64,000 bases of DNA from contig OZ020514.1 in assembly GCA_963971425.1 (NCBI GenBank), positions 41,577,158 through 41,641,157 of the forward strand, written 5' to 3'. This document shows positions 1-64,000 of this stretch, in pieces (the first letter of the stretch is position 1; the number at the start of each line of letters is the position of its first letter). The position numbers and the translations under genes were made by a program. The DNA is from Bryoerythrophyllum caledonicum (Eukaryota > Streptophyta > Bryopsida > Pottiales > Pottiaceae). Below the pieces are notes generated by a model. It saw only the letters and a program-made list of their open reading frames with translations, did not search any database and was not told where the DNA came from.

Positions 1-198
1 CTCCTTGTCGTATGCGCCCGCCATAGATCACTAATTTACTATAAATATTAGATTTCAAAGTTACGGACCCCACTTCCTAGGCGCTTTGGCCTGCAACTGC
101 CACATGGCGGCTGCTTGCCTGGCACTTTTGGGAAGTTTTTACGGTGTCTATTGACACCTTTGTAGTTTGCCAGCTTCGTATTCCTCCACCTTGTCACC

Positions 199-1125
199 AT
201 GGATTTTGGACAACCATCTACCACTAGCAGTCCCCACGGAAAACGACAACGTGATTTTTGTCACGCACGCTCAAAGCAGAAGAAGTGCCTTCACGTGTTG
301 ATGGATGAGAAGATGAAGGCATTTTCTGGTTGGGAGTCAGTTCCAACTCCATGGACATTTGCACAATGTGCAAAATACGTTGGATGGTGTCATTTGGGGC
401 ACCTCTGGCCATACTCGCGGTATTCTCTAATGCGACGTACAACTAGGGCCAACTTGGAGTACTACACCAATAAGTTCTTCAAGGAGCGTTGCATCCAAGT
501 GTACCAGCACATTTATAACGAGACAAAAGTGCGCCGCAGCTCGGTAAATATTTCAATTTTACGGATGGTTTACGCGGAGGTGGTACTTGGCGTACCGGTT
601 GATTGGAGGACAATGGAAATCCAAACACATTCCAAGATGGAGCCAGTCATTGGATTAAGAATATCGTTTGTGCGGAAGTTTCCAAGAGAAGGTCTCGGGA
701 AAACAATGGAAGTTCAACCTTCGAATCAAAAAATCGAGTGGTCCGCGTCTTCATCTGACGACTCAGATACTGGATGTCATCAGTCTGTGCGTAGGCAACA
801 AGAATTGTCCATGGTATCAGGCTTGAACCCTAAACTGTCGGTTTCACAACAAGATAGAGATGCCACGAAGACAGATGCGGTACCTGAGGAGGGTGTGGAT
901 AATAAAAAAAAGGCTACGGAGGATGATTGGGTGAGTCGTGACGATTATCTTCGAAATGTGAAGCGACTAAAAGAAATCTTGAACGTAATTGAGGATCAAG
1001 GAGAAGAGCTCAATGAGAAGGATAATGAATTTGCGAAATGTCTTGAAGAAATTCAAGACTTGAAAGCACAAGTTCGGGAGAAAGACAATCTTCTTTCATT
1101 TTTTACTGGCTTTAGAGGAGTTTAG
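199..1125 (+). CDS. Uncharacterised 308-aa protein with C-terminal coiled coil
   Basis: Uninterrupted ORF whose ATG sits in a good plant/animal-type context (caccATGG). I do not recognise a family. The N-terminal half (about residues 1-170) is basic and aromatic, with paired Cys/His residues that form no clear zinc-finger spacing. Residues about 180-240 are Ser/Asp/Gln-rich and probably disordered. Residues about 245-300 show heptad-like Leu/Ile spacing with dense Lys/Glu, a likely coiled coil. A candidate poly(A) signal (AATAAA) lies at 1217-1222, about 90 nt after the stop. It lies on the same strand as the hAT transposase remnant that begins 600 nt downstream, just outside the left GC-rich repeat array. 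It could be an accessory ORF of that element or an unrelated gene. The absence of stops contrasts with the heavily mutated transposase, which argues for a younger or selected sequence. Confidence 0.55.
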   Translation: MDFGQPSTTSSPHGKRQRDFCHARSKQKKCLHVLMDEKMKAFSGWESVPTPWTFAQCAKYVGWCHLGHLWPYSRYSLMRRTTRANLEYYTNKFFKERCIQVYQHIYNETKVRRSSVNISILRMVYAEVVLGVPVDWRTMEIQTHSKMEPVIGLRISFVRKFPREGLGKTMEVQPSNQKIEWSASSSDDSDTGCHQSVRRQQELSMVSGLNPKLSVSQQDRDATKTDAVPEEGVDNKKKATEDDWVSRDDYLRNVKRLKEILNVIEDQGEELNEKDNEFAKCLEEIQDLKAQVREKDNLLSFFTGFRGV

Positions 1126-1327
1126 AACTACAACAGTGCTAGAAATGTACATAGAGCAATGTTCTTTCTACAATTTTGTAACTGCCATTTGATATTGAGC
1201 GATATTTTGTATATTTAATAAAACCTTGTAAATTGAGTGGCATCATGTATATTTAGTGGATTTTTATGAGATGTTTTATATATCAAAATGTTAAGTGTTG
1301 CAATGTTTCAATATACCGTCGAATTAG

Positions 1328-1440
1328 TGCGCACGCCCCAACATTGTGCGCGCCCGGCCCACGACGTGCGCTCCCGGATGGAAGCTTGCGCGTTCGGCCC
1401 ACAACGTGCGCGCCCGGCCCCCCCTTGTGCGCGCCGGCCC
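1328..1440 (+). repeat. Left GC-rich ~20-bp repeat array next to the hAT transposase
   Basis: About six imperfect units built on GTGCGCGCCCGGCCC separated by a few variable bases. The same unit recurs about twenty times at 5108-5508, beyond the other end of the transposase, in the same strand orientation. Paired arrays around a hAT transposase resemble the subterminal repeats that hAT transposases bind, but no terminal inverted repeat could be fixed. Confidence 0.6.
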
Positions 1441-1460
1441 TAGATGCTCATGCTCCAGCA

Positions 1461-1469
1461 CTATATAAG
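1461..1469 (+). promoter_or_regulatory. TATA box of the hAT transposase
   Basis: CTATATAAG lies directly after the left GC-rich array and about 260 nt before the BED zinc finger. Position and sequence fit a core promoter for the transposase, with the repeat array just upstream where bound protein could influence it. Confidence 0.5.
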
Positions 1470-1699
1470 AACCATATGCGATGTGCTTGACTCACCTCAC
1501 ATCCTTGGCTTCGTGTCCTGGAACTCCTTATTGGGCTCCATGCATGAATCTACAAGTTTGTGAGTGACCTTTGGGTCCACATTTTCTATGCACACACAAT
1601 TTCCTATTACTTTTGGCGGATTCTCTGTGGCACAACATTGCACGCCAATTTTATTGTGATGTTGTTTCAACAAAGGGCTCAAACGAAGGAGTAGGCCCC

Positions 1700-4600
1700 A
1701 TGGTACACATTTAACAAGAAGGATCAAGTGACATGTGTTTGGTGCAATTACACGTTCGCATACAAACGTGGGAGGTGCATGTCACACTATGGGTATCCAC
1801 AATGGACGAAGACTTCGTGCACTAAGGCTCGTGCAGCTGTTAAGGCCCGTTTCAAAAGATGCGGGAATATTATTCCTACTAGGATGACTAAGGCGGAGAT
1901 CGTTGGCCTTCCTAGCGCACCAACAACATGTTCCACTGAACCTTGTTCTAGCCAATCCATCCAACAAGGTAGTTTCTTGGAAACTTGAAATGAGGAGAAC
2001 ACGCAGTCTACAAATCCTCTAAGCCAAGCAACATCATCAACACCAAGATCTGTACGACAACGGAGCTTTCCAGAGGCTTACCAAATAGAAAAACGAAAAG
2101 AGTTGGACGAATTATGGGCACAATTTTTTTATGAAGCAAACGTTGCATTCAACGTGGTTAGACATCCGGCCTTCATCAAGGCCACCCTCGCAACGTCAAA
2201 GGTGGGTTTTGATTATACACCGCCATCATACAATGCCATGAGGACGACATGCATTGAGCCTCTAAAAAAAAAGTGAAAGACCTTGTAGACAAAAAGACCG
2301 GCGTAGATATTGCCAAGTATGGGGCAACAATATGCTCGGACGGGTGGGACAATATTACACGTCGCCCTCTGATGAATATCATGCTCGTATGTCCAATGAG
2401 TGATATCTTCTTGGGGTCTATAGACACCACGGGTATGAAGAAATCTACGGCATATATAGGGGACCAATTGAAAAGTTTTATCCGTAAGGTTCGACAATTG
2501 AATGTGGTCCAAGTGTGCACCGATAATGCTTCAAACATGTTAGGGGCAATGAAGAAGGTCAATGATGAGTACCCGCACATATATACTCAAGGTTGTTGTG
2601 CACATATTTTGGACCTCCTCCTCAAGGACTGGGGGAAGGAAGACATATTTGCAGACCTCGTCCACAAGGCGAAACAAATTGCATTGCATATCCGGAACCA
2701 CCATGTGCTCATGGCCCTTTTTCGTCGATTTTCGCCAAAATTGTCTATGTTGTGGCCCGCAGCAACAAGGTTTGCATGCAATTACATAATGATCCATCGT
2801 CTATTGGAAGTGAAGAATGCCCTGGAGATGGTTGTGATAGACCCAACATGGATATCCTACGTATCCTTTCTTTTCGATAGGCAAAACGGGCACCGTGCCC
2901 ATGCGAAGGCATCGTAGGTGCGAGCCACCGTTCTCGACGAGACTTTCTGGCATCGGTGCACTAACATTGAATTTGTAGTGGCACCAATACTAAAGGCATT
3001 GCGGACTTTTGATGGTGACACTCCGGCAATGGGAATTGCTTGAGTGACCATGAACAAGCTAAAGGAGCACGTGTTCAAGCTACGCAATGCGCCGTTCAAC
3101 ATGCCTGACGGAATTGCAACTCGCCTCGAAGGATCATTCCTTGCCCGTTGGGAGATGATGACAACAGATCTCCAATATGCAGGGGCTTTATTGAATCCTT
3201 ATCTAGCCAATAACTTGCAAATTCAAAACAATGGTGAGGCCAAAAGGGCCCTAAACAAGGTTAATATGACGCTCTGTGGTGCACTCGGAGTGTCTTTTTC
3301 GGCAGTAATGCTCAAAATCACAGAGTATGAAGAATTGCGAGGCCCATATTCACCATTGGAAGTTGGGGAAATTGAAAATAGCAACATGTTGCCTCACCAA
3401 TGGTGGAACCGCGTAGGCGGGCAATCATTGCCTATCATTGCGAAGCGTATACTAGCACAAACCTGTTCGGCCTCGTCATGTGAGCGTAATTGGAGCATGT
3501 ATTCGTTCGTGCATAGTAAGAGCCAAAATCGCTTGGGAGTGCAGAAAGCAGAAGATTTGGTTTACATCTGCATGAATAGTCGATTGCTCCGAGAACGTGC
3601 TCCACGAGACCCGATTCCATGGTATGAGGAGAATGTGCATTTGGAGGAGTCTGATCCAGATGGGGGAATTCCTTTAAACACAGAGGACGAGGGCTTGGAG
3701 TCGGATGATGAGGGTTACAACCGGATGGGCGGAGATTCGGAAGACCTTGCTGGTGACAACAACCCCATGTCTGATCATAGCCCACCTAGGGACAACTCTG
3801 CAAACAACAAGCATGGTGGAGATGCACTACATAACCATTTTGACAACGTCCACGGTGACCCAGTGGATCCTTTTGTGTTTGATGATGTCGACGCAGCGGC
3901 AGTCCATACTGTAGTAGAATTATCGGGTGAAGACCGTGCCCAAGAAGCTAGGGCAAAGGAAGATGGGTCGGCATTGGGGGGCAATCTTGATGGAGATGAC
4001 AACATCTCGGAGAATCAGTCTCCCAACTCAAATGGCTCTAGTGCCTCAGGCCCTTCTAGTGGCGATGGCCCTGATCTCGACGATCATGGCATTGGCATTG
4101 CAGCGCAAAATACATTTCCTCACGATGGAAATGAAGTGAGCAGTGGTGGAAACAATAATGAATCCCATGAGCCAATGGCCACCACGGGGTCCATTGAAGT
4201 TGTTAGAAGCACTCCGGGTTTGCCTCAAGCAATAGAACCGGACTCAGAGGAAGACATGCCACTACAAGATTTGTTTCGGCGGCCACGTGCTCAAAGTACC
4301 GCATCGATCAGAAGAACTCTTTTACGTGTAAAGAAAAAGACCTCTTCAACAATAGTTCGGTCACCCGTCCACCGTAGCGCACTCGAAGCAATTGGTGGTG
4401 TGGAGCGCGCGATACTAACCCCACAACTTCCCTCCGCGAGGGTTGAGTCCTCTACTATGAGCAGCCATTTAGGGACACGGAGGGGCGAGAACAATGATAC
4501 TCTCCCTTTCTTCACGGGACCTTGGCGAAGCGGAACCTCGAAGAGAATCATTGGGGCCAAAGGCAACCGCTCTAAAAACATGGATGGAGTAACAGACAAA

Positions 4601-4885
4601 AGGAAGAATATCCGAGTAAAATGACTTGTGAACGCCGCATCAACTACTGGAGCCGAGCTACAATGACGAAACTTGGCCTCGGAGATTGAGGAGTACATGG
4701 CACCAGTCTTGGAAAATGCAGCGGAGAACTTCTCATCATTGGACAATGATGCAGACGATGAGGATTGCGATGAGGTACCTGGTGACAATACGGTGGTGCT
4801 TCGCGGTCTTTCTCTTCCCCAAAATGTTCGCCGATCAAAACGGAAGCGGAAACACAATGAAGAATCCTCAAGTTCAGATGATTAA
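1700..4885 (+). pseudogene. hAT-superfamily transposase (BED finger, DUF659, hAT dimerisation domain), inactivated
   Basis: A cut-and-paste DNA transposase. Parts in order: a BED-type zinc finger from 1728 (C-x2-C in CVWC, then His residues); a DUF659 catalytic-core segment at about 2150-2880 including CSDGW, CTDNASNM and the CCAH region; and a hAT C-terminal dimerisation domain at about 3410-3600 (CERNWS, then a conserved SKSQNRL). After that comes an unusually long acidic/Ser-rich tail of several hundred residues ending in a basic KRKRK stretch. Breaks: TGA at 1986, a one-base frameshift in the A-run at 2264-2272, TAG at 2915, and TGA at 3041, 4622 and 4664. The frame is otherwise preserved, so the gene was recently functional as one long ORF. 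Several of the stops fit C-to-T decay of CGA or CAG codons. A spliced first exon upstream of 1728 is possible, since a TAG at 1691 closes the frame. Confidence 0.88.
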
Positions 4886-5107
4886 AAGATGACCGACACG
4901 AGGGTACTACAAGTTAAAAGTGTCTTTAGTGGTGTGGTGATAGCATGGTACAATAGTACCGCGGTTCTAAAATATGTACTTGGTGTTGAGAGTGCCCATT
5001 CATGAAAGCACCACATTGAAATAAATAATTTTAATGTTAGAGCACCTTGGTACAATTGTATTCTTTCAAATTCTCTAAACCTAAGCCCTTTCGAGAGGCA
5101 AAAGCAG

Positions 5108-5508
5108 TGTTCGATCGCGCGCGCCCGGCCTCTAACCGTGCGCGCTCGATAGGCAGGTGCGCGCGCGACCCACAATGGTATGCGCCAGGCCCGTAATATT
5201 GCGCGCCCGGCCCTTAACCGCGCGCGCCCGATAGGCAGGTGCGCGCGCGACCCACAATGGTACGCGCCAAGCCCGTGACGCTGCGCGCCCGGCCCGTAAC
5301 GGTACGCGCCCGATTCTAATATGCACGCGCCCGACCTTGAGGGATATGTGCCCGGCCCTAAATCGTACGCTCCCGGCCCTATATCGTACACGCCCGACCC
5401 TAATTGGAACGCGCCCGGCCCTACATGAACGCGCCCGGTTCAGATTGGTACGCGCCCGACCCCAAATGTTGCGCGCGCGGTGCGAAGGCACGCGCCCGCC
5501 CCTTGATG
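5108..5508 (+). repeat. Right GC-rich ~20-bp repeat array
   Basis: About twenty degenerate units of the form GGTACGCGCCCGGCCCTAA, extremely CpG-rich inside an AT-rich neighbourhood. A larger ~80-bp duplication is nested in it: the string GATAGGCAGGTGCGCGCGCG followed by ACCCACAATGGTA appears at about 5149 and again at about 5229. Same unit and strand as the array at 1328-1440. The several long overlapping ORFs here are by-products of the repeat. Confidence 0.7.
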
Positions 5509-5839
5509 TGACGTGGAAAGTCGTCTTACGTGTCGTGCACACGTGTTTTATTAGGGGGTAAGTTGAAAATTTGATTTAGGGTTTGTATTTTTTTTTACAC
5601 GCAACTGTCCGCCAAAAAGTATTGTCCATCATGTCCGTCCGTCCTACTATCCGTTCGTCCGTTGTCTTTGAGCCGCTATCCATCTATGTAGACAACCCTG
5701 ACAGTCAGGTGAGTGTCACAAATTTATATTCTTGAAGACCCTACGATGTATTCACTCTGAAACTTGACTACATTCCCTTGTGATCAAGTCTTTACAAAAA
5801 TTCAAATACAACAGTAAATATATTTTTACTATACACAAC

Positions 5840-7110
5840 ATCCATCGGCGGGCCGCCGACAAAACAACATAAACTACAAGGGCATCTCTAATACGGAACT
5901 CAAAATCCGTCGGTTGGCCGTCGACGGTGATGATGTACATACCTCAACGTTGTCGCCATTTTGTCGGCGGGTGGGAATTACTCCACGGCTGATGGCTTGC
6001 GCTGAAACGCCTCTGCTAGCCTCCGACGGCCGTCGACTGGTGATGATCGGCGGATGGATCCAAACTCTAAGCTTAAAGCCGTAAGCGCGCTTAACTAATC
6101 GAGAATGCGAAATTAAGAAGAGCGGGATTAGAAATAACCAAAAATAGGAAGACGACAAGGTTTTGTACTCGGATCCGGTGGACCGTCGCACCCATTCGAT
6201 CTTCATAAGAAGGATGACGGACGGCCGAGACTTGATGCTCGAGTGCTAAGCCTGATCCAGGTATCAATTCCCAAGTGACATGCCATCTTAAAGTGTCGTC
6301 TCGGATATTAACATAGAAACTAGGGTTTTGGAGCCACGATACCTCGAATTGAAGTGACATGATAAATGTCGCCTCGGCTATCATTTTGCTTAGAGTATAG
6401 GGTCCTACACCTACGATATCACTTCGACTGATTTGATTTCATCTTGTCACCTCGTTTCATTTTGAATCTGCAAAATTTGGCGCGCTCACGATAGTCCTTG
6501 AGCTGGTGTCGTCGATCGTTTTTGGCGGCTAATTTCAAATTTGAAGTTCGCGCACGATAAAGTTCGCATGATGGTTAGGATATGAACTCAACCCGAAGAA
6601 CTCCCTAGTCATTATTGGACTTGCACGCCTCCTATTCAATGCTCTGCCTTCTCACGCTCGGAATTGGTATTCATTCTCTTAAACTCCTTTCGTCACGAGT
6701 CCATATATCTGGTCATGCACAAGTCCGTTATCACTGCTCCAGCCTGGGTCCCTTTTTTTATCTCACTCTTTCACCTGAATATGCTTGGTTATTCAGTGTC
6801 ATGTAACCGACAATAAATTATATTAGATTACTCATTAGAACTCATGTACTATTGACTATGTGCCCACCAATTTTGTTTTCTGTTCCAAAGTCCGTCGGCG
6901 GATGATAATATCCACTCCGCCGATGCTTGTCAAATCCTTCACATGGTAGACTTTACGTGTAACATTTAACCGTCGGCGGGCAGCCAACGGCAGTGTTTAT
7001 ATGACCCATTGCCGAGCAACTCTAAAGCTAATATAGGGATTGGTGTGGTTGTTGGTCTCGTTCATCAAGTTCGAATTTTTAGAGCCACCCTTGTCGGCGG
7101 GCGGCCAACG
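5840..7110 (+). promoter_or_regulatory. Upstream array of element-B palindromes
   Basis: Seven copies or near-copies of the motif around TCGGCGGGC/CCGCCGA precede the first B gene: about 5845, 5910, 5964, 6022, 6895, 6972 and 7094. Many retain both arms of the dyad. Neighbouring sequence is AT-rich and has no convincing gene. The motif is absent from the rest of the window except within B and fragment B' (33.5-34.5 kb). Confidence 0.55.
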
Positions 7111-7176
7111 AAATCATTGTTGCTGCCAAATTTCACTTATCCTTTGTCTCTAGCGATTTCATATTACTGCAACAGC

Positions 7177-10100
7177 ATGGATCCTGAACCCATGCTGTCG
7201 TTCATAAGGAACGGGAAGTCCGGAAGATGGAGTCCCCGGAGAGGTGTTGTTGTTGTTCTCACTCATTCCGGCCTCTACTTTGCTAAAAGGGCGATTGTCA
7301 AGAGAGTCGTTCTCAGGGACCCATGGATTATACGTATGAAGGTTATTGAAGTGTCCAATGCACTAGAGATGCCCATTCCATTTTCTGTGGATGGCATTTC
7401 CATTTTGCGAAACTGCGAAGGTCGGTCGATCAATTGGGAGGCCGCTGATATGAGGCCTTACGCTCACATTGATGAACTTACAGAGGAGCCTACGGAGAAA
7501 CCTTCCGTCGTAATCAAAGACCTCAAGCCCATCCAAGAGTTTCTAGACCTTCGCGACGGCATGGAGGTGGTCCTACTTGATGTCAGTGGCGATCACAGAC
7601 GTTGTGCAGGAGTTGGAGTTATCGACGAATGCTCATGGAGGGATATGTGGGAGGGATTTCTCATTCTTCACAGCTTCTTTCTGCTTGTCCGAGTTCAATC
7701 TATCAATCCCAAATACGTCGGCCATCCCGCATATAGCGAGATTCCCTCCATCGGCGCTCTCGGCAATTATGTGGGCTACCTAGTCCTATAGAGTGGCTAT
7801 CGGGTTTGTCCCTTTTCACTTGATGTCGACTCCGAAGATGTTTTGGGGGTTGACTCTACATTGACTGATACTGACATTGAAGCATCGGACGACGACAACC
7901 GTTCCGATAGGGTATATGAGGACAATAATAATCATGGGGCCAATTGTTACATGGAGGGATCCGAGTCGGACATCGAAATGGCCACTGGAAGTGACGAAGA
8001 TATCTCATCGGCGGGCAACCGACATAATAATTATCACTCTTCTGAGAATCCATCCGCCTTACTCGATGGTTTATGTGATCCGAAGTCGTTCCCAGACCGA
8101 CCACTATGGCGGAACAAGTACTGCCAGCTCCTAGATGAAAACTTTGCTTCTGTTGGATGTGCCATGATCCAAGTGTACTTGCCCCATGAGGCATGTGATT
8201 CATAAATTTTAGGAGACACTGATGTTGAGGTCCTCTTTGTCGCTGAGGACAAGGATCTTCAGGTGACAACAATGCATTGGCGCTTAACTCACACTCGCCT
8301 TGAAGGTGGTCCACTTCTTTCTGAGTGCCTTACATTCTGCTCAATGCATAGTCAAGTTGCTGGCAAGGATGACGGGCTTGAGGGTGAGCCTAAGGATCCT
8401 TACAGAGTTGTTCGTCGGAAGCTATTGCCGAAGGTCAATGTGTCGGTCTCCAAGTTTCGGCGCCTTCAGGACCCACATGAGTGTGGCCTTGTTAGCGCGA
8501 AAAGGTGTTGTAAGAAACGATGCTGCCAATTATTTTGTTGAAAAGACAGCCGAAAGATTCGAAGGAAGTGCTACGCCTCAAGCTTTGAACAACGACGTGA
8601 AACGGCCTATGCTGTTGCGGACCAGCTTCACCATATTCTTGGATTCCAAAAATTATACATCACCCTCATGGGTGTCGATGTTTGTGAAGTCGCTAGGTAC
8701 AACATTCACGGCGTGCCGAAGTCCGCATACTACAACTATAAATATGATTCAAAGATCGGTCGCGTAAATGGCAGCCATGGTAACACAGGCATTATGCGTC
8801 CCAAGCCTCACACTGTTCAGGCTCGTGGAACCATATCCAGCATTATCAACGACAGTGCGGACCAGATGCCAAATGAGTTCCGTGTCATCGGAAACAAGAG
8901 GGTCGCCGCATTGAAGGTCCTTCCGGCGGCCATGAATTGGAATCACTTACGTGACATGGCCAACTTTGTAAGTATTGTCTTCACTTTTGCCTATCGTTGT
9001 ATTTAGCGTTGTCTGTCTTGTTTGTCGCTTCAACGAGCTCCATCGGCGGCCCGTCGATGGAACTCATTCATTGCATATTGGGCTTACCTTTGATACCATT
9101 GTCTTTCTGTATTACTGAATAATCCTTGAAATTGTCCCATCTAGGTTAACGCCGAATGCAATGCCAAGCCGATTACGCAATCTGTGGTGAGTAACATGAA
9201 GAAGAGGTTCTTCAAGAATGTAGAAGTAAAGTCTGTGGGCAACAACTTCTCCAGGTGCACGAAGTGCGACTTCCTGGTCGAGTTTATCGCAAAATATCCT
9301 CGTGGGTCAGACGAGTGGCACGGACTCACGGATGACAGAATCATGCACCTAAACTACCAAAGGGCATGCAAAAATGTTTACTCCGGCTGGTCGGCTCAGT
9401 CTATTCACTACCCGTCTGAGTTCCTTTGCATAATTTATGACAAGATGGATACCTCCAAGACGGCCATTCCTAGAATGCAGAGGATTACCAAGGCCACCGC
9501 CAGGCTCGGTCAGATTCCGATTTCATGTACAGGCATGCTTACACATGGACACGGCTATGGTGCCTACGCTCATTACTCGACGTTGTTATGGTCGGGGGAC
9601 TCGAATTTCACCATCTCTTCACTCTGCCGTGTTCTAAGAGCATTAGATAGGCGCCTTGTGCAAGAGTCCAAGGAGCTATTCACCTGTCCACCCCTGAATC
9701 CTTTCTTTGATGCTCTACTTCATAGGAAGTCCACATGTTTGTCCTCGGTTCCAGAATTTAAAGGAGATCCGTTCCCTAATGCTCTTCCCGGTAGATCGCA
9801 AGTTCCGCTTCCTCGGAAGTTGTTTCTCCAGCTTGATAACTCCGCCAAGGATAACAAGAATCGGTTCTTCATGGCGTTTTGCTCGCTTCTTACAGCTAGT
9901 AATTTTTTCAAGGAGGTCACAGTGGGATTCTTGATTGTTGGCCACACTCATGAGGATATTGACGCACAATTTAGTTACCTTTTGAAACTCATCAAACGAA
10001 AGAATACTTACTGTTTGGTTGACTTCATGAAAACCTTCATGGACTCGCAGAAGACTGTCGCGTTCATTCCAAAACTTGTCCAAGAGGTTGCGGATTTTAA

Positions 10101-10277
10101 GAGTTATATTGCTGGATATCATCATGATGGTAGTAACAAGATTGAGGGACTTAGAGAGATGCACCTGTTCAAGTTTTACATGGAAGAGGAAGGAGATGAC
10201 GTTGGATGTCCGGTCATGAGATATAAGAAGTGTGCAACTGAGTCATCCCGGCTTCCTCCACGTAAACCATTCAAGGT
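7177..10277 (+). pseudogene. DUF7869-type protein of element B, with three stops and truncated C-terminus
   Basis: Reads in one frame from an ATG at 7177 (MDPEPMLSF) through an SH3/Tudor-like N-terminal segment (GMEVVLLDVSG), an acidic region and a Cys-rich patch, then the DUF7869 core. Core motifs, all shared with the intact protein at 29009-31840: GVDVC, HGNTG, a C-x2-C pair (CTKC), DKMD-x-SK, QLDN-x4-DNKNRF and VGHTHEDID. A 177-bp intron at 8968-9144 (GTAAGT to CTAG, phase 0) carries an element-B palindrome at 9041. In-frame stops: TAG 7789, TAA 8203, TGA 8539. The last exon seems to end at a CAAG/GTGG donor near 10277, where the homologue in D continues for about 250 more residues. Function is unproven; a DDE-type transposase is my inference. 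Confidence 0.75.
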
Positions 10278-10431
10278 GGAAAAACTTCTATTCCTATCTC
10301 CCTTCCGCTATCTCCACCTTCGTCGTCTACCTTCTCCGTCGGCGGCCTGCTGATGGACCTAAACGTTTTTGTTATAAGTTCATGTTCTCATTGAACGCAA
10401 GCAAGTGACTATACTTGGACTCCTTCAGGTA

Positions 10432-11469
10432 AGCTTGTCAAGATGTGGACCGTTGATCGACGAACCCAGACTCTTCAATCTTGAGAAGGCGGCGCGCGAA
10501 ATGTTCATCGTGTTCGGCTTTGATAAGTGCGGGGTTCCGATCTACTGCAACAAAGAGGGGCTCAAGGTTGTTGCAGAGAGGGTGTTGCGGGGTGAGGGGG
10601 ATGACAAGGAACTTTACGCCCCTTCAATCTTCATCAAAGACGACGAGTCCAATTTCGTGATTAAGGCTGAATATCGTTCGAAGAAGCTGGATTGCGCAGT
10701 CCACACCATCCGCTACCTTTTAGACACCTACGGTAGATTCACTCCCTCCGCCATGGATGAGAGATCCATCGTGCATGTTGGCATTCTCTTCAACCAGCCC
10801 AGAGCTCCACGGGACCGCCTGAGCGAGTTCCTAAAGGTAACCGGATTGACGAAGCCTCTCAGCCCACTCTATGACGACGCTGCCTCGGCCTCGGCTGAGA
10901 GTTGGGTTGAAGATGAATGCCATCCAAGCTTAGGGTTGTTCTCATCAATTTTGCAATCCACACTGGTGAAGGGCGACTCGAGTCTGACCGTCTTCAACAC
11001 TTGGGGTGGAGGCAACATGATTGCATTGGCCTTGGTAAGTCACCTCTCCTTCCTCTATTCATTTCTTCTTTCCTTCACAATCTCGTGTTCGTCGGCGGCC
11101 CGCCGATGAGACAGTATTCATATTGATCATTGACCAAGATTGTTTGCCCAACAGCGACACAAAGCGACGGTGATCGAATTTGTTTGTGAGGAGGCGGAGG
11201 TTGTTGTCGCGATGGCGCAAGTGCAGGCTATGTCCTTCCTACCGAGGAGAGGTCACCTGCTTGCGCTAACACTTCTAGCTGAGCCCGCGATGGAACCGAA
11301 GGAGGTGGTCACATTGACTGAAATCGACCAGGATTCAGAGAATGGGACCGAGATAGGCGAGGATGCGATGGACGACAGCCTATTCCTCCGCAACGTGCTG
11401 AACGATAGACTACTCACAACAACCGACTTAGGTGTTCGTCTCGATGAAGTACACATGATAAGGCCTTAG
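10432..11469 (+). pseudogene. Distal part of the conserved module shared by elements B, D and E
   Basis: Two exons, 10432-11034 and 11155-11469, joined in phase 0 across a 120-bp intron (GTAAGT to ACAG) that contains a perfect-looking element-B palindrome at 11089-11105. The translation matches the corresponding part of the D gene: REMFIVF-GFDKCGVPIY aligns with EFFRVF-IDVRSLFVSR, and SLTVFNTWGGG before the intron aligns with SVVQLFGGTK in D and TVIVNVGGGA in E. After the intron, HKATVIEFV aligns with KGAQVIEIV of E. The frame closes at TAG 11467; a Lys/Ser-rich open stretch continues in another frame to 11884. The upstream half of the module and the GQH domain are absent. The acceptor at 10431 places this exon directly behind the DUF7869 exon, so a fused transcript is possible. 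Confidence 0.65.
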
Positions 11470-11884
11470 AAGGGAGGAAAGGCACCAACTGTGGTGCGAC
11501 GTGAGGCCACAACGTGAATACTTCCGAAATCAGTGGAGGCCAGACTTCCTAGAGTTCTGCTCTAAAGGAGCCACCGCAAAAGAAGCAACGAGCCAGTCGC
11601 GAAATAAGGCACCGTCGCAAAATAATACATCCGAAGAAGGTGGAGTTTCCTCGGGGGTGTTGTCACCAAAGAGAAATTCCAAGAACAGCAAGGACGGGCG
11701 GTCTCAGAAGCGGTCGCCTCCGCCTCTGAAAAAGGGATTGCGAAAGGCAAAAAATGGGGGTAGTGCTGGTTCCACCCCAAGAGAACTCTCGATGTCCCCT
11801 GCCTCTGCGGATCATCCCAACATAGGGTTTTTGCCTACTGCTCCTCCTGTGAGGCAGGATACATGTAATACATCCGGAGGTTAG

Positions 11885-12430
11885 TCACGAGATAGTGCAC
11901 CTAGGAGATTTTTCTTGCAGTTTAGCACACTACCTTTCTAATAAATGTACTTTATCAAGTGAACACAAAGATCCTCTACTATGGTTGTTCTTCTGAGTTT
12001 GCAGTCTATTATCGGAATGTATTTTCATGTTCCACTTCTCTGTCTGCGTTGCAAACTTCAGTATTGTGATCTGGAATTCGGAGAATCCTGATAGGCATGC
12101 CCATGAAATGAAAACCGTTAAAGATGCATGTCCGAGCATAAGAAGGCTTTGTTATATTTTTGATCAGTCGTACTGCGACGTAGCGAGGTTTGGTGTTGGG
12201 GGTTAGAAACTCTACTTAAAGAGGTTGTCTACACTTTTCATGAGTCCCTCGGCGCTAAAAGGAAGGTGCTTGCAAAAACCATGTTATAATTCACGTCTGT
12301 ATAAATCTACAAAAATAAAGATGGTCTCCAACAACTTTCTGTGGTTCATATTCCAAATGTATGTTGTCATAATAATCAAAGTGTCCGGCGCACATGTTTG
12401 ATACTTATTATATCTGTGTCATCGACTGTT
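11885..12430. other. Non-coding linker inside element B
   Basis: About 550 bases with no ORF of note and no element-B palindrome. It joins the conserved module to the first HAD domain and probably represents degenerate linker exons or introns. Confidence 0.4.
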
Positions 12431-12444
12431 GCCTCCAGGTGCCC

Positions 12445-13100
12445 TACATTGTTGATGGGTCTCATGCGGGGGGAGATTCCATCGAGAAGCATCTTCAGGT
12501 GCCAACTGTGAAGGTCAATCAATACTTCCTTGTCCTTGGTGTAAACGGTCTGTTGTTCGCACAAAATATAGGCAAGGACGGAAAGTGGCATACCAAATTC
12601 AGGCCGAAGTAGGCAGAATTTATCAACTTCCGCGTGGATAACTTCACAGTTGTGCTTTAGAGTAGCGAAGTCAGCCAAAGCTCGCTGCTCAATTGGTAGC
12701 CCTCAGAGGCCACTACCCAGTTCTTAAAGTAGTGAAACACGTATACAATAATTCCTACTGTCATGTAGCTAAATAATTGGTAGGAATTTGGAAGGTTTAC
12801 CTCATGAGACTGTCGACCTTGTTTTTGAGCTAAAAGGCAATGTTAGGATATGGTGCAAATAGTCAGAACACCCTTTTGCTTCACGATTGTCCTTACAGGA
12901 ATGTCAAGAATAGTCCTCTGAATGCAATGCATCCGATGACATTCACCCTAGAATCAATGGAGTCGGACAAGAACGTCGTTCTTCCCAAGGTCGTTAAGTA
13001 CCATTCCGCTTTGTTAGAGTTAGGCTTGCCTATACCCGAATTTATTCGGAGGAATCCTAGCTTTGGATGCCCTCGACTCTCCCCCGGTGACCCTCAGTAG
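12445..13100 (+). pseudogene. First HAD/FCP1-like domain of element B, broken
   Basis: A degraded phosphatase-like domain in two frames. The N-terminal part (to about 12660) reads YFLVLGVNGLL, matching NIVLDLNGIL of the D domain; the nucleophile Asp of HAD enzymes is replaced here by Gly. FRPK then AEFINF matches the RPGCAEFL region. The C-terminal part (12870-13060) reads LLLHDCPYRNV then NAMHP, matching LLIDDSPEKNL then NAIHP of E. Stops at 12610 and 12657 and a frame change before 12840 show that it is inactive. The homology is faint but colinear with three other copies in the window. Confidence 0.55.
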
Positions 13101-13329
13101 AAGGACTTTGTTCTAGCGTACCCGAGCAGTAGGCGTCCTCCTTGTACTGTTGCATAGTAGTTTGGCGTTGGCGGGCAGCCGACGCCGAAATTGCCCAATT
13201 TTGCCAGGCTTTGACATTCATGTCTGTAACACCATTTTTCTTCAAAATAAAATTCCTCACAATAATCACAGTCTCCCTTGCACATGGCTTATCACTTATT
13301 GTTTGCATTTGAATCTACTTTTCTATTCA

Positions 13330-14050
13330 AGTGGACTATCTTGACAAGGAGATTGAAGAGCTGGTTCCGATTCCAAGAAACCCGATTATTATAATACTCG
13401 ATGACGGCTCACCGGAGAGACCGAGTCGTCACCTGATCGACGGCTCGCAGTCAACGGCTTCCCTCCCCAACATTTTATATCCACTACTTTGGTATAAAAG
13501 ATGACAATCGAGACTTTGCACCATCACCGCTGGAGAAGGTGGGCCCGAATGTGTCCACCATATTCTTGTCGAATCCGTCGCAGACGACGGTATCAACCAA
13601 GAAGGCGACAGTCAAGCATTTGCCTCTGACGGAGCTTGGCCTGGGGGGGTCGGAGTAGTCGGCAGGCCGCCAACCGCTACATCTACCCCATACCCGACTG
13701 CCAGCGTAAGCTCCGAAGTTGTTCCAAGGAACATTCATGTCGGTCCTTCAAGATACTACCTCGTCCTAGAAGTTAGAGGGCTTCTAATGGCTGAATGATA
13801 TGATTATCGGGGAAAAAATAAGAAGCCCCATTATCATCAAAAACCTAGGCCAGGTCTTCTTGAGTTCCTGACATTCTGCCAGTCCAACTTCGGATTGGCA
13901 TTCTGGTCCACCGAGAAATACGAGCCCATGAGCAGACACATGGGTTACCTGCGCAAGGTGTACCCTGACCTACGTAAGGACTTCCGAGAGATGGCCATTA
14001 ACACCATATTCGTTATAATGGGAGATTTCCATGATTTTGAAGATATATGA
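13330..14050 (+). pseudogene. Second HAD/FCP1-like domain of element B, N-terminal half
   Basis: Downstream of an intron-like stretch with an element-B palindrome (13166), a linker and then YYLVLEVRGLL (about 13750) begin a second HAD-like domain, continuing with RPGLLEFL and FGLAFWST, which correspond to RPGCAEFL and ITIWSLM of the D copy. The catalytic Asp positions read E-V-R, so no phosphatase activity is expected. A TGA interrupts it near 13796. The matching C-terminal half (motif IV region) is not found after 14050, so B seems truncated here. Tandem HAD domains also occur in E and in fragment B'. Confidence 0.5.
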
Positions 14051-14059
14051 TCTTTAAAG

Positions 14060-15400
14060 TATCAATATATATAGACAATTGTAGGTGCAAAGCATATCAA
14101 CAATGCACCAAGAATACTATATTTCATTACATGGATGGACCAGATTAGCCGAATGACCCAAAAAATGGTAACGCTAAAAGAAGCATGTACCATTATTCCA
14201 AGCTTTATTTAAAACTTCATGAAAAAAATCACAAACAACACTCATTCACCCCGAGGCAAAACACAATCGTCCTATCACTAATCAAATGGTCTACGGAGTT
14301 CCACCATAAGCTTCTATACGCGTCTTCAAAAAAGCCCTCTGACGTTGCCTTGTCCATGTTGCGCCATTCTCTTGCATTCATGGACTTTCTAGAAGACGCT
14401 GCAAACCCGCCTACGCACCTCGTCACTGTTTGATTTGGGCAGCGAGTGCTGGCGGGTGGGGGAAGGAGAGCATTTGCCTCTAGCAGCATCTCCTGACAAA
14501 GTTCGGGGACGGAGACATTTACCGAATGGTTCCTGCACAATAGGCGCCACACACAATCCAAAGAAATACACTTTAGGTCGAATACTGCTACACAACACAC
14601 ATGAAAATTTAATCATTGAGATCCATCCTAGCGAACATTAGGTCGGATGGAGCTAAAATGCAGAAGGAAAGATCCACAGAGCACATTTAACCCCCAACAA
14701 AAAAATAAGCTCAAATGAACCAAAACTACATTAGTGCAATGTAGCTCAACAACAAACCAAAATTGTCTAGGCCAAAACATCGCAATAGTGCAATAAATTG
14801 GAGGTCATCATAACACGCACCGCAAGCGAGCGTTGGGAAGTACCATCCCTTAAACCGTCGTAGAGAATACGCTTTGCTGGAGTACAATTATCCGGATTTA
14901 AAGGCGGGGACCCAGGAACTAAACGAGGCCACTGCGGCGAAGGCGAGTTGTTCCTATCATGAATTGGCTCCCACGCAATAGGGTTTACAACAACTCCGTC
15001 GTCCACTGCCATGATCGAATAATCCATGGTTGATTGCGCGGTTGCAGCAGAGCGCAACAAAAGCCCTTTACTCCGAAGAGAAAGGACGAACTCCTTTGGC
15101 CCTATCAAGGAATCCACGGACGCCCGACAGTCACAGTCCTGTAGAAATTTCAACCACGGCGACACTCACATACCTTAGAACAATAGATGAAAATTCCAAT
15201 CATTCAAAATAGCACGACATTCCATCAGCAGTAGATATCCAATTCCCACAACAAACAAAGCGGTGAAACATCTCAGTTTCATTTATAAAAAAAATATACA
15301 CAAAAAATGGTCCAACAAAATTTACAACATCGAGCTGCAGTCAATCGATATAGTTTAGCTCTATGCGACCTAAAGTGTAAAAGGCATCTAAGCGTTTCCA
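14060..15400 (-). other. Downstream flank of the D fusion gene with two unassigned minus-strand ORFs
   Basis: Minus-strand ORFs at 14767-15165 (132 aa) and 14229-14600 (123 aa) have no recognised domain. The first contains FVLSLRSKGLLL, faintly like the start of the second HAD domain of B, so it may be the eroded equivalent in D; this is weak. No D palindrome occurs here. The boundary between B and D lies somewhere near 14.06-14.2 kb. Confidence 0.3.
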
Positions 15401-15406
15401 ACGGCA

Positions 15407-16192
15407 TTAAGAGCGGAGATTCTGAAACGCTTGGATTGCGTTCCAGATACTCGCAGACTGACCACACGTCTTCTGATCATTATAAAACATCTCCTGGCCA
15501 GAGGGATGTTCGGCCCGGTACTGCGCTAGACCACCCGGAAAGTGATGAAGGTCAGAGAGATATGGCAGCAATTCCTCCAACAATACAGAATCGTCTCTCG
15601 TGCCAACATGTTTGTCCGACCATGATGGAAGAAGAAAGACGTTCTCCAGCAAATTGAGCATGTGTTTAATCCGGCTGTCGTCAATGACAAGCGTATTTGC
15701 CGGAGTATACTCACGACCCAACCTATTGAAGAGATGGCTCGATAAGGTCTTCAAGAAGATGTCCTTCTGAGTGCCAGATTCCTTCATGTAGATTGTTCTG
15801 CTACCGACTCTACGCTCGGGAACCCTATTGCAGCTCTCCTGACCAAAGACCCTGAGAGGGTACGAAGAACTATGATGAAAAAGATAATTACATATCTGAC
15901 GCGTTGTAGATTCCATCATCAAACTCCAGATCGTGATGGTGGCAATCTTAGACAACTTCGTAAGGAATTCAGCACAACCAGGGCGCACTCGAACTAGTTT
16001 AGGGCCTACTTCGGCCGGCAGCGAAGCCGAGTGAATGGACGGGATAGAGTCCCTGGATACTCTGGCCTGCCACGACGGCTCACACGTGCATAGAATCCCA
16101 TTGAGGTCTAGCACAATGTTCAACCACTTGCCCTCGATATCAGATTGGACTCTAGGTATTTCTTCTAGATTATTGGCATCATTTATAGATGC
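15407..16192 (-). CDS. HAD/FCP1-like phosphatase domain, terminal exon of the D fusion gene
   Basis: Last exon of the minus-strand gene, about 261 aa. Motif I reads VLDLNGILCTC: the nucleophile Asp is kept, but the usual second Asp of D-x-D is Asn, a variant I believe also occurs in plant FCP1-like proteins. ITIWSLMM is motif II-like, a Lys in the KESGTQKD region may be motif III, and LVIDDSRIKHML is motif IV. Length and order fit the NIF/FCP1 family of Ser/Thr phosphatases. Homologous domains occur at 12445-13100, 13330-14050, 32930-33295, 33686-34207, 42024-42706 and 42890-43160. Its role in a mobile element is unknown; it could act on chromatin or RNA polymerase II tails. It could also be translated from a separate transcript. 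Confidence 0.65.
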   Translation of the reverse strand, partial: ASINDANNLEEIPRVQSDIEGKWLNIVLDLNGILCTCEPSWQARVSRDSIPSIHSASLPAEVGPKLVRVRPGCAEFLTKLSKIATITIWSLMMESTTRQICNYLFHHSSSYPLRVFGQESCNRVPERRVGSRTIYMKESGTQKDIFLKTLSSHLFNRLGREYTPANTLVIDDSRIKHMLNLLENVFLLPSWSDKHVGTRDDSVLLEELLPYLSDLHHFPGGLAQYRAEHPSGQEMFYNDQKTCGQSASIWNAIQAFQNLRS

Positions 16193-19100
16193 CTCGCCGA
16201 CTTGGTTCGGAAACGTCAGGAGAACGACCAATATTACTACAGATTCATTAACAACGACGAATCAACAATACGTAGAACGAAAGAGATAAATGGGGGAGGA
16301 GTGATGGGGGAATGAGTGGAGTTTGAAAAGAGTTAGAAGAATACCTCGAGAACTTCATCGTCCTGCAGCATTTCGTCTCGGGCACCCATCGATCCCAACG
16401 AACCCTGCATGCAGTCAAGGGGCCCGGAGTGCCTGACATCCATTTGGGGGCACGGTTTTGGGACAAGAAGAGGTGGCTCAGAATCATGATTGATCTCGTC
16501 TACGAGCACGGCTGAAACTTGGACGACCTCTTCTATGACTGGGACTGTAGTTTGGACGACCTCTTCTATGACTGGTTGAGCAATCGCATCATCATCGAAA
16601 CTTAGATCTAGAAAAATTCAACAACTTCACCCTATCAGCGGATGGGCACAGAGGACACGGATACAAGTCATAGTGGTTAGATGTCAAGCAGTTTAGCTCG
16701 AGTCGAGCTGAAGTGCTCGCCGTGCACTGTAATATTAACAAAAAAAATACGAGAGTACAAAATTGGACATTTACAAAATGTTCTGCCTCTATACACTCGC
16801 AACTACGTTACACTAACCTGACGATGACCTGGGGACATCTGCGATAGACTCGTCCCGATCGGGCGACTTCGGAGGGGAAGAGGGGCGGGCCGATGCGGAA
16901 GGGAGAACAATAAGCAATTGAGTCTCACTGGAGACGGGGGAGGTACCCGACGGATATGGTAGCTGCAAATCGCGAGACGGACTCGCAGACCCGCCTTCCG
17001 CTAAGGGGGGAGGCTGGGGGATTGCAGCAATAACTACGGGCGGTGCTGTGGCGGCAGTAGGCAAATTAGTTGACATGAATCTCTGCATCATGAGCATCAT
17101 CTCGGCATGCCTCTGATCTTGGTCTCTCTTCATTTCATCGTCACGCCTCCACTGCAGATCCCTGAGCTCCTCCTCGCGCTCCACAAGCCGCTGCTCCATC
17201 AACCCCATTCGGGTGGCCTCCTCTTCGAGCTTCTTCTCAAGGGAGATCAACCTGCTGTCATCCTGAGCGCTGCTCGCGATAGCCAACGGAGAGCGCGTGC
17301 TCGCGCTAGCAACCTTCCTCTTCTTGGCCGCCGGGCGAGCGGTTGAAGCGCCCAAGGTGGGAGCTGAATGAGACCTGTCAGAATTCTCCAACGAATCCAA
17401 CTCCGGGAAGTCGAGTCGTTGTCGCGAAGATGCGATTGTCTCTCCTGCTTCAGATTGAGAGGCACTCTGAAACTCAGGCGGAGCAGCGTCAACGAAGTCG
17501 TCCTGGGACTCATTATCCGGAGTGACGGTGCTCGAGATCGGGCACGCAACCACAGCGCTCGGCTCCGCATCTTCCTCCTCATTGCCGAGGTCAATAATGG
17601 CTTTCCCCTTCCCCTTTCCAACGGCATCTCCAAGCTCGGGGAAGATCTCCGAGTTGACGTGATACGCAGAAATATCAAAATCGGCCCGATCCAACGTCAA
17701 GGCGACCTCAAAGGCGTCGTCGAGATCCTGCTCATCGGTGTCGTGAGAAATGCAGAATGCCTCCAGGTCCAGCATCTGCACACGAATGGATTGAACAAGA
17801 TTCAATTTAGGTCGAGTCGAGCTAAACTCACTACAAACAATTGCTGGTATGAAAACTCAGCTATTATAACTTCAAATCATACGAACGAAGTAAATGACAT
17901 CCATAAAATCGTACAAGTAAAAGCCGACACTTTAGCTCGAGTCGAGCGAAAGTGACACCAAAAGAGCATAGGCAAGACCTCTTTGAAACTAAGCAGTCAG
18001 AAGGGGAATAAACAGTTTAGCTTGAGTCGAGCTAAACTGCAGGGATGCTTACCACACTCGCTGTCATTAATTTCGTCCCGCCAAACAGCTGGACAACAGA
18101 TTCTCCCCTCTTGCAGAACAGCTCCAGGACCTTCATGAAGAACTCCATCCTCAGCTCGTTCAAATTCATGGAGTACACCAACTCGTTGTACTTGTGCAGC
18201 TTTGTGTACACCACATGCTCTGGAGCTGCGTAGATCTTCTTTACGGCCGGGATCACCGTAAGCTCCTTCTTGAAGAGAAAGAGGAGCCGAACCGGGTCTA
18301 GAGCGTTGTTGGTCTTTGGCGCGTATCCTCCGAGGCGCTCGTTCTCGGAGGGAAGATACTTCGATTGCAGCACATCGTATGCATGGCACAACGACGGGCC
18401 CTCAGCAAACGCTGTCACTTGAAGGTGTGACTGCTCGTTGACGCAAATGAAGAGCCAGGCTGGAAGATCGGTGAGGGGAGGCTGCCCTTTCGATGCGAAC
18501 ATCGTCATGAACTCGTCGAAGAAGGGCCTCTCCAACGACGACGATGACGTCCCAGAGAACCCAGGGATGTTCCGGAAGTCGATGATGCCGAGCTTCACAT
18601 TGCAGCCCAGGTTGCGCCACGAATCCGAAGGCCACGTCTCGAGCGAATTCGTTGCCGCCTTGTAAGAACGGAAGTGCAGGGCTCCCTCTCGTGAAACGAA
18701 CAGCGACCGCACATCGATGAAGACTCTGAAGAACTCCTTCGCGTATGGAGAGAGATCTTCACATTTGCAGTTGCGAAACTGCGTCTGCCTCGAGTTGGCG
18801 TAGTACGAATCCGGTGGACCCCAATCCAAGAGGGCACGCTTGGAGGCCTTGCTGACGTTGTAGTTCTTCTTGAACGTCTGCCACTTTGAACGTCTGTACG
18901 CTCCAGTGCTGTTGAAGAAGGCCAGCTCCGGCCTGATCAGCTGAAGCTCCATCCGAGCGACCTCCTTCCTCTTCCTCCGATCCACCCAGTCCCGGGCTGT
19001 ATAGCAATCCTCCAGCGCAGAATTTGGCAGCTTGATGACCACCTTAGGATAGGGCAGTTTTCGAGATGGCCCTAATCGATTGAGAATGTGCTTGCACATT

Positions 19101-21076
19101 TTTGCGTGATCGGCTTCGGTCATGTTGCCGAGAAACTTGAAGAACTCGCGCGTCAGAACCCCATCCTTCTCAGGAACCCAAGACTTCGCGTCCTTGAACT
19201 TTGCCAAGGGCGTCGAAGTTGAATCGACGTTGATGAGGTCGCCATGCGCCGCAGAAGAGATGACATCGGACCAGAGCTCGAAGGTTTCATCTGTCGCGGT
19301 GATGATCTTCACCTCGTTCGTAATTGAAAGCTCCTTCGCCTTCCCGGCTTTCTTGAGCGCCGCCTGGCTCTTCGCAACGTCGATCATTGCAAAGTGCTCA
19401 CGAATCGCGTTAAGAAATGGCTGCGCAGAACATAGAAGGATCGTTTGAGTATACAATAAAGCAGGAATATTAACATGTCCAGTAGGGTCCAAATACTGCA
19501 AGTTAGCTTGAGTCGAGCTAACTTGCAACCCATGAGCAGACAATGACGATTTCTTATCTATACATATGACTGTACATATACAGAGCGAATTTGCTCTTTA
19601 GCTCGAGTCGAGCTAAAGTGCATGACCTTGGTTATGATATATTACCTCAAACTTCTTGTAATTTGCAATCTCCGCTACCGTTCTCCGACCTGACTTGTGA
19701 GACCCGCGAACGCCTGTGGCGGAGTGCTTCGGCATTGGTCTTCCAGCTTGGATCCACAAAGCACGGGAGCCGAGGATATTTGTTGCCCACGTCGGCTTGA
19801 ACTGGACCAAATGATTCACGCGATTATAATATGCGGAAATCTTCCTCAGCTTCTCCGGATCTTGCGTCCAGACAATGTAACATTGCCATGTTCGGAAGTG
19901 CCTTCTCATCACCTCCGGAACGTTGCCGTTAATCATCTCCTTTGAGGCTGCAACGCTGTGCTGGCCGTTGATGATGTAGAAGTCGCAGTCGCTGAGCTCC
20001 TCGACAGTCGTCGGCATAGTGTCAAGCTTCGGCATGACGCAGAGAGTCTGCTTCTGCGTCTTGTCTGGCATTTGGAGGTAGTAATGCTTCAACTCCTCCA
20101 TGCCCCGAGGCTCGAACGCACGGATCGTCCACTCCGGCGGTGCATTATGCAACCTCATCACGTCAAGCTCGATCTTCATCTCTCTGTCGCCTTTGAAGAA
20201 GCAGCTCTGACACTCCGTCCAGAATTTCTGGTAAATCTGTTGGACGTTGTTGTAGTCGATTGTCTCTCCGTATCCGAGCGCCTTGGGGAGCTCCGAGAGT
20301 GCAGAGGCCATCGAATTGGCTAGCTCCTCCTCCGATACGAGCTTCGACTTCTTTCTTGAAGAGGTCTCTGGCTTCTTGGCAGCTGAGCGCTTCTTGACAA
20401 GGGAAGCAGACAGCGTGTTGCACAGAGTGCTTCGACTTGTTCTCGCACCTGGAGTTCTAACCGGTACCGACGCTTGACTCATGTCCTGGCTACCGGTCAC
20501 GGCCCCCGAAACCGTTGAAAGTTCTATCGGGCGTCTTGCCGCGATATTCTTGGCCTTATCTAGAGCGGCAAAGGTACTCAATCTAGATAGAATGACGCGC
20601 AGTTTATTAGCTGTAGCCTTTGCTTTCAGTGGCTGTCCGCTACTAGTCTCCCATTTCTTAAGGGAGATCTCATGTTCGACCTGAGTCACTATTTCCTCAA
20701 ATTTAGAAGACCTAAGAGAATCGACCAAATCCATGATACAGAAGGGAGATGAACTATTGTTTACTATAATAGTAAAGAAATACGGATCTAAGGACTCAGT
20801 GCTTGTCTCACACAACAACTTAACGTGATCGTTATCTTCGTGGACTACATCAGTAACTTTGGTCTTGAAGTCGATGTGCTGCAGATCGACGATAGCACCA
20901 GCGAAGGTCTGACCAAACACTAAATGATCCGTATAGGTCGCCCACAGAAGCGTCCACTTTAGTGTCATCGATGGGTCCTTCAACTCCCAGCAATCTAAGT
21001 GGTTGTTGTCGTCCCCATCGTCATCGTCAACGTCGACAGGCTTTGGCTGGAAGAAGTGCTGCAGCTGCGACACCAT
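15407..21076 (-). CDS. Element-D fusion protein: ParB-like (GQH) module, conserved module, coiled coil and HAD phosphatase-like domain (spliced)
   Basis: Proposed exons on the minus strand: 21076-19646, 19420-18053, 17775-16818, 16607-16345, about 16192-15407. The first three junctions use clear GT-AG sites and keep frame (phases 0, 0, 1); total about 1,601 aa. The acceptor of the last exon is uncertain. ATG 21076 follows a TTTGTGCAG acceptor, so a non-coding first exon is likely. Residues about 366-420 hold FYIINGQHSVAAS, followed by WQCYIVW and YYNRVN, the layout of ParB/sulfiredoxin-like nuclease or ATPase folds. Residues 478-933 form a conserved unknown module also found in B and E. Exon 3 has an acidic stretch, a basic KKRK patch (possible nuclear signal) and a strong coiled coil (EEEATRMGLMEQRLVEREEE region). 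The last exon is the HAD domain. If intron 3 is retained, TAG at 16813 ends the protein at 1,253 aa. Introns 1-3 each contain D palindromes. Confidence 0.7.
16681..19625. repeat. D palindromes within introns of the fusion gene
   Basis: Copies of TTAGCTCGAGTCGAGCTAA, complete or with one or two changes, at about 16690 (intron 3), 17806, 17931 and 18013 (intron 2), and 19501 and 19596 (intron 1). All lie in introns and none in exons. Arms are extended in several copies, e.g. CAGTTTAGC to GCTAAACTG, giving 25-29-bp dyads. Confidence 0.85.
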
Positions 21077-21263
21077 CCTGTCCCTCTCAAATCTGCACAA
21101 ACACGAAACAGAGCAAAGATATTAGATTGCTCTAATGATCATCCGATTAGGACGGCGAGGTCACACATTAGCTCGACTCGAGCTAAAGTGTACCGATATT
21201 CAAGTGTGTGAGTAATACTCTACAACAAAATTTAGTCATTTAGAACGTTCTCTTAGACGCTTA

Positions 21264-21436
21264 CAATCAACTCATGCCTATCTCTCGTTCAACTCTCAGA
21301 AATGTGGGAGAGCTTCAGTTCCCCCTTAAATCACTCACGAACCTCACTCTTAGAGGTTCTCAAGTGGTTGAAGCGGGACTGAAGCTCTTGCACGATTTAT
21401 GAGAGGTGAACGGAAAGTAGACGTGAGTTGAGTTAG
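21264..21436 (-). ncRNA. Long near-perfect hairpin 1 (candidate small-RNA precursor)
   Basis: Two ~80-nt arms fold back around a short loop near 21346-21352. The left arm contains GAGCTTCAGTTCCCCCTTAA, the right arm TTGAAGCGGGACTGAAGCTC, which pair over most of their length. Pairing extends outward through CAACTCATG...GTGAGTTGAG. Size and imperfect pairing resemble plant MIRNA or hairpin-siRNA precursors. Strand is assigned only because the adjacent gene is on the minus strand. Confidence 0.55.
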
Positions 21437-21591
21437 GAGACTGCAATTACACCAATGTATCAATGTTGTATTCAAGTTTTAGCTTCATCTTTAGCTCGAC
21501 TTGAGCTAATGTGCTCATGCATGGAATGCATAGCTGAACACTTCTGACACTTGCAGTAATTACCCTAAACGACTTTCCTATACATTTCTAT

Positions 21592-21755
21592 TCAAATCAT
21601 GGCTACTTCTCGTTTAACTCTCGGAACTGCGAAAGAGCTTCAGTTCACGCTTCAATCACTCACGAACATCACTCTTTGAGGTTCTCAAGTGGTGGAAGCG
21701 AGACTGAAGCTCTTGCACACATGTGAAAATATAACGAGAAGTGGAGATGAGTTGG
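21592..21755 (-). ncRNA. Long near-perfect hairpin 2, diverged copy of hairpin 1
   Basis: Same architecture 330 nt further on: GAGCTTCAGTTCACGCTTCA pairs with the arm ending GGAAGCGAGACTGAAGCTC, loop near 21672-21676. The two hairpins differ at many positions, yet changes are distributed so that pairing is kept. A D palindrome (21488) lies between them. Confidence 0.55.
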
Positions 21756-22384
21756 GTCGTCGGTATCATTGGATTACTATACATTTGGACTGTGTAAAGT
21801 CCGAATGTTGTTGTGTTTGAGTTGTTCTTTATGTTTATTGTCTCACTCTTTAGCTCGATTCGAGGTACAGTGTGTAGGCTTTACAGAGAGGCCATGTTTT
21901 ATTTAAAACCCAGTGTTTAAGAGTTTATATTAAGATTTTATTTCGAGGAGTCGCTTTTAGCGCAACCGAAGACGTACGCTGTCGTACATTTTAGCTCGAA
22001 TCGAGCTATTATGTGACCTCGGTAGTGTATTATAGTCCACACTTTAGCTCGAGTCGAGCTAAAGTGGGACTTTTTTGTGCACATTTGGCACACTTACGCT
22101 CTAGTTGCGCCAAAGTGCGCTTTCGTGTTTGCTTCATTGATCACACTTTACCTCGAGTCGAGTTAAAGTGTGGCCAAATGTGCACAGAAAAGGTCCACTT
22201 TAGCTCGACTTGAGCTAAAGTGTGGCCAAAGGTGCACAGAAAAGGCCACCTTTAGCTCGACTTGAGCTAAAGTGTGGATATTAGTGCACAGTGGAGGCAC
22301 ACTTTAGCTCGAGTCGAGCTAAAGTGTGGACAATAGTGCAATATGGATTTCCCACATTAGCTCGACTCGAGCTAAACTGTGTTC

Positions 22385-24300
22385 AATGAATAGCGTATTT
22401 ATCACAAATTGTACAGATTCGTCATTCGTTATATGATACTGAAGGCGTAGGGTTTAGGGCTCCTGGGTGAGAGTATGGATTTTACCTTTCAGCCATTGCT
22501 TATGAACCTTAATCCTAGACAAATTCTGCTGGAACTAGACTTCTTGCAACAACAATTACAAACCCACACACAAAATCAATCAAAGTAGCACATGGAAACC
22601 AAAACATTGAAATCTTTCACATTGAAATCAACACTTTGAAATGGGCACATTGAAATTCAGCACTTTGAAATAAACACATTGAATTCAGCACATTGAAACA
22701 ATGACATTGAAACCAGCACATTCAAACTAGCAGAAAGTAGCACATTTACACTAGCACAAACCAGCACATTTAAAGTAGCACAATAAATATCCACAAACCA
22801 CCACAAAACCACCACATTCAAATCACCACATTCAAATCATCACATTCAAACCAGCACATTGAAACCAATACACACTCTCATCTACGTGGTGACACATACA
22901 TCAAAAGCAATGCTACACATATATTATGTTTCAACACATCATATCAAAAGCAAAACTACACAAATATCAAAAGAAATGCAAGACTGAATGAATGCACTTA
23001 CCTTTAAAACTCAGAAATCCGACTGGAAAAGCTGGAAGTCTTGTTACTTGTTCACGTCAATCCTCCACGCACGGCCGTTTCAGACTCTACGTGCTCACAG
23101 AAACTCACAGAAACTCACACACACTCACAGAAACTCACACACGCTCACAGAAACTCACACACACTCACAGAAATTCACACACTCACAGAAACTCACACAA
23201 ACTCACACACGCTCACAAAAACTCACACACACTCGCTGAAACTCACACAAACTCACACAAACTCACACAAACTCTCACAAACTCACACAAACTCTCACAA
23301 ATCTCACACAATCTCACGCAAACAGCCCTAAACTCTGGCGCTACAGTGTACACGAAGTCACACAACAATAAATCGCACGTCCTACAAACCCTATGCGCAG
23401 GAAACCCTAGACTCCAGAAATTGCACGCGGAACCTATACGGAGCGCTACAGTGTAAAAACATAACAATCCCTGTAGATAACGAAACTAACACAAACCAAC
23501 GCATCAATTCACAAAACTCACAAAACATCAACGCCTGGAAGTACACGGAAAACCTGGACTGCAACGAAAAGAATAGAAAAATGGCTCGCGCCACGACTTC
23601 GTGGGGAAGTTTCTGGGCCACCTAAAGCCGTGAGGGTCGAAACCTTGTGGCCGTTTGGTGGTCCCGAGATACCCTCGGGATACCCTTTGCGATATTGGGG
23701 TGTAACTCCCGGGTATTATGCCGGATGCTCCACAAATCCTAAACCTTCGTTACTGATACCCGGACTTTTAAGAAGCCAATTTAATTTTACCAGAATAAGT
23801 TCAAGATAGTACGTGCATGTAGTATTTCTGTACTCGTAAATTTCCAACACAATTTTTCGGAGCCATTAACACTACAATTTTGCATATTTTGGGGCAACGA
23901 ACACGTAGCAAAAGGAAAGTGATTATTTCCAATTTCATTCGTATGATCTCAATTAAAACTTCTAAATTGACATTTTCTCAATAATACACAAACTTAAATT
24001 GGACGAAAGTGAACGTTTATAGTATTTAGTGTTTAGTTTTCTTTCATGGTTTTAGTGGATCAGCTGGCTTTCACTTCACTCGATTTCAATTTTTGCATTA
24101 CACAAGGAGTAAATTCATTACCATCGATATATATAAGTTCCTCCTACACCAATTATTAGGTGAAGCACACTTAAGAGAGTTTTAAAGCTACGATTTTAAG
24201 ATTCTATTACTTTGAATTCAAGTTTTGCTTTTTTATGAGTTTGATATTATTTTCTATGACAATCGAACAGACAATAAGTATGTTAAGACCACATCTTGCA
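22385..24300. other. Non-coding stretch with simple tandem repeats
   Basis: Contains a degenerate ~14-17-nt minisatellite of CACATTGAAACCAG type (22617-22870) and a CTCACAGAAACTCACACA repeat (23094-23325). The long reading frames at 22988-23456 are by-products of the repeat. From 23.7 kb the sequence becomes AT-rich without recognisable genes. Confidence 0.6.
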
Positions 24301-24319
24301 ATTGTATAATTAAAAAATA

Positions 24320-24435
24320 AATGTCGGTGCACACTTTAGCTCTAATGGAGCTAAAGTGTGCGTATTTGCTTTATAGTTCCCTACATTTACTGATGGTGTA
24401 CACTTTAGCTCTAATAGAGCTAAATTGTGAATTTT
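24320..24435. repeat. ~70-bp dyad repeat, locus 1
   Basis: Two units of CACTTTAGCTCTAATGGAG followed by CTAAAGTGTG, 70 nt apart. The arms are those of the D palindrome but the centre differs (TCTAATGGA instead of TCGAGTCGA). Related units occur at 26.07 and 32.15 kb. Confidence 0.65.
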
Positions 24436-24491
24436 TTCTGTACTTTTCACTTCATTTTGCTTTTACTGTAACCGTACAAATACAGTTGTTA

Positions 24492-24875
24492 GAGCATCTC
24501 CACCCTGTCGGAGAATTTTCCACGCCAGCGGGAAGGTGCCCAAGTTTGAGATGAAGTGAGGGGGGTCACCCTTTTCCCCCCGCACCGTCCCCGAATTGGC
24601 CACTGTGAGGGAACGCCAGCGCCCAGCACTAACGCCATAGTAGGCTAATTTTTTGGAAGGTTTTTATTGATTTCTTTTAATTCCCTCGTGTAATTTCATG
24701 CTTGAACACATGCTCTCGGGGACTTTTGGTGTCCCCTGTACTTTTTGTAAATTTACTATTTAAAGGAACCGGCGCCGCCACTCCAGTGGGCTGGGACACC
24801 GGCCTAGGCCTCACGGAGTCGGCTTTACCGTGTTTATTCTTGCATTCCGGTCACTCGGCCCCGGTGGAGATTATC
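24492..24875. mobile_element. Short non-autonomous element with 13-bp terminal inverted repeats
   Basis: Begins GAGCATCTCCACC and ends GGTGGAGATTATC; the termini match at 11 of 13 positions as inverted repeats, with weaker similarity inward (CTGTCGGAG versus GGGCCGAG). A TTA precedes the left end, as in Harbinger target sites, but the right flank does not clearly repeat it. The interior is GC-rich in an AT-rich setting. GAGCATCTCC termini are typical of plant Tourist/Harbinger-like MITEs. Confidence 0.5.
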
Positions 24876-26060
24876 TTTTTCTAGTACATTATTTGTCAAC
24901 AAGTTGGCAACTAGTTTTAGCCACCATTGTCCTGAATATTATCCCTCATTCGTTCACCTACTACAGTTCATTTCGTAATAGCCCTCTATCAAAACTCTTC
25001 CCTAGCACACAATTTTGATACTTGATAAATAGTATAAGCTCAAAGTCTTCAGCCTACCGGTCGCCATGCATTTATTCTTCGTCTCATCTTCAACCTCAAT
25101 TTCATATCCTCTTATCCACAACTATTCTCATTCCCATCTCTTGCATTTTCTTTACATTATTTAATATTATCTAATGAATATTTAATGTGTAATCAAATAT
25201 TTAGCCAATAACTAATGACTTTGTAATGATTTTTTAGAGGATAATTCATGTATATTGGTATATCTGTAACTTTTATGCACAATTAAAGAATATTGGAATT
25301 TTATTTATTGAATGTTGGAAGTTTTAAAAGTATATTTATGATAGTTTATTAATATTTATGTATTTAATGATTATTTAAAGAGTATTAAATGCACTGTTAA
25401 TGAATAGTTAATGAATAGTGCATAAATTTCTAATGTAAAATTAATGTGTATTTGAATATTTAATGAGTATTTAATTAATATATACTGAATATGTAATGCA
25501 CATTGAATGCGTATTATGTGATGGATATCTAATGAGTATTTTACTTGTATTCCTATATTTATTGTATGTTTAAGTTTTTTCCTTTTCCAATATTCCTTTT
25601 TTTTCTCATTTTCGTTTCCAGAAGAATGTTCTTATATTTCTAGTCTTCTACTTGTAGTTTCATTTTCCCTCCATATTTAACATTCTACTTTGTCCAATTT
25701 TTTATATTTTCCTTTTGCTCCATACCTACGTCCGCTTATTCCCAAGCTCTTTCTTGCAAATTCTTCCTTTTCTACATGCACTCAACCCTTCTTTACTATG
25801 ATGCTCAAGATGTAATCAAATCATGATTAAGGTTCCCTACAGTAATTGTCCACAAGTAAAAAACTTTATGTTCTACTATTTACTAGGATTGACATTTAGT
25901 GTAGTAGTTGGCATTTAGTGTAATATAGTTTTGTCACTACACTTATTCTAAATTTTACAATTACTGTGTGCATTCCTATTTAGTTTCCACTTCTCTAGAA
26001 GCCATCTTCTGTATACTGGAGCTACATAGTGCATTTTGGCTTTCTAATCCACTCCATTTA
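24876..26060. other. AT-rich spacer without genes
   Basis: Dominated by loose repeats of AATGAGTATTTAAT type (25.1-25.56 kb) and T-rich tracts. No credible ORF or RNA gene seen. Confidence 0.5.
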
Positions 26061-26360
26061 GTGATGGTGCACAATTTAGCTCTAGAAGAGCTAATCTGTG
26101 CATATTATCTTTTTAGTTCACTGCACCTAGTGATGAGGCACACGTTAGCACGAGTGGAGCTAAAGTGTGTGCACACACTCCTTTTAGTTCACTACATGTA
26201 GTGATGGTCCACACCTCTGCTAAAAACCGATCTGATGTATGTGCAATGTGTATTTCCACTTCTACAAACAATCATTTTGAACTCCGTACTTCTCTTTATG
26301 GATAAGTATTTCACAAGTGGAATAGTAATCTTTTGAATTTTAAAAGGATTTTCATAATAT
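26060..26360. repeat. ~70-bp dyad repeat, locus 2, with shared flank
   Basis: Units at about 26066, 26141 and 26212 (e.g. ACGTTAGCACGAGTGGAG then CTAAAGTGTG), separated by sequence containing TTTTAGTTCACT and TAGTGATGG. The following 150 bases resemble 32340-32460, so loci 2 and 3 are copies of one ~300-bp sequence. Confidence 0.6.
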
Positions 26361-27600
26361 GTGGATCTAAATCTCCAATAGTAATATTAAAAAACAAAAA
26401 AATATGACGATCCCCTAGTTTTTAGTGGATATGAAGTCTAAGTATTCTTGGTACCCTAAATCAATAATATGTGACAATGTGAAAAATAGATGAATGAATA
26501 TGTAATCTTATTTTTCACTAGAAAAATAACATATTTTTTCACAATATCATTTGTTCTAATATTACTTCTATGTATTGAAAATACCACATTCCATATTGTG
26601 TCATAGCAAAAGGTTTTTTAGGTTGCTCGATGTGCCGGCAATCGAGAAGTTTCTCTTTTGGCTCGCATAACTTTTAATGAAGACGTTTATTGAGCAAATA
26701 AATTACTTATAAATATGCCTCTCATTGAGAAAATACATTACTTATAAATATGCCTCATTACTTTTATCATCCTTCTACAAAATTTTGAGAATTTAAAATA
26801 TAATTTGCGACCACTAGAACGTGCTCAAAAACTAATTATTCCATTTTTGCATGTATAAATAAATTCAAAATTACTTACATTACGAACATTAAATTATGCC
26901 TGATGCACTAAGTGATACACTTTGTATTAGTTATATTTTATATTTTGATTATCCTTTTTTTGTCATGAGGAGGTCTCTCCGTTTCTTATTTAAATCTTTT
27001 AATATTGTTCCACTCTCTATGTTTTACAAATGACAAAGTCTTCAATTTCACGTCAAAACATGAAATAAATTGTATATGGTCGAGAAATCTTCCATCTTTT
27101 CTGTCATGCTTAGATTGCCACACCCTAAAGTCATGAAAATACAATGTGAACTCAAGAATAAGATATTTTAATTGAAATATTAGTTTGCGCACATTTCAAG
27201 TCTTTGAGTACCTCTAAGTGGAAAGTAACCAATTTCAATTGCAAATCCAGACCATGGGGACATTGGGATTCTTGCCAAAGAATGCACATTCTAAATTGAT
27301 GACGAAATAGTTACATGACGCACATTTTTAAAACCCCAAAGAAATGATGTCCAAAGCATGTTTGAATACATTTGTTTTGGCTAAAAATACACGTGCACAT
27401 ATAATATGTTTTTTTGTTTTTTTAAATGCTACTCGTCTGTTAAGGTCTTTGATTTCAACATAATAGATAAGTCCTATTTGGATTGTAATAAAAACTATTT
27501 CTAATCATCTCAATATCTTCTCCACATTACCCTATACCTTAGTTGAATTCTCAATATCATGAATCTTCAAAGTATTATTATATTGAAATGAATTGACATC
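26361..27600. other. AT-rich non-coding stretch
   Basis: No ORF above background, no repeat array and no recognised element. Confidence 0.45.
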
Positions 27601-27619
27601 AGAAGATATCACCTAAACC

Positions 27620-27725
27620 AAGGATCCTAAACCGTGAACCCTAAACCTGAACCTAAATTCCAAACCCTAAACCCGAAACTCCAAACCCTAAACCTAAACC
27701 TAAACCTATCCAAAACCCTGAGCAT
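27620..27725. repeat. Degenerate telomere-like heptamer tract
   Basis: About ten copies of CCTAAA/CCCTAAA variants, i.e. the Arabidopsis-type telomere repeat in degenerate form. It lies within the interval that separates the two arrays of element D. Confidence 0.7.
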
Positions 27726-27879
27726 TACCCTAAAACCGTGTATATAACTCGCATGTGCGAGTATATTCGAGGTATTGACCTTTCCTTATCTTAGTCAACC
27801 GGGAAGTAGTTGATTCAGTTTCCCGCTAAGATTTCGAATTTGCACTTTTTAGGGGCTGTGAAAAAGTCCCCCCCCGCCA

Positions 27880-28330
27880 ATTCTGAAGTTTCCTCCCGCC
27901 AATTCTGAAACGTTCGTGTGTCCGTGAGTGACCTCGCCGATACTCGAAAACTTTCTTCATTTGTTTCCTTCTCGCTTTGGTTGTTGTGCAAGGTTGTTGT
28001 GGAGAGGCTTGGAGGTAGTACGACTGTCGGAGCTTGAAGAGGGCAACACCTATAGGTTGCGCACGGTTGAGCAGGTGAGGCAACAACGTACTGGTTGTCT
28101 TCTTCATAAGGTACACAATGTATACTTCTTGCATTCTCGGTGCATAGTCTCTAGCAATTAGGATGTGACAGTGTGTAGGGTTATTGCGCTGGTTCCAGCT
28201 GCTACTGTGATTTTGAAGCATCAGTGAGAGTTTCTTGACGACTAACGGAAAGATTTGGGTTGTAGTATGTAGAGAGTCAGATTGATAGGCGGAAGAGTTT
28301 CCCCATACGAATCCCGACAAAGGCGCCGAG
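27880..28330 (+). other. Possible untranslated first exon region of the D DUF7869 gene
   Basis: Less AT-rich than its surroundings, with several GT and AG splice-like sites and open frames on both strands that resemble nothing I know. It ends just before the palindrome array at 28340. A 5' leader or the native left side of the divergent promoter is plausible; coding potential is not supported. Confidence 0.3.
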
Positions 28331-28339
28331 AATCGCGGA

Positions 28340-28860
28340 AGGACAGTTTAGCTCGACTCGAGCTAATATGTCTTACGTTCTTTCGAAGGACAGTTTAGCT
28401 CGACTCGAGCTAAACTGTCGGTCAATATCATTATTGTCAGTTTAGCTCGAGTCGAGCTAAACTGTCCTTCGATCGAAGGTAAGACAGTTTAGCTCGAGTC
28501 GAGCTAAACTATCGATTCAATATTGTAGGACAGTGCAGCTCGTATGTAGCTAAACTGTCCTACTATAATGTTTTGACACTTTAGCTCGACTCGAGCTAAA
28601 CTGTCTTACCTTCTTTCAAAAGACAGTTTATCTCGACTCGAGCTAAACTGATCTACCTTATTTTCTATGTCTTTTTAACTCGACTCCGGATAAAATTACA
28701 TTGCGTCTTATAGTCATTAAATCAGGTCGGATCGGGCCAAATTGTCACTGTCGAGGGTGAGATTATTTCATATTCGGATTAAAACTAATCGCATTAAATT
28801 TTCTACTTGTCATATAATACCGCATCAGTTTACCTCGAGTCGAGCTAAATTTTCCTGTTC
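28340..28860. promoter_or_regulatory. Palindrome array upstream of the D DUF7869 gene
   Basis: D palindromes at about 28346, 28390, 28438, 28482, 28532, 28573 and 28622, spaced 41-50 nt, then degenerate copies at about 28674 and 28829. Arms are extended to ACAGTTTAGC...GCTAAACTGT. The array ends about 150 nt before the ATG at 29009. Confidence 0.85.
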
Positions 28861-29008
28861 TTTAATGTCAATTCACTTGTATCAAATGTATTTTCAAGCG
28901 CCAGACTTTACCTCTTCATATGCTTCTTCATTGATGTCTATTCCTACAAGGTATTCACCTATTCTTATTTGGCAGGGTTATTTAATATTTACCTCATTGG
29001 AATGCAGA

Positions 29009-31840
29009 ATGTCGTCTTCGGAGGACGACGATGTTCATGTTGACGCTCCCGTGAACCCTGACCTTCCTGAGTTTGATGTTATTCCTCGCCGTCTCTGGGT
29101 CGGGATGACTGTTTCGCTTCACAATGGTTCGGGTGTTCGCGTTGCAGAGGGGTTGGTTCGCAATGTCCGGTCCAGTGCAATTCTAGGTTCCTCTGGTCAT
29201 CTTGGGGATTCGAATGTTGTAGTACAAGTGTCCAGTACTTTTGTTCTGGAGGAAGCTCCTGATGAGTGGAGGTACTCGTTTAAGTCCTGGCCTATTCAAC
29301 AAGTCTTCTTAAACAGTGTGAGTCTCTTCCATCATTGCCTTAGGGATGTTTACAATGTTTGGTTGGTTGAGCGTAACAGACCTCTAGGTGGGAGCTCCCG
29401 TTCTTACGACAATTCCTCAAGCAATACACGTCCAACAGTGTCCAGGAATGCTGAATTTCTCATGACCCCTCTTTCCATTAACGCAGTTGCGAGCAATAGT
29501 TGTTGCAGTGAGAACTGTGTACAACACTATCCTAGAGATAAAATAAAAGTCCTTCGGATGCGCTTCTACTGTGAGACCATTGTGCAGTTTAGAAATCATA
29601 TCAAACTCGACGTTCATAGACAGTTTCATAGAAACTCTTCGGGTAGGAAGGTTGTGACCCTAGAGGGTGTGGACGTTTGTGCCCACGCTTGGATGAAAAT
29701 CATGGGTGTAAGTTCGAGTACTTTCTATCGGAATGCGAAGGACGCTGCCGCTGGTCATGCGGCTCAACACCATGGGAATACCGGTTTGCGTAAGCCTAGA
29801 GGTCATACGGTTGTGGCTACTGCCGCTCTTGGAGCCATTCTCGATAGACATGCGGACCACATGCCTCACAAGTCCCGTGTTCTCCCATCTGGTGAGAAGG
29901 TTGTGGCAAAGGTCCTTCCTGCAAGTTTTAAGTGGAAGGATCGGATACCGCTTCTTGATGATCATCTCGCTGATTGTGGATTGCCGCCAATCTCAACCTC
30001 AAGCTTGAGTAAGATTCGGCGAGTGAGCTTTCTTGAGTACTATGCCAAGAGAGGTGGAGACAACTTCGCCCGTTGTTCTACGTGTGACAAATACCAGGAT
30101 CTGAAGAAGCTTACTCAACTTGGAACACAAGCATCGCTGCTATGGCAAAAGAAGATGCAGGTTCACATCGATTATGCCTTCTCACATCGGGACTTGTACT
30201 ACCTGAACCGATTTCGATCAAAGTCGTCGCCCCAGGAGGTTCTTACCATCATGCATGATAAGATGGATCACTCAAAGACCACGTCCCCGGTTTTTTCACA
30301 TATAACAAAGCACTTAGATGGGCTTATGAAGTTGCCTCTTGCAATCACAGGCATGCTTGCCCATGGTCATGTGGACCAACGTTACGCCCATTACGGCCTT
30401 GATTTATACTCCCATGATGCCAATTACACGGTTGGGTCGTTCGCAAAACTATTGCGTGACTTGGAGGCGCCTCTGAAGTCATCGTCCCGGCAACTCTTTC
30501 CTGAATCTTGCTCTCATCCATTGTATGCGGCCGTGTTACGGGGTGCAGAGATGTGTTTGGATCCATTAGGGCCGATTCCTGATATCCCAGTTCCTCGGAG
30601 GCCTTTGCCACCAATATTGAACGTGCAAATGGACAATGCTGTTGGTGATAACAAAAATAGATTTGTTTTCTGTTTTTGGTCTCTTCTTGTTGCAAAACGC
30701 ATCTTCCGCGAGGTATATGTTAATTTTATGCTAGTTGGTCATACACATGATGATATAGATGCATTATTTGGACGTTGGAGTATGACACTGAGGAATGAGA
30801 GTTTTCCAACCATTCCTTTGCTCATGAGGTCGTTCATGAGAAATGAGAGTGTTCCCACAATCCCGCATCTCATTCAAGAGGTTCCTGACTCTAAGAAGTT
30901 CATTGGGGATATGATTGCGGACGGTGATGAAGCTTTGCAGGGTCATACGAAGGCTCATCAGTTCAAGTCTTATGTGGACTCAAGTGGTTGTCCGGTAATG
31001 AAGTATAAAATCCTTTGCCATGATGAGGATTGGCTTCCTAAGGGAGGAGAAGGTAGTGGCATCAAATTGTGGAAGGAGGATTCTGAAGGGAGGTCTTTAT
31101 GGCCTCGCGGAGAACCTGATGCATTGAAGCCTTCTACGATGCGGCATCTCCATGAAGTGGTGAAGGGACTTTCAGGATTCATCGATCACTGGGAGCAATC
31201 ATCGCGGGAGTCTGTTGAAGCCCGTTCGCATTTTGAGCCGCTATCGTATTATTGGCACGATGTGAGAGATGCTCTAACACTTCCAATGGATACACCGATA
31301 TCATTGGAAGATGACTTTTGGCCAATGACGCGAATTGCCCATGCCATTGAAGATGAGTTCTCAGCGGAGGATGAGGTTCGCGAGGAGTACCGTGAAGATG
31401 AGCATTTTGTTGGCCAGAGACGCGATCGTCCACCTCCTTCTTTTAGAGTTGGTCGTGATCTTTTTGCTGGCTATTTTGTTGCATTGCGGCCTTGTGATGG
31501 GGACGAGCGCCCATTTTGGATTGCCCAAGCGGTTTCAGATCCTAATTCTAATCCGAATATGCCAAACACCGTGCGTATCCAATTCTACCACCCTATATCG
31601 CGGGATCGGGATGTTCTGAAGTTCTACAAAGATTGGGATACTGATAGCAACCTTCGTTGGACAATTGAAAAGGGGATAGCCATAACGTTGGAGAGTACCG
31701 ATTCAATCTTGACAGCATGGAAACCTAGGTCTTCAAAGAGGGATGGAGGTCATGTGCAAGATTCAACTACAAAAATTCCGAAGGGGCAAGTAGCGATTAT
31801 CAAGGCCTCTTTGGAAGCACTTGCCAGGTCCGAGTCGTAG
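29009..31840 (+). CDS. Intact DUF7869-type protein of element D (943 aa), candidate transposase/integrase
   Basis: The frame opens at 28742, but its first 89 codons run through the palindrome array. ATG 29009 begins MSSSEDDD and is the better start; a short overlapping uORF begins at 29002. Domains: SH3/Tudor-like region about residues 25-110 (GMTVSLHNGSG); Cys-rich patch near residue 165 (CCSENC); GVDVC and HGNTG near 215-255; C-x2-C at 356-359 (CSTCDKYQ); D-K-M-D at 417-420; Q-M-D-N-x4-D-N-K-N-R at 540-551; GHTHDDID at 577-584; a C-terminal region (about 690-943) absent from the B copy. The conserved Asp residues suggest an RNase H-like or other metal-dependent catalytic core, by inference only. 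No internal stop and no intron in the CDS, whereas the B homologue has at least one intron. Divergent from the fusion gene at 21076. Confidence 0.85.
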   Translation: MSSSEDDDVHVDAPVNPDLPEFDVIPRRLWVGMTVSLHNGSGVRVAEGLVRNVRSSAILGSSGHLGDSNVVVQVSSTFVLEEAPDEWRYSFKSWPIQQVFLNSVSLFHHCLRDVYNVWLVERNRPLGGSSRSYDNSSSNTRPTVSRNAEFLMTPLSINAVASNSCCSENCVQHYPRDKIKVLRMRFYCETIVQFRNHIKLDVHRQFHRNSSGRKVVTLEGVDVCAHAWMKIMGVSSSTFYRNAKDAAAGHAAQHHGNTGLRKPRGHTVVATAALGAILDRHADHMPHKSRVLPSGEKVVAKVLPASFKWKDRIPLLDDHLADCGLPPISTSSLSKIRRVSFLEYYAKRGGDNFARCSTCDKYQDLKKLTQLGTQASLLWQKKMQVHIDYAFSHRDLYYLNRFRSKSSPQEVLTIMHDKMDHSKTTSPVFSHITKHLDGLMKLPLAITGMLAHGHVDQRYAHYGLDLYSHDANYTVGSFAKLLRDLEAPLKSSSRQLFPESCSHPLYAAVLRGAEMCLDPLGPIPDIPVPRRPLPPILNVQMDNAVGDNKNRFVFCFWSLLVAKRIFREVYVNFMLVGHTHDDIDALFGRWSMTLRNESFPTIPLLMRSFMRNESVPTIPHLIQEVPDSKKFIGDMIADGDEALQGHTKAHQFKSYVDSSGCPVMKYKILCHDEDWLPKGGEGSGIKLWKEDSEGRSLWPRGEPDALKPSTMRHLHEVVKGLSGFIDHWEQSSRESVEARSHFEPLSYYWHDVRDALTLPMDTPISLEDDFWPMTRIAHAIEDEFSAEDEVREEYREDEHFVGQRRDRPPPSFRVGRDLFAGYFVALRPCDGDERPFWIAQAVSDPNSNPNMPNTVRIQFYHPISRDRDVLKFYKDWDTDSNLRWTIEKGIAITLESTDSILTAWKPRSSKRDGGHVQDSTTKIPKGQVAIIKASLEALARSES

Positions 31841-32930
31841 TGGACTTAGATCAATGGACTTTCCTTTTCCAAGATTTTGGATTCTGATGCGTAATACTTC
31901 ATGTAGTATGGTTAGATCCATTGGTGCTGAGATTATAGACATCTGTATTTGTTTACACTATGTATGACTATTATATGTGATGCCAATGATTGCTATGAAA
32001 TATTCTCTCCATTATTTTTGCGTATCGGTGATAATTTGCAGTATGTTTTATTTTCTTTTTAAAATAACAATATGATAAATTGCTTCCAATCTTGAAACCA
32101 ATAATACCAGTAATTGTCTTCATGGTGAATGATAGAAAGTAAATGTTGAGTCGCACTTTAGCTCTAGTGGAGTTAAAGTGTGAGCAAATCTTCTTATTTA
32201 GTTCATTGTACTTAGTAATGGTGCGCACTTTAGGTCAAGTGGAGCTAGAGTGTGTGGAATTGCCTTTTTGAGTTCATTGCACCTCTAAGTGATGGGGACA
32301 CTTTAGTTCGAAGAGAGGTAGTGTGTATGCAATTTTTTTCCCACTTCTGAGCACCATCATTTGAAACTCGTTATATATTTTTAGCTAATGTGTATTCCAC
32401 AAGGAGAATTGAAATTCTTTTAAATAAAAAAAGGCTCATCAAAATGTGTTTAGCTAATTCTCTTACAAGTGGATATTTGTCCGTCAATTAGCTCACTTTT
32501 AGCTAAATTGGAGCATGGTGTTTATCCGGGTTAATAGGATCGAGTGTGAATATTTAGCTATTCATATTCAATGAACACATGTGGTATAAAAGGAGTGTCA
32601 ACTAATGTGTTCTTCTTTTCAATATTATAGTTAGATTCATAATGCAATGTTATCCGTAGTACTTATTTTTCTAGGGGTTTTTGTAGAAAACATTACCTCC
32701 CAATTTAATGGAAACTCATATCCCTCCATATTGTAGAAATTAGATGTGCACTTTAGCTCTTATGATCTACATGTGTTAATTTGGGAGTTGCTAAATCTCC
32801 CAAATAACGAATATGGTGTTCATTGGGTTTTGTGATATATCTGCCTCTACGAATCCCAAAACAATGAAGCGCAACATGTTGCTGAAGCGGCTTGCTCGCC
32901 TTTTTTGAGATAGATGCTATCTTATCGAGC
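31841..32930. other. 3' flank of element D
   Basis: AT-rich, no genes. It includes the third locus of ~70-bp dyad repeats and the likely right limit of D. The last ~150 bases lead into fragment B'. Confidence 0.4.
32145..32460. repeat. ~70-bp dyad repeat, locus 3
   Basis: Units at about 32152, 32223 and 32289, e.g. CACTTTAGCTCTAGTGGAG then TTAAAGTGTG, followed by a flank similar to that of locus 2 (CACTTCT...CATCATTTGAAACTC). Same strand orientation as locus 2. Confidence 0.6.
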
Positions 32931-33295
32931 CAGACGCTAATGAACGGATTACTCTTCTGATTGATCATTACTCCCTCCGTGATATCCTCAATGATCCTTT
33001 TAATGCAGTGCATCCTTCAATATTCACATACTCTCCCCCAGAGCACGCACTGCCTGGAGGACAGACGTATCTTCAGAGTATGTTGATTCCCTGGCTTTAG
33101 GGACTTCTTGAGTCCAGATTTAGCGTCCAGGATTACTACAGGCTGAACTCCGATTTGGGTCAGCGTTGTATTTTCCCGGGAACAGCCGTCCACAACAGAT
33201 ACCGAGAAGTCCGCTCTTCTTACCAAGAGGGCTACGACAAGCCAGGTTGTCTAGATGAAGCAATGGCCAAGTTGACAGTCACTCCCCCACCTTAG
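32930..33295 (+). pseudogene. Fragment B': C-terminal half of a first HAD-like domain
   Basis: Reads LLIDHYSLRDILND then FNAVHP, matching LLIDDSPEKNLLNG then FNAIHP in E and LLLHDCPYRNV then NAMHP in B. Motif IV has lost its second Asp (DH for DD). One TAG near 33098 interrupts it. The frame continues to a stop at about 33295. An intron-like stretch with an element-B palindrome (33511) follows. Confidence 0.55.
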
Positions 33296-33499
33296 AGAGC
33301 CATATTTTCTTAGAGGGCCTCACGGAAAGGCACCCACTTAAATTCACTGGACTCTCGCCCATCGTAAAACATTGATAAATGTTATAGACAATTTCATGTA
33401 ATTACTTTTATATATTCATCTCAAATTTTGGTGAACTAATTTTCTCTGTTTTATATTCCTCGCATATTTCATTTGAGTGGTTTGTTTCATATCCTTCTA

Positions 33500-34503
33500 C
33501 TTGTAGTTTTCTCCGTCGGCGGCCCACCGACGTATTTAACTTCTCACTTCCACCCGTAGTTTGCATCATGACAATGTTTCTTTAACATTTTCCAGGGAAC
33601 ATCCTTCCATTTCACATGCCTGCACGCTCTCCCATCACCGATTCAAAAATGTATTGTACTATGCGTCAATGGTCTTCTTTGCTATGTGGACCCTTGCAAG
33701 CCGATATCTTCTGATTTCCCTCATGGGAATGTTGTCCGGAGGCCGGGCCTAAAGAAACTATTCGAAATGTTACTTCCCTGCTTCAACATCGGGTTGTGGT
33801 CAACGATGCCTCTAAACAAGTTAAAGCCGCTCTTGTTGCACATTCTTCCGGAAGGAGTCTTTCAATGTTTGTCGTTTGTTTATAGCAGAAGTGACTTAGC
33901 TGATAGTTCCAAGTTTCCTTGGAGCTACAAAACGCCGTCCACGCTCTTTAAGAAGAAGCAATCTAGACATGTTTGCAAGCTCTACCAAGTACTGTTTGTC
34001 GACGTTGATCCAAGATTGCTCCGACGTACCCCGGACTGGATGTGCTATATCCCCTGGCTGTTCCGAGGTCATTTGACCTCTCCAACCGAAGACGGAGTAA
34101 TCCCGAATGTGGCGACTGACATCATTCCGCTCATCTTCTGGCTCCATAGATTTTCATCCGTCCCTGAATATATGACGCAGGTTGAACGCTCGGGGCAGGC
34201 GCATTAGGCGGTTACGCAGGCGCGCAAATATGGGCGAGCCATAGTCAGATGGTCGGAAGTTGAATGGTAGGTCTTTCTCCATCGGCGGCCCGCCGACTGT
34301 CGTTCGTTGAGCATATTACTTTCAAACTGTCCGATGTCATACTGACAATCCCTAGCACTTTCTATATCACATGTTTTTTACACTCACACTGTTCTAGAAC
34401 TTATCTCGTTGGGTAGCCTAAGAGGTTTTTTTAGTACAATTAGTGATTTGGAAAAGACGTTGTTTTCTCTACCAGGTCTATTTTATTAGTCGGCGGCCAG
34501 CGG
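33500..34503. repeat. Element-B type palindromes in fragment B'
   Basis: GTCGGCGGCCCACCGAC near 33513, TCGGCGGCCCGCCGAC near 34282, and GTCGGCGGCCAGCGGAC near 34488. They flank the second HAD-like ORF, as in element B, and identify B' as a B-family copy. Confidence 0.7.
33686..34207 (+). pseudogene. Fragment B': second HAD-like domain (173-aa ORF)
   Basis: Open from 33686; the real exon probably starts at an acceptor shortly before (TTTTCCAG at about 33590). RRPGLKKLFEML then IGLWSTM matches RPGLLEFL then LAFWST of B. LFVDVDPRLLR is the motif IV equivalent (DV for DD). VIPNVATDIIPL aligns with VTPNIGTALLPF of the second HAD domain in E. Catalytic residues are not preserved, so a structural or binding role, or plain decay, is likely. 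No promoter or upstream modules are present, hence a truncated copy. Confidence 0.6.
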
Positions 34504-34509
34504 ACATTG

Positions 34510-35129
34510 TACTTATCATCCTATCAATTTATGTGTTCATGTTCTTTGGCTGCATCTTCGTTGTGTTGCCACTACCGTTTGATCTCTTCGACGCCATACT
34601 CAGAACCCATGTTCCTCTCGCATATCTTTTATCTTCCGCGATTACTTTTGATAATATAGACTTTGGATTTCATTATTACCGTAGAAAAGGTTTAAGCAAA
34701 TTGATGCACTTTGTTGCTCTTGTCTTTGATTGGCTGTCAGCCGACAATCATGTACTGTGATTTTTCAAATAATATTAACGTCATTCTTTAAACTTTCGCT
34801 TCCGGTATATATGATCAGGAATTTGATAACAACAGCCTAAACCATTGGGCGCCACTGGAATCTACCACTGTGGTAGATTTTCCGAACTGCATCAACGCTC
34901 TGGGAACATTTTCGGCCTAAACCCTCTCTAGAATGGGTGAAGCCCATTTTCATGAGTCAGTTGTCCGCGGATGAAATGTTCTCGTCACTCTTATTTATGG
35001 ATTTTTTTTCCACATTCAGTTAAATATCCGTTAAATGAGAAGATCTCTAAGTTTCATAAGCAAAAAAAGATGTCTTTTTGACTTCGGCTAGTATGCTATT
35101 TTTCACTGAAGACAAGAATTTATTTTGAC
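34510..35129. other. Non-coding stretch after fragment B'
   Basis: A 105-aa hydrophobic ORF (34443-34760) has no support from conservation. A near-perfect single palindrome TCTACCACTGTGGTAGA lies at 34861-34877. Nothing else recognised. Confidence 0.4.
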
Positions 35130-35515
35130 AATACGAAAGGCATTTGTTTTTACTTGATAGTATTGAATCTTTTTTTTTACTTGATAGTATTGAATTTTTT
35201 TTTACAATACGAAAGGCATTTTTTTTACTTGATAGTATTGAATTTTTTTTTACAATACGAAAGGCATTTTTTTTACTTGATAGTATTGAATATTTTTTTT
35301 ACAATACGAAAGGCATTTTTTTTACTTGATAGTATTGAATTTTTTTTTACAATACGAAAGGCATTTTTTTTACTTGATAGTATTGAATTTTTTTTTACGA
35401 TACGAAAGGCAAGTTTTTTACTTGATAGTATTGAATTTTTTTTTACAATACGAAAGGCATTTTTTTTACTTGATAGTATTGAATATTTTTTTTTCACTTT
35501 TTTTACTTGATAGTA
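35130..35515. repeat. 48-nt minisatellite, seven to eight units
   Basis: Unit: ACAATACGAAAGGCA, T-run, ACTTGATAGTATTGAA, T-run. Unit starts at about 35204, 35252, 35301, 35349, 35397 and 35445 give a 48-nt period (one 49). GTATTG and CAATAC form a short dyad across the T-run. Because 48 is divisible by three, both strands appear open, which creates spurious ORFs. Confidence 0.9.
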
Positions 35516-35807
35516 ATAATTTTTTCCCGCGTGTGTCACGATGTCTTTCCTGTTTCCTACTTCCTCTCCTTCACTGTCACTTTGTCTCTCCCCTCTCTCC
35601 TGTCTCTCTCTCGTCTCTCTCACTCTCTCAATCCTGTTTTTGCTGTAGGTTTCCATGTTCTCCAAGCTCACAACTTTGGATTAGGTTAATTTTACTGTGG
35701 GCAATTCCGTGGTCAATTTTTGAGTGTAGTTTAGTGGCGCTTTTGCTAGTCTAAGTGTAATTTTGTGGCGCTTTTGCAAGCCGGAGTGTCTTTGTGAAGG
35801 CAGGGTC

Positions 35808-35984
35808 TGTCGAAGCAAAACTGGATGGTTTTTGGTTTAGCCTCCAGTTGCGTGCGATCTCAGTGGGTGCGACTTCAGCAACCGCGTCGTTACGAAAGGC
35901 TGTAGCGATTGAATTCCTTTGAGGGTAAGGTAATTAACTAGTATTTTATTTCACTCTGAAGCACCATCCAATTTTGCTTCGACA
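35808..35984. mobile_element. 177-bp foldback element with 22-bp terminal inverted repeats
   Basis: TGTCGAAGCAAAACTGGATG (with GT following) at the left end and its inverse at 35963-35984 match at 21 of 22 positions. No coding capacity and no obvious target-site duplication. A non-autonomous MITE-like element is the simplest reading. Confidence 0.65.
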
Positions 35985-36172
35985 ACTCAAAAGCATAGGT
36001 AATGCATTTAGATTTGCGACACTTTGAAATCCACACAGTGGTCAATACTATGACAATTGTTGCTTGTTTATCTCAGTTTGAACTAGTTGTTGCATTGGTA
36101 TGTCAAATTGGCTTCTTGTAACAGTGGTTCTGATCTTATTTCTCTTACGCGCAGTGCTTCATAGATAGAAGA

Positions 36173-39100
36173 ATGGCGAGCATGGTGCTAGACCTGATTG
36201 AGCGGCCAGAATGGCTAAATTCGTAAGTTTCCATAACCTTTCGATCAAGATGAAATATGATCTAGCATGCAAAGTTTTTTAGAATTATCTACAAAAGTAT
36301 CAATATGCTAAGCAATGCTGCAATTTCATTTCATTCGATTGAATTCCAGCACGTTGGTATGAATGTACATGTTATGGTAGAATTAGAGATACGGTACACT
36401 GTACGGATGACCCTTTCATACGGTCATCCACTGTAATCGACGGATCCTTTGATCTAAATGGATCGATGGATCCTCCGATTTCATGGATTGCTCGATCCTC
36501 TGATCCTCTGAGATCGATGGATCCACCGATCATTTGGAACTGATGGACTCATCGATCCTCTAAGATCGATGGATCCTCCGATCTTCTAGAAATGATGGTC
36601 TCTCCGATCATCTAGGATTGATGGATCCTTCAATCCCCTTGGATCGATGGATCCTCCGATACCCCTAGTTCGTCATATACAATGACATGAGATTGATTGA
36701 TCCTTCGGTCTCTCGCATATGAATCCTCTTGCCCCATTCAGCACTATTTTTGGATCGCTGGATCCCTTGATCGTTGCACATCGACGAGTCAATTTATCGT
36801 TCTAGTTTTCAGTGGTGGATGGTGAGTGATAAAGTAGATTTTTCGGACTGATCGAGAGATCCCTCGATTCCGCTTGGCAGTCTCATTGAACGATGTCACG
36901 GTGTCTTGATATTTTCATTGGTGATTATACGGATCTTAATCTTATCATCCATGAAATCCGACTTTGTCAACCTGTACCTCCTTGTCATCAACGAGTTCGT
37001 GACAAGTTCCGGATGTTCGAGCGGTATGGCCTTGTAATGAATTCCGCTACTTTGAGCCCCAAGTATTGCACGACGGTGAAGGATTTCGGATTCCTAATCG
37101 GGCATAGGGGACCCAATGATCGATCTATTGAGATTGGGTGGGCCGAGTTGCGGGCCCGGTGCAAGGCGGCCAACAAGAGTAGAAAGAAGACTACTCCTTC
37201 CACATCCCCAAAGAGTCGAAAGAGGCCATCATTGACTATTACTGCAACGCAAGGGGAACCTTCTAAGAAGAAGCCGCAACGAAAGAAGTCAGATCCGAAG
37301 GAGGAGGAGATGACATTAGCAAAAGTTGTGTAGTTGTCACACACAACGGTGGCTAAGTACTCTCTGAAGGACCTTCAATAAGTTAGAGAGCTGTACAAGA
37401 GGGAATTTGGGATCCTCCATATATTTGGCTGGCGTCCATACAAGGTTGACGATGCCGGTTCTAACAGGGTAGTGGATATATCTCACCTTCACAGAGCACT
37501 GGACAGTGTGGTGTTGTATTGTCCACTCGATCCGCATCGAGTTACTCAACTCGTTGACCAGAAGAGGACGATGCCTTCCTTCCAGGCATCATTGCAGCAT
37601 GTATATGTGATGCCGCTGCGGGGACCTTCACGGCCCGACGACTCTGATTTGGCAGTGGCGGATTTTTTTTTGGAGAAACCCAAGAAAGAGGACATCAATG
37701 CGGATACGCATTTCTACATAATTGGTGGCCAACATTGTGTAGCGGCACACAAATTTCTCATTGAAGAGGGAACTCTCAATCCTGGAGACGCATGGGATGC
37801 TAGTAGCTTTTGCGTCACAATTGTGTGGACAACACCCGACAAATTTTCTACCCTCATTTACTACACGAGGGTTCTGAACCAGGACCTCGTTGGGAATCGA
37901 AGCGAAGGTAATTATCTTAGACACCTTGAAACTACAAAGAAGAGCTGGATTGATGTTGAAAGGCCCAAGCCGTCTATTCGTGGCGCACCAAACACCGTTC
38001 AATTCAAGGTAAGTCGTCTCATTTCTCTTCATGGCTGGAATATTGGATCACTCTTGATCAAAGGATATTTTGATCCCAGTTCTCTGTTTTGGATTCTGAG
38101 GCTTTATTTCTGTGTAGACGTGGGTGGAGAAACTTGGCGCGATATTTGCAGGTGCAGATAAGAAGCTCAAAGTGGAACAACACGGTGGTCAGCCTAAACT
38201 TCCTCTTCTATACGTGTCCAACGCCCTCTTTGGGATGTAGAAGAGTATCCAGGATAGCTGGATTGAAGGACTGATTCCCAACTCGTTTGAGAAGTTTTCA
38301 AGTTTTCCAAGCACTGACAAGGACGATGACGACGAGGAAGACGATGCGGGAAGTTTGGCAAAGAAGAAGAAGTTGGCTCTCGAGCTCTAAAGCAACACGG
38401 TTTGCCTCCAATATACTCAATGTGGGATAGCGAGATTGAGAAAATGGCCAGGATGGTGATTGCAAAGGCGATCTCGATTAAATCAACAAAATTGCTCAAG
38501 AAGCCAGCCATTCTTCCCTGACTCCGCAACCAGTGTTTCGTCGAGAAGAAGTTCCGGCTTATCAAGAATGAGATGATGCACTACGTCATAAAGAAGCCCC
38601 TGCCAGCGAAGACAGTCAAGAAGTTATATTCGGAGGAGGAGTACATTGAGCTCGCCAGTGAGCTGAAGGTATCCGACAAGATACTCCAAACGTGGCATGA
38701 TAGACTTCTGAAGGACGATGGCGGATATCAGTTCTTCAAGAAGCGGGGGACTAACTTGAACCCCTCTAGCAAGTCGGAGGACATCGCCCCGTTGTTGAAG
38801 GCCATATTTGATCAACAGCGGACACTTAGCGCCGCTACTTCAGTTGACGTGGTCGTCGAGCCGTCTTCAGGGCCCACGTTCGTAAGCCAATACAAAGTGA
38901 AGCAGATGGTGAAGAAATCAGGAGATGTTGAGAAGATCCTTAGAAAAGATACCGTCCTCAAGTGGATTAAATTGGATGCAACGGTTGTGTTTGTCTACTA
39001 CTTCGTCAATCGCGAGACAGGAGAAGTTCGATGGAGTATTACAAATCAAGTGAACTGAACTCTGGGTGCTATGGAGTGGAAAGATTCACAGAGGTTCAGG

Positions 39101-40227
39101 AGGGCTCAGAATCCTGGGGTGTTTATTACTGACCGGGATGGAATGGTGGAGTTGGCAAATGTGGTATCGGGGAGGGGCAAGCCGATTGTGCAAACACCGA
39201 TCTGGGATTTAACCTCCACGATGTATATCACGTCAGGGCCACATGGATTTATAACGCCTCCAACTCCTGAGCCCACCTTAGGCTTGTTCTTCAACTTCCT
39301 CTATGGTCACACTCCTGACACCAATACGGAAATCGACTTCTTGTCATTTTTTGGAAATGACATGCCATACCAGCATATGATATCCGCATCGGATTTTAAG
39401 GATGCTCTCACACAATGGGCACAAAAAGGCAAGGCCAATTTTAATATCCATGCGGTTAACCAACTAATTGGCACACTTGGGCCGGCCAACACTGTCATTG
39501 TCAACGTTGGTGGGGGGGCTTGTGTGACCTGGGTTGGCCTGATAATATCATCGGAGGATCCTTCGATCTCATCTCCTTCCCCTTATATTTCGAAGCAATT
39601 TTCTAATTCATATGTTCTTTGCACACTTGCATCTCATTCGTGGTCTGGATTTTCTGATCGCAGTCGAAAGGCGCACAGGTCATCGAGATCGTCCATTCCC
39701 TGGACAATGAGAGAGATGCCCTGCGTAGAGCTCTTGAAATATGGGACTCTCGATTGGTTCTTAACCTTGTTGTTCCTCCACCACCTTCATGGGCTTCGTA
39801 GAAGGAGAAAATTCCGACGAAAAAGAAAGAGAGACACGTGAGAATGACAACGCGGCAGCAAGAGGCGAGAAGTAAGAGGACTCTTGACTTTGATGCCCCA
39901 AATGCAAGGACGGCCAGTGATGACGTATCTGACAAAGATGAAGGCCGCCGAAGAGGCTCTGACTCGGGGCCGGTCGCGACGTATGTGCCATCAGAGTCCG
40001 AGGAGGAGCATGGCGGGGAGGAGCGCGAGGAAAAGAAGATTGATGAGCATGACTCGGACATGGACTCTGTTGAGTCGCCGGAAGAATATGGAGGCAAGGA
40101 TCATGGGGGCCGAGAACATGGGGGCCAGGACGAGGTGAAAAACACTCAGATTCTGCAAGAGGCAAGAGAAGATGGAGAGGATGAAGATGAACAAGCGCTT
40201 CTCATGCGCCATGGAAGGGCTCGCTAG
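36173..40227 (+). pseudogene. Element-E fusion gene, proximal part: GQH ParB-like and conserved modules, broken
   Basis: Likely exon 1 has ATG 36173 (MASMVLDLIERPE) and donor at 36222 (GTAAGT). Exon 2 runs from about 36877 to 38008; the next exon starts at 38118 (phase 0). The GQH module reads FYIIGGQHCVAAH near 37710, followed by FCVTIVW and YYTRVLN, matching D. The conserved module follows to 39534, ending TVIVNVGGGA. An intron 39535-39663 with an E palindrome precedes exon 39664-40227 (QVIEIVHSLDNERDA, then acidic repeats). Lesions include TAG 37331, TAA about 37379, TAG 38238, TAA about 38388, a frameshift, TGA 38519, TGA 39056 and TAG about 39799. The TAG near 40227 overlaps the expected donor (CGCTAG/GT). 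Confidence 0.7.
36425..36885. promoter_or_regulatory. Dense array of element-E palindromes in intron 1
   Basis: At least ten copies of GATCGATGGATCCTCCGATC and variants spaced about 25-60 nt, within the proposed first intron. Some copies are full dyads, others have one arm changed (GATCCTTCGATC, GATCCCTCGAT). Confidence 0.8.
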
Positions 40228-40434
40228 GTCAACAACGAAGGAGACAATGATGCTATTTCCAGTGTGCAAACCACTAACATTGTATGATACAATGACTACC
40301 TCCTAACTTTGTCTGAACCAGACATAAAACAATTTTTTGGATGTTGTAGATGATTTTTGTAATGGACGGTAACCTCTTGATGTCTATTTCTTGGTATTCT
40401 ATGTTTTCATTCCCGATATCCCTCCTTTTGCAGG

Positions 40435-42706
40435 CATTTCAAGGTGAAGATGATCGCCGCATGCGCGCGTCCTCTTCAGATCCTCCGGTAATGATTCACA
40501 TATCACTACTTCTCAAATCAGTTAATTGGATCGGAGGATCCGTCGATCTCTTTCATTGGGATCTTCTTTCTTGATATATTTAGTCCGCCAGTGAGTCGTG
40601 ATTTGGTCCTCAGTTAGAGAGTATCATCGAAGGATCCTTCGATCTCCGTGTGTCTCACCTACGATGCATGTTTTAATCAGGTTGCCATCGCGGTTAATAG
40701 GCCATATGTTTTGCCCGATCCAGAGTTGTTTCGACTAGATCCCCACTATCGTCCAACTTTATTGTTTAACGACGGATTGGCGTTTGTAAATCCCGACTAG
40801 GACAACGAACTTACTAATCGTTACTCATGGGCGCAGCTTCCGGTTTCCGAATACCATACCCCTGGATCCCTCCAATCTGGGCTCGCCACTCTAGCTTCGG
40901 CGGAGTATCCCAACATTGTCCACGTCTCTCCAAAGCGAGATATCCTGCAGGTCCACCATGAAGACGAGGGCCTAAGGAGGTCGAAGAGAAGGACAAGGAG
41001 AAGGTAGAGAGGGAGGAGGATGAGCCGGAGGTGGATGTCCTTGAAGATGATGTAAGGAGAAGAGCAGAAGCTGATGAGCGAAGAGAGATTGAGGAGGAGC
41101 AGTTGGAACAGGAGGAAGCGGAGTGGGTTGAGAGGCCTTGGTGCTCCCCGTTGCCAACCCGGATTGAGCCGGAGGTGGATGACCTTGAGGAGGATGTAAG
41201 AAGAAGAACCGAAGTTAATGAGCGAAGGAAAATTGAGGAGGAGCAGTTGGAACAAGAGGAAGCAGAGTGGGCTGAGAGACCTTGGTGCTCCCCGTTGCCA
41301 ACCCGGATTGAGCCAGAGGTGGATGACCTCAAGGAGGATGTAAGAAGAAGAACCGAAGTTGATTAGTGAAGGAAAATTGACGAGGAGCAGTTGGAAGAGG
41401 AGGAAGCGAAGTGGATTGAGAGGCCTTGGTGCTCACCCAAGCCAACAGTGACTAATTTTGGCAACAAGCGGGGTTCTCAAACTAGAATTACTTGCAAGAT
41501 TGTACGAAATCCAATTCCACCTAGCAATGTTGAGCCTTCGACATCCGGCCCTGTAGCAATGGAGTTGGATGTAGTTGAATCCCAGCCTTCTTCTAGCCAG
41601 GCACTGGAGTCTGTTTCTGACCCTCCGCAAAACATAGCAGAGTCATTGGCCGCAGCAACTTTGGCAAATCTGGTTGATATGTTGCCAATTCCAGTTTCTC
41701 AAGGTCTTCACCAAGCAGAAACAGCTCCTACGCTTGTTGATGCAAACGAGAAAGAGGTTCATCATGGCATATTCCAAGATGCTAGCAAAGATCTTCTAGC
41801 CTACAACCCTTCTAGATTTATTCCAAGGTCGTCTGTAGCTGATGTTGGTGGAATGGGTGACTCATCCGTTCCTCCTATTGGTTCAACATCCTCTACAGAA
41901 GGTGAGTTTCATGTTCGTTCTTCTACTTCACTGTCTTTAGTTCCTGGTATGTATATGACTTGCTCAAAGGATCCTCCGATCGCCATGCGCCTCACTCGTG
42001 CTTACATATTTGCTTAACTGCAGGAGTAGTACAAAGCGGTACTCGTCCTGCATCCCCCGGCGATTTGAAGGTAAGGCATCCGAGGTACATTGTTGTCCTC
42101 GACTTCAATGGAATTTTTATTCATAGGACTTCTCCACCGCACAGTAGTATTCCTAGACCCGACTGTTGTCTCTTTCTGGAATGGTTGCACAAAATTGCTA
42201 ATATTGTGATAAGGAGCTGTGCGATGAAGACAAATGTCGATAGCATGTTAGTAGATGCCCTGAGGAACTCTCTCTTGAAGCCAGCTGACCTTTTAGTTCT
42301 GTCGCAAGTTGATACTACAATGTCAACCTTTCCTAAAAAGGAGAATCCATCCAAGCGATACATGCTGAAGGACCTCAGGAAACTCGCTTGGCTTCATGAT
42401 CACATGGACATTGATCTCACGTTGCTCATAGACGACAGTCCGGAGAAGAACCTCCTCAATGGCGAGTTCAATGCTATACATCCTCGTCCTTGGACTGATG
42501 ATTTGAAGGACAAGTTTCTCGCTACACACCTGAAGCCTTGGCTGACGAAAATGTTTTTGTCACGCATCCATGTAGTAGAGTTTGTTAAGAACAATCCCCT
42601 CCGTGAATGTCACGATGGTCGTACGTTAAGGACGACTGAGCTTTCTAGAAATATTATAACAGGGTGTTCTCGGACGTACGATCCCTCAATCCCAAAATTT
42701 CAATGA
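40435..42706 (+). pseudogene. Element-E fusion gene, distal part: linker exons and first HAD-like domain
   Basis: Exons: 40435-40488 (AFQGEDDRRM), about 40681 onward (VAIAVNRPYV, with a TAG near 40798 and a frameshift near 40990), to 41902, and 42024-42706. The introns at 40489-40680 (two E palindromes) and 41903-42023 (one) are GT-AG. The linker includes a 48-aa acidic tandem repeat. The HAD exon reads VVLDFNGIFIH (motif I with D-F-N), IANIVIRSC (motif II region) and LLIDDSPEKNL (motif IV), ending FQ-stop at 42706. The HAD exon itself is open, 227 codons. It corresponds to 15407-16192 of element D and to 12445-13100 of B. Confidence 0.65.
41031..41440 (+). repeat. 144-nt coding tandem repeat (48 aa), three units
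   Basis: Units begin near 41091, 41235 and 41379, exactly 144 nt apart. The encoded unit is Glu/Arg-rich, with EEEQLEQEEAEW and RPWCSPLPTRIEPEVDD. The third unit carries TAG at 41364 and TGA at 41367 just before it, closing the frame. A predicted helical, charged spacer in the linker of the E protein. Confidence 0.85.
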
Positions 42707-42889
42707 CACTTCAGTCTCATCGATGACGTAAATATTTTTTTATTTTTTGAAGATATTTTTGTAGCCTTTAAGGATGTTCCGTTCATTTACAAAATGACCA
42801 CCATGTTTATCTCCGTTGTTTTATTTCCTAACTTGCCCCCTTTAATTTCTTAGGGCCGGAACAAAAAAATTCTTAGGGCATTTTTATCC

Positions 42890-43160
42890 TTTCTGTGACA
42901 AGGTCCTCCGGAGACTATCAATTGATCGGAAAACTAGGACTTCTTGTCTCCCTGACAGAGTACTGATGGTTGATGACGAGCCAATGCGGCATGTCTTCAA
43001 CGAAGACTTTGCTTGCTACTTTCCAAAGCCATGGCATGGTGAAATGGCCCTTCCCAATTCCGGCAACGTTACACCTAACATTGGAACGGCCTTGCTTCCG
43101 TTCATACTTCCCCTGCGAGCTTCTAGCTCAGTGAAGGCATATCTTTGTGCACATTAGATG
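42890..43160 (+). pseudogene. Second HAD-like domain of element E, C-terminal half only
   Basis: VLMVDDEPMRHVFNED (motif IV, both Asp kept) then VTPNIGTALLPF, homologous to LFVDVDPRLLR and VIPNVATDIIPL of B'. Ends at TAG 43156. The N-terminal half is not visible between 42707 and 42890, so this copy is deleted or very degraded. Confidence 0.5.
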
Positions 43161-43609
43161 GATGGAAAGTTTAGACGAAGACTGCTTGAACCATGGCACT
43201 TTGAGCGAGTGTGGCGTACTTTATAAATGGTTCCTCGATTAAATAGGTACTCCCTCCATCTTTCTTATCAGTACTTGTCATTGAGTTATTTATATGAATA
43301 AAGCATCAACCGATTTTCATCTTATTCTTCCTATCTACTTGAGTGTATAACAGTCGGGAGATCCCTCGATGTAACTTGTATTACTACAAACGATTTTTTG
43401 ACCACATCCCTCATCAGAGGCATTGCTTCTCATTGAACTTCAATTGCAGTTAATTGATGCAAATATTCTATTGCACCGGATTAATTGGAGGATCTCTCGG
43501 TCCACCCACTTACTCATAAAATGTGCCAAAGTCCATGATTCATCTCAAAGTCCGGATTTACTTAAATGTGGCATCGTTATAAAAAGCCCACATTTGAATT
43601 GTATGTGTA

Positions 43610-43815
43610 TTGAAGAAGGTCAAATCATCATTGTTTGAGGTTAATAGAAGTACACAAATGGGGTTGTGCACGTGGTAGACAAGGTCAGACCATCACAATT
43701 TAGGGTTAAAAGTACCACACACATCGAGTTGTGCACATGTTGGAGAAGGTCAAAACATTACAATCTAGGATTAAAAGAGTGACAAGTACGGGGTTGTATA
43801 GTGAAGGTGAAAACA
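43610..43815. repeat. Three diverged ~65-bp tandem units
   Basis: Units share GGGGTTGTGCACGTGG, AAGGTCAGACCATCACAA and TTTAGGGTTAAAAGTAC with substitutions; starts near 43617, 43681 and 43747. No coding role seen. Confidence 0.6.
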
Positions 43816-44124
43816 ACGACATGGTTTGAGCGACCTAAGATTTAGAGCAACCCAAGGTCTTGAACCTACGCTACAGTTGCAAGGAGGCTTACAAATGGAA
43901 ATGACAATGAAATAGGAAATAAGAAGCAAAAACAAAAACAAATAGAAATGAAGAGTACTAAAAAATCGCATATATTACAATAAATCATACGTGATCAAAG
44001 TATATTCTCCTCCAAGATTAAAAAGAATAACAAGGTTTTGAAAGTTGCCAAAACTCCTTTTAAAACCTTCTAAAAGTAAAATTCCAAAGAAAACTCCATA
44101 ACTTGCTTACCGCCTCATGTACTT

Positions 44125-44270
44125 GTGGCACATTCTAAGCGAAAAAAGAATTGTATTTCCTCGAGTTCCAAAACTTTGTTGTAATATTTGTACAGTGAAT
44201 ACTATGGTTGAAGAGGGAGATGAATACTTGGTTTGCAAAAATTGTGAAACGGCCTTGAATTCAAAATAAA
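44125..44270 (+). pseudogene. Zinc-ribbon fragment 1
   Basis: Reads FPRVPKLCCNIC, then EEGDEYLVCKNC: two C-x2-C knuckles 18-20 residues apart, as in a treble-clef/zinc-ribbon. Homologous to the fragment at 49155-49262. The rest of the gene is unrecognisable. Confidence 0.5.
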
Positions 44271-47200
44271 TCTGCTATGCTCTTTTATGTTCCATCACAA
44301 TTGAAACAATTTATTTTTTTCCTTCATTGTGTTGTACAAAAAAATTAAGAAGTATTGAAGTTCATTCCAAGACTTTCAAATTAGGTAAATACTCATGGTT
44401 CCCTTGCCTCACTTACACACGACACTAATTGATGAATTACATTCTAACATTTAAATAAGTTTTGGTGACACAAAACGAATTGATTTGTACGCACAACTCT
44501 AAGCCAACAACCTGGGTACACCTCAAGCATCATTACTCCCAACCTTGGAGTACTTAAAATTCAACTTAACTCCTAAATAACCTAAAGAACCAGGGCATTT
44601 TTGAGGAATCTCTACTTTATCCATTAAAAATTGTCAAGATGAACAATTTGATAATGTCACAGTAAAATCTCCTTTTTAACTTGTATGAGATGATGTGGTA
44701 AAATTATTGTGAATTTGAACCGTACAGATTGAAAGATAATTATCATGAAAGTAGAAAATTTAAACCTAAGTCTCGTTTGTTTGTGTTTTGTGTGCTCAAC
44801 CCTTTTATTTTCTTTTGTGATGTGCTCATAGAAGTTCCCAAGGCGCTTATTACCCCTCCCTTGCACTAACTTCCACCTTAATTTTGGGAATGGCCGATCA
44901 GGAACTACGAACAGCCAGCAAGAAAAATGCTTTTTGCTTGCCCTGCAAGGCTCTTCATTCTCGATGACCACCTCCTTACCCCGCTCTCCATGACCACATC
45001 CACATTAGCTTTTGTTTTAGAAGCAAATGAACATGCTTATGTACAAGAGCTATCGCAACGAGAAGAGGATTAGAAAAAAGACTATATTGCCCAAAAGATA
45101 GAGAGTAGGTACTTGAGCACGCTAAAAATGTCCTAAAGCAATACCTTCCATTGAAGAACAAGACGCACATTGCCACAAGTATTGAAGCCAAAGACAAATC
45201 TAACAAGAAGAACACCAAAAAAAAGGTAGCTAGTTTGACGTCAAGGAAGGGCAAAGTTAGGAAGTTGAAGTAGTAAGTATAATCAATCGCCTACTTGGAT
45301 AGATTATTTGATAGTATTTGTGTGGACTTCACAAAAATGGAATTGAGTTGGCCAATTTCATTCAAAACTATAAGATTGATTTCATTCTAACCACCACATT
45401 GATTTTTATTGAATTCATTTTTATTTCTCCAAATTCATAATGAAATTATTTGCATATTCTATACAAATTTAACAAAATAAATTGTATTGCATATGATGAT
45501 TTGGACTAATTTGAGTTGTAATATGATGTTAAGGGTCTAATTTGGATTTCATCATAGCCATATTTGTATTGCACAAAAAAACTTTTTATGTATATTACAT
45601 ACTAGGTGTAAGAATCAATTTAAATGTAGTTAAATAATATGTATTAGTGTATGTCTCTAATCTTCAATCCAAAGGTTTGAGACTTGCTAAATATTAATAT
45701 TGTATTATTTTTCTACACATGTAACATGTAATTGTACAGATCTATTATTATTATATTATGTTTAGAGATTGCCTCATTATTTCATTAACAATCTAGTGAA
45801 GGATTATAATTCACTCATTAAAAGTTTTAAAATTCATTCATAAATAAGAAGATGTAATTCACTAAAGGGTTACACTTTCATTCATTGAAAGCGATGATCA
45901 CCTAGGTTTAGGAAAATAAATCATTCATTCATAAAAAAATGAAAGGAGCCAAATTCTAATGGTGCCTTTTTTCTGCACTTGAGCTTGTTGGTTTGGAGAG
46001 TTCATGATTCTCTAAACCATAGAGAGACTTTGCCTTCTCACTTAGTGGCTGTGCATTGTCGGGGTTGAAGACTACCTAAAATAGGGACGTGGTAATGTTG
46101 GAGTTTATATTTCACTTTATTTTGAAAAAAAATGTGCAATATTTCAAACGTTGACTCGGATGCGAAACTTTGTAAAGGCTCTTAAGGACTTGGTGAAGGT
46201 AGAGATGAAGAAGCGCACATACATCTAGAAAAGATTCTCAAACTTGGAGGTAACCAATTTTGTCCATCTTTTGTCAATGTCTACTTTGAATAATTTCCAA
46301 AACAAATTTATTTCATACTTGATAATATGAGATTGATTCCTTGAAACTTTCAAGTCTCCCACTTTTGGTGACATTCGTGCATGTCATTCAGTGTTTTGTC
46401 TGGTACCAAAGTCTTGTGGAAGTTATGTTGACTTGGATAGTCCTTTGCTTACAATTGAAAGATGGAATAAATTTAAAAGTCATTTAAAATCATGGAGATC
46501 AACGATAAATTCTATTTAAAAACCGTAAGTGGTGCAAAGGAAATGAAGATTTCAACCTTAGATCAATGAAATATTACAGTCCAAAAATTTCATGTTGATA
46601 GCAGCGGTAAGCATTTATCACCTCAAAGAACTCTTAATGCCATTAAATGTGAGTGGATTACTGATTCAAAATGTAAAGGCATTTTGTAGGCTTATGTAGA
46701 TAAAGGTGTAGAATCTTCTTCAACTTGTCACGTAGGCTATGAATGGGATGAATTTCACAAAATTCCTATGGATATTTTTAAAGTAATTTTGGATACTATA
46801 TGTGAGAAGCATATAGTACTACGACAAGTTTGTCAAACTAAGAATTTAAAGAATAGCAAATCCACTATTTACCAATATCACCAGGGAGGCAAGAAGAGGT
46901 TAAGATACGGGGACGAAGTGAAAAGGGGGTTGGTCATGAAGAAGACTTGGGAAGAACAATCCATGAAGTGTGAGTGTTTATCTTAATGAACACAATTGAG
47001 ACATATGAAGATAAAAAGAGAAGCGATTTTGCGACGAAGAAGGCAGAGGTTGTATATGTCCGGAGTAGACACTCCAAGCATGATCTTGGATGCGGAAAAA
47101 TTAAGCCATTCTTGATTATTTACCTTTAGGTTATTTCAATGGCAATGGAGAATTTGAGGCGGATGGTATCTACATTGACTGTTGCTTTAGCATCGGCACA

Positions 47201-49154
47201 TGACAAGAAAAAATTCAAGACTTGGTTGTAGAACTATAGCAAATTACCTAACATTTTTACTTGATTCCCAGAAAATAGAGCAAATATTATATTCTATAAG
47301 ATTGAATGGTAAGATTCTCATGGAAGTTGTTTATATATTACTTAAGTTTGATGTTTTGTTCCCTTTATGTTTTCATTAATTTCTCGTGTGACTTTTGGGA
47401 TGCAATTCATTTTAGGTGAGGCGCTTCTGGAAGCATTGGAAGGTACTATTCTACCAAGAGTATAGTCCAAAACACAAAGAGGCAAGTAAAAGACCTTTCA
47501 TTAGTGTTATTCATAATGATTTCATGCGTGACATTGCAAAGATGACATTGAAGATTTCAATAGGAAATTCATAGGAGTTATTCTAAATGTTCATAACAAA
47601 GCAATTCAATTTGCTATTATACGCGGCAGATGTTCCAAGTTAATACAAGAAAGGAATGCCGTTAATCTATATATTATGTTATAAGAATAAAGAGGAAGGG
47701 CATGAAGGATTTGTTGTTAAGGAAATACTACAGATGTTTTTGTTGTTGTTAGTGAGGTAAGACCAATGCAATTGTTCAAGACAAATGCAAGACTTCTTTG
47801 AACGCAATTGATAATATGGTGAAGGATGATTCTTTGTGTTGGAAAATTATATACTTGAAGGGAATTAAGTTTTATGAAATATTCTTTAATGTCATGAATG
47901 CTTGGAGTGAGAATCTCCTTACTCGTGTATCAAATGGACAAAAATGATAAGATTTGGCAACACTTGCATGTGCTTATGCATTATCTAACCAAATAATACT
48001 TTGACGTCAATTTAAATTGCTTATGTAAGGATTTCAATGATATGGCAGAGGTGGTACTCAAAAAGAGTAGGCAAGCATTGGAGTACCTTGGAGGAATTTA
48101 AGGTCAAAGTTTGGTAGGCTTTTTCTACATGATGGTATGGAATTTACTAATCACGTTGAATGACATTGGGAGTGGATAAACTATACTCTACTTCAAGGGA
48201 AGGTGAATTCCTACATTTGGAATCTTATTGTCGCAATTATTGGAAGTGCGGTGGATGGAAGTTATATATGACGTCCGACGTCAATGGACTACTTCAAACT
48301 AGTATAAAACATATGTAAATACATACATTTAATCATCTATGTTCATTTCTATTTGTGTTGTTGTGGTATGTATGTATTTTCAATTATAAATAACGTCAAT
48401 CATATGTATATTTCTTAATTACACATGATTTAGAGAGGTTTTCAAAGAGAATAAACACCAAATATTACCAAGGTCATTTGAAAGGTGGTGAGAGAATTTC
48501 AAAGGCTTATCAAGGAAACTATGATGGAGTTTTGGAGATAGTGATTGAAAAGCTTTTACTATTTCAAGTGACAACTTAGACCTCCCTAAATATAAGGTAT
48601 AATGTCTCTCTAAGCACATGTTTTTGTGATTAAATCTTCTATTTTGACATGCAAACGTACACTCGGGGTTTAAATGATAGCTAAACAACACTTTCTTTAT
48701 CTACATAAGCAATATCTTCTACCTTTGTGTGAGCAAAGGCAAATGCAAGCGCCACCAATAGTTGGTGATGGCCATCATGATGTGCCTATGGATGAACATA
48801 TTCCATCCAAAAATGAAGATGACAAGTAATTAATTAGATATAATCTCTTCTTTTCAACATAAAGAACACTTTGGAAAAAGTTTTAAGTGACAAGAGGAAG
48901 CTCAAAATGCAAGTATCAAAGAAATGCATGGCCTCTCTAACGGTGCCCTTTACATTTCAAAGGCCTTCTACAATCAAGCTTCTATAAGAAAGAACCCAAT
49001 TATTCCTTTCAAGTAAACACGAAGCGCATGAGAATGTAACATGGAAGGCCTTTGAAGTAATAAGACAGAATAGAAGTTGGTGAATATGGTAGTGTAAAGC
49101 ACCAACGAGAGACCTTACTCATATTCTAGTAAGTACTTCTAAATAGAAGAGAGC

Positions 49155-49262
49155 TATTATTTTTAGAATTCCAAAGGTGGTTTGTGATTTGTGTCTTACA
49201 AAAACCATTGTGGAAAAGGAGGCAAAACTATTTTTTTGCCACAATTGTTATAGACAATTTAT
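49155..49262 (+). pseudogene. Zinc-ribbon fragment 2
   Basis: Reads FRIPKVVCDLCLTKTIVE then LFFCHNC, colinear with fragment 1 at 44125-44270, same strand. Stop TAG at 49260. Likely a second copy of the same decayed gene family, 5 kb away. Confidence 0.5.
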
Positions 49263-50358
49263 AGTATAATATATTGGTGTGTAGTGTTCAAATTTTATTT
49301 TTATTTTTCCATCATGGTACATTCTTTGTGATATGTGTGATGTTATGTACATCATCACAAACAAACATTGTAGGAAATATGCTATGGATTTCATTAAGCC
49401 TTCTAGGTCAGAGAAGCCGCATTTCGGTTGCAACATGATGTTTTTGGTGTATTTGACCTACAAGATGTAAGAAACATATATTTATGATAGTTGCAAAAGT
49501 TTGTATTTGTGTTGAACCCAATCCAATGGCACATGGCAATTTTATTTAGATCATTCTTGCAACTACTACGTGCTTGCAAAGTTCTAGACTGGTCATGTAT
49601 TCTACATGTACAGTGTTGTATTTGAGCCTTCAAAGATTCAAATATTGCTAAAACCTCCAAAGGTGTATGTCTTGCCAAATTTTAGTACTACTTTTCTATG
49701 TTACGAGTAAAATACGTGACCATGTATATAATGCCCTTATGATCTTTCAGCATTAAAATTTTACTATTTTCTAACATGTTAATCTAATATATTTTTTGCA
49801 AGTGAAATAAAAAATAAAACCCACATAAGATCATAAATATACTTAGAGAAAGAACAAGAGGAAGTAGAAGTTGAAAAGACAGAGGATAGGAGAAGGAATA
49901 GAAAGAGAGAGAGGAAGAAAGAAATAGTGTAGTTTTGAGACATACAGAAATCCAAAACATGTGTGGTACAATATGTGATTATTGGAGCATTGGCGACTGG
50001 GGTTGTGGCTGGTTATGGAAGGAAGGCAAGCGGTCATGGGTAACCAGGAGCATTCATTCGTGCCGTGTAAAACAAACAAAAGGCATTTCACCTCGTTGGT
50101 TGCGCGCAGCCGCTACTTGGCTAATTGCCACAATCAGGATAGGAGTTTATGCCAAGGCTCATCCCCCCATCACGAAGCCTAATGACCCTAAGGCCTAGTG
50201 GATACCCTTCGTTGGCATACCATGGCCTACTTTCTCCCTCCTATTAGAAGTGGAACTCCACCTACGTCGCAAGCTCGGGGCGTAAAAAAGCTGGAGTTGG
50301 CCTAGCCACCAAGGGCGAATAAAAAGAAGAGGGACCGTTGTAGGAATCCGTTTTCACA

Positions 50359-50370
50359 TGGTGCCAGAAG
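50359..50370 (+). promoter_or_regulatory. Possible tRNA primer-binding site of a gag-only element
   Basis: TGGTGCCAGAAG follows a TTTTCACA that could be the end of a 5' LTR. It starts TGG as primer sites do and lies about 510 nt before the gag-like ORF. No matching left LTR was identified, so this is tentative. Confidence 0.25.
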
Positions 50371-50872
50371 TTAACCCAAAAATCCGGCAAAAACAAAAAA
50401 AAATAGTTAAGTAGTTACGATAGTATGTGTTAGAAGTAAACCTTTAGGCAGTTGTAGGAATAAAGACGGACAAACCCGGCTGAAATCCCTAATCAAGCCT
50501 AAAGCTGTAAGACAAAAAACCGGAGTAGTTAACAAAATTTCGGGATAGTTTGTCATCCGGAACTGTCATCCAGAGTTGTCACCATCAGTTGTCATCATGA
50601 GCCGTACTAACGGCCAGACTACAAAGGATTGGGGCGCGAGGGGAAACTCTTTCTTTACATTTCTTCTTCGCTTGTTGAGGTTCTGCTCCAGCGCCCTCTC
50701 GCTCTCTCTCTCTCTTTCTCGCATTCTCCTAACCACTGGCCGTTAGGGTTTGTACTTTAGACGGTTAGAACGGACGTGTGTCCGTTAGGGAGGGTTATTG
50801 TGAAGACGGTGCGTGTAGGGACAACCTTTAGAGAATGTGAGGAAGTAGATAGACCTCATAAAGACGGTCCCC

Positions 50873-52905
50873 ATGGCCAACAAGAAGAGAACCGACAAAG
50901 ATGGGCGCGGGAGGCGAGACCAAGAGCCGGCCGCTGCACTCCCGCCATAGACACGGGTTCTTCCGGAAATCCCTACAGACCCGGACGGATACAACCTTCT
51001 GAAGGAAAGCCTGAAGGTCATGGGCTGCGCCGGCTTCCCCGAAGTCGCATGGGGCATCCGAGAGGAAGTATACGTCCGGGAGCTGATAGGCGCTCCGGGC
51101 TAGAAGTACAAAGGGTTGATGCGGGCCCATTCGGAACTCTGGGGAGTTCTGGAATGGACACAAGCATACGACTTCCGGGCCGGCCGCACCAAGGTGGTGG
51201 AACGGCGAGACGAGTTCCTAGCAGAGGAATTCGGAGGTCAAGCCGATCTGAAAGAGGGCTACAGCATGCAGGACTTACTACACCGAGATGCCTAGTTGGT
51301 GCTAGGGTTTCTAAACCCTACTTTCCATCTGGAAAAGCCGAAGCGTGTAGTGGCGGAGTAGGTCTGTACGTTCCTCGGAGCACTCTGGGGAAAAATTATC
51401 GTCGACTGGGGGATGCTCATGAGCGAGATGATCAACCGACTTGTGGCCAACCTCTAAGAGGTGAAGAAATCGGCAATCCCACTGGCTTCCTATGTGGTGC
51501 ACCTCTATTGTCACCACCAACAACTCACTCCGGCGGAGGTGAGACTGTATGACGAAGTACTCAGCCTCTAGAAGTACAGAGGTGAAGAGTCACAAGAAGA
51601 ATCCGGAAGGGCAGCGGACCCCATGCCGGAACCAACAACCGCGGACACTCCAGAAGAAGACCGGAGGACTCAGAAGAGGCCTCGAGGGAAGGAGCGAGTG
51701 TCGGAGAGTCCGGACATCCGCAGCTCCTCCGCATCGTCCAGAGAAGACGAGTCTGGGCCTTCAGCCGAAGCCAGCCGGAAGAGGAGGAAGCTCGATCCGG
51801 AAGACTCCAAGGCTCAGTTGAAGGAGATGGACGATTTCTTGCGTGAGGTTGGCTAGAGAGTGAGCGCTCTCAAGGAGACCAACTTCATCGTTACAACCGG
51901 TGTAGCGCAGGTCTTCCGGAGTCTGGGAGTCGGCTGGTTGAAAGATGCCATCAACCGAGTGGACGATCTCCGGAGAAGAGAGGGAGACACGAAGGCGTTG
52001 CACCTCCAGATATCCACCATGTACAAGGCCAACACAGAGTTGGAGAAGAAGGTAGTGCACCCTTGCCAGGAGACAATGCTAGCGGTGGTGGCCCGGAAAC
52101 AAGCAGAGGCAAAAGCCAATGAATCGGCAGCTGCCCTGACGGAGGTCTGGGAGGCCCTACAGTTTCTAGTAGGCATGGTCAACCGGTTCTAGCTCTTTAC
52201 CGAACTGGTGGAGAAGGAAAAGAAGGTAACGAGGGCCAACATCATCGAGTTTCTCTTGGATCAAGCGAAGAAGATGGGCCGGACCTGGGAGCAGATGCAG
52301 CTGTTGGTGAGCAACATCACTCCGGCGGACTCGGAGCACCAATCGGCTCAGGTACCAGACGACTTCATGACTCGAGGCGGACCACAGCTCCTCCGGAACC
52401 GCCACAGTTTGATTCGACCGCAGCCCCAGGCACCTCTGCCAATCCGAAGACCCTCGATACTCCGTCACCTCAGACAGCGGCGGAAGGCATCGTATCTCCC
52501 AATTCTAGTACGGGTGAAATACTAAAGGACCTTCCGCATCTGCTGACGCCACCAACCATGCGCCTGCCAGATCCTCTAGCGGAAGTCGACCCCCAAGTAC
52601 CACCGAAGTCCGTATCTCGGAGATTGGCGCTTGGAGCTGAGAGTCCCTCCGGAAGCTACAGGGACTTGCTCCAGGAGACGAAGTTAGCTTCCGAGCCGGA
52701 ACAACCAACACCACCAGTTCCGGAAGGTTCACCGGAACAGCCACCTCCACCTCCGGATTCCAAAACTCCGGCGGCCAGGGTTTCTCCAGCGATTGGACTG
52801 TCGACCCGGCAACAGTGAAGAGGGCCAAGAACAAGCAACGGACTTCGGTAGAGATCTCCCCCATGCAGCGAAGTGGGAGAAACCGGGCACCAGGTGCTTC
52901 GACTT
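50873..52905 (+). pseudogene. Gag-like ORF with eight in-frame stops, seven of them TAG
   Basis: One frame runs from ATG 50873 to about 52380, interrupted by TAG at 50948, 51101, 51293, 51359, 51569, 51854 and 52190 and TAA at 51455. The translation is otherwise continuous and protein-like: an all-helical gag-type region (about residues 40-230), an acidic/basic low-complexity region with KRRK, then a coiled coil (residues about 325-440). After a frameshift near 52385 a Pro-rich tail follows, then another shift near 52780 and the terminal TAG at about 52903. No protease, reverse transcriptase or integrase follows, so this resembles a gag-only (TR-GAG) element or an unknown gene. All eight stops can derive from CAG/CAA by C-to-T change. 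Confidence 0.5.
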
Positions 52906-54366
52906 AGGTTAGTTCAGGTGTAGCATTTGAGGGCTAAGATTCCGGACCAGTAGCGATTAATGATGGGGCTCCAAGTGCACCCGACTGCTGACGGAGTCGA
53001 CTGCCAGTTTTTGTAGTTAGAATAGGAATTCCGGAGCCGGAAACTTTTCCGAGATTATACGATCTAAGATATGATCTGAGACTTTTCCGAATTTCTCGGA
53101 TCTTTTAGATAAGATCTGGCGGATTTCTAGTAGATATGGTAGGAAGACTAAGTTTAGAAGGAACCTAGTTAGTACTTAGTAGTGGGGTTTTGGAAGAAAA
53201 CCCCTTATTTATCTTTCTCACTTTGAAATATACGTCGCTCTTTCGTACTAGACTGGCCACCGTGTGCTTCTGGTGTGGAGTATAGACTTCGTGACTGACA
53301 GATCCATTCTTGTGTGTGCGTTTGTGTAAGTATCCCTCCGGAGTGGCGTGATAACTAGTTCTCTAAGAGAGAAACCGGTCAGGATCCATATCAGAAGATC
53401 GCCTAGGAGAGCTGGAGGACTATTGCAGAGGTGTGCCTGGTAGTCTGCAGGGTCCGGAAGTAGCCAGGAAGGGAAGAGATGAACCGCAGAGGTGTTCCTG
53501 GTAATCTCTAAGAAATGGAAGAATCCGTGTTAATCTGGATTCCGGTCAAAGCCAGAGTGTTCCCCCAAAATAGGAAAAAACATGATGCATAGGTCTAGAA
53601 GGAACACCTCTGGCGAATGGTATCATTCGCTCCGGAGAATCACAATCGCACTTACCGGAATGTCATTGTAGTCCGGACTTGTCTCTGTGTCACCGCATCC
53701 AGAAGGCGTGAGAGTGAAATTCTAGCAGCAGCCATCGAATCACCGGTTAGCTGAGTAGGGAGAGTGGTGTCCGGTCACTATAAGTTCCGGGCAGTGGGTG
53801 TCTAGCCACCTAAAGTCACAAGGCAGTGGGAAATCCAGCCACTTACACAAAACATGATCAGTGGACTTCGGCCACTCGCTTAAAAACTCCAGAAGACTCT
53901 CTAAGGAGTAACAGAGACAAATCAAACTACCCTCCGGACTTCCAGAAACTATTTCCAAAAGCCGTTGTACAAAATCCGGACTCCGAAAGGATCCGGATCT
54001 ATAATACATAAGTGAAAAGAATAGCTATTCCTTGAACAATCGGTGTAGTAGTTTAGTTATTGGGAGTATTTGGTAAAGAACATTAGGTCTCTATGGGAAC
54101 GAAACCGGAGCGGTTACTTTGGAAGCATTTAGTGACGATTAGGTGCATTCCGGAGGAATACTGTCTCTACAAACTACAACAACCGCCTCCCTGACTGCCC
54201 TACTCTCATGCTTACGATAGGTCCCCTGACCAACTCCTCTCTCGCCCCCCTTTTTGTCGGGTTTGTCTCTCTCCGATACCTGCTCCGAGCTCAATATTTG
54301 CTCCGCGTTTCAACTACCGCACAACCGAACGAGGAACAAATAGAGACTAAAGGTACGGCCCTCTCC
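52906..54366. other. Non-coding, TCCGGA-rich flank with a possible LTR
   Basis: At 52960-53335 the sequence looks like an LTR: TTATTTAT as a TATA-like box at about 53205, then a pyrimidine-rich and GT-rich downstream part. No second copy was found to prove it. The hexamer TCCGGA or TCCGG recurs throughout to 54150, well beyond the coding remnant. Confidence 0.35.
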
Positions 54367-54773
54367 TACTAGAATTTAAGAGATGCTCGTAGTTATTTTG
54401 GCATTGTAAATAATTATTAAGGTACATATAGAGGGGAAAATAAATAGGGAGAAGAAGAGGAGAGGTGAAAGGAACTTAAGAAGTACATATATGGCGCAAG
54501 GTCAAAGAGGTAGGACCAACCCACATGTCTTGCATGGAGTTAGCAAGGACAAGTGAATGGCTATGAGTTGGCATAGAGGGACTTGTAAGTTGCTTGAGAA
54601 CCCACTTGCAAGATACTTTTAAAGGCATATACAAGATTCATGAGCCGCCACTAAGTCATAGTATAAGTAAAGGCCTGTGAAAGAAGGCAACATCTCACTC
54701 CAAGCATTGAATTAATTACCTTGTGTGTCTTTGACTTGCTTGTGCAACCATCTTCCTAATTCTTTTAACATCA
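54367..54773 (+). repeat. 5' LTR of the Copia element
   Basis: Matches the 3' LTR from TAGTTATT onward, through TATGGCGCAAGGTCAAAGAG and GGCAACATCTCAC to TTGTGCAACCAT. AGTATAAGTAAAGG at about 54658 is the TATA-like box. Ends near ACATCA; the primer site after it is not canonical. Confidence 0.75.
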
Positions 54774-55541
54774 ATTGATTATTGGCCCACTCATGTGAGT
54801 TGCGAGTGTACAATTTTGTTGCCAAGTTGTTAGGAGAAGGTCTTGAGTGAGTTAAGTGTTAGGGTGTACAAGGGCTGATTTTGAGCTCTGGAGGTGCACA
54901 AGGACGGCTTCTGAAGCTTTGATGGTGCACAAAGAAGGCTTTGGAGCTCTAGTATTATACAAGGAAGGCTTTGAAGCTTTGATGATGCACAGGACAGGCC
55001 TTGGAGCTTTTGTCGTGCACTGGGGCTCATTTAAAGCTTAGAAGGTGTGAAAGGGCTCATTTGGAGCATTAAAGGCGATTTAAGAAGGCACAAAGAGTGG
55101 CAAAGAGCGGCGGTTATGCACATTCAAGTTTTTCAATCTTATAAGTGTTCATTCATAGTAGATGTGCTTGTTTTCTCTCTAAAAGTGTTGATTTTAGTGA
55201 TTGAGGTCGTTAGTTGCACATTGGAGTCTACATGAAGCTCATTGAGGTCATTGAAGTCCATATTTCCATATATGAGCAAAGGAGGGGCTGATTTGTTTGA
55301 ATGAGTTGCAAAGGTGTACGTTTGAGTCTAGAAAAAGAGAACTTGAATGTTTGAGTAGTACCTTTGTATATTTAGCTTAGAAGTGATTCATTTGATTGTT
55401 CTTCCACATTAGAGCACTGAAGGGGCTGATTTGAGTGTGTAAGTTGCTTAGTTGTTCATTTAAGAGCCTGAAAGGGATTCGATAGAATGATTGAGGTGCG
55501 TTTGTGCACATTAGGAGCTTAGAAGGGCCAATCTTGGCCAT

Positions 55542-56405
55542 TTGAGTGTCATCATGGTCACATTCGACAATGAAAGTGCTAGGGTCATAGACAAGTTAAA
55601 GGGGGGCAACTTCAACCTTTGGAAGCTCAAGATAATGATGGTGTTGGAGTCCATGGACCTTTTGAAGATTGTTGAGGACTCTGAGGAACCTCCATCTTCC
55701 GACCATGAGCCAAAAGGTGATAAAAGACTACAATTGGCGTGTGAAGAAGGTCATGTCCGTCATAGAACTCAATTTGGTAGACAACCAACTTGCCCACATC
55801 AAGAGCTGCATAGGATTGGCGGAAGCCCAAAAGACTTTGTGCAACATCTACATAACAAAGAGCTTGTCCAACATCCACTTCATTCGTTTTAAGTTCTTTA
55901 CAATCAAAATGCAAGAAGGTCATGACTTGTTGACCCACATTAACCAAGTGAAGGCACTTGTGGATCAACTCACTTGCTAGGAGGTCCATGTGAGAGCTGA
56001 GGATGTGGTAATGATGTTGCTTGAGAACTGGCCGCTCTCATTTGAGCACTTGATCACCGCCTTTGAGGCGTTGCGCATGAGGACCTCACCATGGAGTTTG
56101 TGGTTGTACGGATGATGCACAAAGTGTCTAAGCGCAAGAAGAGGGAGGCGCAAGGAAAATGCGGTCTTGGTATCAAGGGAAAGCAAAAAAGGCAGCTCAT
56201 CTTCATGTAAAAGCCCAATATGTGTTATAATTGTAGTAAACAAGGCCATTTTGCACAAAATCGCTTCCAGCCGAAGAAAGGGGAGCGAGACAACGCAAAC
56301 CAAGCAAAGGAAAAGGAGAATGCCGGGTGAAAGTCCACTAAGGTGGTATATTTATAGTGTCACAAATGGTTTCGGAAAGAGTCACGAACCTTCTTTTGCT
56401 GCATA
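55542..56405 (+). pseudogene. Copia gag region
   Basis: Begins MVTFDNESARVIDKLKGGNF (LNG-type gag start, then NLWK). It changes frame near 55680, has TAG at 55978 and a further shift near 56085. A CCHC zinc knuckle (CYNC-x4-H at 56223 onward) has lost its last Cys, which reads Arg. Nucleocapsid function would be impaired. A TAA at about 56206 precedes the knuckle. Confidence 0.75.
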
Positions 56406-56929
56406 GTGCAAATGTGGGATCGATCTTGGAATTCTATTGATGGAATGTGATAATTGCCTTGATTTAAAGTCTAGGAAACTCAAAAATGTTGAGTTCTGAC
56501 TTACGGCTTGGCCAATATAGGTATATCTTTCATCAGTATATACCTGTCACAAGTATATGACTTTTGCCAAATATACTTATTTTGAGAGTTCTAGGAAGTT
56601 AAACACTTCAAAATTTTTGGGACACATTCATGCCATAATGTGTTCATATATTATAATTGAAAATTTTGAAACAGAAACTTATTTTCACTTTTATTGCTAA
56701 AAAATGAGATATTTCTTCAAGGCTCCTAAAATAGGACTCAATGTTGATTTTTTCTTTGATTTCTTATCCAATCAGATACATCATGCATAGATCCATCTTG
56801 AAACATAATTTTTTCTTAAGAAAAACCCTTTTTTTCCATAAAATTGGGCAAAATCAAGTTTTTTTAGCCAAAAAAATATACATTAAGGGTATATTTTTTT
56901 TGCCCAAAAGTGAGTAACCCTAGCTGACT

Positions 56930-57860
56930 TCTACCCTGCCAACCATGCCAAGGAGGACAATGACTATGCATTTGCAACTCAAGATGGACCTCATTCCAAG
57001 TCCATTTGTAAGTGGATTTTGGATTTAGAAGCCACAAAACACATGACACCACATCGAGTGGCATTTCATACGTACGAGATAATTCCATCACGTAACGTGC
57101 ATTTTGGTGATGATAGTGTTGTGGATGCCGTTAGATTCGGTGCCATTGTTATTGATGTGCTCGTGAGTAGGTGTTTGAAGAGGATATTAATCAAGGATGT
57201 CCTCCATGTGCCCAAGTTGCAAGCAAAATTGCTCTTGGTGAGTAAGCTTGTGTCAAGCGGTATGATGGTGCAATTCAATATAGACGGGTACTCAATGAAG
57301 GCACCAAATGGAGATGTACTATTATCAAGAAAGAATGGCGTCATGGAGCTTTGGCATCGTCGACTTGGTCATTTGAGCATGAGAAAAGTGCATTTTCTTC
57401 ATAGCATGGTAAGGGTATGACCCTTGGCAAAGATGAGTCATCTATGCCATATTGTGAAGGATGTATGGTAGGCAAGCAACATAGGCCACCATTTCCAAAT
57501 GATGGAGGGACTCATGCCACAAAGCCTTTGCAAATTATACATCTGGATGTATGCGGTCCATGAGGACCACGTCCATTGGCGGTGCAATGTACTTTGTGAC
57601 CTTCATTGATGACTATTCAATAATGGTGTGGTTGTACACCCCGAAGACAAAGGGATAGTGCCTTCAGAAGTTTAAGAATTTCAAGGCACTTGCAGAGAAG
57701 CAATTGGAGCACAAGATCAAGGTGTTTCATTCCAACAATGGTGGAGAATTCATCTCCAAGGCATTTCAAAGCTACTTGAAGGATTACAGCATCAAGAAGC
57801 AACCATCAATATTTATGCCCAAGCAAAATGGAGTAGCCGAGCGGAGCTAACCACACCAAT
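56930..57860 (+). pseudogene. Copia protease and integrase region
   Basis: The protease signature expected before HMTPH reads LDLEATKHMT; the D-S/T-G catalytic triplet is lost. GAG_pre-integrase follows (LWHRRLGHLSMRK), then the integrase zinc-binding CEGCMVGKQHR and HLDVCGP with several stops and frameshifts (TGA 57418, later TAG/TAA). The third acidic residue region around QNGVAER is present at about 57820. Confidence 0.7.
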
Positions 57861-57923
57861 GTGGAGATGTCCATAAATAAGATCCATGGTCAACGGCTCA
57901 AGCTTGTCTTTTAGGCGGAAGCG

Positions 57924-59240
57924 GTGACCAATGCAGTGTACATCTGCAATCGTTGCCCAACAAGGGCGTTTGTCACCATCACACCACTAGAGGCTTCGTG
58001 TGGCTGCAAGCCATGCATTGCACACATGCGTGTGTTTGGATGCATTGCATATGCGATGGTTCTGGATGCAAAGAGGGGTGAAATCGATGCAAAAGGCACA
58101 AAGTGTTTGTTTTTTTGCCATTGCGAGGGCACCTAGGCATATCGCCTCATGTGTATTGACACGAAGAAGATGATTTGGAGTCGTGATGTAATGTTTGTTG
58201 AAGATAGCTCAAGTGTTGGTCATGGTTTGGAGATGAGCCCAAATGGAAGTAGTGAGGCTTCTTTGTTGGTTTTTGTGGACGAATCTTCCAAACCAAGTAC
58301 AATGGGTGATAGTGATGCCAAGAAGGAGAAGACGGTGAATGGTGCAAAAGAAGGTGCAACCATGGGGCCTTCAACAACACCTACATCAACACCAAGTGGT
58401 GATAATGATAATGAGAGTACTTAAGAGCCACAATATCCAAGAAAGGAGTGGCAGCCACCTGGAGAGTGGTGGATGAATTACATCTTGCCACTATATGAAG
58501 TGGAGCACGTCAATGTGGCTATTTTGGAGGATCCATTGAATGTGTCAAGCCATGCAATCCGTAGAGGTAGCCATGCAAGAGAAGTATGACTGGCTTATGG
58601 CAAATGAAACTTAGGAGTTGGCTCTCTTTTCAAAGGGTCGCAAGATCGTCGGATGCAAGCGGGTGTTTTGCATAAAGAAGGATGCTTCGGGTCAAGTTGT
58701 ACACCACAAGACATGGTTGGTGGCAAAGGGATACTCTCTAGTTGAAGGAGTGGACTTCCTTGAGACCTTTGCTCCCGTTGTAAAGTTCAACACCATTCGG
58801 TATATCCATGCGCTTCGAGCCAAGTTGGATTTAGATATCATCAAATGGATGTGAAGATCGTATTTTTGAATGGCAATTTGAAAGAAGACATCTACATGAG
58901 CCAACCATAAGATTTTGAAAAGAGGAACTTTGAGCATCTTGTGTGCAAGCTTAAGAAATTATTATACGGACTCAAACAATCACGAAGGACTTGGTACCAA
59001 CATATCAACGCATTTTTCATCAACGAGGGCCTTACTAGAAGTGAAGCGGATCACTCATTGTTCATCAAACAAACGGGTGAATACTTATTGATAGTGCTCA
59101 TCTATGTGGATGACTTGATCATCTTAGCTAGCCTTTTGGCCAAGTTGACGTGGCTCAAAGGTAAGTTCCATACGAAGTTTGAGATGAGCAATCTTGGTGA
59201 ATTGAAGTATTGTCTTGGTGTGGAATTTGTGAGAGATTAA
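57924..59240 (+). pseudogene. Copia integrase tail and reverse transcriptase region
   Basis: Recognisable segments: AVYICNRCPTRA (integrase tail), GCIAYAMV, then reverse transcriptase with CKRVFCIKKD, a frameshift near 58840 before FLNGNL, LYGLKQSRRTW, and the polymerase box YVDDLIILA at about 59103. The catalytic YVDD is intact, but stops before and after (e.g. TAG 58614, TAA about 58908) split the frame. Confidence 0.75.
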
Positions 59241-59395
59241 AAGGCACGCACCATCACCATCAGCCAAAAAAAGTACATTCAGGAGGTGCTCAAGCGCTTC
59301 AACATGGATAGTACAAGCCCATGAGTACACTACTTGATACAAATGTCAAGTTGTTGAAGATCTCGGAGGATGAGTTTAAAGCCATTTAAGGTGAG

Positions 59396-59830
59396 ATGAA
59401 AGGCGTGCCATACAAGTGTGGAGTTGGGTCATTAATGTATGCCATGGTGGCCACACGGGCTCACCTTGCTTTTGCGGTGAGCATGGTGAGCCAATTCATG
59501 TCTACGGTTGGTCCATCTCATTGGAGTGCGGGAAAGCACATCATGCGATACTTGCAAGGTATCAAGGACCACAAACTGTGACATGGCGATAAAGACATTG
59601 CTTTGAGAGGCTATTGCGATGCAGATTAGGCTGGAGAGGCGAACGAGCGTCATTCAATAACAAGGTATGTGTTCTTTGTTGGAGTTGGTGCCATCTCGTG
59701 GAGTTGCTAAAGGCAACCCACTAGTACCTTGTCCACGGCGAAGGCGGAGTACATGGCAACTAGCCAAAGAAAGAAGGAGGCCATTTGGCTTCGCAAGCTC
59801 TTGGCAGAGGTGGGGTTTGTTCAAAAAGGA
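59396..59830 (+). pseudogene. Copia RNase H region
   Basis: GVGSLMYAMVATRAHLAFAV and AKAEYMA mark the C-terminal RNase H domain. Stops at about 59579, 59628 and 59707 interrupt it. It ends shortly before a short duplicated stretch (GAGAGCGACATCAA at 59840 and 59931) and the 3' LTR. Confidence 0.7.
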
Positions 59831-59997
59831 ACACTAGCAAGAGAGCGACATCAATGCTACCATGTCTTCCATTGTCTTCCATATGGCGACCATCAAAGGT
59901 TAGCTATGGAAATGATAAGAGCACTTGCAAGAGAGCGACATCAAAGGTTAGCTATGGGGATGGCAGTGCGAGATGGTAACTACTTGCAAAGTGGGAG

Positions 59998-60473
59998 TGC
60001 TGGAGTTAAAAATTGCTTGTAGTTATTACGACATTGTAAATAGTTATCTACGTAGATTTAGAGGAAAAAGGTATTGGAGGTAAAAAGAGCAGAGGTGAAA
60101 GGAACTTGATAGGTACATGTATGGCGCAAGGTCAAAGAGGTAGCACCAACCGACATGTCTTGCATGGGATAAGCAAGGACAAGTGGGTGGCCATGAGTTG
60201 GCATAGACGGACTTGTAAGTTGCTTGAGAAGCTGCTTTGAAGGTACTACAGAAGGCACTTGCAAGTTGCTTGAGAAGCAACTTGCAAGATACTTAAGAAG
60301 GCACTTGCAAGTTGCTTGAGAAGCCACTTAATGGATGCATGAAACTTCACTTAGTGGTAGTATAAATAAAGGCCTTTCGAAAGAAGGCAACATCTCACTA
60401 CAAGCATTGTTTGTACTACCTTGTGTGTCTTTCACTTGCTTGTGCAACCATGTTTTTACTTCTTTTATCATCA
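59998..60473 (+). repeat. 3' LTR of the Copia element
   Basis: Starts TGCTGG after a purine-rich tract (AAAGTGGGAG). About 70 bp longer than the 5' LTR because GCACTTGCAAGTTGCTTGAG is repeated between 60217 and 60330. A good TATA box, GTATAAATAAAGG, lies at about 60359. Confidence 0.75.
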
Positions 60474-62400
60474 ATACCTCCAATAGAGAGTTTAGTACCT
60501 CTCACACCTCCACGAAGTCAGCTTGACTCTAGACTTTGTTAGTTAGACTTTAGCATATTTTGTTTCTTTGTTAGTATATGTGACTCTCAATGTGTGTTTA
60601 TGCATTTGTTTGGTCCATTTCTCATTACACTTATGACAATATGTTGATTTAGAAAAATAGCTTACATAGTATATGTTATTTTGTATTGATATGTTTTGTG
60701 TGTTTAGTGTGCAAGATTAGTGCTTCAACTTAAGAAAGGAGTTGATTTGTGAAGAAACTAGTTCTCTTCTTTAATGTCCAATAACATTTTAGGTTTTTTT
60801 GATTTAGGGTTAGTTGGTTAGGGCTAAGGTTCTTTTGATGTAGGATTCTACATATTTCTTGCAAATATCCTTCTAAAATGTGTTTGTTGATATGTGTATA
60901 TATTATTAAAGATTTCATCATGGACATTTGAGCTTAAGTAGAGGATTTTGGTTGAAGTAGGGGATTTTTTCCTTGGTTTGCATGGAGATGGCGGTCATCT
61001 TTTTCTTATGCAACATTCTAAGACCCCTATTTTAAACCTCCAGAATATGATGAGAGTGCATAGCATGAGTGGCAATAGGAGGAATGGCAATATGATGAAA
61101 ATGACAAGCATGAGGGACATGAAGGGCATGAAAGACATGAAGGGCATAAGGGGCATGACAAACATGAGGAATATGGGATTACAATGTATACGAAAGATAT
61201 AAAGGAAAATGAGAGGATATTGATTGTACACATGGTAATTTTTCAATCGATAAGTTTATGAATGAATTGCAAGAGCAATCACTACCTCTATTTGTTCATT
61301 TCACACATGCTACTATCAAACCCATGATCAAATGTGTGCAAGGAGGTTTATTTCCTATTTATACTCAGATCCATGAAGTAGATCTGAACTTTATTCCAAT
61401 TTTGAGTATTCATGGAAGATCCACATTTGCAAACTTTCCATTTTCTACTATTGAGAGTTGGAAAAAACTTCAAGAGACATTAAGGGTACTAGAAACGAGT
61501 GATGGCATGGCAATGTCCCTATTAATGACGCAAAGGTCAAAATGATTTCTCCTATTGAGTATTGGTACTCCATTGTCGAGAAGGCACATATCGATGCCAA
61601 TTGCAAACATTTATTATTAACTCCAATTTTTAATGCAATTCAAACTCAGTGGAGGAGAGATATTCATGTGTGTGAAATACACTAATCATTTATACAAAGT
61701 TGCCTTCAATCTTGTCATAAAATATCTAGGATCTATATGGTGGGATTAAATTTATATTATTTCCTAGGAGGATTTAAACGCCACTCTTGATGCATTGTGT
61801 GTGCAATACGTTGTGCTTAGAAGGCATTCTAAGTGCATTAAATTCAAACGACATACAATGACATTCTATTGGTGTTGTAGAGGTGGAAAAAAAAACCGAG
61901 CTCACAAAAAGAAAGTTGATGCACAACCATTGTAGGATAAAAACTTTAGGCGGGAGAGGAAATCTAAGCTATGCAATTGTTATTTTCAAATTAAGACAAT
62001 GGCATCTAGAATGTAGCATGAATCAAATTATTACCTAAAAAGCCAAGTGCATGTTTCCATATATGTGCACACAAAACACAATGGGCATCATCCGTGTTGC
62101 GATGCTCCTAGCTTCTTTTTACCTATTCACCACAATGTTATATCTTGGACCATGAGAAATTTGAAGTATATATACTCTACACTAGCGGTGGTAGTAGCAT
62201 TCAAACAAGATCAAGACATAACATTAAGTAGTAGTGATAGGACTCACCTTTTTGATATGGAAGAGGGCTGTAAAAGAAACCACACAAGAACCAAATTTTA
62301 AAGAAATGAGAAGAAAAGACATATTACCAGTACTTTGAAAGTGAAAGGAGTGAGTCAAATCTATTAACAAACCTTACTAAAATACAATAAGTTTGTCATG
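60474..62400. other. Region with remnants of unidentified coding sequence
   Basis: A 95-aa ORF at 61258-61545 continues in pieces to about 61700 (EYWYSIVEKAHIDANCKHL), suggesting a decayed transposase-like gene that I cannot name. A run at 61080-61170 encodes a Met/Gly/Lys tripeptide-like repeat. Otherwise AT-rich without features. Confidence 0.35.
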
Positions 62401-62469
62401 AAGTCATAACTCGACACTTTACAAATCATGGGAACCACTTTACACCAGGCTGTATTACCCTGTTCATCT

Positions 62470-62880
62470 TTACGATGAACACTTGCAAACTCGACACTTT
62501 ACACCCTGTCGATGGTTGACACTTTACACCCTGCAGACCATCATTATTACCCTGTTTATCTTTTGCTTCACTGCAAACTCCTGAAATCATTCAAATTTTC
62601 TCTTGCAGTGCTCTGATGTGGTGCGAGTACCAGACAGACTTCTGAATGGTTTTGATAGGACCTATGCTCAAACTGTGATGTCATATCTGAACTACCAAGT
62701 ACTGCATTCATTTGTTGCAACGTCAATAATGTCATGATTCCATACACGTTCATCTCCTGAGTACAACAATGAACACTTGCAAACTTTCGCCTGCCACCCT
62801 GTTCAAAAAGCCCAAACTTTCGCATGCCACCCTGTTCAAAAAGCCTAAACTTTTGCATGCCAACCTGTTCATCAAGTTGC
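62470..62880. repeat. Short tandem repeats upstream of the 29-nt array
   Basis: Two units of GACACTTTACACCCTG (62491-62535) and three units of about 39 nt around GCATGCCACCCTGTTCAAAA (62781-62875). Confidence 0.65.
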
Positions 62881-63040
62881 AGGCTTGGCTGCCTGCTGCA
62901 GATCAGGGGCTATATTTGTTCGAATACTCTCTTTTGTAACGGCGCTTCGGCGCCAAGGTAAGGTCGTAACTCCCATTCTAGCTCCAGTCGCTTCCACGCT
63001 CCGGACTCTTGCTCCACCTTCTCTGTCAGTTTCGAGACTC

Positions 63041-63185
63041 CAGCTCCACGCTCCGGACCTTGCACTCTCCAGCTCCACGCTCCGGACCTTGCACTCTCCA
63101 GCTCCACGCTCCGGACCCTGCACTCTCCAACTCCATGCTCCGGACCCTGCACTCTCCAGCTCCACGCTCCGGACCCTGTACTCTC
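63041..63185. repeat. 29-nt tandem repeat, five units
   Basis: CAGCTCCACGCTCCGGACC plus TTGCACTCTC, unit starts 63041, 63070, 63099, 63128 and 63157. As 29 is not a multiple of three, each strand shows several overlapping repeat-derived ORFs, none credible as genes. Confidence 0.9.
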
Positions 63186-63189
63186 TTTT

Positions 63190-64000
63190 CGTTCACTTTC
63201 CACGCTCCAGTCTCCAGTCTCCACTCTCGCTCCACTTCCGCCTGCTTCACGCTCTTCTGCAAGTTCTGAGATACTCGATCTATCCGTTGCTCCACGCCTG
63301 AACTTGTTTCGGTCTTGCTTTAACTTGCTTCGTTACCTTCATGGGTTTTCTCTCCGGACTCGCTTTGAACTCTCCGAACTACCTCCGACTTTGATGCACT
63401 TGACTTGAATATTCTTTTTGTCGATCAGGTCTTGGCTTGGGAGCAGTTGTCTGCAACCTCGCGACTGTTCGTGACTTCGCCCTCCTCGCTCTCGTCGGAT
63501 TCCAATCTTGTCGCCAGATTATGATTTCTCCGTCCATTTCACTTTGCTCACTCTCAGTATTTTACATCGCTCTCTCTCCACGAAACGGAAACCTTGTACG
63601 TTATGGCACTATCACTTGTCAGTGCCGACATCTTTCCGGTTACTTATCATCTTCCTTGTTTTTTAGACCAGCTCATGATTGCATTATTCTTGCTATTTTT
63701 TATTGTTGTTGGAATGTAATTGCTCTGTCACTGCATGACCTTGGAGAATCTTTCTTTGCAGGTAATGTTCTGGCACTATCACGTGGGTCAATCGATGTGA
63801 TTTGGCAAGGATAAGAAGAGAGAAGCATTTTGGACTTGATGTGTTGAGAGGTTTGAAACATTTCTGTTACAGTACATTGCATGTTAGAGTGAATTATGAT
63901 AGAGTTTGGGTTTAGGTACATGGTCATGTTTTTTTGTCTTGATATATTGACATGTTTCTCATCTTTTTGTACTTTTTGCTCTCAGATCTGAGGAGAAAGA
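63190..64000 (+). other. Pyrimidine-rich end of window, possible gene or element 5' region
   Basis: A CT-rich, GC-balanced stretch resembling a transcribed leader. The ORF at 63437-63814 (125 aa, Cys- and Leu-rich) has no recognised domain. The window ends before this can be resolved. Confidence 0.3.

Follow-up and report, generated by a model that had tools for sequence, protein, structure and literature searches.

The window analysed here is a 64,000-bp stretch of a moss genome of 437 Mb in 894 contigs (contig C1, positions 41577158-41641157), and it contains three transposon-like elements, designated B, D and E. Element D is a complete transposon of 18,821 bp (14000-32820), with limits given by the points at which homology between copies ends, by the terminal inverted repeats (TIRs) AACACCATATTCGTTAT (14000-14016 and 32804-32820, from copy-to-copy comparison) and by the target-site duplication CATT on the left and right (13996-13999 and 32821-32824). 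Duplications of 4 bp (CATT, CATC, CCTA and TAAT) flank four of the five D copies for which both ends were seen, the remaining one being mismatched; the right end of a sixth copy was not found. D carries a gene for a DUF7869 protein on the plus strand (29009-31840), which was recognised by Pfam (PF25273, E=1.4e-40), by its homologues and by a structure model. In the model, the core (residues 401-618) is predicted to be DDE integrase-like, with a Tudor-like N-terminus and a BAH/chromo-like C-terminus, the scores being modest; the closest named relatives of the protein are found in the mosses Ceratodon and Physcomitrium. The minus strand of D encodes a second protein, GQH, with a first exon at 19640-21076 (3' end read by eye) and two introns with GT...AG boundaries, also read by eye, and a NIF-type phosphatase frame (15410-16261; PF03031, E=2.2e-16).

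D is nested within B. The left part of B (5844-13674) holds ten B palindromes at up to three mismatches, together with a DUF7869 gene divided into exons, one frame of which (9145-10350, plus strand) matches PF25273 with E=4.1e-41. The right part, B' (33515-34505), holds three more palindromes and the remains of a NIF phosphatase (33572-34204), with a NIF profile score of E=0.006 that lies below its cut-off. Since D sits inside B with its target duplication on both sides, B and B' are most simply read as a single element that was apparently split by the insertion of D. A GQH-like gene was not found in the B relic in a profile search extended to E values of 0.1, nor was a significant one found in 3 kb of one related element of the T..A type described below.

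In the window, E is a truncated relic (35078-43455). It comprises a palindrome array (36436-36668) upstream of a GQH gene, a GQH-domain exon frame (37382-38158, plus strand; profile A2, E=2e-6) and NIF phosphatase frames on the same strand (41906-43154), of which the first (41906-42703) matches PF03031 with E=6.3e-11 and the second (42846-43154) was recognised by similarity to the B frame. A complete E copy on contig C2 (loci L031, L019 and L032) is about 17.1 kb long, includes a divergent DUF7869 gene too, and has the TIR ATGCCAYATTTAAGTAAATCTRGACTTT and the duplication ATTC, read by eye; its right end is matched within 3 bp by five other copies. D and the complete E share one plan, with a DUF7869 gene, a divergent GQH gene followed by a NIF-type phosphatase, arrays or groups of palindromic sites upstream of both genes, and more sites in introns and flanks.

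The palindromes differ between the three elements. The D word is TTTAGCTCGASTCGAGCTAAA, with half-sites TTTAGC...GCTAAA separated by 9 bp, and the B family has two words, GTCGGC-G-GSC-C-GCCGAC (G..C type) and GTCGGC-T-GSC-A-GCCGAC (T..A type). Sites were counted in both orientations at up to three mismatches, with five dinucleotide-model shuffles of the window as control. There are 13 B sites (5844-13658 and 33515-34489), 28 D sites, ten of them exact (16693-32158), and eight E sites (36462-41963), against a shuffle mean of 0 for each word; at this threshold, every site lies in the element to which its word belongs, and the remainder of the window has none. An earlier sequence-only reading had proposed that each element carries its own short palindrome, and these counts bear it out. 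A de novo scan returned 49 palindromes in the window, against 8 for every one of three shuffled sequences. D sites as long as 31 bp account for most of the strongest palindromes; the D palindrome reaches 27-31 bp at many sites and is thus fuller than had been described. The B consensus given in that reading is exact in other copies but has no exact counterpart in the window, because the B relic there is decayed. Its E word is not the family consensus, for which 129 pooled sites give ATCGAnGGATCCnYCGAT.

The same reading had placed the sites in arrays near 5' ends, with copies in introns and none in exons. Arrays were found in D, upstream of the DUF7869 gene (28342-28650, spacing about 47 bp) and of the GQH gene (21991-22375, spacing about 52 bp), and once in the window copy of E, but the sites of the window B are dispersed. 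Single D sites lie near the GQH array (21168, 21491 and 21850), two palindromes in the first GQH intron (19598 and 19503, spanning 19503-19616) and three in the second (18017, 17932 and 17807, spanning 17807-18035), while variant sites occur in the central noncoding region between 24336 and 26163 (24336, 24405, 26076 and 26145) and at 32158. At a D-related locus of another genome (L001; transposase 76% identical), three D sites lie upstream of the gene and none inside it, and those downstream are degenerate only. In the complete E copy, 25 E sites were counted at up to four mismatches, none of which falls inside the segments aligned to DUF7869 or GQH when coordinates are compared, and neither D nor B sites occur in 25 kb. 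The part aligned to NIF was seen in the window copy of E only, where the E site at 41963 precedes it. For profile-aligned coding segments, the absence from exons holds by comparison of coordinates, but it is unproven in B, where two sites (10338 and 11091) run into the ends of open reading frames that lack a splice model. One B palindrome (9042-9058) was placed by eye in the DUF7869 intron, beside the exon.

Four of the words were counted in all 437 Mb. The D word was found at 7738 sites at up to one mismatch, compared with 0 for the reversed control; the E word gave 196 forward and 228 reverse matches at up to two mismatches (control 5 and 4), and the exact T..A word of the B family 428 (control 0). 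A further word, ATCGTAGGATCTTACGAT, found in a more distant relative (see below), gave 627 and 613 matches at up to one mismatch (control 0 and 0). Among the loci fetched, D and E loci each carried sites of their own word and none of the other, and B loci carried neither, a specificity that is biased when taken alone because the D and E loci had been chosen by motif. Two apparent exceptions were seen: that at L030 is the window's own B' site, and that at L023 is a B-like site with a DUF7869 gene of the B family about 1.4 kb away. Genome-wide counting had been named as the check on restriction of each motif to its own elements, and where tested the words are not common outside them. This bears on the proposal that the binder is a host transcription factor, with the elements captured by different host regulators. 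The placement in promoters and first introns would fit regulatory sites. Against it, the words are practically private to the elements where tested, and matched changes in both arms follow element clades (below), which would not be expected for a conserved host factor; we consider this explanation very improbable.

Comparison of D copies showed that isolated sites are selectively conserved. Isolated sites, without their centre base, were compared with random noncoding 19-mers in 2000 draws. In two diverged copies the sites were 0.94 and 0.92 identical, compared with 0.85 and 0.82 for noncoding DNA, and the random 19-mers reached the identity of the sites in 1 and 0 draws. The centre base, with an identity of 0.51 over all sites, drifts freely. 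No excess conservation was seen in three near-identical copies (1075, 1102 and 737 of 2000 draws), as these are too little diverged. It is conceivable that the palindromes have no function and are hairpin-forming repeats that spread by slippage and gene conversion and were homogenised within each family. The arrays are indeed tandem, with periods of 47, 52 and 26 bp, and in one D copy the array sites were the less stable ones (0.906, against a background of 0.962). The excess conservation of isolated intron and flank sites in the two diverged copies, with the exception of the centre base, and the joint change of both arms argue against such an origin, and homogenisation leaves the absence from profile-aligned coding segments unexplained. 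This explanation is regarded as very improbable.

The relation between word and protein was examined starting from the protein. The B DUF7869 exon gave 104 matches, from which 20 loci spread over the range of identity were taken blind to the motif, and 1.35 kb was read at each. A B-type palindrome (at up to four mismatches) was found in the intron before the exon, the position homologous to that in the window, at all 20. In the clade with at least 80% identity, the arms at the intron site were G..C in 9 of 10 loci, as were those of a second site about 1.1 kb upstream (9 of 10). In the clade with 70-77% identity, the arms at the intron site were T..A in 8 of 10 loci, and the upstream site, seen in six of the ten, was T..A in all six. 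At none of the 20 loci was the arm pair of the other clade found. The two groups (11 and 9 rows) are resolved at 96/93 and 96/95 in a tree that includes the window B and lacks L043, in which no coding segment was recognised. Over 3 kb of downstream sequence from one T..A element, five of seven sites (up to four mismatches) were T..A and none G..C. For the part of C1 below 22.73 Mb, an exact T..A word was present at 10 kb or less from four of five loci of its own clade, from none of the eight loci of the other B clade, from one of 20 E-query loci and from none of three D loci. Matched changes in the two arms thus alter the word within a family, a pattern that recognition by a symmetric dimer would be expected to produce.

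For E, 125 of 3583 candidate loci were scored, and the identity cut-off was our own choice. On contigs C1-C5, the E word was found within 15 kb of 11 of 13 E-clade loci (at least 83% identity), whereas one of the 75 loci at 69-82% had it that close; for points chosen at random on C1 the figure is 1.4%. Over all contigs, among the E words listed, at least 14 of 22 E-clade loci have one within 15 kb and at least 17 of 22 within 30 kb. L054, a relative at 76% identity, carries ATCGTAGGATCTTACGAT instead, repeated upstream of the probable start codon. On C1, an exact copy of this word is present no more than 5 kb from eight of the 32 loci at 69-75% identity, the other 24 being without it. None was found within that distance of any of the 10 E-clade, 27 intermediate, 55 B or 12 D loci. 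The word was found at 0 of 19 loci in the 76-78% band, though L054 itself stands at 76%. Within 15 kb, a listed gene accompanies 8 of 38 clusters of this word, and the word accompanies 1 of 55 B loci. The proposal that the motifs track protein phylogeny is upheld for clades of the transposase, with matched changes in the two arms; the clade tests rest on trees of DUF7869 and not of GQH.

GQH is the first candidate for the binder, and DUF7869 the second. In D GQH, residues 297-425 are predicted to adopt a fold of the ParB/sulfiredoxin type, and residues 9-171 are weakly PH-like. Box II of ParB is described as GxxR (PMC12704722). At this position GQH has GQHS, with serine in all 20 aligned sequences and arginine in none at that column, which makes nucleotide-driven clamping doubtful. 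A DNA-binding helix-turn-helix was not identified in the modelled part of GQH, which precedes the later exons. B has a site of its own, yet no GQH-like gene was found in the B relic, and something other than GQH might bind there. It could instead be the DUF7869 transposase that binds the sites, as internal or subterminal signals for transposition or autoregulation, with GQH serving another role. DUF7869 is present in D, B and complete E alike, the motif classes follow its clades, and B has sites without a detected GQH gene. On the other hand, the densest arrays lie upstream of both genes, with single sites in introns and not at the ends of the elements, and the ParB-like fold predicted for GQH is that of palindrome binders; we hold the DUF7869 alternative to be rather unlikely. 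Co-evolution of an element protein with its site, as had been suggested earlier, is thus favoured by the privacy of the words, by their tracking of transposase clades and by a candidate with a predicted ParB-type fold, but weakened by the lack of a detected GQH-like gene in the B relic.

The reading that we prefer, and regard as fairly probable, is that clade-private palindromes are bound by an element protein and mark the element for regulation or for protection from silencing. Each moss transposon family would keep a private palindrome, repeated at the promoters of its two divergent genes, within introns and in the noncoding flanks. An element protein, most likely the ParB-fold GQH and possibly together with the DUF7869 transposase, would bind the site as a symmetric dimer, load at the arrays and mark the whole element, which would regulate its transcription or shield it from silencing. 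If protein and site drift jointly, each clade would end with its own palindrome. The step from binding to anti-silencing is drawn by analogy from VANC (PMC5735166) and from VirB, a bacterial protein of the ParB type described as an anti-silencer acting from dedicated sites (PMC10770331). A bolder form of the preferred reading, offered tentatively, is a transposon counterpart of ParB/parS, in which the ParB-fold protein might load at clade palindromes, spread, and mark self against silencing or for mobilisation, the splitting of protein and site driving the radiation of families. Private words and a ParB-like protein together suggest a self-recognition system for transposon control or protection. 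If GQH is the binder, ParB-type DNA recognition would extend to transposon self-recognition in land plants, and a VANC-like co-evolution of protein and site would have had a separate origin in a different class of transposons. With five natural site variants (D, E, both B types and ATCGTAGGATCTTACGAT), four of them with genome-wide counts in the hundreds to thousands, and with few candidates for the binder, self-only recognition by transposon families becomes directly testable.

VANDALs are MULE-type elements with a target duplication of about 9 bp. No MULE domain was found among 20 frames of the window scanned with Pfam. The 4-bp duplications, the DUF7869 transposase and the palindromic sites show that the moss elements are not VANDALs, although the comparison drawn earlier with VANC proteins is a good analogy in its logic of a private motif that changes with its protein. 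As described for Arabidopsis, VANDALs likewise have a short family-private motif, dense in noncoding DNA and often in tandem upstream and in introns, and site and element protein change together (PMC5735166). The VANC21 motif, YAGTATTAY, is non-palindromic and arrayed in one orientation (PMC5735166), whereas the moss sites are palindromes of 17-31 bp, associated with a DUF7869 transposase, a 4-bp duplication and a ParB-like candidate binder. With ParB-parS and KorB-OB, the moss elements would share a ParB-fold protein and repeated palindromic sites, and the KorB site resembles the D word in its half-sites TTTAGC...GCTAAA (PMC11790492). The gap between the half-sites is 1 bp in OB (PMC11790492) and 9 bp in D, and the resemblance could therefore be due to chance. 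Unlike in ParB, GxxR is not kept in GQH, and no ParA domain was found among the frames scanned with Pfam.

Target duplications of 4 bp are found in Sola1 and in Sola2 transposons, and the moss elements share with Sola-1 both this length and the presence of TIRs. Palindromic site families associated with such elements were not found reported in openly licensed PMC papers, and the combination of components of known kinds appears to be new, for which the comparative sequence evidence is strong. The giant Sola-1 transposon of Ectocarpus, Sola1-1_Ec32, has a ParB-like DNA-binding protein fused to a DNA methyltransferase, and palindromes are unmentioned in the main text of its report (PMC12477816). 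No DNA methyltransferase was found in the five D frames scanned with Pfam, and a NIF phosphatase is added in the moss elements. Sola1-1_Ec32 resembles these elements in its length of about 20 kb and in the position of its ParB-like gene on the strand opposite the transposase (PMC12477816).

NIF-type phosphatases usually carry the motif DxDG. At the corresponding position, those of the three DUF7869 elements show DLNG in the TIR transposon D (window 15410-16261), CVNG in B, the element into which D is inserted (33572-34204), and DFNG in the truncated relic E (41906-43154). With these motifs in place of the usual one, the phosphatases of D, B and E may, as judged from their sequences, be without normal catalysis.

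On comparing copies of D, it was found that a second class of its palindromic site is retained from copy to copy. In this class, located at 24336, 24405, 26076 and 32158, the middle is altered and the outer arms are kept as TTAGCTC...GAGCTAA or close to it. Telomere-like CCTAAA repeats are also present within D (27626-27708).

A 48-bp tandem repeat (35171-35493) on the left side of the E relic is present again in other E copies, and an acidic coding region of E holds three 144-bp repeats (41021-41452). The contig that contains the window, C1, is, at 65 Mb, the longest seen in the genome, and many of the E palindromes and DUF7869 matches that were listed are located on it; possibly it represents a sex chromosome or one rich in repeats.

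Remains of other transposable elements also occur in the window. A hAT-type transposon relic (166-4621) was recognized by its DUF659 and hAT dimerisation domains, and is followed by GC-rich tandem repeats (5119-5462). Copia-like retroelement remains, assigned by eye, span 55515-60019 and include a reverse-transcriptase-like frame (58911-59237); sequence from this region, near 56325-56936, was also found as an insertion in one E copy (L020).
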